The notes under the pieces are model-generated. The model was not told the DNA's origin. It ran no database searches and saw only the letters and a program-made list of their open reading frames with translations. Positions 1 to 35,079 of a DNA stretch of 35,079 bases are shown here, piece after piece. The stretch comes from Terriglobia bacterium (lineage in GTDB: Bacteria > Acidobacteriota > Terriglobia > Bryobacterales > Bryobacteraceae). The position numbers and the translations under genes were made by a program. Location: the NCBI GenBank assembly GCA_020073445.1, contig JAIQFE010000043.1, forward strand, positions 1 to 35,079, read 5' to 3'. Numbering within the stretch: position 1 is the stretch's first letter; every line of letters begins with the position of its first letter.

Positions 1-101
1 ATCTTCGGGCCGGCGCAACGGTAACCCTTTGATCGAAAAGGTCGTCGATCATTGTGCACGTAGCGGGCGACGGGTGGCCCTCTAGTAACATAAACGAGGC
101 T

Positions 102-121
102 GTCCGCGATATGTCGCGGAC
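102..121 (+). promoter_or_regulatory. Perfect stem-loop in the leader of the first gene
   Basis: GTCCGCGA, loop TATG, TCGCGGAC: an 8-bp perfect stem with a 4-nt loop. It ends seven bases before the Shine-Dalgarno sequence AAGGAG (129-134) of the gene that starts at 142. There is no U-tract, so it is not a typical terminator. It could be an operator or an mRNA structure affecting translation. The rest of 1-141 holds no recognisable gene. Confidence 0.45.
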
Positions 122-141
122 CGGGTTCAAGGAGTATCGAA

Positions 142-927
142 ATGCGTAAGCAATGGGTGGGCGCGTGTACGGCCGGGGTGTTGGGTTTGATGCTGGCGTG
201 GACGCTTCCGGCGCAGGGCCCCGGGCCGGGTCCGGGGCAAGGCAAGGGGAAAGGGAAGGGGCGGGCGCCGATCGTCGAAGAGCCTACGATTTGGCTAAAA
301 GACGGCGTGCCGGATTTGCGTGGCGTCTGGAACAGCGGCTGGATTGTGGATATGGCCGACGGGCGCTATGCGGAGAAGACCGTGGAGGTTCCGTTTACGG
401 ATTGGGGCCGCAAGCTATGGGAGGAGCGCACGGGGAACCTGCAGAAGAACGATCCCAACATGCAGTGCAAGCCCAGCGGGCTGCCGCGCGCACAGGGCGT
501 CCCGTATCCGATGCAGATAGTGCAGACCGACAATCAGGTAATCTTCCTGTACGAAGGCGGATTGCACACGTTCCGCATCGTGCCGATGGATGGGCGCAAA
601 CACAATCCGGATGCCTGGACGTGGATGGGCGATTCGGTGGGCCACTATGAAGGTCCGGAACTGGTGATCGACGTGACGGGATTCAATGACGAACAGTCCT
701 GGCTCGATTCGGCGGGACATCCGCACAGCGATCAACTGCACCTGTTAGAGCGGTATCGGCGGCTGAACGCGAACACCATGCGCTACACCGTGACGATTGA
801 GGATCCGAAGGCGTATACGCGCCCATGGAGCACCTCGTACATTTATCGCGTGAATCCGGGCACGGAGATCATGGAGTATTGGTGCACGGAGAACGAAAAA
901 GACGCGAAGCATATGGTCGGCAAATAA
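142..927 (+). CDS. Secreted conserved protein of unknown function paired with a PQQ dehydrogenase
   Basis: 261 aa. The ATG has the Shine-Dalgarno sequence AAGGAG eight bases upstream. Residues 1-25 form a Sec signal peptide (basic start, hydrophobic core, LPAQG cleavage region). A Gly/Pro/Lys low-complexity linker follows at about 26-41. The mature part contains the phrase PDLRGVW at about 57-63 and several Trp-rich, beta-looking segments (WTWMGDSVGHYEG, YWCTENEKDAKHM). Proteins with this PDLRGVW start are, from memory, abundant in Acidobacteriota and often sit beside PQQ-type dehydrogenases; no biochemical function is known to me. It lies 49 bp upstream of the PQQ propeller gene in the same direction, so co-transcription and a shared periplasmic role are plausible but inferred. 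No catalytic motif was recognised. Confidence 0.8.
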   Translation: MRKQWVGACTAGVLGLMLAWTLPAQGPGPGPGQGKGKGKGRAPIVEEPTIWLKDGVPDLRGVWNSGWIVDMADGRYAEKTVEVPFTDWGRKLWEERTGNLQKNDPNMQCKPSGLPRAQGVPYPMQIVQTDNQVIFLYEGGLHTFRIVPMDGRKHNPDAWTWMGDSVGHYEGPELVIDVTGFNDEQSWLDSAGHPHSDQLHLLERYRRLNANTMRYTVTIEDPKAYTRPWSTSYIYRVNPGTEIMEYWCTENEKDAKHMVGK

Positions 928-976
928 AGTCCTGCACGGCCAGTAACTGGCAGGGGCCTAGGTCGTATTTCATATA

Positions 977-2950
977 ATGGCGGGACTAGCCATGAAACAA
1001 CTAATGAGACGAACTGCGGTCGCAGGGGTGTTGCTGCTGGGATGCGGGGTGGTGACATACACAGCAGCGCAATCCGGCAGCGCCGCATTGCCCGCCGGTG
1101 CGGAGTGGCGTAGCTACGCGGCGGATTCGTTCAGCACGAAGTATTCGCCGCTCGATCAGATCAACGCGGACAACGTGAGCAAGTTGCGCGTGGCGTGGCG
1201 CTGGAAGTCGAACAACTTCGGGCCCCGCAATGAGGGCAACATGGAGACGACTCCGTTGATGATCGGCGGCCGCCTGTACTTCACAGCGGGGCAACGGCGC
1301 GCGGTGATCGCCGCGGATGCGGAGACGGGCGAAACGTTGTGGATGTATCGGCTGGAAGAGGGCGAGCGCGCGAGTTTGTTCCCGCGGCCGTACAATCGCG
1401 GGGTCACTTACTGGAAGGATTCAAACGGCGAGGAGCGCATTTTCGCGGTGACCGCGGGCTACAACCTGGTGGCTCTCGATGCGAAGACCGGCGTGCCAGT
1501 GCCGTCATTCGGCGCGAAAGGAATCGTCGATCTGTACGACGGGCTGGAACGCGTAAAACCGGGCGAGATTGGCGCAACATCGCCGCCGATCATCCTCAAG
1601 GACGTGATCATCGTCGGCGCGGCGCTCAAGAACGGCACCTCGCCGGCGTCGAAGACGAATGTTCCGGCCGATATTCGCGGCTTCGATGTCCGGACAGGCA
1701 AGCGGCTGTGGACGTTCCATACGATTCCGCGTGCGGGCGAGTTCGGCAATGAGACCTGGAAGGACGGGTCCTGGGCGTACACGGGCAACACAGGTGTTTG
1801 GGCGCCGATGAGTGCCGATGAGGAACTCGGCTACGTGTATCTGCCCGTGGAATCCCCAACGGGCGACTTTTATGGTGGCGAGCGGCCGGGCGACGGGTTG
1901 TTCGGCGAGAGCCTGGTATGCCTGGATGCCAAAACCGGCAAGCGGGTATGGCACTTCCAGTTCATTCATCACGGGCTGTGGGATTGGGATCTTCCTGCCG
2001 CGCCGAATCTGCTGGACATCACCGTCGGTGGCAGGAAGATCAAGGCCGTCGCACAGGTAACCAAGCAGGGCTTCGTCTACACGTTCGATCGCGTGACGGG
2101 CCAGCCGGTGTGGCCGATTGAGGAGCGGCCGGTCCCGCAGTCGGATATTCCGGGCGAGAAGACGTCGGCGACGCAGCCGTTCCCGTCGAAGCCTCCGGCC
2201 TTCGAGATGCAGGGGACGTCGCTAGATATCTTGAATGACCTGACACCGGCGTTGAAAGCCGAGTCGGAGAAGATCGCATCGCGCTACCGGCTGGGTCCGC
2301 TGTTCACGCCGCCGATGGTACAGGACACGGGCGGGAAGACGGGCGTGCTGATGTTGCCTTCGGTGAACGGCGGCGCCGATTGGGAGGGCGCGGCAGTGGA
2401 TCCGGAGACAGGCGTGCTGTACGTGGGTTCGGTGACGGACCCGTGGGTGTTGGCGATGCAGCCCGCCGGCAACCGGTCGGACATGCGGTATATCGGCGGG
2501 CGCGCGGGTGGGCGTCCGGAGCTTCCGCTGGGTTTGCCGCTGGTACGTCCACCATGGGGACGGATCACGGCGATCGACATGAACAAGGGCGAGTTCCTGT
2601 GGCAGAAGGCCAACGGTCCCGCGCCGGATGTGTATCGCAATAACCCGGCGGTGAAGGGGATCGATTTGAGCGAAGCGGGGAATCCAGCGCCGGCGATGCT
2701 GTTGGTGACCAGGACGCTGCTGTTCGCTGGCGAAGGTTCGGGCTTGTTGAACGGCGCTCCGAATGGCGGTGGTCCGGCGTTCCGGGCGATCGACAAGAAG
2801 ACCGGCAAGATACTGCACGAACTGAAGCTGAACGGCGTCACGTCGGGCACGCCGATGACGTACCTGTGGAAGGGTAAGCAGTACATCGTGATCGCGACGA
2901 CGAATCGCACCGAGGGTGCGGAGCTGGTGGCGCTCACGCTGGGTAATTAA
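977..2950 (+). CDS. PQQ-dependent dehydrogenase (beta-propeller quinoprotein), secreted
   Basis: 657 aa from the ATG at 977. A second in-frame ATG at 992 (MKQLMRRT) may be the true start, because it opens directly into a signal peptide. The hydrophobic segment ends LLLGC, which is only a poor lipobox, so the protein is probably soluble in the periplasm. Repeated propeller blades are visible as AxDAxTGxxxW-type units: AADAETGETLWMYRL, ALDAKTGVPVPSFG, FDVRTGKRLWTFHT, CLDAKTGKRVWHFQF, TFDRVTGQPVW and AIDKKTGKILHEL. HHGLWDWDLPAAPNL resembles the membrane glucose dehydrogenase/quinate dehydrogenase-like clade. By family it would oxidise an alcohol or sugar using PQQ; the substrate cannot be read from sequence. 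There is no cytochrome c CxxCH domain, so electrons must leave through another protein. No PQQ biosynthesis genes are in the window. Confidence 0.88.
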   Translation: MAGLAMKQLMRRTAVAGVLLLGCGVVTYTAAQSGSAALPAGAEWRSYAADSFSTKYSPLDQINADNVSKLRVAWRWKSNNFGPRNEGNMETTPLMIGGRLYFTAGQRRAVIAADAETGETLWMYRLEEGERASLFPRPYNRGVTYWKDSNGEERIFAVTAGYNLVALDAKTGVPVPSFGAKGIVDLYDGLERVKPGEIGATSPPIILKDVIIVGAALKNGTSPASKTNVPADIRGFDVRTGKRLWTFHTIPRAGEFGNETWKDGSWAYTGNTGVWAPMSADEELGYVYLPVESPTGDFYGGERPGDGLFGESLVCLDAKTGKRVWHFQFIHHGLWDWDLPAAPNLLDITVGGRKIKAVAQVTKQGFVYTFDRVTGQPVWPIEERPVPQSDIPGEKTSATQPFPSKPPAFEMQGTSLDILNDLTPALKAESEKIASRYRLGPLFTPPMVQDTGGKTGVLMLPSVNGGADWEGAAVDPETGVLYVGSVTDPWVLAMQPAGNRSDMRYIGGRAGGRPELPLGLPLVRPPWGRITAIDMNKGEFLWQKANGPAPDVYRNNPAVKGIDLSEAGNPAPAMLLVTRTLLFAGEGSGLLNGAPNGGGPAFRAIDKKTGKILHELKLNGVTSGTPMTYLWKGKQYIVIATTNRTEGAELVALTLGN

Positions 2951-2998
2951 CGCCGGCGCGAAAGTGGAATTTGGGAATTGCCTGGCTGCGAGATTCAC

Positions 2999-3952
2999 TC
3001 AAGAGTGCAAGAAAGCCATGAGCTCGGCTAGCGTTTGTTCAGGTAGCTCCTCAGCCAAGTGATGTCCCGCCGGCATGGCTTTCCCGCGAATGTCGGACCC
3101 CTGTTCGCGCCAGACTTTCCTGACGTCGTAAAGGCGCGCGATTGTGCTGCGCTCGCCCCACAGCACCAATAGCGGAGATTTGAGCCGGCGTCCGCGGGTC
3201 TCCTTGCCGTGAACCAGATCGATGGTAGCGCCAGCACGATAATCTTCGCAGGCAGCATGAATCGTCAGGGGATCGCGGAAACAGCGAAGATACTCGGCCA
3301 TGGCTTCTGGTGCAATGTATGACGCAGGCAGAAAACGCCGCAGAAAGGCTTCCGGGTTTCCCGCGATGAGTTGTTCGGGAAAAGGCGAGGGTTGAATCAG
3401 AAAGAACCAGTGAAAGTACGCCGTAGCGAACTCGCGAGTCACGCTCGAATAATGGTCCGGGACGATATCGAGCACAGCGACTTGGGTTGCCACCTCGGGA
3501 TGTTCCACCGCAAGACGCCACGCAACGCGTCCACCCCGGTCGTGACCGACCACCGCAAACCGATCGAATCCCATTGTTCGCATCATTTCGATCTGATCGA
3601 GAACCATAGCGCGCTTAGAGTAATTGGTGTGGTTCTCGCCATCCGGCGGCTTGCTGCTGTCACCGTATCCTCGGAGGTCGGGCGCGACCACTGTAAATCT
3701 CTTCGCGAGGCGAGGTGCGATTTTGTGCCACGAGACATGCGATTCCGGGAATCCGTGCAGGAGCAGAAGCGGCGGACCGCTCCCTGCTGTGACGAGGTTG
3801 ATCTCCGCACCGGAAGTAGCGACTCTTCGCGTTTGAAATCCGGGGAATAGACCTGACGGATCCCCACCGGATCTGTCGGGTAGACTCATCATGGCGGTAC
3901 CGACAGTCGCACTCTTCAGAAACTGTCTACGATGGGGATTCATGCTGGCCAT
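2999..3952 (-). CDS. Alpha/beta hydrolase of the fluoroacetate/haloacetate dehalogenase type with Tat signal
   Basis: 317 aa from the ATG at 3952; ATG 3943 is an alternative. The frame stays open to 4324, but the translation before this start has no family resemblance. Residues 8-15 (HRRQFLKS) are a twin-arginine signal, so export is predicted. The alpha/beta hydrolase fold shows HGFPESH (oxyanion region), DLRGYGDSSKP and GHDRGGR. In numbering from 3952, the fluoroacetate dehalogenase residues are all present: nucleophile D138 with R139 and R142 (carboxylate clamp), acid D162 in VLDIVPD, the H181-W182 pair and Y238 (fluoride pocket) and H297 in GHHLAEE. The lid segment FFLIQPSPFPEQL is also typical. 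The reaction would be hydrolytic dehalogenation of a haloacetate; an epoxide hydrolase is the alternative. It converges with the PQQ gene, ending 48 bp from it. Confidence 0.85.
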   Translation of the reverse strand: MASMNPHRRQFLKSATVGTAMMSLPDRSGGDPSGLFPGFQTRRVATSGAEINLVTAGSGPPLLLLHGFPESHVSWHKIAPRLAKRFTVVAPDLRGYGDSSKPPDGENHTNYSKRAMVLDQIEMMRTMGFDRFAVVGHDRGGRVAWRLAVEHPEVATQVAVLDIVPDHYSSVTREFATAYFHWFFLIQPSPFPEQLIAGNPEAFLRRFLPASYIAPEAMAEYLRCFRDPLTIHAACEDYRAGATIDLVHGKETRGRRLKSPLLVLWGERSTIARLYDVRKVWREQGSDIRGKAMPAGHHLAEELPEQTLAELMAFLHS

Positions 3953-4424
3953 TGTACTTCTACAGATGTGGCCGCTATCTCCGTGGCCGAAGCTCACATC
4001 TGCCGCTTCGAATGCCCACCGTGGATTCGAACCTGAGAGCAAATAACTTAGCAGTTCTGCTGAATGCAAGCGTCCTGTTTTCAACGCAGAGTCGAATGGC
4101 TCCCAGAGAGACCAGACGAACCCTTCTCCGGAGAGCACTAGCCCAAAGATCGCGTCTAATAACGCTAAAATCACGCGGCCGACGCTCCCGTCGAGTTGGG
4201 CAGATTTGAGCGGAATTATTGCCGATCTTGGTGCTGGCTGCGCGTAGGCCCTGCACCAGCCGTTCGCTTCAGCACAAATGAGCTTACTTGAGCTCGGTGA
4301 CCCTTTCCAAAGACTCGTGACCAATGCCGAGGTCTGACCCGTCTCGGTGTTTTCGTCGTAAGCGTTGCGTGCGGCCGTATCATGGAAGCCACACGACTCC
4401 TCGTCGCGGCGGCCTATTCCCGGC

Positions 4425-4640
4425 GTTCCGGGATGGGTAGCTCTCCGTCGTCGGGCAGCTGCGTTCCAAACGAGTGGCCCGGCATGGAAGTGCAGATGGC
4501 TGGAACATGGCTGGAACTAGGAGTGCCAGGAAAGATAGTGTTCCAACCGAGATGTTCCTCTCGGGCAGTTCGATGTTCCGAAATGGTCACCAACCGAACT
4601 CGTAATAGGCCGTGATTAAATCTTTACTCGAGATCGGAAC
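4425..4640. promoter_or_regulatory. Cluster of GTTCC/GGAAC half-sites, candidate activator-binding region
   Basis: The word GTTCC or its complement GGAAC occurs eight times: at 4425, 4463, 4502, 4513, 4540, 4554, 4575 and 4636. Two copies sit in a perfect 11-bp tandem duplication, ATGGCTGGAAC at 4496-4506 and 4507-4517. GTTCCAAACGAG (4463-4474) recurs as GTTCCAACCGAG (4540-4551). For random sequence of this length less than one occurrence is expected. The same half-sites form the palindrome upstream of gvpA. A binding site for the locus's NtrC-type activator is an inference. Confidence 0.45.
4512..4526 (+). promoter_or_regulatory. Possible sigma-54 promoter for the first half of the locus
   Basis: TGGAAC-N5-GTGC has the invariant GG and GC at the -24/-12 spacing (GG at 4513-4514, GC at 4525-4526) and matches TGG-AC-N5-TGC of the consensus. 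It overlaps one of the GGAAC words, so the match may be coincidental. It would give a leader of nearly 190 nt before the first start codon at 4726. Confidence 0.3.
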
Positions 4641-4725
4641 CCGACGATAATGGGGGCCTATTCAAGAAGTGTAGATAGAAAGTGACAGATTGGAGCCGCA
4701 GGTTTCGTCTCCCAGAAGGACCTTG

Positions 4726-5310
4726 ATGTATATCCCCATCATCCACACACAGGCGGACATGGGCGACCTGGGCGCGTCGCTGCAGCGGATCAAGACGAAT
4801 CATTTCGGGCGGCGGCGGTTCGTACAGAGTGCCGAACTGGTCGATAGGATGTGGCAGGAGATCGAGCAGACGGTGGAACGCTTACCCATCGTAGGGGGCG
4901 AAACCCGCGTCTATCAGGATGGATTGCCGGTCTGCGCGCATGAGGCGCGTATCATTTCGGAACTGGCCGAGGCAGGCAGCCGGAACTACAAGCTCTTGCT
5001 CCGCTTGGAGAGCCGGGGCGCAATGCTGATGGGAACCGAGAATCCAGACCTTCTGGTTGAGGAATATCAACTGGCCGTCACCGGTCTCAATTCCGGCGGT
5101 GCGGGTGGCGCGAGACAACGCGAACTGCGCGGTGCGGCGCTGCTCGAGGAACGCGACCGGTATATCGCAGCCCGTATCAACAGCACGTTACAACCCGGAG
5201 AGACAGGGGTATTGTTTCTGGGCATGCTGCACTCGGTGCAGCCGTACCTGGACCGGGATATCAACATCGTGTACCCAATTAAGGACATCCAGAAAGTGAA
5301 AGCAATGTGA
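4726..5310 (+). CDS. Conserved protein of unknown function, possible TraB/PrgY-like fold
   Basis: 194 aa. The ATG at 4726 is preferred over an upstream TTG because AGAAGGA (4714-4720) lies five bases before it. The protein is soluble with no signal peptide. Its opening MYIPIIHTQADMG suggests a buried beta strand. The C-terminal part, about residues 140-185, reads EERDRYIAARI...GVLFLGMLHSVQPYL. This resembles the 'RD..IA..I ... G..H' arrangement of TraB/PrgY-type proteins; the resemblance is my reading and unverified. The stop overlaps the start of the next gene by 4 nt (GTGA), so it is translationally coupled to the NtrC-type regulator. That coupling suggests a role in sensing or modulating the regulator. 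It is not a known Gvp family. Confidence 0.7.
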   Translation: MYIPIIHTQADMGDLGASLQRIKTNHFGRRRFVQSAELVDRMWQEIEQTVERLPIVGGETRVYQDGLPVCAHEARIISELAEAGSRNYKLLLRLESRGAMLMGTENPDLLVEEYQLAVTGLNSGGAGGARQRELRGAALLEERDRYIAARINSTLQPGETGVLFLGMLHSVQPYLDRDINIVYPIKDIQKVKAM

Positions 5311-6770
5311 ACGGTGGCAAGGTTCTGATCGTCGATGACGACGCCGGGATTGTCGGGGCTCTCGCCGAGCTCATGCGCCGCCAGGGGCTTACGCCGGTGG
5401 TCGCCAGCGACGGAGATGCGGCGCTCGAGTGTATCCGGCGGGAACATCCGGATGTTCTGCTGGTGGACTTCCAAATGCCTGGGAAAAACGGATTGGAAGT
5501 GATGCAGAAGGCCAAGGCACTGGACGAAGATCTGCCGGTAGTATTGCTCACCGGATTCGCGGAAGTGCGCGGGGCGGTGGAGGCGATCCGGGCGGGTGCA
5601 CACGACTACCTGCCGAAACCGTTCGAGCACCATGAGGTCATGCGAGTCGTGCTGCGGGCGTTGACCGAGCGAGACCTGAAACGGCAGTTGCGAACGCTAT
5701 CGAGCCAGATTGGCCAGCAGGGGCCGTTGCGGGAGATTCTAGGCCCGAGCGAGGCGGCGACCAAGCTCATCAGCGATGTGCAGCGGGTGGCCAAATCCAA
5801 CTTCAGCGTGATCATTTTAGGAGAAACCGGCTCAGGCAAGGAGGTTGTGGCTCGAGCGATCCATCAAACCAGCCTGCGTTCGCGCCAACCGTTCATCCCG
5901 GTGGATTGCGGAGCGATTCCCGAGCCCCTGCTTGAGAGCGAATTGTTCGGGCACGAACGCGGGGCGTTCACGGGCGCAAATCAACAGAAGCCGGGCAGGT
6001 TTGAAACCGCCAGCGGGGGGACGCTCTTTCTGGACGAAGTCAGCAATCTGCCGCTGCCTTCGCAAGCCAAAATGTTGCGCGTTTTGCAGGACAAGGTGTT
6101 GTATCACGTAGGCGGCACTAAGCCGATCCGCGTGGATGCGCGAGTGGTGGCGGCCAGCAACGACGATCTGCAGAGGCTGGTGGACAAGGGTTCGTTCCGG
6201 CGCGATCTGTATTTCCGGTTGAACGAATTTGTAATCCATATTCCGCCGTTGCGCCAGCGCCGGGAAGATATCCCCTACCTGGCCAAGCGCTTCATGGATA
6301 TCACCAACGTCGAGCTGTCCAAGCAGGTGAAAGGGATCGCGCGATGCGCCCTGGAAGCGATGCTGGCTTACGACTGGCCCGGCAATGTGCGGCAGCTCCG
6401 CTCGGTGATTCGGAGAGGCGTTCTAATGGCTGAGGACAGCGTGACCGCGGAGCATCTGGCGCTTCATCAGCCGGCGGCCGACCCACTCGTGACGAACGAG
6501 CAAGGTGAGGATCCCGGCGCGCTTCGGGAGATCGTGAGGCGGCACACGGAGACGATCGAACGCAGGGTCATCGCGCAGACTCTGTGCCGGATGGGCGGCA
6601 ACAAGACTAAGACGGCGCGCCTGCTGCAGGTTGATTTTAAGACCCTACATTCGAAGCTCAAAGAATACGGAATCGAAAGTAACGGAGAGATATCATGCCC
6701 AAGAAAAGCAACAGAACCAGAGACAAAGCTCCGGCCGGCGGGTTCGGACTCGGCCTGGGAGGCATCCTGA
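5307..6770 (+). CDS. NtrC-family sigma-54-dependent response regulator
   Basis: 487 aa, GTG start coupled to the previous gene. Three modules are clear. The receiver domain spans 1-120, with acidic D10-D12, phospho-acceptor D54 in LLVDFQMPGKNG, T82 and K104 in LPKPFE. The AAA+ sigma-54 interaction domain spans about 143-375: Walker A GETGSGKE 172-179, GAFTGA 219-224, Walker B GGTLFLDE 237-244, and WPGNVRQLRS near 358. The Fis-type HTH spans about 415-456, with GGNKTKTARLL. It should activate sigma-54 promoters when phosphorylated, probably by the kinase at 10826. Gas-vesicle loci of Serratia use a comparable regulator (GvrA). Oddity: about 30 residues continue past the HTH and overlap the next gene by 76 nt, as if the original stop were lost. 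Confidence 0.92.
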   Translation: MNGGKVLIVDDDAGIVGALAELMRRQGLTPVVASDGDAALECIRREHPDVLLVDFQMPGKNGLEVMQKAKALDEDLPVVLLTGFAEVRGAVEAIRAGAHDYLPKPFEHHEVMRVVLRALTERDLKRQLRTLSSQIGQQGPLREILGPSEAATKLISDVQRVAKSNFSVIILGETGSGKEVVARAIHQTSLRSRQPFIPVDCGAIPEPLLESELFGHERGAFTGANQQKPGRFETASGGTLFLDEVSNLPLPSQAKMLRVLQDKVLYHVGGTKPIRVDARVVAASNDDLQRLVDKGSFRRDLYFRLNEFVIHIPPLRQRREDIPYLAKRFMDITNVELSKQVKGIARCALEAMLAYDWPGNVRQLRSVIRRGVLMAEDSVTAEHLALHQPAADPLVTNEQGEDPGALREIVRRHTETIERRVIAQTLCRMGGNKTKTARLLQVDFKTLHSKLKEYGIESNGEISCPRKATEPETKLRPAGSDSAWEAS

Positions 6771-7228
6771 AGGGCCTGACCGACCTGGTCGAGAAGCTGG
6801 ACGACCTGTCGGAATCGGGCGGGAATCTCTCCAACACCGGAGAGATCCGAGGCGACAGCCAGCAGGTGAAAGGGATGTACGGGTTCACGGTGAAGATGGG
6901 CCTGGGAGACGACCAGCCGCGCGTCGAGCCTTTTGGCAATCTTCGCCAGGACAGCAAATCGGGCCACACCGTGGTGCAGGAGGTGCGCGAGCCGGTGGTG
7001 GACGTGTTTGAAGAAGAAAAGCACGTGCTGGTGGTGGCGGAGATGCCCGGCATCGGCGTTAAGGACGTGAGGGTCGAAGTCGAAGGTGATCTTTTGACTA
7101 TCTCGGCCGAGCACGGCGATAAGAAATACCGCAAGGAAGTCCTCCTGCCCGAAAGTGTTCCGCAGGAAAAGATTCAGGTCACTTGCAACAACGGCGTGGT
7201 GGAGATTCGATGCCCGAGATCGCATTGA
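6695..7228 (+). CDS. gvpH: Hsp20/alpha-crystallin protein, GvpH-like
   Basis: 177 aa. The ATG has GGAGAGAT just upstream and lies inside the 3' end of the regulator gene. The Gly/Leu-rich N-terminus (GGFGLGLGGILKGL) is followed by a linker containing YGFTVKMGLGDDQPRVEPFGN. The alpha-crystallin domain covers about 98-175: VDVFEEEKHVLVVAEMPGI, then DLLTISAEHGDKKY, ending NNGVVEIRCPR. The canonical IxI tail is missing because the protein stops right after the domain. Hsp20-like GvpH proteins accompany gas-vesicle operons and are thought to hold vesicle proteins soluble. Position between the regulator and the AAA+ ATPase supports a chaperone role here. Generic small heat-shock protein is the alternative. 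Confidence 0.85.
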   Translation: MPKKSNRTRDKAPAGGFGLGLGGILKGLTDLVEKLDDLSESGGNLSNTGEIRGDSQQVKGMYGFTVKMGLGDDQPRVEPFGNLRQDSKSGHTVVQEVREPVVDVFEEEKHVLVVAEMPGIGVKDVRVEVEGDLLTISAEHGDKKYRKEVLLPESVPQEKIQVTCNNGVVEIRCPRSH

Positions 7229-7246
7229 CGTGGGCAGCTGCCTGTC

Positions 7247-9379
7247 ATGACCACTACTGAACCCACGACGCTCAAGCTTCGGGTATCCGAGGCCATCGGC
7301 AAGGATGTGGCGCGCGCGCTCGCCCGGATCGGACCGGAAGATCTCGCCAGGCTGGAGGCAGCCGCGGGCGACCTCTTGGAGGTCGAGGGGAAGCGTAAGA
7401 CCGTATGCAAGGCCATGCCGGCCTATAAAGAGATGCGCGGGCAATCCAGGATTCAACTGGATGGACTGGTGCGCGAAAACACCGGCGCAGGGCTGGACGA
7501 ATTCGTACAGGTACGGAAGATCGGCTGCCGTCCCGCCGAGCGGGTGGTGCTTTCGCCGGTCAACATAACTCCCTCCGACCGGGACCTGAACTACATCGGC
7601 AGCCTGCTGGACGGCCTGCCGGTGCTCGAAGGAAACAGGATTCGCGCCACGTTGTTCGGCAGCCGCTGGGCGGACTTCAAGGTGGAGAGCACCACGCCTA
7701 GAGGGCCCGTCCTGATCAATCCAACTACGCAGCTGGTGATCGGGAAGGAGCAGCCACGCGCGGCAGAGGCAGTCGGCGCCATCTCCTACGAGGACATTGG
7801 GGGCCTGAAGCCGCAGCTCCACCGCATTCGCGAGATGATCGAGCTGCCCCTGAGGTATCCGGAAGTCTTCGAGCGGCTGGGGATCGACGCCCCCAAGGGC
7901 GTACTGCTGCACGGGCCGCCCGGATGCGGCAAGACCCTGATCGCACGGGCGATCGCCCACGAGACGGAGGCTAGCTTTTTCTCGGTCAGCGGGCCGGAGG
8001 TCATCCACAAGTTCTACGGCGAGAGCGAAGCGCATCTGCGCAAGATTTTCGACGAAGCCGGGCGCAAGGGACCGAGCATCATATTCCTGGACGAGATCGA
8101 CGCGATTGCTCCCAAGCGGGAGAACGCGGTGGGGGACGTCGAGAAGCGAGTCGTCGCACAACTGCTTGCGCTGATGGACGGCCTGGCGCAGCGCAAGCAG
8201 CTCATCGTAATTGCCGCGACCAATCTGCCCAATGCAATCGATCCGGCTTTGCGCCGGCCGGGCAGGTTCGATCGCGAAATTACGATTCCGATCCCGGATC
8301 GCAACGGACGCGAGGAGATTCTCAACATCCACAGCCGGGGGATGCCTCTCGCCGGGGATGTAAACATGGCGCATCTGGCGGAGATCACCCATGGCTTCGT
8401 GGGCGCCGATCTCGAAGCTCTGTGCCGGGAAGCCGCCATGCTCCGGCTGCGGCACATTCTGCCCGAGGTCGATTTCGCGCTGGTGCAGATCCCTTACGAG
8501 CAATTGGCAAAGCTCGAAGTCGGGATGGACGATTTCCTGGACGCCCTGCACGACGTCGAGCCTTCGGCGACGCGCGAGGTATTCGTCGAAGTGCCCAACG
8601 TCCGCTGGGAGGACGTGGGCGGGCTGGCGTCGACAAAGCAGCGCCTGCTCGAAGCCGTGGAATGGCCCCTTCGATATGGACCGGTGTTCGCCCAGGCGGG
8701 GATTCGTCCGCCCAAGGGCATCCTGCTGGTGGGTCCGCCCGGCTGCGGCAAGACGCTGCTGGCCAAGGCGATCGCGACGGAGAGCCGCGTGAATTTCATC
8801 GCGGTCAAAGGTCCGGCGCTGTTGTCCAAGTATGTCGGTGACTCCGAGAAAGGCGTGCGCGACGTCTTCAGAAAAGCGAAGCAGGCGGCGCCCTGCATCA
8901 TCTTCTTCGATGAGCTCGAATCGCTGGTGCCGGCGCGCGGCGCGGGGTCCTCGGATTCGCATGTCTCGGAACGGGTGTTGAGCCAGTTCCTAGCCGAGAT
9001 GGACGGCATCGAGGAGCTGAAGGGCGTACTGGTCCTGGGAGCGACCAATCGCGTCGACCTGATCGATGCGGCGCTGCTGCGGCCCGGGCGGTTCGACGAC
9101 ATCGTGGAGATCACCGCGCCGGATGAGGAGAGCCGGCGTCAGATCTTCGAAGTGCATCTGCGGAAAAAGCCTTTGGGTCCAGGAATCAGCACGGCGGATC
9201 TGGCGGCGCGCTCGGAAGGCATCAGCGGCGCCGAAGTCGAATGGGTATGCACCAAGGCGGCTTTGCACGCAGTACGCCGCGCGGTCGAAAGCGGGCGGGA
9301 CAAACCCGTCGAGGAAATCAAGGTGCGAGTTGAATCCGGCGACATCGAGACCGCACTGTTGGAGGTCGGGAAGCGCTAA
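7247..9379 (+). CDS. Cdc48/VAT-type double AAA+ ATPase
   Basis: 710 aa, ATG at 7247. The N-terminal substrate domain is of Cdc48_N type (about 10-165, LKLRVSEAIGKDVARALARI, then TLFGSRWADFKV). D1 AAA begins near 178 (SYEDIGGLKPQ): Walker A GPPGCGKT 223-230, Walker B IIFLDE 278-283, and arginine fingers in RRPGRFD near 337. D2 begins near 453 (RWEDVGGLAST): Walker A GPPGCGKT 496-503, Walker B IIFFDE 551-556, fingers in LRPGRFD. Both sites look catalytically intact. The family unfolds or extracts proteins from complexes in the cytosol. It is 18 bp downstream of the Hsp20 gene and directly followed by gvpF/L, so remodelling or disassembly of vesicle proteins is likely but inferred. Such ATPases occur in some bacterial gvp loci but are not part of the minimal set. 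Confidence 0.92.
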   Translation: MTTTEPTTLKLRVSEAIGKDVARALARIGPEDLARLEAAAGDLLEVEGKRKTVCKAMPAYKEMRGQSRIQLDGLVRENTGAGLDEFVQVRKIGCRPAERVVLSPVNITPSDRDLNYIGSLLDGLPVLEGNRIRATLFGSRWADFKVESTTPRGPVLINPTTQLVIGKEQPRAAEAVGAISYEDIGGLKPQLHRIREMIELPLRYPEVFERLGIDAPKGVLLHGPPGCGKTLIARAIAHETEASFFSVSGPEVIHKFYGESEAHLRKIFDEAGRKGPSIIFLDEIDAIAPKRENAVGDVEKRVVAQLLALMDGLAQRKQLIVIAATNLPNAIDPALRRPGRFDREITIPIPDRNGREEILNIHSRGMPLAGDVNMAHLAEITHGFVGADLEALCREAAMLRLRHILPEVDFALVQIPYEQLAKLEVGMDDFLDALHDVEPSATREVFVEVPNVRWEDVGGLASTKQRLLEAVEWPLRYGPVFAQAGIRPPKGILLVGPPGCGKTLLAKAIATESRVNFIAVKGPALLSKYVGDSEKGVRDVFRKAKQAAPCIIFFDELESLVPARGAGSSDSHVSERVLSQFLAEMDGIEELKGVLVLGATNRVDLIDAALLRPGRFDDIVEITAPDEESRRQIFEVHLRKKPLGPGISTADLAARSEGISGAEVEWVCTKAALHAVRRAVESGRDKPVEEIKVRVESGDIETALLEVGKR

Positions 9380-10183
9380 GTGGCGGAGCAGGACATAACA
9401 GAGCGGAATATATCTGAGCGGGCCTACTATCTCTATTGCCTGACGCCGTCCGGCCGTGCGCTCGAGCTCAATGAAGCAGGCGTCTTTGTGTGGGCCTGCG
9501 ATGGTATTTGCGCCGTGCTCAGCGAGTCGAATCGTGAGGAATTCTGCGGCGAGGGTTCGGAAGCACGGCTCGAGGACTTGGCCTGGCTGGCTCCCCGCGT
9601 TTTCCGGCATGAGGCCGTAGTGGAACGCATCATGGGCCAGTCGCCGGTGCTGCCGGCGCGCTTCGCGACCTTGTTTTCCTCGCTCGAAAGCCTGCGAAGT
9701 TTTGTCCTCGAATACCATGACGCAATAACCGGTTTCTTCGCGCAGGTGGGCGACAAGCGGGAATGGGCCGTGAAGGGCCTGCTGGATCGTCCTCTCGTCG
9801 GCCAGAGCGCGCAGCCTCCGAGGCCGCAGCTTGCGGATACTCCCGGCAAGAACTATCTCCAGAAGAAGCGCATGGAAGCGGAAGCCGGGGAGCTTACGAA
9901 CCAGTGGGTGAGGGCGGTGTGTCAAAAGGCCGCGGGCGAACTGGAGCAACAGGCGTCGGCGTTCCGGGAGCGGCAGTTGTGGAACGGAAGCGATTCCAAT
10001 GAGCCGGCTGAGGTGATCCTGAACTGGGCGTTTCTGGTGCCCGGAGACGGGGAGGCGGATTTTCGCCGGCTGGTGACTGAGCTCGATGAACGGCATCGCG
10101 CCGGCGGACTGAGTTTTGCCTTGTCGGGACCCTGGCCACCCTACAGCTTCGCCCCGGCTCTGGGCGGGGAAAAGACGGCATGA
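9380..10183 (+). CDS. gvpL: Gas vesicle protein GvpF/GvpL, copy 1
   Basis: 267 aa from a GTG that immediately follows the stop of the AAA+ gene. Typical GvpF/L features: an opening beta strand AYYLYCLTPSG, the segment LPARFATLFSSLESLRSF (counterpart of the family's PLRFGTVF), the K/EWAVKGLL strand, an alpha-helical region with YLQKKRMEAEAGE, and the family's closing phrase SGPWPPYSFAP. GvpF/L proteins are structural or assembly factors that bind GvpA during nucleation. The assignment to F or L cannot be decided without a tree. The stop overlaps the next start (ATGA), so it is coupled to copy 2. Confidence 0.9.
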   Translation: MAEQDITERNISERAYYLYCLTPSGRALELNEAGVFVWACDGICAVLSESNREEFCGEGSEARLEDLAWLAPRVFRHEAVVERIMGQSPVLPARFATLFSSLESLRSFVLEYHDAITGFFAQVGDKREWAVKGLLDRPLVGQSAQPPRPQLADTPGKNYLQKKRMEAEAGELTNQWVRAVCQKAAGELEQQASAFRERQLWNGSDSNEPAEVILNWAFLVPGDGEADFRRLVTELDERHRAGGLSFALSGPWPPYSFAPALGGEKTA

Positions 10184-10839
10184 AGCGTTTGCTGCATTGT
10201 GTGTTTCGACACGACGGGACCGATAACCCGGAGGTAGTTCACAATCATCGCTTGGCGGTGGCCACGTCGCCTTGGAGAGACAAGGAATCGCCGGACGTGG
10301 GCCGCGTGCTGGCCTACGAAAAAGTGATTGCGATGTTGCATGCGACTCGCACGGTGGTTCCCTTGCGTTTCGGCTGCGTCGTGGAGGACCAAGCCCAGAT
10401 CCTCCGGCTGCTCGACGAGCGCGAGGCGGAGTTCGAACAGCTTCTGGGCCGGCTCGAAGGCCTGGTCGAAATGGGAATGCGAGCGTGGTGGGAAGCTCCT
10501 CCGGAAGAGCCGTTGCCCGCGGATCTCACGGGGGCTCTCACGGGTCCCGGAGCGCGCTACCTGTCTGCGGCCCGAGGGCGCCATGCCGGGCTGACGCCGG
10601 TCGAGGAGTGGTGGGCCGACCGGATCTGCGGCTTACTAGATGGACTCTATGTACAGCAACGAAGAGAAGCCCGCCAGGCATCGGAAGGCCGCCTGCTTTC
10701 GCTACACTTCCTCGTACCGAAAGCCTCGGCTAAGCACTTTCGGGACCGAGTCCGGTGGATCGCGTTTCCCGGAGACATGAAATCCTTGGTCAGCGGCCCG
10801 TGGCCGCCCTACAGCTTTGTCGACCATGCCGGACAGTAA
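10180..10839 (+). CDS. Gas vesicle protein GvpF/GvpL, shortened copy 2
   Basis: 219 aa, start overlapping the previous stop by 4 nt. It keeps VVPLRFGCVVEDQAQILRLL (the PLRFG motif), VEMGMRAWWE (counterpart of the KVEWGVKVY strand) and the ending SGPWPPYSF, so it is a genuine GvpF/L member. It is about 50 residues shorter than copies 1 and 3: the N-terminal domain is compressed and the central helical segment is different. It may act as a heteromeric partner of copy 1. Its end overlaps the histidine kinase start. Confidence 0.85.
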   Translation: MKRLLHCVFRHDGTDNPEVVHNHRLAVATSPWRDKESPDVGRVLAYEKVIAMLHATRTVVPLRFGCVVEDQAQILRLLDEREAEFEQLLGRLEGLVEMGMRAWWEAPPEEPLPADLTGALTGPGARYLSAARGRHAGLTPVEEWWADRICGLLDGLYVQQRREARQASEGRLLSLHFLVPKASAKHFRDRVRWIAFPGDMKSLVSGPWPPYSFVDHAGQ

Positions 10840-12370
10840 ATCCAGTGCCGTTGTGGACGCGGAAGGTCACTTTCGGCATCTGTTCGATGCCAGCCCCTAT
10901 GCGATGTACCGGATGCTGGTCGACAGCATTCCCTCGTCGGTGGTGCTGATCGACGAAGACTTGCAGGTGGTTCTGGCGAACCGTAATTTTCTGGAGAAAG
11001 CGCGGCGGCTAGAGTCGGAAACACTGGGCCGGCAGCTCATTGACGTGTTCCCTCGAGTAATCGTTGACGAGCTGCAACTGCAGAAACAGGTCCAGTTAGC
11101 CTTCGCCAGCCAGCACGCGGTGGAGGGTCAGCGCCTGACGTACCGCGCCCCCGGCGTGCCTCTGCGCACCTACTATTACAGCGTCGTCCCCATGGTTCGG
11201 GGAGTGCAAGCAAGACTCGTAATGCTGCTGCTGGACGATGTGACCGAACAACTGCGGCTGGCCGAGGAGGTTCGGCGAGTAGAGCGCCACTTGGCGAGTG
11301 TGGTGGAGAGCGCCAATGAGATCATGCTCTCGACCGATACCAAGGGCCGGATCCTGACCTGGAACAGGGCGGCCGAACGGCTTTCGGGGTACCGGTTAGA
11401 CGAGATCCAGGGGCATCTTCTCTCCGACTACTGTTCTGCGGATTGCCCGGAATCGATCCAAGCCTTCTTCGCGGTCGAGGCATCGCAAAGCGGTTGCGGC
11501 GCGGCGGAGTGCGATCTTATTACCAAGAGCGGCGCACGGATTCCGGTTTCCTGGGAGTTTTCGCCCATGAAGGACGACCTGGATCGCATCGTGGGGATCG
11601 TGGCGGTGGGCCGCGACCTGACGGAACGGCGCAAGTTCGAGCAGCAGTTGTTGCAGTCCCAGAAGCTCGCCGCGCTGGGCGTCATGGCCGGAGGCATTGC
11701 CCACGAAGTCCGCACGCCCCTGGCCATCTCCTCATCGGCCGCCCAATTCCTGATGGAGAAAGATATCACCGCGGATTTCCGCCAGGAGTGTGCCGAGAAG
11801 GTACACATCGGAATCCAGCGGGCGTCGGTCATCATTGAGAATTTGCTGCGTTTCGCCCATCCTTCGACCAAGCTCGACATGACCGAGATCGATCTGTTGT
11901 CGGTACTTCGCGATGCGATCACGCTGGTGGCCAACCAGGCCCGGATTCAAAAGGTCGAAATCGTCTGCCGGTTCCCCGAAGACCGGGTGGTGATGCGAGG
12001 AATCGCGAGCCTTCTGGAGCACGCTTTCCTCAACCTCTTTCTCAACGCTCTGAGCGCTATGCCGGAAGGGGGCAGCCTGACCATTTCGGTGGAGGCTACT
12101 TCCGCTGCCGTCCGCGTGCGCGTCTCAGACACAGGCTGCGGCATTGCTAGTTCCGATATCGGAAAGATCTTCGATCCGTTCTATACGCGGGCGCCAGTAG
12201 GGAAAGGGACGGGCCTCGGCCTGTCAATCTGTTACTCCGTGATTCAGGAGCACGGAGGCTCCATTGAGGTCGAAAGCGTCCCGGAAAGAGGAAGCACCTT
12301 CACCGTCACACTACGGGACCAAGGAAGAAGTGGTGCCAAACCAGCAGCCCATTTGCCTGATCGTGGATGA
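10826..12370 (+). CDS. PAS-domain sensor histidine kinase
   Basis: 514 aa from the ATG at 10826, which overlaps the gvpF/L stop by 14 nt. There is no transmembrane segment, so it is a cytosolic sensor. PAS 1 spans about 32-140 (IPSSVVLIDEDLQVVLANRNFL). PAS 2 spans about 155-267 (NEIMLSTDTKGRILTWNRAAERLSGY, ending VAVGRDLTERR). The HisKA H-box AGGIAHEVRTPLA contains phospho-acceptor H293. The HATPase domain has the N-box NLFLNALSAM, G1 DTGCGI 435-440, F-box FDPFYT and G2 GTGLGLSI. This is the NtrB-like architecture that partners NtrC-type regulators, so the activator at 5307 is its likely target. The receiver gene just downstream could be a second target or a phosphate sink. Confidence 0.93.
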   Translation: MPDSKSSAVVDAEGHFRHLFDASPYAMYRMLVDSIPSSVVLIDEDLQVVLANRNFLEKARRLESETLGRQLIDVFPRVIVDELQLQKQVQLAFASQHAVEGQRLTYRAPGVPLRTYYYSVVPMVRGVQARLVMLLLDDVTEQLRLAEEVRRVERHLASVVESANEIMLSTDTKGRILTWNRAAERLSGYRLDEIQGHLLSDYCSADCPESIQAFFAVEASQSGCGAAECDLITKSGARIPVSWEFSPMKDDLDRIVGIVAVGRDLTERRKFEQQLLQSQKLAALGVMAGGIAHEVRTPLAISSSAAQFLMEKDITADFRQECAEKVHIGIQRASVIIENLLRFAHPSTKLDMTEIDLLSVLRDAITLVANQARIQKVEIVCRFPEDRVVMRGIASLLEHAFLNLFLNALSAMPEGGSLTISVEATSAAVRVRVSDTGCGIASSDIGKIFDPFYTRAPVGKGTGLGLSICYSVIQEHGGSIEVESVPERGSTFTVTLRDQGRSGAKPAAHLPDRG

Positions 12371-12737
12371 CGAGCCGGACACTTGCTGGGCGCTCGAACA
12401 CGTGCTGCGGAAGCAAGGCCTTCGAACCCGGCGAGCGCTCAGCGCGGAGCACGCTCTGCGGGAGGTTCAACAACGTCCCTATACGCTCACGCTCCTCGAC
12501 GCGAAGCTGCCGGACATGGACGGACTGGAACTGGCTCGCCGGATTCGCGCCATCGATCCAGGCATCCTGATCATCGTGGTGTCGGGCTACTTTTACCAGG
12601 ATGCTCCCTCCATTCAGGAAGCGCAGGCCAGCCAGCTCATTCAGGACTTTGTCGCCAAACCGTTTCAGCACGAAGAGATCACGCGAGCGATTCGAAAAGC
12701 CCTGGCTGCACAAGCCGATGGTCGTGGCGAACCTTAG
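12333..12737 (+). CDS. Single-domain response regulator (CheY-like receiver)
   Basis: 134 aa. The GTG at 12333 is chosen because AAGGAAGAAG (12321-12330) precedes it and because the receiver fold starts at once (ICLIVDDEPD). It overlaps the kinase end by 38 nt. Phosphorylation residues are present: D12/D13, acceptor D56 in TLLDAKLPDMDG, S84 in VVSGYF and K109 in FVAKPFQ. There is no output domain, so it probably acts through protein contact or phosphotransfer within the kinase and NtrC-type circuit. The role in gas-vesicle control is inferred from position only. Confidence 0.88.
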   Translation: MPNQQPICLIVDDEPDTCWALEHVLRKQGLRTRRALSAEHALREVQQRPYTLTLLDAKLPDMDGLELARRIRAIDPGILIIVVSGYFYQDAPSIQEAQASQLIQDFVAKPFQHEEITRAIRKALAAQADGRGEP

Positions 12738-12750
12738 GGAATCCACGCCC

Positions 12751-12764
12751 TGGAATCAGTTCCA
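12751..12764. promoter_or_regulatory. Palindrome TGGAATCAGTTCCA, candidate enhancer (UAS) for gvpA
   Basis: TGGAA and TTCCA arms are separated by TCAG. The centre lies about 106 bp upstream of the -12 element of the sigma-54 candidate at 12850, a normal distance for NtrC-type enhancer sites. The half-site GTTCCA/TGGAAC is the word enriched upstream of the regulator gene. Binding by the activator at 5307 is inferred. Confidence 0.5.
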
Positions 12765-12849
12765 CACTACTACTTCCACAAACCTGGGGAGATCACGCTA
12801 AGCCCTAGCAAATATAGCCGCTCATCCAGAGTCTCTACGTCATTTGCGT

Positions 12850-12865
12850 TGGCCATCCGGATGCA
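12850..12865 (+). promoter_or_regulatory. Sigma-54 (-24/-12) promoter upstream of gvpA
   Basis: TGGCCA-N5-ATGCA matches the consensus TGGCAC-N5-TTGCA, with the invariant GG at 12851-12852 and GC at 12863-12864 at the correct spacing. Transcription would start near 12876, about 50 nt before the gvpA ATG. The locus encodes its own sigma-54 activator, which supports the call. The surrounding stretch 12738-12924 contains no gene. Confidence 0.65.
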
Positions 12866-12924
12866 TAGATAAAGCCGGATCAAGCTTAATACGAGGTCCC
12901 ATTTTTAGGAAAGGAGGTGGCAGT

Positions 12925-13143
12925 ATGGCAAAAGTGCAGAAAGCCACGGACTCATCGAGCTTAGCGGAAGTTGTTGACCGCATTCTCGACAAAGGTATCG
13001 TTGTCGATGCCTGGGTAAAGGTGTCGTTAGTGGGCATCGAGCTGTTGTCGGTGGAAGCCCGAGTGGTAATCGCTTCGGTGGAGACTTATCTCAAGTACGC
13101 CGAGGCCATCGGGTTGACCGCCAGCGCCGCAGCGCCCGCGTAA
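12925..13143 (+). CDS. gvpA: Major gas vesicle wall protein GvpA
   Basis: 72 aa. The start is fixed by the strong Shine-Dalgarno AAAGGAGG six bases upstream; an earlier in-frame ATG at 12844 lies upstream of the predicted transcript. The GvpA fold is complete: [20 protein letters not shown] (helix 1 and first strand), [20 protein letters not shown] (second strand, reverse turn and helix 2) and [14 protein letters not shown]. GvpA polymerises as ribs into the gas-permeable, water-excluding shell. It is the first gene after the sigma-54 promoter and is followed by two GC-rich hairpins, consistent with higher expression than the downstream genes. Confidence 0.97.
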
Positions 13144-13156
13144 AACCACGCCGGTG

Positions 13157-13195
13157 ACGGCGTCTGCCGCCGTGGGAGGTCCCTGGACGGGCCTC
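13157..13195 (+). promoter_or_regulatory. Two tandem GC-rich hairpins after gvpA
   Basis: Hairpin 1: ACGGCG (13157-13162), loop TCTGC, CGCCGT (13168-13173). Hairpin 2: GAGGTCC (13176-13182), a six-base loop, GGGCCTC (13189-13195), 7 bp with one G-U pair. No U-tract follows, so they look like an mRNA-stabilising or processing barrier behind the abundant gvpA message, not a full terminator. Confidence 0.5.
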
Positions 13196-13251
13196 TCGCG
13201 GCGCGGTTGTGTCGACGGAAGAAGAGGACGGGAAGGGAGAGATCAAAAGTT

Positions 13252-13536
13252 ATGTTGACCGAGGAAATGACGCATCTGTGCGGAGAAATCGTCGCCATGC
13301 GTACACGCCGGGGAGAACTGCTGAAAACCCTGGAGAACGACAGCAAAGAGCGAAGAGAGGCTGTATCGGACTTGTGCCGACAATTCCACAAAGCCCGCGT
13401 GGGGATGGCCAGGAGGATGCATCACGATCGCGTGTCTTTCCTGCGCAACCTCAGGCATGGGGTCAATGTGCAACGGCGGGAGCTGAGATCGGATCTGGCC
13501 GGTGTTCGAAAAGTCTGGGCCGGCAAAGCAGCCTGA
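13252..13536 (+). CDS. Small helical (coiled-coil) protein, paralogue 1, in gvp operon
   Basis: 94 aa from the ATG at 13252, with a GGGAGAGA purine tract upstream. The sequence is almost wholly alpha-helical, basic and heptad-like: EEMTHLCGEIVAMRTRRGEL, later RREAVSDLCRQFHKAR. It ends RRELRSDLAGVRKVWAG. I do not recognise a named family. Residues near the N-terminus (MTHLCGEIVAMR) and C-terminus (RSDLAGVRKVWAG) align with the next protein (MTRLRDEILELR; ANDLAGARRAWCG), so the two genes are tandem duplicates, the second shortened in the middle. Placement right behind gvpA suggests a vesicle-associated role (scaffold or GvpC-like outer binding). No GvpC repeats are visible, so this is inference. 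Confidence 0.75.
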   Translation: MLTEEMTHLCGEIVAMRTRRGELLKTLENDSKERREAVSDLCRQFHKARVGMARRMHHDRVSFLRNLRHGVNVQRRELRSDLAGVRKVWAGKAA

Positions 13537-13569
13537 CAGACACGAGACGCCACCGAACGGAGAAACAGA

Positions 13570-13905
13570 ATGGGAGCGCTGACGGAGAGCATGACCCGCT
13601 TGCGGGACGAGATTCTTGAGCTGCGGCACAACCGCCAAACGTTCCGGGCGGACCTGGAGCGATCGACCAAAGCGGCGCAGTTTCGGGTTTCCGCACTGCG
13701 GAGGGCTATCGCCAACGATCTTGCGGGAGCACGTCGCGCATGGTGCGGCCTTGCTTCCGGCATTAGCCCGGCTACCAGGAGAGCACACGACTTAGTGGTG
13801 CCACCACCCTTGGAACACCATCGCGAAACCCGACTTCCGCCACCGCTGGTCGAGCCGGCTCCCTCTCACGGCAAGTCGCCGTTCAAGAAACACAGGAAAC
13901 ACTAA
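13570..13905 (+). CDS. Small helical protein, paralogue 2, with proline-rich basic tail
   Basis: 111 aa; GGAGAAACAG lies just before the ATG. The N-terminal half (1-60) is helical and related to the preceding protein: SMTRLRDEILELRHNRQ, and NDLAGARRAWCG. The C-terminal half is unrelated, proline-rich and basic (VVPPPLEHHRETRLPPP, ending KSPFKKHRKH), and probably disordered. The stop codon shares one base with the gvpN start (TAATG), so expression is coupled to gvpN. Function unknown; a linker between the vesicle and another partner is a guess from the domain plan. Confidence 0.72.
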   Translation: MGALTESMTRLRDEILELRHNRQTFRADLERSTKAAQFRVSALRRAIANDLAGARRAWCGLASGISPATRRAHDLVVPPPLEHHRETRLPPPLVEPAPSHGKSPFKKHRKH

Positions 13906-15002
13906 TGGCAAATATCGAAGCTATCGAACGGGTGGCGACTACGGTTCGGGTCCAGCCCGACGGCGACCACGTCGAGCCCGAAGCGAGCCCGGAGTTCGTA
14001 GCCACGAAGCACGTGCAGCACTTGACGGAGCGGGCCCTGGCATACCTCGATGTCGGCTACGCCGTGCATTTCGCCGGTCCGGCCGGCACCGGCAAGACGA
14101 CGCTGGCTTTCCACGTCGCGGCGCGGCGCAACCGGCCGGTAACCTTGATCCACGGCGATGACGAGTTCAGCAGCGCGGACTTGATTGGAAGGGATACGGG
14201 GTATCGCAAGTCGAAACTCATCGACAACTATATTCACTCGGTGGTGAAGACCGAAGAAAACATGAACACCGTATGGATGGACAACCGGCTCACCATGGCG
14301 TGCCAGAACGGTTACACCTTGATCTATGACGAGTTCAATCGCTCGCGCCCGGAGGCCAACAATGCCCTGCTCAGCGTGCTGGAGGAGAAAATCCTGAATC
14401 TCCCGAGCTTGCGGCGGTCGGGAGAAGGGTACATCGAAGTGCATCCGGAGTTCCGTGCGATTTTCACGTCCAACCCGGAGGAGTACGCCGGCGTCCACAA
14501 AACGCAGGACGCCTTGATGGACCGGTTGATCACGATCGGCATCGGCAACTTCGATCGCGAGACCGAGATAAGGGTGGCCGTAGCCAAATCGGGCCTCGCA
14601 CGAGAAGACGCGGAAGTCCTGGTGGATGTTGTCCGCGAACTGCGCCGAACCGGGGTGAGCAATCACCGGCCGACCATCCGCGCCTCGATCGCCATGGCTA
14701 AGATCTTGCAGAGCCGTGGAGCCCATGCCCACATGGACGACCCGGTGTTCCAGTGGGTATGCCGCGATATCCTGCACACCGACACGGCCAAAGTCACGTG
14801 CGAGGGCCAGTCGCTGATGCCGCAAAAGGTGCAAGAAGCGGTGGCCAAGGTCTGCGGGAACTTGAGAAAACGAACGAGAGCCCCGCAGCCGTCCGCCAAG
14901 GCACAGCAAGAGCCGGCGAGCGTATCGAACGGGAAAGTATCGAACGAGAAAGTGACGAACGGAAAGGATGGGGCAGCATGGCAGTTTCCAGCCGAGGCCT
15001 GA
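13905..15002 (+). CDS. gvpN: Gas vesicle ATPase GvpN
   Basis: 365 aa. A MoxR-like AAA+ ATPase: Walker A AGPAGTGKTT ending at 66, the family phrase LIHGDDEFSSADLIG, Walker B YTLIYDEFNRSRPEANNALL, sensor region FTSNPEEYAGVHKTQDALMDRL, and the lid helices RPTIRASIAMAKIL. These are the GvpN hallmarks. GvpN hydrolyses ATP during vesicle growth. The C-terminal tail after about residue 320 is low-complexity, with three near-identical units (VSNGK, VSNEK, VTNGK) encoded by a 15-bp tandem repeat at about 14922-14966. The tail overlaps the next gene by 25 nt. Confidence 0.96.
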   Translation: MANIEAIERVATTVRVQPDGDHVEPEASPEFVATKHVQHLTERALAYLDVGYAVHFAGPAGTGKTTLAFHVAARRNRPVTLIHGDDEFSSADLIGRDTGYRKSKLIDNYIHSVVKTEENMNTVWMDNRLTMACQNGYTLIYDEFNRSRPEANNALLSVLEEKILNLPSLRRSGEGYIEVHPEFRAIFTSNPEEYAGVHKTQDALMDRLITIGIGNFDRETEIRVAVAKSGLAREDAEVLVDVVRELRRTGVSNHRPTIRASIAMAKILQSRGAHAHMDDPVFQWVCRDILHTDTAKVTCEGQSLMPQKVQEAVAKVCGNLRKRTRAPQPSAKAQQEPASVSNGKVSNEKVTNGKDGAAWQFPAEA

Positions 15003-15289
15003 AGAACATTCGAACCCTCTCGGGCAGAGTGGACCCAAGCGCCCTTTCTTACCGCGGATACATGCGCATCACTTGCCTCGAAATGGAAAAGGTCAGGCGC
15101 AACGCGGAACGGAGGAGCGCGGCGCAGCGGATCGAGCAGATCGATGCGCGCGTGCGGGAAATCGACAAGGAAAAGAAGGAGCTGCTCGAGGCGATCCAGG
15201 CAGGTCCGAGAGTATCCGCGCGGCTGCCCGGAATCGACGTGAAGCCCTCCTCTTATAAACGAGCGGCTGGGTTTCGAATCCGGTATTGA
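14978..15289 (+). CDS. Small coiled-coil protein between gvpN and gvpF/L
   Basis: 103 aa. The ATG at 14978 has GGAAAGGATGGGG in front; longer in-frame starts would run deep into gvpN. The N-terminal motif SSRGLKNIRTLSGRVDPSAL is followed by MRITCLEMEKVRRN and a charged coiled coil at about 40-80 (RSAAQRIEQIDARVREIDKE). The tail is basic. I do not recognise a family. It shows no clear similarity to the two helical proteins after gvpA. The operon position, overlapping gvpN and 24 bp from the next gvpF/L, implies a vesicle-assembly accessory. Confidence 0.72.
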   Translation: MAVSSRGLKNIRTLSGRVDPSALSYRGYMRITCLEMEKVRRNAERRSAAQRIEQIDARVREIDKEKKELLEAIQAGPRVSARLPGIDVKPSSYKRAAGFRIRY

Positions 15290-15313
15290 GTCGCCAGGTA
15301 TGGGAGTCGTCCA

Positions 15314-16117
15314 ATGAGTAACCGCGCCAGCGCAACAGCCTTAAAGGAACCGGCGGCGGATCAGGCCACGGCCAGCATTCAGGCCAGAAAGTACCTGTTT
15401 GCGATCGTGTACGCGGCGGACGCGCAGCCCTGCACCTGTCCCGGCATGGACGAGAAAGAAGTGTCGACGATTACCGAGGGACGCCTGGCTGCAGTGGTCA
15501 GCGGCGTCACGGGTCCGAAAATCCGGCCCGAACGAAGGCACCTGGCGAAACACCAGGAAGTTCTGAAACAGCTTCTGGCTCAAACGACGCCGTTGCCGAT
15601 GACGTTCGGGATTCTGGCCGATGATACCGAGGCGATCCACAAGATCCTTCGGCGCAACCAGCGCGTATTCCTGGAGCAACTGCAGCGCGTCGCGGGAAAA
15701 GTGGAAATGGGGCTCCGCGTCCATTGGGACGTTCCGAACATCTTCGAATATTTCGTCAACACCAATTCCGAGCTGAGATCCGCGCGGGACCGCCTTTTGG
15801 GCGGCAACCGCCAACCCACGCAGGAAGAGAAGATCGAGCTTGGCCGGATGTTTGACCGGTTGCTCGGTGAGGAGCGCGAAAACCATACCGAACAGGTGCG
15901 GCAAATCCTCTCGCGAGCCTGTTCCGCGGTCAAGACCAACAAATGCCGCAACGAGCATGAGGTGATGAATCTCTCCTGTCTGGTGGGGCGTGAGGCGCAA
16001 GAGGATTTTGGCAACGCCGTCTTCCAGGCGGCGCAGAGGTTCGATAACAACTTCGCCTTCGACTACAACGGTCCGTGGGCGCCTCACAACTTTGTCGAAG
16101 TGACTCTTTCGGTGTAG
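15314..16117 (+). CDS. gvpF: Gas vesicle protein GvpF/GvpL, copy 3
   Basis: 267 aa. An N-terminal strand KYLFAIVYAA, the segment EGRLAAVVSGVTG, TTPLPMTFGILADDTEAIHK (PLRFG counterpart), KVEMGLRVHWD, NLSCLVGREAQEDF and the closing FDYNGPWAPHNFVEV define a complete two-domain GvpF/L. It differs strongly from copies 1 and 2 (ending GPWAPHNF instead of GPWPPYSF) and stands in the classical place before gvpG, so it is probably the canonical GvpF. The N-terminal 20-residue extension and the CTCPGM Cys pair are not usual. F versus L is a guess. Confidence 0.92.
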   Translation: MSNRASATALKEPAADQATASIQARKYLFAIVYAADAQPCTCPGMDEKEVSTITEGRLAAVVSGVTGPKIRPERRHLAKHQEVLKQLLAQTTPLPMTFGILADDTEAIHKILRRNQRVFLEQLQRVAGKVEMGLRVHWDVPNIFEYFVNTNSELRSARDRLLGGNRQPTQEEKIELGRMFDRLLGEERENHTEQVRQILSRACSAVKTNKCRNEHEVMNLSCLVGREAQEDFGNAVFQAAQRFDNNFAFDYNGPWAPHNFVEVTLSV

Positions 16118-16129
16118 CAAGGAGCGGTT

Positions 16130-16435
16130 ATGCTGATCATCGACGATCTTCTCTGCGCGCCCGCCAAGGGCATTTTGTGGATCTTCAAGGAAATTCACAA
16201 CGCGGCGCAGGAGGAACTGGCCAATGAGCCCGAATCAATTTCCCAGCAACTGAGGAATCTGTACATGCAGCTCGAAACCAACGCGATCTCCGAGCAGCAG
16301 TTCGATGCGCAAGAGAAAGTGTTGCTCGACCGGCTGGAGGAAATCGAGGCCGCCTCCGAACGTAACACAGAGGAAGGAGAATCCGGCAGCGAGGGGATAC
16401 TCGAAGAGGTGCCGGTGCATGGGAAGGGCCGATAG
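16130..16435 (+). CDS. gvpG: Gas vesicle protein GvpG
   Basis: 101 aa, with AAGGAG before the ATG. The start MLIIDDLLCAPAKGILWIFK is the GvpG signature (a hydrophobic 'P.KG..WI...' helix), followed by an amphipathic coiled coil: LRNLYMQLETNAISEQQFDA and EKVLLDRLEEIEA. The acidic C-terminus after about 80 is variable. GvpG is a small assembly factor that works with GvpF/L. It lies 12 bp behind gvpF and overlaps the next gene by 17 nt. Confidence 0.93.
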   Translation: MLIIDDLLCAPAKGILWIFKEIHNAAQEELANEPESISQQLRNLYMQLETNAISEQQFDAQEKVLLDRLEEIEAASERNTEEGESGSEGILEEVPVHGKGR

Positions 16436-18395
16436 TGCGTCCCTGAGTGCGATCCGGCCGTCTTTCTTGGACAACAGCAGCTTGCAGTTGTTGCTGTTTG
16501 GAGGCAAAGGGGGGGTTGGTAAGACAACCTGCGCCACGGCAGCGGCCCTGCGGCTTGCAACAGAGAGGCCAGCAGAGTCCTTTTTGCTGGTCTCGGCCGA
16601 CCCAGCCCATTCGCTCCAGGACAGTCTGGCCGGCATGATCCCTCCGGCCAACCTGACCGTCCGGGAGTTGAATGCGCAGGAGTACCTGGCTGCGTTTCGT
16701 ACGGAGAACGGGCAGAAGCTGCACGAAATCGCGGCCGCCGGCACGTTCCTCGATGACGAGGACATCGGCCGCTTCCTCAACCTCTCGCTGCCGGGCCTGG
16801 ATGAACTCATGGCGTTCCTGCAGATCGTCGATTGGGTGGAAAACCGCCGTTACGCCTGCATTATCGTGGACACGGCGCCCGGCGGCCACACGCTGCGGCT
16901 CCTGGCCATGCCCACACTCATCCGGAACTGGCTGTCCATGCTGGACGTCCTTCTCGACAAGCGCCGGTATATGCGAAAAGTTTTCAGCCGGTCTGAGGAC
17001 CCCGATTCGCTGGACCTCTTTCTCAGCAAATGGTGGGATTCGCTCGGGCGCATGGACAAATTGTTACGCGATCCCGCGCGCTGCCAGTTTGTTCCCGTTG
17101 CCATCGCCGAACCGCTCAGCGTGCGGGAAACAGTGGCGCTGCGGAAAGAACTGCGGCGCTGGCGAATAGCCGTGACCGACCTGGTCATCAACCAGCTTCA
17201 TCAGGCGGGCGCCTGCGCCACCTGCTCGGAGGCCAATGCGCGGGAGCAACAACAAATCCAGCCGTTGTGTTCGACGAACGGCCGGGTGGCGATATGGGCA
17301 ATCGACCTGTTCGCCGACGAAGTTCGCGGAGCGGAGCTGCTGTCCCGCTTTTGGGACCATGCGCGCCCGATCGAGGGAGCCCCGGCCATCGTTCCCCAGG
17401 TGCGGGAAACCCGCCACGCGCTGGTTGAGACGCCGGCCGAGCTGCCGTCGCGTGAAATCCGGCTGATTCTGTTCACCGGTAAAGGAGGGGTGGGCAAGAC
17501 CACGCTCTCCTGCGCCACCGCCGTGCGCCTCGCCCGCGCGTATCCGGAGAAGCGAATCCTGCTGTTTTCAACCGATCCGACCCACTCTTTGTCCGCCTGC
17601 CTGAATCGGGAGGCCGGCCCTCAGCCGGTCCACGTAGTGGCCGGCCTGAACGCCATGGAAATCGACGCGCCCGCTGAGTTTGAGGCTCTGAAAGCCCAGT
17701 ATGCCGATGACATCGAGGAGTTCTTCGAAACTGTCGCTGCCGGTTTTGACCTGACCTTCGACCGGGTGGTTCTGGAGAAGATGATGGACCTGGCGCCGCC
17801 GGGGCTGGATGAAGTGATGGCGCTGACCCGCATCCTGGATCTTCTGGTCCACGACCGCTTTGACTTGTTCGTGTTGGATTCGGCCGCTACGGGCCATTTC
17901 ATAAGGCTGATGGAGCTGCCCGCGCTGGTCGACGAGTGGCTCAAGACATTCTTCCGGGTTCTCCTGAAGTACCAGCACATACTGCAGCTACCGCGCTTCT
18001 CCGACCGGCTGGTGGAACTATCCAAGAGCCTGAAGCAGTTCCGCAAATTGCTGACCGATCCCGCGAAAGCCGTTCTGAACGTGGTGAGCATTCCGACCCA
18101 GATGGCTTGGGAGGAGACCAAGGACCTCCTGGCAGCCTGCGAGCGCCTCGGCATTGTCGTTTCAGCCATGTTCCTGAACCTCATGACGCCGCCGGGAGAT
18201 TGCGACCTGTGCGCCGGCCTGCGGCGGCGGGAACTGGCAGCAGTCAAACTCTTCCGGCAAGCCTTCCCGAAACAGCGGCTCAGCCTGGTCTACCGGCAGG
18301 GACAGCCGGTGGGACTGGAGCGGCTGGAGGAATTGGCGCAGAGTCTGTACCAAACGACGAGTTCCGGGTTCGTAAACTCTTATGCCCCGGCATGA
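16419..18395 (+). CDS. Tandem Get3/ArsA-type ATPase (two fused ATPase domains)
   Basis: 658 aa. The ATG at 16419 follows GAAGAGG and overlaps gvpG. There are two homologous halves. Half 1: deviant Walker A GKGGVGKTT 29-37, SADPAHSLQD (switch), DTAPGGHTLRLL 151-162. Half 2: GKGGVGKTT 354-362, STDPTHSLSA, DSAATGHFIRLMELP 487-501. Each half also carries one CxxC, C266/C269 (ACATC) and C595/C598 (DCDLC), at the position of the zinc-binding CxxC of Get3. ArsA pumps share the duplicated layout, but no arsB or arsR is nearby. Get3 proteins shield hydrophobic segments for membrane delivery, so a chaperone role for GvpA-like proteins is an attractive inference. It is not a core Gvp family. Confidence 0.9.
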   Translation: MGRADSASLSAIRPSFLDNSSLQLLLFGGKGGVGKTTCATAAALRLATERPAESFLLVSADPAHSLQDSLAGMIPPANLTVRELNAQEYLAAFRTENGQKLHEIAAAGTFLDDEDIGRFLNLSLPGLDELMAFLQIVDWVENRRYACIIVDTAPGGHTLRLLAMPTLIRNWLSMLDVLLDKRRYMRKVFSRSEDPDSLDLFLSKWWDSLGRMDKLLRDPARCQFVPVAIAEPLSVRETVALRKELRRWRIAVTDLVINQLHQAGACATCSEANAREQQQIQPLCSTNGRVAIWAIDLFADEVRGAELLSRFWDHARPIEGAPAIVPQVRETRHALVETPAELPSREIRLILFTGKGGVGKTTLSCATAVRLARAYPEKRILLFSTDPTHSLSACLNREAGPQPVHVVAGLNAMEIDAPAEFEALKAQYADDIEEFFETVAAGFDLTFDRVVLEKMMDLAPPGLDEVMALTRILDLLVHDRFDLFVLDSAATGHFIRLMELPALVDEWLKTFFRVLLKYQHILQLPRFSDRLVELSKSLKQFRKLLTDPAKAVLNVVSIPTQMAWEETKDLLAACERLGIVVSAMFLNLMTPPGDCDLCAGLRRRELAAVKLFRQAFPKQRLSLVYRQGQPVGLERLEELAQSLYQTTSSGFVNSYAPA

Positions 18396-18660
18396 TCCGG
18401 AGGCGAGCGGCGCGGCCAGGCTCGAGCTTGCCGGGCTCAACGATCTTCAGCGCGTCTCTCTCTGCGAAACGCTCGATCGCGTATTAACCAAGGGCGCCGT
18501 GGTGGCTGGGGAAGTGGTCATCTCGGTGGCCGATGTTGAGCTGGTCTATCTGGGTCTCCATCTCGTGCTCTCTTCCGTAGAGACTGCACGGGGCGGCGGA
18601 CCCGGCGGTGTAGGTTTGAGTATTGCGATCGGAAAGGAACATGCCGATGCGGGGGGATGA
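18382..18660 (+). CDS. GvpA-superfamily minor protein, GvpM/GvpS-like
   Basis: 92 aa; the start overlaps the ATPase end by 14 nt. The core SLCETLDRVLTKGAVVAGEV then VISVADVELVYLGLHLVLSSVET has the GvpA superfamily pattern (DRVLxKGxVxxGxVxIxxADVxLxxxxL). The 'VADVELVYLGL' version is typical of GvpM/GvpS, not of GvpA or GvpJ. The N-terminal 25 residues and a Gly-rich tail are extra. Such paralogues are minor components that aid nucleation. The M/S/J label needs a phylogeny. Confidence 0.85.
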   Translation: MPRHDPEASGAARLELAGLNDLQRVSLCETLDRVLTKGAVVAGEVVISVADVELVYLGLHLVLSSVETARGGGPGGVGLSIAIGKEHADAGG

Positions 18661-19024
18661 AATGGCGCAAGTCGAGTCTGATTCGATTTCAGACTTCGCC
18701 CGAGTGATGCAGCCAGGCACCGCAGTCGCGGCGGGACAAGCGCACAGCGAGATGCCGTCCCGGCTCCGGCTGAACCTTGATCCCGAAACGGTAAAGAACG
18801 GCCTCGGCCAACTGGTGCTGACGCTGGTGAAACTGCTGCATGAACTCCTGGAGCGGCAGGCGATTCGCCGCATCGATGCTGGTTCCTTGAACGACGAACA
18901 GATCGAGCGGCTGGGCCTCACCTTGATGCGTCAGGCGGAAGAGATCGAACGGTTGCGAAAGGAATTCGGCCTCGGCGAGGAAGATTTGAATCTGGACCTG
19001 GGCCCACTCGGAAAGCTTTTGTAG
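18641..19024 (+). CDS. gvpK: Gas vesicle protein GvpK
   Basis: 127 aa from the ATG at 18641. ATG 18647 and ATG 18662 are both plausible, the last with its own GGGGGA. The body RLNLDPETVKNGLGQLVLTL with VKLLHELLERQAIRRIDAGS is the GvpK signature, then LNDEQIERLGLTLMRQAEEI and LGLGEEDLNLDLGPLGKLL-like ending. GvpK is a small helical assembly factor required for vesicle formation. It overlaps the preceding GvpA-like gene and lies 15 bp before gvpJ. Confidence 0.93.
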   Translation: MPMRGDEMAQVESDSISDFARVMQPGTAVAAGQAHSEMPSRLRLNLDPETVKNGLGQLVLTLVKLLHELLERQAIRRIDAGSLNDEQIERLGLTLMRQAEEIERLRKEFGLGEEDLNLDLGPLGKLL

Positions 19025-19039
19025 AGCAGAACATTTCTT

Positions 19040-19357
19040 ATGCCGCAACCTACCGTATCGCACGCCGTTCAGAGTTCGACGCTCTCCGATGTTCTCGAGC
19101 GGGTACTCGATAAGGGCATCGTCATCGCCGGGGATATCAAAGTGAAGCTGGTCGATATCGAGCTGTTGTCGGTCCAAATACGGCTGGTGATCTGCTCGGT
19201 GGACAAAGCGCGGGAAATGGGAATGGACTGGTGGGTGAACAATCCCGTTTTCTCGAGCCAGCCGCATCCTGAGCACTTGGAAGCTGCGGTAACCCGCATG
19301 GAAGATAGACTGGCCAGATTGGAAACGGCGCTTACTCCGGCTGGCAGCGGGGATTAG
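19040..19357 (+). CDS. gvpJ: Gas vesicle minor wall protein GvpJ
   Basis: 105 aa. The GvpA-type core SSTLSDVLERVLDKGIVIAG with VKLVDIELLSVQIRLVICSV is followed by the GvpJ-specific phrase DKAREMGMDWWVNNP and a C-terminal coiled coil (AAVTRMEDRLARLETAL). That extension separates it from GvpA. It is the last gene of the gas-vesicle locus; beyond it the gene density and direction change. Confidence 0.92.
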   Translation: MPQPTVSHAVQSSTLSDVLERVLDKGIVIAGDIKVKLVDIELLSVQIRLVICSVDKAREMGMDWWVNNPVFSSQPHPEHLEAAVTRMEDRLARLETALTPAGSGD

Positions 19358-19370
19358 CAGCGTGATGGTA

Positions 19371-19388
19371 GAAGGTTGCAACCTTTTT
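19371..19388 (+). terminator. Possible weak terminator after gvpJ
   Basis: AAGGTTGCAACCTT is a perfect 14-bp palindrome followed directly by TTT. The RNA stem is short (about 5 bp with a TGCA loop), so termination strength is doubtful. The position, 13 nt after the gvpJ stop, is right for the end of the operon. Confidence 0.35.
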
Positions 19389-19542
19389 GCGGGAAGTAGG
19401 CATCCGTTTCCGAGCCATGACATGTGGCTCCCCTTCGTGGACACTTTTAGAACTTTCTGCCTTAACCCAGGGTCAGGAGGCAAGGTAGTACTCGAAGGGA
19501 TTCAACAACTTATCAGCACATCTGCGGCTTCACCTCAAGGAA

Positions 19543-19558
19543 TCGGGTCATGACCCGA
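19543..19558. promoter_or_regulatory. 16-bp perfect palindrome spanning the HTH gene's start codon
   Basis: TCGGGTCATGACCCGA is centred on the ATG of the gene at 19550. Flanking CACCTC (19531-19536) and GAGGTG (19557-19562) form a second, wider inverted pair. The half-site GGGTCA occurs again upstream near 19471. This looks like an autoregulatory operator of the HTH protein; repression of its own operon is inferred. Confidence 0.5.
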
Positions 19559-19855
19559 GGTGACATCCACGCCGGAGTGAGCAACTCGGGCGGTCGACAA
19601 GAGGTGTATAGCCAGAAGGCCGAGATGCGGCGGCCAGCCGGAAGACCTCGCCTTAACCTGGACGGCGCACATGTTGTGGCGCTTCGTGATGGAGCCCAAC
19701 TCTCTTGGCGCGCCATTGCGAAGCAACTCAGGGCCGGGGCAACCACGGTTCGGCGAGTCTACCGGGATGCGGACCGATCGGGCGGTGCGGCAGGGCAAAA
19801 CCCGGAGAGTGGCTGCAGCACCGCAGAAGGATCGACCGAAGAGGAATCCGCGTGA
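19550..19855 (+). CDS. Small HTH protein resembling the DNA-binding end of serine recombinases
   Basis: 101 aa; AAGGAA lies seven bases before the ATG. Residues about 29-72 read RRPAGRPRLNLDGAHVVALR, then LSWRAIAKQLRAGATTVRRV. This is the pattern GRP...(L/V)..LR..G.S.R.IA..L..... TV.R of the HTH that ends many serine recombinases and Hin-type invertases. The catalytic domain is absent, so it is either a stand-alone regulator or a recombinase remnant. The stop overlaps the recombinase start by 4 nt (GTGA at 19852-19855), so both form a two-gene unit. The tail after about 75 is low-complexity. Confidence 0.65.
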   Translation: MTRGDIHAGVSNSGGRQEVYSQKAEMRRPAGRPRLNLDGAHVVALRDGAQLSWRAIAKQLRAGATTVRRVYRDADRSGGAAGQNPESGCSTAEGSTEEESA

Positions 19856-20791
19856 GTACTCAAATGAACTCCTTGAGTACGGTCGAAAAGTCGGCCGAGT
19901 GGCAGCGGTTGAAAGCGCTCGTGCTAGACAGCGTCTCTTCGCCAATCACGCGCCGCATGTATAACATGGCGCTGGATGAGTTCATGACTTGGCTGCAGCA
20001 GTCGTCCCGAACCGGCTTCACCAAAGGCGACTGTTAGCGCTTGGAGGGTGTGCCTTGCGGCCCGCGGTTTGGGGTCGTCGTCGATCAGTATCCGCCTGTC
20101 GGCCATTCGTAAGCTGGCGGCAGAGGCAGTAGATAATGGCTTGCTCGCACCGGAGTTGGCGGCCGGGATCATTCGCGTGAAAGGCGTGAAGGCCACTGGA
20201 ATCCGGGTGGGGAACTGGCTGTCGCTGCGGCAGGCGCAGGATTTACTGAGCGCGCCAGACGTCGCCACGATGCGGGGACTTCGTGATCGCGCCATGCTAG
20301 CCGTTCTTTTGGGCTGCGGCCTGCGGCGATCGGAGGTTGCGGGACTCAATTTCGCTCATATTCAGCAACGCGATGGTCGCTGGTGCATTGTGGACCTCGT
20401 TGGTAAGCACGGCCTGGTCCGCACGGCCCCACTGCCGACTTGGGTCAAGGTGGCGATCGATGCCTGGGCGTCTGCGGCGGGGCTGGCGGAGGGCCACGTT
20501 TTCCGGCCCGTGACCCGCGCCAGCGGCCGGGCGGGGGGTGAACGCTTGGGCGAAAAGGTCGTGTGGCAGATGCTCCAGCACTACGCAGAGGCAGTTGGCG
20601 TACCTCGCCTCGCACCTCATGACCTGCGACGCACTTGTGCCAAGCTCTGCAGGGCGGCAGGCGGGGAGCTTGAGCAGATCCAGCTGCTTCTCGGTCACGC
20701 GTCGGTCCAAACCACGGAAAGATATCTGGGCACCAAACAGGATTTGGTCCGCGCGCCCAACGACGCGATCAAACTCACCATTGTGACTTGA
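19852..20791 (+). pseudogene. Tyrosine recombinase, broken by a single-base frameshift
   Basis: The GTG start at 19852 is coupled to the HTH gene. The first part (MNSLSTVEKSAEW..., SPITRRMYNMALDEF) runs to a stop at 20034-20036. The rest continues in the +1 frame from about 20026 to 20791. Comparison with the intact relative at 24853-25776 shows one extra A in the AAA at 20023-20025; removing it restores K-A-T-V-S-A-W-R-V and an open frame to the end. The catalytic residues survive in the second part: R in GLRRSEV, K in GKHGLVR, HDLRRT, LGHASVQTTERYL (R...K...HxxR...H...Y). Decay therefore looks recent. Programmed frameshifting is possible but no slippery heptamer is seen. Confidence 0.85.
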
Positions 20792-21163
20792 CGCCCGAGC
20801 TTCAGTAGCCGTTATTGCGGATTAACAGGGTGGGCCTGCACATGATGGCAACACAAATAGGAAATAGCCCCTGCATAGCCCTGCTTCCCCCAGAACAACG
20901 CGCACCGAAGCCGTTGTCGAGCTACTTTGCATTGGCGAGCTGTCTATGAAACTCTCAAGTATACATTTTGAGCGCCCCAGCGCCGGTCACTTCACCCGGT
21001 ACACCCTGCCCCGCCCCCCTTCGCTGGCCGCAATCACGTCCAGCTTGCGCTTCTTGTTGACGGCGCCACTCCGCTTTTTGGTGTCGCACGGCGCTGGCTC
21101 CACGAAGCCGGAATATAGATATAGATCGCCGCGTCTAGCTCTGGATAAGATTCCCGTCTAGGT
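20792..21163. other. Gap behind the broken recombinase
   Basis: No confident gene. On the minus strand, about 20990-21115, an open stretch reads FVEPAPCDTKKRSGAVNKKR and ends in a stop near 20993; it may be the 3' remnant of an unidentified gene. The phrase CCGGAATAT near 21110 recurs near 21588. Confidence 0.35.
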
Positions 21164-21349
21164 TCAAAGCGCCTTCGGCCTGTTCTTGCTCCCTGGCGGC
21201 CGACCGCGCTTCTTAGCCTCCGACATCCAGGCTGGTGGCCGTCCCCGGCGTTTCCTGCGACCAGCGGCTAACCTTTCCAGCGTCAGGATAGCCTCCTGCA
21301 ACTGGGCATGTTCTTTGCGCAGTTCCTTGATCATTTTCAGAACGTCCAT
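21164..21349 (-). CDS. Small protein with two RGRP (AT-hook-like) motifs
   Basis: 61 aa. The N-terminal 30 residues form an amphipathic helix (MIKELRKEHAQLQEAILTLE). The C-terminus is strongly basic with RRKRRGRPPAW and KKRGRPPGSKN, two copies of the RGRP core found in AT-hook DNA-binding segments. Similar short proteins are, as I recall, common in Acidobacteriota genomes with no assigned function. The ribosome binding site is weak. DNA binding is inferred from the motif only. Confidence 0.6.
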   Translation of the reverse strand: MDVLKMIKELRKEHAQLQEAILTLERLAAGRRKRRGRPPAWMSEAKKRGRPPGSKNRPKAL

Positions 21350-21660
21350 TTCGCTTCAAAGACCTCAAGCCCAGACCGAGACAGGGCTGCTTTCTAGAGG
21401 GGGATCGAATGCTACGGTTTGAGTTTCGATTTCAACATCGAGGACGTAATAAACTGAGTGGGCTGAGAGAAACTACTTTAGCGTCGACTCCATCTGCTTT
21501 TTGGATGCAAGGCGCTCAGCAACGGTTTCAGTCCCGAGGGCTGAGGCTCTCTGTACTATCGCCGGACCTTCTTGTTAGCTGCGCGAAACCGGAATATTAG
21601 ATAACGTCCGAAAATTGTTAGCTATGCCCCTGGGCGCTGATCGGCCATCTCGCCAAATGT
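21350..21660. other. Gap between the RGRP protein and the nuclease-like gene
   Basis: No gene recognised. The composition is visibly less GC-rich than the gas-vesicle locus. CCGGAATAT appears again near 21588, as in the previous gap. Promoters for the flanking divergent genes should lie here, but none could be assigned. Confidence 0.4.
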
Positions 21661-22884
21661 ATGATCGGCTTCGATTCTCTCGACGTGTGGCGCGGAACCT
21701 GGTTCACGTTCGGACCGCAGAATCGATTAAACTTTTTCTTGCGCTTTAAGAAGCCGAAACCCCTGAGTTCGAGGTCGAAAGTAAAGGCGGATTCCGTTCC
21801 GGAGGGCACCCTAACCCAAGCGGAATTGGTGCGCAGAGCGAATGAAATTTTCGAAACGCAAGCTATCGAGGAAAGTCAACGAGTTTCAAAGTTTGGGAAG
21901 ATCAAGCCGATCATAACAGCGGAGAACTGGGGGAAACGACTCGTGGCGGTCGGGGGAGTGCTGTATTCCGGGAACTGGAAGTATTTTGCTGATTTCCTGG
22001 ATGCCTTTCTACAGGCTCGCTTCGGCGGAGACTGGACCGAGGCACAGACTAAGCTTGATCCAATCGAAAAACATCCACTTACCCTTTGGCGAACCCGAGC
22101 GCTGATCTATGCGAAGAAAGCTCTCATGGGAGCGCCGCAGGATAAAGGCGTTTTACCCAACGGATCGATGGCTGCTTATTTCGGGTTTGCCTACGACCTC
22201 TACGTGGTGGATCACAACAACAATTTAGATGATCGTTTGCTGCAGCGTCTTAAGAACCGCGAACAGTTCCAGGGGGCGAGACACGAATTGTTTGCCGAAG
22301 CTACCTGCCTACGGGCAGGATTCACCGTCGCTCACGAAGATGCCACTGATCCGAGTCGTCGTCATGTTGAATTCATCGCTACCGATCCGCAGTCCGGAAT
22401 TCGCTTGGCGGTCGAAGCTAAGAGCCGTCATCGCCCTGGCGTAATCGCGCAGTTCGGCGCGCCAGAAGCCGAGGACCAGGCGGATTTCAAATTCTCCAGA
22501 CTCGTCAATGATGCGATTGCCAAACAGTCGACTCTTCCGCTGGCAATCTTCGTCGATACGAATTTGCCGCCTCGCCGCGCCCGAAACTTCTTTGGAGAAC
22601 CGGCTCCTAAGCCGGTTGCCACACGATATCTAAAGGCGATCATCGAAGGTTTCCGAAAAAGAAATGGAGGCCACGATCCGTACAACCTTCTGGTCTTTAC
22701 AAATTTCCCTCATCACTATGGGCGAGACGATGAGCGGGACCCCCGTCGCGATTGGATTGCTCACATCGCCCAAGCTCCGGTCTTGACCGTCCCAAATCCA
22801 GACGTTCTCCTACGGCTTGCCACCGCTGCTGAGCTATACGGTGTCGTGCCCAACACCTTTCCGATACCAAATGCAGTCACCTGA
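21661..22884 (+). CDS. Uncharacterised protein with a PD-(D/E)XK-nuclease-like core
   Basis: 407 aa; no clear Shine-Dalgarno, so the start is uncertain. It has no signal peptide or membrane segment. Residues 205-257 contain the arrangement of a PD-(D/E)XK nuclease: helix GARHELFAEATCLRAGF (E209/E213), strand RRHVEFIAT (E237 in place of the usual D), strand IRLAVEAKSRH with E252-x-K254. The N-terminal 200 residues and the C-terminal part (FVDTNLPP, NLLVFTNFPHHYGRDD, then VLTVPNPDVLLRLA) were not recognised. It sits alone between recombinase genes, a usual setting for defence or mobile-element cargo. A restriction-like or other DNA-targeting role is inference. No methyltransferase is adjacent. 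Confidence 0.65.
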   Translation: MIGFDSLDVWRGTWFTFGPQNRLNFFLRFKKPKPLSSRSKVKADSVPEGTLTQAELVRRANEIFETQAIEESQRVSKFGKIKPIITAENWGKRLVAVGGVLYSGNWKYFADFLDAFLQARFGGDWTEAQTKLDPIEKHPLTLWRTRALIYAKKALMGAPQDKGVLPNGSMAAYFGFAYDLYVVDHNNNLDDRLLQRLKNREQFQGARHELFAEATCLRAGFTVAHEDATDPSRRHVEFIATDPQSGIRLAVEAKSRHRPGVIAQFGAPEAEDQADFKFSRLVNDAIAKQSTLPLAIFVDTNLPPRRARNFFGEPAPKPVATRYLKAIIEGFRKRNGGHDPYNLLVFTNFPHHYGRDDERDPRRDWIAHIAQAPVLTVPNPDVLLRLATAAELYGVVPNTFPIPNAVT

Positions 22885-22941
22885 GCGTCACCTGCCTGCG
22901 TTAAAGGGCCACAGTCGCGAGCCCTGTCTACGAAGCGGTGC

Positions 22942-23251
22942 TTTTCGCCTCGCAGTCGGATCCCTGTGGGATGAGAACCGCGAAGGGAATGGTCTGCCTG
23001 CCGCCAACCGATACACGACACGGCTCAACCAGTCGGATCTCTACCAACGGTCGGACGGTCTGCAAAACCTTTACTCATCGGTTTGACCGTCGGCCTCTGC
23101 CGATACCGCTACCCGCAACTTGATCACATCATTTGGAGCGTGAACGAGATCTTGCCGTGTGCCCAGGTATCGCTCCGTCGTCTGCACCGAGGCGTGGCCG
23201 AGGAGCAGCTGAATCTGCTCAAGCTCACCGCCACCGGCACGGCACAACTTC
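22942..23251. repeat. Direct repeat copy A (about 310 bp), recombinase 3' end plus flank
   Basis: This stretch matches 24691-25003 in the same orientation with roughly three quarters identity by eye and small indels. Fully conserved islands include AAGGGAATGGTCTG, GGCTCAACC and TGCAAAACCTTTA (23061-23073 here, 24811-24823 in copy B). The repeat comprises the last ~45 codons of the recombinase (minus strand) and ~130 bp behind its stop. The spacing between copies is about 1750 bp. Confidence 0.75.
23071..23251 (-). pseudogene. Tyrosine recombinase remnant, C-terminal fragment only
   Basis: Translated on the minus strand it reads KLCRAGGGELEQIQLLLGHA, SVQTTERYLGTRQDLVHAPN and DVIKLRVAVSA, then runs past the normal end to a TAA at 23071. 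It is nearly identical to the last residues of the intact recombinase at 24853-25776 and keeps the catalytic H and Y. Everything upstream of KLCR has been replaced by unrelated sequence. It is a left-over of an earlier insertion or recombination event. Confidence 0.8.
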
Positions 23252-23686
23252 TTTCTTCCTTTATGGCACAGTGGAAGCCGAAGGGGCGTTGTGTCTTGAG
23301 GGAGAGAAGGCCAAGCGGGAATTGGTTGCGACTATTAAAGTCGACTGGGCGCGACGATGCATGAGCTGGGCGACGGCTCCAGGCGAAGCCCCCAGGGATT
23401 CGAGCAAAGCCGGGCCACAGCTGGCGGAACGGGAACGACACGGGAACACGAATCTCGGTGTCTTCCGAATCCCACTAGCCGCCCATTCACTTAGCCTGTT
23501 ATTTCAATAAATTAGCAAGCTGGCGACCGGTCGAGCCATTCGTGTTTTTAGCAGTGCGGATGCCTTCACCAGAGAAAACTATTCCCCAGTGTGTGAGCCT
23601 ATGCGGAATGGCCGCCGGTTCGTTCACGTCACTCAATTGCCATAGAGCGCACGGGACTTGAATCGACGCCCGAGCCTTCGGCACGG

Positions 23687-24358
23687 TTAGCTTTTTCGAT
23701 GCCGATTCAGGCTGGTTGCTGCAATAAACCCCAGCAATCCGATCACCGTGAACGCCGATGTCGCCGGTTCCGGCACACCGCTAGTAGCAACGCTGAGCGC
23801 TCCGAATGTGAACCCGTTCCAAAACTCCGGATTCGCACCTGTCCAGGTGATGGAACTGATCGGCCCTGAAAACAGCAACACACCGTCGCCCTCGTGACCG
23901 GTCAGCGTGTTTCCGGATTGAGTAAGTGTGGTTGTACCTCCTCCAAACGCGGATGATGGACCGATTTGTACGATTGAGAATGGCTGATTGAAGATATACT
24001 GCGTTCCCAATCCAGGTTGCCCGAGACTCAGGATATCCATAATAACGTCCGTCACCGGCGACGAGAAGGTGACCGTATGGGTAGTGGCGGTGCCGTCGAT
24101 CGCGACAATGTCGGAGTTGGGCGGACCATTTGAAATCGTGGCGGTCGTGAACGTGCCGGTTGGACTCCAGAAGTTTGTGCCGCTACTGGTCTGCGTGAAA
24201 GCTATTTCGCCACTATAACTAACGGTGATTGAACCGAAGAGTGAACCGGTCGCAGTCGTTGCAGTTGATGAGGTCCAGTCCACATACGTGTAGGTTGACG
24301 CGTTCGCCACGCCGCAGATGGTGAGTGCCCAAATGAAAAGGAAAGTTCGCTTAAGCAT
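23687..24358 (-). CDS. PEP-CTERM sorting-domain secreted protein
   Basis: 223 aa. The ATG at 24358 has GGAGGGG upstream. A signal peptide covers about 1-20 (FLFIWALTICGVANA). The mature part is Thr/Ser/Gly-rich beta-sandwich-like sequence without Cys. The C-terminus is a classical PEP-CTERM signal: VPEPATSA, a hydrophobic helix FTVIGLLGFIAATSL and the basic end NRHRKS. Such proteins are processed by an exosortase and displayed in the envelope or extracellular matrix. No exosortase gene is in the window. It lies between the two direct repeats, so it may be cargo of the integrated unit. Confidence 0.85.
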   Translation of the reverse strand: MLKRTFLFIWALTICGVANASTYTYVDWTSSTATTATGSLFGSITVSYSGEIAFTQTSSGTNFWSPTGTFTTATISNGPPNSDIVAIDGTATTHTVTFSSPVTDVIMDILSLGQPGLGTQYIFNQPFSIVQIGPSSAFGGGTTTLTQSGNTLTGHEGDGVLLFSGPISSITWTGANPEFWNGFTFGALSVATSGVPEPATSAFTVIGLLGFIAATSLNRHRKS

Positions 24359-24852
24359 CGAATTGGCCCCTCCAAACGGATAATTTTTGTTTTGCCTGCC
24401 GGACACGGAAAGTATACACCTGTTCCGCCTCATTTGAAAATGATTTAGAGCAAGTTTTCCATGTACGCTTCAAGCGCTGAGCCGGGCCCCTTCCAGGAAT
24501 TTAAGCCGTCTTGAAATCAGCGGGTTAAAGGAGAAAGCGTGGTTGCAAGGCGCTTTGTTTGCTCTAACTATGCTGTATCTAGCGTTCTCTAGCTTCAGCT
24601 AGATGGAGAGCCTATGAAGCCGAACAAACGGCGCAAACTAGGCTGTTTGGATACATTCATATCCCACTAACTGCCCCATACCTTCCGCAGTTTTCGCTCC
24701 CCACTCGGATGCGTGTCGGATGAGAGCTGCCAAGGGAATGGTCTGGCTGCCGGTAACCCTTACACGTCGCGGCTCAACCGGTCGGATGTCCAACGACAAC
24801 CCGGGGGTTCTGCAAAACCTTTATTTTCGTCAGTTGGATCACCGACCTCTCC
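24359..24852. other. Gap upstream of the PEP-CTERM gene, containing repeat copy B
   Basis: No gene recognised. On the minus strand a TATACT hexamer (24411-24416) could be the -10 element of the PEP-CTERM gene, but no good -35 precedes it. From 24691 the sequence belongs to direct-repeat copy B. Confidence 0.4.
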
Positions 24853-25003
24853 CTAAACTGCCACTCTCAACTTGATGGCATCATTAGGGGCATGTACCAG
24901 ATCCTGCCGCGTGCCCAAGTACCGCTCCGTCGTCTGGACCGACGCGTGCCCTAGCAGCAACTGGATCTGTTCAAGCTCACCGCCTCCGGCTCGACACAGC
25001 TTC
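24691..25003. repeat. Direct repeat copy B, at the 3' end of the intact recombinase
   Basis: Counterpart of 22942-23251, same orientation. It spans about 160 bp downstream of the recombinase stop and its last ~50 codons. Conserved blocks behind the stop (TGCAAAACCTTTA at 24811-24823, GGCTCAACC, AAGGGAATGGTCTG) are candidate attachment-site sequence. Confidence 0.75.
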
Positions 25004-25776
25004 GCGCAGGTACGCCGGAGGTCATGGGGCGCGATACCAGGAACTCCGGCTGCTTCTGCGTATGGCTTGATGAGCTGCCATACCACCTTCTCAGACAGAA
25101 CCTCGCCCGACGCTCGGTCGGCCCGGTTGACGGGCCGAAATACGCGTCCTGCTGATAGCGCACCCGCCGAGGTCCACGAGTCGACCGCGACCTTCACCCA
25201 ATTGGGCATCGGGGCCGTGCGAATCCGCCCGTGCTTACCAATTAGATCGACAATGCACCAGCGACCATCGCGCTGCTGGACGTGGGCGAAACTGAGCGCC
25301 GCCACCTCGGATCGCCGGAGGCCGCACCCCAGCAGAACGGCGATGATGGCTCGGTCGCGCAGTCCTTTTGTGGTCGTGGTGTCGGGCGCGCTCAGCAACG
25401 CCTGCGCCTGCCGCAGCGACAGCCAGTTCCCGGTACGGATGCCTTGCGCTTTGGCGCTCTTTACGCGTGCGACGCCGGCCGCCAACTCGGGCGCCAGAAG
25501 GCCGTTATCGGCGGCCTCCGCTGCAAGCTTGCGAATCGCCGACATACGGATGATGATCGACGAAGACCCCAGGCCGCGGGCCTCTAGCGATACCCGCCAG
25601 ACGCTCACGGTGGCCTTGGTGAAACCAGGCCGCGGTGTCTGCTTGAACCAGGCCAGGAACTCGTCCAGCGCCATGTTGTACACCCGCTTGGTAATCGGCG
25701 AAGAGACGCTATCGAGGACCAGTGTCTTCAGTTTCTCCCAGCCGGCAATCTTCTCAATCGCAATCAACTCATTCAT
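24853..25776 (-). CDS. Tyrosine recombinase/integrase (intact)
   Basis: 307 aa. The start is set by AAAAGGA about seven bases before the ATG at 25776. N-terminal core-binding (SAM-like) domain about 10-105: SPITKRVYNMALDEFLAWFK. Catalytic domain about 115-300 with the full set R154 (CGLRRSEV), K181 (IGKHGRIR), H251 and R254 (HDLRRT), H277 (LGHAS) and Y286 (TTERYLG). It should perform site-specific strand exchange on the element it belongs to. It is a close relative of the frameshifted copy at 19852-20791 and of the fragment at 23071-23251. It points toward the PEP-CTERM gene and its 3' end lies inside direct-repeat copy B. Confidence 0.93.
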   Translation of the reverse strand: MNELIAIEKIAGWEKLKTLVLDSVSSPITKRVYNMALDEFLAWFKQTPRPGFTKATVSVWRVSLEARGLGSSSIIIRMSAIRKLAAEAADNGLLAPELAAGVARVKSAKAQGIRTGNWLSLRQAQALLSAPDTTTTKGLRDRAIIAVLLGCGLRRSEVAALSFAHVQQRDGRWCIVDLIGKHGRIRTAPMPNWVKVAVDSWTSAGALSAGRVFRPVNRADRASGEVLSEKVVWQLIKPYAEAAGVPGIAPHDLRRTCAKLCRAGGGELEQIQLLLGHASVQTTERYLGTRQDLVHAPNDAIKLRVAV

Positions 25777-26324
25777 GAAAGGTCCTTTTAGTGGGCAGTA
25801 TCGGAAGTCTACGTCATGAGGGCATCGCCTCTGGCCGGTGGAGACGTCAGGACGCAAATCTAAAGCTAAATTCAAGACTCGGTATACGCAAAGGCGATTA
25901 CCGAGACGCCGGTCGCCCCTGTGTTCGTGTTTAGTCCCTACGCGAACCAGGCCGTGTCAGAAACACTTCCTTTTGGTTCGTGGTTAACGACATCAGCAAC
26001 ATCACAGTTCTCATCAGCCGTAGCAACAATACTCGACGAGGGTTTCGGCACGCTCTGCTCGATCATTTCTCGATTCCCCTTCGTGCAGAGTGACGCTCGG
26101 AGCGAACTGTCTGTTACGGGTTCGTCGAGGAAGATGCGTAACGAAGTTCGTCCAATGCGCCGAAAAGAAATGTTTTTGACACGACCTGAGGCTCCCCACC
26201 GACCGTTTCACCTCAGAGGCCAGCCTAGACAGCCCGACGCGTCGGGCGCAGGAAACTTACATTCCCTGGTATGCTCCAATTGAGACTTCCCATGCGAGGG
26301 CTCATGTGATACTGGGAGGTTCCT
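25777..26324. other. Gap between the recombinase and the multicopper oxidase
   Basis: No gene recognised. It holds the divergent upstream regions of both neighbours. A purine-rich Shine-Dalgarno (GGGAGG near 26312) precedes the oxidase. I could not assign a copper-responsive operator or a -35/-10 pair. Confidence 0.45.
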
Positions 26325-27812
26325 GTGGCCAGCAGTTATCGCCGCACTTTTCTGAAGGCCAGCCTTGGCCTGCCTTTTTCGCTCAGCAAACTTTCCTCGA
26401 CTCCTACAGTGGTTGACGTCGCTCTCGAAGCCCGGCAAGGGCGGATGCGTGTCGCTGGCCGGACAGCTTATCTCTACGGCTATAACGGGCAGGTTCCCGG
26501 GCCGATGATCGAGGCCCGTCCGGGCGACCACATGCGCGTGCGATTCCGTAATGGGCTTGTCGAACCGACCAACATCCACTATCACGGCCTGCACGTCTCG
26601 CCTTCGGGCAATGCCGATAACGTGATGCTGCGCATCCCGGCGGGCGAATCCTTCACCTACGAGTTCGATCTTCCTGCGAGCCATCGCGGCGGCACGTTTT
26701 GGTATCACCCTCACGTGCATGAATCCGTCGCGCGTCAGATTTCGCGCGGTTTGGCCGGAGTCTTCATCATTCGCGGTGAACTGGACCAGATCCCGGAAAT
26801 AGCCTCTGCGCCGGAGGCCGTGCTTGTCTTGCAGGATTTCAGCCTCAGCAGCCACGGTGATCCGCTCGAACCCAACATGATGGAACGAATGATGGGCCGC
26901 GAAGGCAGTCTGGTCACGGCCAACGGCGAGATCAGCCCCGCGCTTCTCATTCAGCGCGATGGCTGGCTGCGGCTGCGGATCCTCAACGCATCGAGTTCCC
27001 GCTTCCACAGAATTCAGCTTGAGGAGCACCCTCTGCATGTGATCGCGACTGATGGCGGAGCGCTGGCCGCGCCGGAAGAACGAGACGAAATTCTGCTTCT
27101 GCCTGGTGAGCGAGCCGAGGTGATGGTTCGCGGGAATCGGCCCGCAGGCCAATACCGTTTGCTCAGCCACCCCTACAATCGCGGCGGGATGATGGGTATG
27201 GGAATGAGGATGGGCCGGGGCATGGGGAGCGGCATGATGGGCGCGGGTATGATGGGCATGGGCATGATGGGACGCTCCCCTGGTTTGTCACCCGGCCCGC
27301 TGGTTCTGGCGACCCTCAGCTACCGAGGCCGGGCTGCCAAGACATGGAACCTGCCTCGCCAACTGGTCCGCATCGACCCGCTGCCGAAGCCTACCGTCTA
27401 CCGCACCTTCCAACTCGGGGGCGGAATGGGGATGGGCATGATGATGGGCGGCATGATGAGCTTCACCATCAATGGACGCACCTTCGATCCGGATCGGATC
27501 GACACGCGAGCGGAGCTGAACACCGTCGAGGAATGGGAATTTGTGAACTCCTCGATGATGGATCATCCCATGCACATCCACACGAATCCGTTTCAGGTCA
27601 TGGATCCTGACGGGGGAGCGGCCCGCTCCTGGAAGGATATGGTTTTGGTCCGCGCCGGGGATCGGGTCCGCGTGAGAACCGCGTTTCGGGATTTTACGGG
27701 AGCCGCGATGTATCACTGCCACATCCTCGATCACGAAGACTTGGGGATGATGGGCAGGCTGGAAATTACAAGCAGGTTAAGGGGTCCGAAACCCTACGAC
27801 CCAACTCATTGA
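26325..27812 (+). CDS. Multicopper oxidase, Tat-exported, methionine-rich (CueO-like)
   Basis: 495 aa, GTG start behind GGGAGG. The Tat signal SYRRTFLKASLG (4-15) implies export of a folded, copper-loaded enzyme. Three cupredoxin domains. All copper ligands are present: HYHG 86-89, WYHPHVH 127-132, HPMHIH 414-419 and YHCHILDHEDLGMM 463-476 with type-1 ligands H414, C465, H470 and M475. Two Met-rich stretches (about 289-316 and 367-378, many MGM/GMM units) are like the Met-rich insert of CueO, which binds Cu(I). The likely function is periplasmic cuprous oxidase or copper tolerance; laccase-like phenol oxidation is the alternative. No other copper genes are adjacent. Confidence 0.93.
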   Translation: MASSYRRTFLKASLGLPFSLSKLSSTPTVVDVALEARQGRMRVAGRTAYLYGYNGQVPGPMIEARPGDHMRVRFRNGLVEPTNIHYHGLHVSPSGNADNVMLRIPAGESFTYEFDLPASHRGGTFWYHPHVHESVARQISRGLAGVFIIRGELDQIPEIASAPEAVLVLQDFSLSSHGDPLEPNMMERMMGREGSLVTANGEISPALLIQRDGWLRLRILNASSSRFHRIQLEEHPLHVIATDGGALAAPEERDEILLLPGERAEVMVRGNRPAGQYRLLSHPYNRGGMMGMGMRMGRGMGSGMMGAGMMGMGMMGRSPGLSPGPLVLATLSYRGRAAKTWNLPRQLVRIDPLPKPTVYRTFQLGGGMGMGMMMGGMMSFTINGRTFDPDRIDTRAELNTVEEWEFVNSSMMDHPMHIHTNPFQVMDPDGGAARSWKDMVLVRAGDRVRVRTAFRDFTGAAMYHCHILDHEDLGMMGRLEITSRLRGPKPYDPTH

Positions 27813-28005
27813 TCAGACACAAGGTCGCAGTCCAGGACGCGACTGTGTGGAAACCAAATCCTTCCTGCACACCTTAACCGAGCCTCCACATCTTCGGTTT
27901 GCCGGTTAGACGCTCAGAGATGCGTGTCTGTCACATTGGCAAGGCTGATTGACCTAGGTTTCCAGGAATACAGTAACCTTTAGAAGTCAGTACCTTTCCG
28001 GGACC

Positions 28006-28840
28006 ATGACTTCTGAACGTTTCCGGCAGATCGAGGCTTTGTACCACGCAGCGAGAGAACGCGGGCCGGAAGCCTTAGCGGACGCTGAACCGGGGCTGAG
28101 ACGCGAGGTAGAGGCGCTGCTCGCACAGGATACCGCCCGCGAGCAGATACTCGACCATCCGCAGCCGATCTGCTCGATGATTCCACTCTCACGGTTTTGA
28201 CCGCCGGAGCACAACTCGGACCATACAAGATTGAGGCTTCCATCGGCAAGGGTGGCATGGGTGAGGTATTTCGTGCGGTGGATACACGCCTGGGCCGCAA
28301 AGTGGCGATCAAGATTGCCAGCAGGCAATTCGACGCGCGCTTCGATCGGGAAGCGCGTGCGATCTCCGCGCTGAATCATCCGCATATTTGCATTCTGCAT
28401 GACGTCGGCCCTAATTAGCTGGTAATGGAGCTACTGGAGGGCGAAACCCTTGCAGCGCGCCTCAAGAAAGGCAAGCTGTCCATTGCCGACACGCTGCGCT
28501 ACGGCTCGCAAATTGCAGACGCTCTGGCCGAGGCGCACGCGAAAGGCATCACGCATCGGGACCTCAAGCCCGGCAATATCATGATGGCCAAGTCCGGCGT
28601 GAAGGTTCTGGATTTCGGTTTGGCGAAACTCCAAACGCACCCGGGCGAAACGCTCACGGGGACCAATGTCGTAATGGGCACACCCGCCTACATGGCCCCT
28701 GAGCAGCTCGAAGGCAAAGAAGCTGGCCCGTGGAGTGACATTTACTCGCTAGGGCTAGTGCTGCAGGAGATGGCAACCGGTAAACTGCGCGGGTTCACTC
28801 AGGAGACTCCTTTGGCGCGAGGTGTTCGGGCCCATCGCGC
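28006..28840 (+). pseudogene. Ser/Thr protein kinase (Hanks type), decayed
   Basis: The ATG at 28006 opens the N-terminal region (MTSERFRQIEALYHAARERG). A one-base loss near 28158 shifts the frame, since TTC-type continuation [20 protein letters not shown] is read only in the other frame. The kinase core follows: [21 protein letters not shown] at 28416-28418 then replaces what is normally Tyr in 'GPDYLVMELLEG'. Reading continues with HRDLKPGNIM, DFGLAK and GTPAYMAPEQ, up to MATGKL near 28790. Beyond that the sequence no longer resembles a kinase, so the C-terminal lobe and any sensor domain are missing. Three independent lesions make it non-functional. The open frame to 29018 after the break is probably not a gene. 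Confidence 0.85.
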
Positions 28841-29030
28841 ACAGGTTGGATCCAGTTTTGCCTTTATTTCTGCAATTGGCGACTGTCGTGCTGAGATGTT
28901 ACCGTCTGTCGTCCCAAAGGAATTTATATCGATTCTGGTCCTCATGAGAACTCGCTATTTTAGCGACACACCGCTGCTGAATCTTGAAGCGGGTTTCGGG
29001 GCCGGAATGGCTGGCTAAACAGGAGGACCC

Positions 29031-30107
29031 ATGCGGATCAAACCTATCGTTCTAACTTTGGCGATCTGCGGTACGCTTTCGAGTCAGAGCTATAGCACTA
29101 AGAACGCTAAACGAGTCGAGCCGCGTTCGGCGAATGCCGACCCGCTCCCCTGCACATATCTCATTGACACAGCCGACCTGGGTATCAGAGGAACAGAGGG
29201 TGGCATGGAGTTCACGATCATAACCGGCAGTACTTGCCCCTGGTCGATCAGCGGCTTGCCGCCTTGGTTGAGGGTTTCGGGGAGTGCTCAAGGAACCGGT
29301 TCGGCAGAGGTGACCCTAGAAGCCGACAATAATCCGGGAGGATTGCGCGTTGCCGTGTTCATGGTGGCTGGGGTAGCGGTGCCAATTCGCCAGTTCGATC
29401 CCTCGGTCTGCAGTGCCGGCACGGGTTGCTCTCTCCGGCCCGTGCCTCACGTCGCCTCTGGAGGCGAATGGACCACGGCTCTTTTCGCCGTCAACCCCAC
29501 AACGCACGCCGCCGATTGGTCTGCGACCTTCTATGATGACAATGGTTCCCCTATCGCACTTCCTTTCACCGGCAGAGTAGGGAACGTGAGTACGCTGACC
29601 AGCAGTATTCCTGCCCTGGGAAGGATCGACTATGAGGCCGGAAATGCTAGCTTGGCGGTTCAGGGGAGCTGGGGGTTGATCACGACCGACATTGCCACAA
29701 CTACGCAGGCTCTCTTCCGAAGGGCAGTTGCAAACGGCATTTACTACGAGGCTGCCGTGCCCACGAGCGATGGTTACAACGAATTCGTCATTCCGTTCGA
29801 CGCGACTACGTTCTTGCCTACTGGTGCGCCGCTCTATACTGGTTTTGCGATCGCGAATCTGAATCCGAGTGGGGCGGCGCATATCGTGTGCACCGCCCGC
29901 GACCAGTCAGGCACGGTGATTCCCAATGCTGTCACAATTCCCTCCTTAAATCCCCTGGGACACTATGCTGGCTATTCATTCCCTGTTCTCACTGGCAAGC
30001 GAGGGACCTTGGACTGTAGCGCGGATACTCTGGTGTCCGCGATCGCCTTGCGCGTTATCGGCACAGAAGCATTTTCGACCCTGCCCGTGATCGTGAATGA
30101 CCCTTAA
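29031..30107 (+). CDS. Secreted BACON-domain protein with a recurrent C-terminal module
   Basis: 358 aa; AGGAGG lies just before the ATG. A signal peptide covers about 1-19. A BACON domain spans about 41-126: CTYLIDTADLGIRGTEGG, TIITGSTCPWSISGLPPWL, GTGSAEVTLEADNNPGG. It keeps the CPW motif but ends early without the usual final Gln strand. The module at about 140-358 starts HVASGGEWTTALFAVN and ends GKRGTLDCSADTLVSAIALR, STLPVIVND. It is homologous to the two C-terminal modules of the 1328-aa protein at 30533-34519. BACON domains are linked to carbohydrate or mucin binding, but the module has no known role. It lies directly behind the kinase remnant. Confidence 0.8.
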   Translation: MRIKPIVLTLAICGTLSSQSYSTKNAKRVEPRSANADPLPCTYLIDTADLGIRGTEGGMEFTIITGSTCPWSISGLPPWLRVSGSAQGTGSAEVTLEADNNPGGLRVAVFMVAGVAVPIRQFDPSVCSAGTGCSLRPVPHVASGGEWTTALFAVNPTTHAADWSATFYDDNGSPIALPFTGRVGNVSTLTSSIPALGRIDYEAGNASLAVQGSWGLITTDIATTTQALFRRAVANGIYYEAAVPTSDGYNEFVIPFDATTFLPTGAPLYTGFAIANLNPSGAAHIVCTARDQSGTVIPNAVTIPSLNPLGHYAGYSFPVLTGKRGTLDCSADTLVSAIALRVIGTEAFSTLPVIVNDP

Positions 30108-30532
30108 CCCGGTTAAAGACTCGGTCAGCCAGCGCTAACGGGAATCGAAGCCGTAGTCTATCGTCCTGCTTCGTACGAGCTATTGCTAAACAGTTGATTC
30201 TAAGGCCATCGGCTCGGCGTCGCGATATTCGGTCCTGTCGCGTACCTGCGCGCCGTGTCATGGGAACAGGGAGCTGGGCAGGGAGCGCGGCTGAGTTGAC
30301 GCCGCTCGCTCTCGACCTTCACCAGCGCATCGTCCAGTTTCTGGAGATCGCCTTGAATGTTCCAGGTTGTCGGCGATCCGAAAAGTGTGTGAGAACGATG
30401 TGGTTGTCGCACGGTACCTAGACGCCGTTTGACTCGACTGTAATCAGCCAATTAGGCGCCCGGTACAGCTGCCCATTTCGGCACAGGCGTCCAGAGCGCT
30501 ATTCCGGTTTGCCAAATTAGGAGTTTTGGCGT
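30108..30532. other. Gap between the two BACON-module genes
   Basis: No gene and no clear regulatory signal. The two flanking genes converge here, so terminators are expected, but no strong stem with a U-tract was seen. Confidence 0.4.
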
Positions 30533-33500
30533 CTATTTTGTGAGCACCGGTATGGTCGTAAGCGTGCCGTCGTTCTTGGCGCGCAGTCCCACCGCGCTAA
30601 TCTCGGCACCTTGCGGGATGGTGAACTCCACCATGCCGCGCTTGTTCGCGGTCACGGAATAGTTGTCCGGCAGCATGAACGAGGTGTGCCCGCGGTTCCC
30701 CAGGTTGATCGAGGTACTTTGCAACAGTGCGCCCGCGTCATCATATATTCGTACCGTGACATTCGCCGCCGCGGCGTTCTGATTCGCAAGCGCCACTCCG
30801 GTGGTCAGACCATTCGTATCGTCGAACACCAGCACAAAGCTGTTCGGTGTCCTCGTTTCGAGAGGCACCGAGGCTTCCTGGCCGAACGTGGTCCAGCGGA
30901 AGATCTCAAACCCGCTGACGTTACCGGTGGTCGTCAACTGCGCCGAGCCGATCACCAAGGTCTGTCCATCTTGAGCTTGGGTGTTGACCACCAGCATCGC
31001 TCCGGCCGCCAGCGTTTGCGTTAATGCTGCTGTCGTGATGTTCGTCCCCGATTGCGGCAGAAGCAGTGGCACTGGAAGCGCAATTCCGTTCTCGTCGAAG
31101 AAGCTCAGGGTGAACTGCGCCGACGCCGTGCCCGTATTGACCAGATAGAAGACGCTTGTCCAGCCGCCGTTATACGCCACGTGCGTGATCGAACCGCCGC
31201 TGGTGCCGACGTTGGCCAGCACCGGTAACGTGGTTAGCGCCGGGCCGTTGGCGCGCAGGCCCAGCACGCTCAACTGGCCGCCCGGAGGCGTGTCGAACTC
31301 GATGGTGCCGCGCTTGCCAGCGGTCGCCGGAAATCCCGCCGGCGGATTATTCAGCATGAACGAGGTGTGCCCCAGCGCGCTGAGCGAAATCGTCGCTGGG
31401 TTGCCGATCGGCGCTCCCGCGTCATCCTTGACGATCGCCGTCACGTTCTGCGCCTGCGTCGCCAGACTCGCCACCGCTACCCCCGTCGTCAGCGAGGTCG
31501 TGTTGTCGAACGCCAGGATGTATTTACTCGCGTTGCGGGTTTCGAGCGGCACCACCGCGTTCCAGCGCTGTTTCGGATTAGAGAAGATCCCGAACCCGCT
31601 CACGTTTCCGTTGCTCAGCAGTTGCCCTGACCCGACAAGCGGGGCCAGGTTGTCGGGTCCCGTGCTTTCCATCACTACCTGCGCGTTCGGACTCAGCGTG
31701 CGATCCAAAGTCGACGCCAGCTCCGGACCCGCGGCCGGAGCCAATTGCGGAAACGTCAGCGGCAGCATCAGCGGGCCGCCGTTGTCGCCGGTAAAACTGA
31801 ATCGCGCCGTTGCGGCGGAAGCTCCCAGGTTGATGCCGATCAGGCTGAAATCCCAAGTCCCCTCGGAGGCGACCTGCCCCAGCGACCCCGCCGCAGCCAA
31901 ACCTGCGATGGAAGCAGCCGACTGCTCTATTGTGAAGGTTTGGCCGGCGATGGTGAGAGAGTTCGAAACACTCCCGCCGACGTTCGGAAGAACCTGGAAC
32001 GTGACGACGCCACTTCCGGCGCCCGAACCCGCGCCGATCAGCGTGACTCCGGCGGGCAATGCACCGACGCTCCACGGACAACCTTCCCCTGTTGTGATCG
32101 CAATGCTGCCCGTCCCCCCTTGTGCCGCGAACGCTTGACCGGAATAGTCCAACGAGTACGTGCATCCGGGGACGTTGAGCCGGTCCGCCAGCAGAATGAT
32201 CGCGTCGAAGGCGCCTATAGTCAGGTCCCCGGTCACCGGCTGACCATTGTTGACATCAGGGGCCTGGGTGCCCTTGATCCGATGAATGCCCGTCCGATTC
32301 AGTGTGCCGGCAAGCTCGGTGGCAGAGAAGGTGCGCGGCTGCGGAAGCGGATTCACCAGCACAGAGCCGTTCTCGAAGTCCCGCCGCCAGGGGCCAACGC
32401 CACCCCTGACAATGCGAACATTGTCGATTGCGACCTTTCCCCCACCGGACATACTAATGCCAATGGACCAAGCATCAGAGGTGGAGATTACAAAGGGAAA
32501 ATGAACCGTTCCGGAGTCACCGGTGACGACCCAAGGTGCGCGGAATCCATCGAGTTGCCGGCTTCCCTTAACGTTGAAAGAAAGCGGATGGTCGAGTGTA
32601 TCCACGACTTTCCAGTCAAAGGTAAGTAAGTACGTCCCCGGGTCAAGCCGGAGCGTACTGGGATTCGTACTGATGCCGGCAGAGCCGTTTTGGGTGTGGT
32701 CCGGATTACTTATTATCAGGGCGCCATTGGATACGGAAACGGCGCTCGCAGGATTGGCTCGAAATGCCGGGGGCAGGATCGCGCCTTCGAAACTCTCTTG
32801 CAACATCACCGATCCACCATCGGTCAACTCGACGGCATCTGTTAATGCTGCGCCCAGGTATCCTTTCTTCGTCCGATCTTCGACCGCGTTCCCCTTCGCG
32901 TCCACGGAGTACTCGTCATACCAGAGCGGAACCGTGAAATTGTCATGCAGATCGAAACTGTAGAACCCGTCTGACAGCAAGGCAGTGCCGAGCGTCATGC
33001 GATGCGTCCGCAAATCATCTGCCGTGAAAGTAAGGTAGGACGGATCGGATCTCTTGTCTTGCGCACCACAGCCTTCAAGCAAAGTGATGCGCGGGCGGCG
33101 GGAGATTGTTTGCATCGCCCGGTAGGCGTCGAACACGCCACGCCAGCCGGCTGCCGATGCCTGGGACAGGTTAGACCCATTCCAGGCGTCACTGACACAC
33201 TCCAGGCCGTATCCGTTCACGTACGGCGCCAGACTCAGTTCCGGAAGGTAGCCTGAGTTGCCTATCACGAGTTGCATATCTCCATTGACCGCACGAAACT
33301 GCTGCAACAGGCCGATGACCGCGCTGCGTGTCATGTCACTCGTCGAAGCTGGTGTTTCGTCGCGAATTCCGTTGCGGTTGTAGTCAAAGTCCAAAAGTGC
33401 GGGGTTCGACAGGTTCCTAATATGAATATTCGCCTCGGCGACGAAGTTGTCCAGGAAGACGCCATCCCACAATCCGGACGGCAATACTCTACCGTCCAAC

Positions 33501-34519
33501 CAAGCCAGTAGGGCGGATATGAAGGTCTGCCCGTTCACGACGGGGCTGGACGGTGAGATGTTCATGAAACTGATGTCCGGATACTGGTCCTCCACAGCAT
33601 GATTGCCTGCCGTATCCTTCACATACCAATCATCCGGAATGCTCTGAAGGAAGGAATAGTCCAAATTGACATTGGCAAACTGCGGGGCCTGCACTGGTCC
33701 CTGCTCCGTCGACATTCGATACGGCAGTATCACGGCGCTAGGGTTGAGCTGACGCAGCCGACGGATCGAGGCGGGATCACCTGTCTGTTCAGACACCCAA
33801 AGCCCGGCAATGAGGTCGTTGAATGCCAAACGACTCTCCATCTGATCGACGGAATATCCGAGGGGCAGCATGCCCGGGCGCATGGACCAGCTTGTGCCGC
33901 CCTGGAAATATCTGCCGAGGCGCGGAAACGGAAGGTTTTCGAGAGAGGCGAAGGCGGACGGCTGCGTCGTGCGCTGTCCCGTGTCCTGGCGCAACACTCT
34001 GATATCGTCGATGACAACATCGCTATCCGGGGATGCCGAATAAATGCTGAAGACATATTGAGCGGCGTTGGCCGTCAGTGCGCCCGCCGAGAATGTGCCG
34101 GTAGCCGGGGCGCTCTTAAGCATATTCGACGCTGGAATCCCATGCTGCTGGTTGCCATCGCCGGGCGGAAATAGCCATACGCCGAGCACGAGATCGGCAC
34201 TTCCATAGTTCAGAATGTGATACTTGAACTCGACAATGTAGGTAGTGTTGCCGGACAGCGGGACAACGCCGGGATTCGTCGTCACGCCCCCGTTGTTCTT
34301 AAGACGAATGGATGTGTGCCCGGCAAGCACGAGCGCTGGATCGGTGACTACCGACGCCCCTCCATTGCTAAAGGCGGTCGCACCATTCTCGATATCGTCG
34401 AAGTAGATTTGGGTGTATTGTGCGTTCCATCGAACAGGCTGAACTTGTGCTGAGGCTAGGGTCGCCAACAATGTAATGCCCAGGCGTGCGGTGAATTGAG
34501 CCGTGGCGTGGGTTCGCAT
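30533..34519 (-). CDS. Large secreted glycoside-hydrolase-like protein with BACON domain and two C-terminal modules
   Basis: 1328 aa, ATG at 34519. The signal peptide is at about 1-24 (LLATLASAQ). Order of parts: a jelly-roll, carbohydrate-binding-like domain (about 35-178, ending VVIDDIRVLR); a putative glycoside hydrolase-like barrel of GHL15 type (about 198-565: GRYFQGGTSW, WDGVFLDNFVAE with D357, LVIGNSGYLP, YGLECVSDAW, LSDGFYSFDLHDN); a second jelly-roll (about 570-706, ending VAIDNVRIVRG); a BACON domain (about 785-867, CTYSLDYSGQ, GEGCPWSVGALPAG, TFTIEQS); then two ~215-aa modules (about 883-1102 and 1113-1327) each with SVPLETR-like, TGVA.A, GHTSFML, KRG..EF and GLRA motifs. Probably an extracellular polysaccharide-active protein. 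The catalytic assignment rests on fold-level reading only. The nearest Shine-Dalgarno is rather far from the ATG. Confidence 0.8.
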   Translation of the reverse strand: MRTHATAQFTARLGITLLATLASAQVQPVRWNAQYTQIYFDDIENGATAFSNGGASVVTDPALVLAGHTSIRLKNNGGVTTNPGVVPLSGNTTYIVEFKYHILNYGSADLVLGVWLFPPGDGNQQHGIPASNMLKSAPATGTFSAGALTANAAQYVFSIYSASPDSDVVIDDIRVLRQDTGQRTTQPSAFASLENLPFPRLGRYFQGGTSWSMRPGMLPLGYSVDQMESRLAFNDLIAGLWVSEQTGDPASIRRLRQLNPSAVILPYRMSTEQGPVQAPQFANVNLDYSFLQSIPDDWYVKDTAGNHAVEDQYPDISFMNISPSSPVVNGQTFISALLAWLDGRVLPSGLWDGVFLDNFVAEANIHIRNLSNPALLDFDYNRNGIRDETPASTSDMTRSAVIGLLQQFRAVNGDMQLVIGNSGYLPELSLAPYVNGYGLECVSDAWNGSNLSQASAAGWRGVFDAYRAMQTISRRPRITLLEGCGAQDKRSDPSYLTFTADDLRTHRMTLGTALLSDGFYSFDLHDNFTVPLWYDEYSVDAKGNAVEDRTKKGYLGAALTDAVELTDGGSVMLQESFEGAILPPAFRANPASAVSVSNGALIISNPDHTQNGSAGISTNPSTLRLDPGTYLLTFDWKVVDTLDHPLSFNVKGSRQLDGFRAPWVVTGDSGTVHFPFVISTSDAWSIGISMSGGGKVAIDNVRIVRGGVGPWRRDFENGSVLVNPLPQPRTFSATELAGTLNRTGIHRIKGTQAPDVNNGQPVTGDLTIGAFDAIILLADRLNVPGCTYSLDYSGQAFAAQGGTGSIAITTGEGCPWSVGALPAGVTLIGAGSGAGSGVVTFQVLPNVGGSVSNSLTIAGQTFTIEQSAASIAGLAAAGSLGQVASEGTWDFSLIGINLGASAATARFSFTGDNGGPLMLPLTFPQLAPAAGPELASTLDRTLSPNAQVVMESTGPDNLAPLVGSGQLLSNGNVSGFGIFSNPKQRWNAVVPLETRNASKYILAFDNTTSLTTGVAVASLATQAQNVTAIVKDDAGAPIGNPATISLSALGHTSFMLNNPPAGFPATAGKRGTIEFDTPPGGQLSVLGLRANGPALTTLPVLANVGTSGGSITHVAYNGGWTSVFYLVNTGTASAQFTLSFFDENGIALPVPLLLPQSGTNITTAALTQTLAAGAMLVVNTQAQDGQTLVIGSAQLTTTGNVSGFEIFRWTTFGQEASVPLETRTPNSFVLVFDDTNGLTTGVALANQNAAAANVTVRIYDDAGALLQSTSINLGNRGHTSFMLPDNYSVTANKRGMVEFTIPQGAEISAVGLRAKNDGTLTTIPVLTK

Positions 34520-34883
34520 GCTGCCGAGTCCAGTTTCCTGTTACGTTCCTCAACGTACTCCAGGTGAAACCGCGTCGAAAAGCCCGAAGCGTTTATCCCT
34601 GAAACTTTGTTTTCAATGTATTTTAACCCAACAATCGGCCAGTCATCCTTGACCGTGCAAACCGGCAAGGTGGCCCCCCAAATGGGCTCGCGTGGGGTGT
34701 GCCGAAACCATTTCTTTTCGGCACTCACCCGGAACTTTCGCAGTTATCATCTGACGAATGTGATGGATGCAGGCGTGACGAAAACACCTTCGGAACTTTT
34801 TGGCACCGCAGGGAACCGGGCGAGACAGTCGTCACGTTGCACGAGATCAACGAGTGTATTGCCCGGTGCTTGGCACTTCCTGA
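34520..34883. other. Gap before the integrase fragment
   Basis: No gene recognised. It contains the inverted repeat at 34699-34724. Upstream signals for the large minus-strand gene should be here, but none is clear. Confidence 0.4.
34699..34724. repeat. Inverted repeat GTGCCGAAA/TTTCGGCAC
   Basis: Perfect 9-bp arms at 34699-34707 and 34716-34724 around an 8-base loop, extended by imperfect GGGTG/CACCC flanks. It lies 160 bp upstream of the truncated integrase and could be an element end, a terminator stem or an operator. CGGAACTTT follows at 34730 and recurs at 34791. Confidence 0.5.
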
Positions 34884-35079
34884 GGGGCAACCTACATACA
34901 AGCAACGGCAGCGCTCCGGTTTCTGTACGTGAAGACTCTCGGCCGAGCATACATGGCCGAAAAGATCCCGTATCCCAAGCGGCCCAAACATCTGCCGACG
35001 GTGCTGAGCCAGGAGGAAGTCGAGCGGCTGCTCAGCGCTACGCGATCGCTCAAACACCGAGCGCTTTTGATGGCACTGT
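34884..35079 (+). pseudogene. 5'-truncated tyrosine integrase (IS91-associated type), running off the window
   Basis: After a TGA at 34881-34883 the frame reads ATAALRFLYVKTLGRAYMAE, KIPYPKRPKHLPTVLSQEEV and ERLLSATRSLKHRALLMAL. This is the junction of core-binding and catalytic domains of the integrases that accompany IS91-like elements (PKRPKHLPTVLSQEEV is characteristic). Family members have about 80 more residues upstream, and the DNA before 34900 does not encode them in any frame I checked, so the gene is 5'-truncated or frame-disrupted. An ATG at 34953 could start a shortened product. The catalytic residues lie outside the window. Confidence 0.65.

Follow-up and report, generated by a model that had tools for sequence, protein, structure and literature searches.

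Gas-vesicle (gvp) genes of Proteobacteria have been described as following a two-operon plan (PMC4982088; order table in PMC9501494). For Serratia sp. ATCC 39006 this table gives the orders gvpA1-C-N-V-F1-G-W-A2-K-X-A3-Y and gvrA-gvpH-Z-F2-F3-gvrB-gvrC. Control of gvp genes by sigma-54 and GvrA was known by 2016, with GvrA and sigma-54 placed before gvpA1 in Serratia (PMC4982088), and Psychromonas ingrahamii and Desulfomonile tiedjei reportedly carry the two units in inverted order. The occurrence of ArsA within gvp operons, one of them acidobacterial, was published in 2010 (PMC2963123). When expressed in E. coli, the cluster of Desulfocicer (Desulfobacterium) vacuolatum gives rise to gas vesicles (PMC10344784). 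The cluster described here very probably represents a complete gas-vesicle locus of the known two-operon type. The window, i.e. the whole stretch of DNA analysed, comprises 35,079 nucleotides of a contig that is part of a draft assembly.

Gene content and layout of the locus

Positions 4726-19357 contain 19 genes, all co-directional and arranged in two tight units (Table 1). The first consists of the TraB-like gene, gvrA, hsp20, cdc48, two gvpF/L genes, a histidine kinase and a receiver; the second of gvpA, two GvpC-like genes, gvpN, a gvpV-like gene, gvpF/L, gvpG, a double ArsA/Get3 gene, gvpS, gvpK and gvpJ. Pfam and NCBIfam families confirmed gvpA, gvpS, gvpJ, gvpK, gvpG and the three GvpL/F genes, together with Hsp20/GvpH, CDC48, the two-domain ArsA/GET3 ATPase, the sigma-54 activator with its receiver, the PAS/PAS/HisKA/HATPase kinase and the separate receiver, while gvpN was recognised by Pfam as an AAA_5 ATPase and by tblastn matches to genes annotated gvpN. 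An earlier note on this DNA had rightly seen a coherent locus with core gvp genes accompanied by Hsp20, a Cdc48-type AAA+ protein, a fused Get3-like ATPase, an NtrC-type activator, a PAS kinase and a receiver. A genome-wide search of the draft for GvpA-domain genes (E<=0.001) found three, all at this locus.

Table 1. Features of the gas-vesicle locus (positions in the window)
Feature	Position	Strand	Evidence
Accessory gene of an unnamed, TraB-like family; positional GvpY slot	4726..5310	+	below Pfam TraB cut-off; co-occurs with GvpN; AF2 pLDDT 91.6
gvrA-like sigma-54 activator with receiver domain	5307..6770	+	GAFTGA present
Hsp20/GvpH	6695..7228	+	PF00011 and PF05455, both above cut-off
Cdc48-type double AAA+ ATPase, GvpZ slot by position	7247..9379	+	TIGR01243, 868.5 bits (cut-off 802.65)
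gvpF/L paralogue, F2 slot	9380..10183	+	PF06386
gvpF/L paralogue, F3 slot	10180..10839	+	PF06386
PAS-PAS histidine kinase, GvrB slot by position	10817..12370	+	Pfam domains PAS/PAS/HisKA/HATPase
Single-domain receiver, GvrC slot by position; GTG start chosen	12333..12737	+	PF00072, E 1.6e-21 on 12336-12737
Palindrome GGAATCAGTTCC, candidate GvrA enhancer	12752..12763	.	9/10 match
Weak element before gvpA, sigma-54 -24/-12-like	12850..12865	+	8/11, GG and GC kept
gvpA, main shell protein	12925..13143	+	PF00741, E 2.2e-16 (frame from 12844)
GvpC-like helical protein 1	13252..13536	+	position gvpA-C-N; 33-residue indel, periodicity
GvpC-like helical protein 2	13570..13905	+	aligns to protein 1 with one 33-residue gap
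gvpN, MoxR-like AAA+ ATPase	13905..15002	+	Pfam AAA_5; tblastn matches to genes annotated gvpN
gvpV-like helical protein, GvpV slot by position	14978..15289	+	family after gvpN in 80/80 loci
gvpF/L paralogue, F1 slot	15314..16117	+	PF06386, E 4.7e-64
gvpG	16130..16435	+	PF05120
Double ArsA/Get3 ATPase with two P-loops and two CxxC motifs	16419..18395	+	PF02374, TIGR00345 (frame from 16305)
gvpS, GvpA2 slot	18382..18660	+	PF00741
gvpK	18623..19024	+	PF05121, E 8.2e-34
gvpJ, GvpA3 slot	19040..19357	+	PF00741

Neighbouring genes overlap by up to 76 nt or are at most 33 nt apart; gvpA alone is set off more widely, by 187 nt on its upstream and 108 nt on its downstream side. These larger gaps make two transcription units likely, so that of the one or two operons suggested earlier, two is the probable number. 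The locus contains the three GvpA-domain genes, three GvpF/L genes, gvpN, gvpG, gvpK and gvpH of a Serratia-type cluster, and the regulatory operon gvrA-gvpH-Z-F2-F3-gvrB-gvrC in the same order; the slots W, Y, Z, GvrB, GvrC and GvpV were given by position.

The double ArsA/Get3 ATPase scored 337 bits with TIGR00345 (cut-off 135). It possesses two P-loops, each followed after about 240 residues by a CxxC, an arrangement that recurs in 43 of 53 homologous frames. We take these CxxC motifs to be Get3-type.

The three small helical proteins that the earlier note had called unrecognised do exist as genes, but two of them appear to be GvpC-like and one GvpV-like. The designation GvpC-like is suggested by their position between gvpA and gvpN, by the single gap of exactly 33 residues by which they differ in an alignment, 33 residues being the repeat length of GvpC, and by a periodicity in which lag 33 was the best among lags 18-49 in 102 frames, with lags 18 and 40 close behind. 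Neither matched Pfam or NCBIfam at E<=1, and the match of Nostoc GvpC was biased (20 bits, bias 15.7). The slot after gvpN is filled by one family throughout the loci compared, and the name GvpV rests on this position.

The TraB-like gene and the region before gvpA

The newest point of the analysis is the unnamed TraB-like gene, a conserved accessory that usually travels with such clusters. That the gene is present and tied to the clusters agrees with the earlier description; the match to TraB itself is weak, as the protein reaches 14.4 bits (E 0.034-0.038) with TraB/PrgY/GumN (PF01963), below the curated cut-off of 26.8, and membership of that family was rejected on this score. The profile matched 11 of 27 homologues at E<=0.1 (best 0.002). 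Two phyla were sampled, with 643 genomes in all; GvpN is also present in 24 of the 26 that carry the gene. GvpN clusters of haloarchaea and cyanobacteria, and some others, are without it. Its AF2 model is confident; Foldseek comparison of the model with the PDB gave no match at E<=0.001 (best 0.47), and a PDB profile search with the protein yielded a single weak, unrelated match (E 0.14). Among the papers listed by a literature search on gas vesicles and gvp clusters, titles and abstract openings revealed no TraB-like gas-vesicle gene. We consider it fairly probable that the gene represents an unnamed family that is dedicated, across phyla, to clusters built on the Serratia/Desulfocicer plan and whose fold has no Foldseek match in the PDB, and that it acts with GvpN and the Cdc48, Hsp20 and Get3-like chaperones while the shell grows or in its quality control. 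In two loci (L087 and L096) gvpJ, the TraB-like gene and gvrA stand in this order, which suggests that the gene equals Serratia gvpY; if so, a named but unexplained gene acquires a family.

Scans for sigma-54 sites and palindromes covered 58 gvpA upstream regions and 1160 random control pieces. Sigma-54-like sites (9/11 or better) precede gvpA in 36 of the 58 loci, as compared with 44 of the 1160 controls. The window's own site is weak, its 8/11 being reached also by 158 controls, and across the whole window the pattern with up to 2 mismatches showed no excess (14 matches, 16.4 expected). The genome contains rpoN. Palindrome-type sites, whose motif was chosen from the same regions, occur in 21 of the 58 regions and in 15 of the 1160 random pieces; the palindrome before gvpA, GGAATnnATTCC, is a candidate target of GvrA.

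Conservation across phyla and alternative readings

The comparison set consisted of 80 GvpN loci from many phyla. Neighbouring pairs were retained for TraB-gvrA in 27 of 28 cases, gvrA-Hsp20 in 35/36, Hsp20-Cdc48 in 38/39, Cdc48-F2 in 37/39, gvpN-V in 80/80, gvpG-ArsA in 51/63 and F3-kinase in 23/43. The earlier note had reckoned that the link would be accidental if the non-Gvp genes were not conserved beside gvp genes; most keep their neighbours, an accidental neighbourhood was rejected on these counts, and the chaperone and signalling genes belong to the locus. Records of Thermodesulfobacteriota, Myxococcota, Planctomycetota, Verrucomicrobiota, Rokubacteria and others show this gene set and order unchanged or nearly so. 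The phylum of the supposed acidobacterial host was borne out through a relative (G265, identical with L080), which lacks ArsA in its mapped stretch. This absence, together with that of the kinase and receiver pair from three relatives, speaks against the two-operon reading.

A distinct acidobacterial subtype equipped with a chaperone and signalling system of its own would agree with the grouping of the window GvpN with Acidobacteriota in a quick tree (8-row set, SH-aLRT 96) and with several Acidobacteriota loci that lack the kinase and receiver between F3 and gvpA, as do the relatives G113, G161 and G265, otherwise of the same order. It is nevertheless highly improbable and largely refuted by identical genes and order in other phyla, D. 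vacuolatum included, and by the scatter of Acidobacteriota GvpN over several places of the quick tree, with 6 changes. The terms "acidobacterial-type" and "non-canonical" are not supported for a set whose plan had been published for Proteobacteria (PMC4982088, PMC9501494), with ArsA in gvp operons known since 2010 (PMC2963123); the locus does belong to a subtype, but to one already known.

The presence of the cluster in one of 23 sampled genomes of the host genus, and a downstream recombinase, perhaps a remnant, might indicate a silent or decaying island that forms no vesicles, as suspected for Streptomyces coelicolor. We regard this as unlikely: all 19 frames as drawn are open to a single terminal stop (some start codons being our choice), each Serratia gene whose mutants are given as vesicle-defective (legend of Fig. 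S3, PMC4982088) has a counterpart by family or position, and S. coelicolor, unlike the window, is reported to lack gvpN, gvpV, gvpF2 and gvrA-C (PMC4982088). In a genome of the same genus (G020) the upstream PQQ dehydrogenase is retained at 97% protein identity and similarity ends at window position 2951; the stretches compared did not reveal an insertion point.

Proposed function and comparison with known systems

The locus may have been acquired by transfer within Acidobacteriota. In a complete two-operon locus, GvrA, the kinase in the GvrB slot and the receiver in the GvrC slot would sense a cue and drive a sigma-54 promoter before gvpA, and the first unit would additionally supply Hsp20, Cdc48 and two GvpF/L proteins. 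GvpA would build the shell, GvpJ, GvpS and GvpK would seed it, the GvpC-like proteins would stiffen it, and GvpN and the GvpV-like protein may allow bicones to lengthen into cylinders. The most likely task of the fused Get3-like ATPase, of Hsp20 and of the F/L proteins is to keep the hydrophobic subunits of the GvpA family in solution and to deliver them; Cdc48 may remove or remodel failed assemblies, and the TraB-like protein would be an accessory in clusters of the Serratia/Desulfocicer plan. We infer these roles in the host, as well as expression and buoyancy, beyond the gene content, gene order, conservation and phyletic link that the analysis shows. Shells that serve another purpose, such as surface-to-volume ratio, gas storage or stress, are unlikely, since record titles of related acidobacteria name bog, palsa and groundwater, wet places in which flotation is plausible.

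Deletions of gvpW, gvpY and gvpZ leave vesicles in the native Serratia host (PMC10344784); if these are the ArsA, TraB-like and Cdc48 genes, the latter would be helpers rather than essentials. The equation of W with ArsA is doubtful, because GvpW is described in the literature as GvpL/F-like. The Serratia-type plan, including ATPases and two-component control, is a module that occurs widely, in Acidobacteriota as well as in other phyla; therefore, the chaperone-like genes belong to the system and merit deletion tests. The cluster-bound unnamed family and the recurring palindrome before gvpA offer concrete targets in clusters that serve as ultrasound reporters.

The plan of the locus matches the published order of Serratia ATCC 39006, but the two units are inverted and no gene lies between gvpK and gvpJ; W, Y and Z were matched to ArsA, TraB-like and Cdc48 by position only. 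The gvp operons of Acidobacteria Ellin345 and cyanobacteria share a two-domain ArsA adjoining gvp genes, although fewer genes are named for the acidobacterial cluster in that report (two L/F, J, K, M; PMC2963123). The clusters of Methylosinus sp. C49 and a Methylocella tundrae plasmid share the NtrC-type regulator, kinase, receiver, gvpA, GvpC slot, gvpN, V-like gene, GvpF/L, gvpG, Hsp20/GvpH and TraB-like gene; they differ in being plasmid-borne, in the TraB-like gene following Hsp20, and in the lack of an annotated ArsA in the stretch, for which the gene table is incomplete. In D. vacuolatum DSM 3385 (L125), whose strain identity was established by taxid, one GvpC-like gene was mapped instead of two, GvpN is 68% identical to that of the window over the matched part, the TraB-like gene lies directly upstream of gvrA, and the 17 genes from gvrA to gvpJ have the same order and strand.

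Gene content, gene order and neighbor conservation

The window is contig C14 in full, within an assembly of 6.58 Mb (102 contigs, 95.8% complete). Nineteen genes, all on the + strand, lie between 4726 and 19357; their families were assigned with Pfam and NCBIfam models, and each reading frame, as drawn, ends in a single terminal stop. Adjacent genes overlap or are separated by at most 33 nt, except for 187 nt upstream and 108 nt downstream of gvpA, which suggests two transcription units. The cluster is complete and probably functional. The gene list of the earlier note was correct, its sole weak name being "TraB-like", as the protein reaches 14 bits against the TraB model, whose cut-off is 26.8. 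What that note observed at the locus was sound and its interpretation was right in part: the cluster is of a widely distributed, previously described kind that is rare in the host genus.

Positions of features in the window
Feature	Position	Strand	Remark
TraB-like gene	4726-5310	+	
Suggested transcription unit 1	4726-12737	+	TraB-like gene to receiver gene
Palindrome GGAATCAGTTCC	12752-12763		match to GGAATnnATTCC
Weak sigma-54 element TGGCCATCCGGATGCA	12850-12865		8/11; score reached by 158/1160 controls
Suggested transcription unit 2	12925-19357	+	gvpA to gvpJ
Putative GvpC-like gene 1	13252-13536	+	
Putative GvpC-like gene 2	13570-13905	+	
V-like gene	14978-15289	+	occupies GvpV slot
Integrase N-terminal domain, weak	19705-20037		frame differs from catalytic part
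Tyrosine recombinase, catalytic part	20048-20791		downstream of gvp locus
Multicopper oxidase	26325-27812		
1328-aa protein	30533-34519	-	weak FlgD-Ig/DUF4082 matches near C-terminus, under cut-off

The non-Gvp genes are not linked to the gvp genes by accident, a point that the earlier note had made dependent on their conservation, because the neighbors are mostly kept across the best 80 of 562 confirmed loci obtained by scanning titled genomes with a GvpN alignment. These loci were picked by the closeness of their GvpN to that of the window, and the counts, restricted to genes with a mapped downstream neighbor, therefore apply to one branch of gas-vesicle clusters, not to all; they refer to loci, not genomes (L063/L069, L075/L094 and L093/L110 are each from one genome), many of them cut by contig ends. 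In this set of 80, the TraB-like gene is followed by gvrA (27/28), gvrA by Hsp20 (35/36), Hsp20 by Cdc48 (38/39), Cdc48 by F2 (37/39) and F2 by F3 (41/45), where F1 to F3 denote gvpF/L paralogs by slot. F3 precedes the kinase in 23/43 and gvpA directly in 19/43, the kinase precedes the receiver (29/33) and the receiver gvpA (31/33). The V-like gene follows gvpN in 80/80 loci, the double ArsA/Get3 ATPase (ArsA) follows gvpG in 51/63, gvpS follows ArsA in 41/48 and gvpJ follows gvpK in 50/51. G113, G161 and G265, all from the phylum sample, share the order TraB-like, gvrA, Hsp20, Cdc48, F2, F3, gvpA, GvpC-like, gvpN, V-like, F1, gvpG, ArsA, gvpS, gvpK, gvpJ, with neither kinase nor receiver separating F3 from gvpA; ArsA was not mapped in the G265 cluster.

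Cyanobacterial GvpC consists of 33-residue repeats. The products of the two small genes between gvpA and gvpN can be aligned, the gap being exactly 33 residues long, and among lags 18-49 in 102 untrimmed family frames lag 33 gave the highest self-similarity (-0.313 versus -0.668 on average after shuffling, sd 0.017), with lags 18 (-0.342) and 40 (-0.385) close to it. These 33-residue features and the gvpA-C-N position make them putatively GvpC-like. They had no match among the Pfam/NCBIfam library models, and their match to an annotated Nostoc GvpC has a low score and is affected by compositional bias. With scores of 49 to 81 bits, the V-like family model matches the same-slot gene on plasmids of Methylocella, Methylosinus and Spartinivicinus. 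A tandem doubling of the gvpA and GvpC-like pair before gvpN was seen in L071, L072, L074-L076, L078, L094, L114, L120, L122 and L133, most of which come from records whose titles name Deltaproteobacteria or Syntrophaceae (Acidobacteria in the case of L120).

The TraB-like family

Within the cluster, it is the unnamed TraB-like family that deserves further attention. A search model built from seven sequences found the gene in 11 of 396 genomes of the phylum, all 11 within the 23 GvpK-bearing genomes. Ten are precisely the ten genomes with GvpN at E<=1e-60; the eleventh, G210, has its gvp cluster on a 9.6 kb contig. Among 247 genomes of the phylum of Desulfocicer vacuolatum, 15 contain the TraB-like gene, 18 GvpN and 14 both; G669 has only the former, and G484, G573, G634 and G640 only the latter. 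The hypergeometric p values (5e-19 for 396 genomes, 2e-18 for 247) ignore shared ancestry and come from samples that include the window's genome and D. vacuolatum by choice. In 16 genomes picked mostly because the TraB-like gene was absent from their locus or truncated there, it was found in 11 and not found in five, including both Thiosymbion. Four plasmid records carry the gene, annotated as hypothetical protein, and all four carry GvpN, about 25 kb away in the Octadecabacter plasmid. Since it is absent at E<=1e-3 from the other 21 of 25 GvpN plasmid records (mostly Halobacterium, plus other haloarchaea, Nostoc and Spartinivicinus), the gene is characteristic of a single branch of GvpN clusters and not of all of them.

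The AlphaFold2 model of the protein is confident (mean pLDDT 91.6, pTM 0.85), and a Foldseek search against the PDB gave no match at E<=0.001. The order gvpJ, TraB-like, gvrA in L087 and L096 suggests, by position, that the gene corresponds to Serratia gvpY. In E. coli the ultrasound signal is reported to weaken or disappear when gvpC, H, W, Y or Z is deleted, and the native host is reported to go on making vesicles when it lacks gvpC, W, X, Y, H or Z (PMC10344784).

Regulation and proposed working of the system

The 250 nt preceding the first gvpA were scanned in 58 loci, with 1160 random pieces of the same loci as controls. A sigma-54 -24/-12 element (at least 9/11 positions, GG and GC fixed) occurred in 36/58 upstream regions versus 44/1160 random pieces. 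The palindrome GGAATnnATTCC (at least 9/10), 171-246 nt ahead of the gvpA start codon, occurred in 21/58 versus 15/1160, an enrichment that is not an independent test, as the palindrome was chosen by word counts in the same upstream regions and the loci are related. We propose it as a candidate GvrA site. GAFTGA is present in the window's gvrA and in 25/36 homologs, and the host genome contains rpoN. Sigma-54 control is known for the Serratia cluster, with a sigma-54 site and GvrA control reported 5' of gvpA1 (PMC4982088).

For the Terriglobia bacterium host we infer that GvrA, with the kinase and receiver, would switch on gvpA. Gas-vesicle shell proteins are amphipathic; Hsp20 and GvpF/L would hold the subunits and Cdc48 would remodel or clear those that fail. 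In the window's double Get3-like ATPase each of two P-loops is followed by a CxxC motif, and both features are present in 43/53 homologous frames. Since in Get3 this motif binds zinc at the dimer interface, the ATPase is plausibly a fused, self-closing carrier of GvpA-family subunits. GvpN and the V-like protein would push growth past bicones, as reported for Serratia GvpN and GvpV (PMC4982088).

Host genus and relation to known clusters

A same-genus genome encodes a protein 97% identical to the PQQ dehydrogenase that precedes the cluster, which supports assignment of the contig to the Terriglobia bacterium genome. GvpK is present in one of 41 genomes (the window's and 40 relatives) and was found in none of the genus's 22 other genomes, a number of which are incomplete. 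In a quick tree GvpN clusters with Acidobacteriaceae, Bryobacteraceae and Solibacteraceae records (8 rows, SH-aLRT 96). The cluster was plausibly gained through transfer between members of the phylum, although it may instead have been lost repeatedly. A same-genus comparison found no empty insertion site, and the tyrosine recombinase beside the locus, whose parts lie in different frames within 19705-20791, may be a remnant. Contig C63 of the host genome carries a second copy of the multicopper oxidase, 89% identical, and at E<=1e-60 only one (G014) of the 22 other genus genomes has a match to this oxidase.

Of the 23 genomes with GvpK in the phylum sample (L028-L062 set), 13, including G210 with its short contig, had no GvpN at E<=1e-60. 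Several of these have a different order, F1, gvpG, ArsA, F2, gvpS, gvpK, gvpJ, gvpA, and perhaps represent a second acidobacterial cluster type. Beyond the phylum, a nearly full two-unit cluster with TraB-like, gvrA, Hsp20, Cdc48, kinase and receiver genes was seen in L134, whose record bears the title Candidatus Kuenenia stuttgartiensis (anammox), with F3, GvpC-like and ArsA genes not mapped; methanotroph plasmids of Methylosinus sp. C49 and Methylocella tundrae (L144, L145) carry clusters with kinase, receiver and TraB-like gene.

The window cluster follows an already known plan. The tabulated order in Serratia ATCC 39006 is gvpA1CNVF1GWA2KXA3Y / gvrAgvpHZF2F3gvrBgvrC (PMC9501494); this plan is reported for beta-, gamma- and deltaproteobacteria, with the two units inverted in Psychromonas and Desulfomonile (PMC4982088), and a two-domain ArsA is reported within gvp operons including that of Acidobacteria Ellin345 (PMC2963123). 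In Desulfocicer vacuolatum DSM 3385 (L125), 17 genes from gvrA to gvpJ are ordered as in the window, except that a single GvpC-like gene stands where the window has two, and the TraB-like gene is likewise immediately upstream (G434:C50). Its taxid, 1121400, is that of the D. vacuolatum cluster from which vesicles are reported to have formed in E. coli (PMC10344784).
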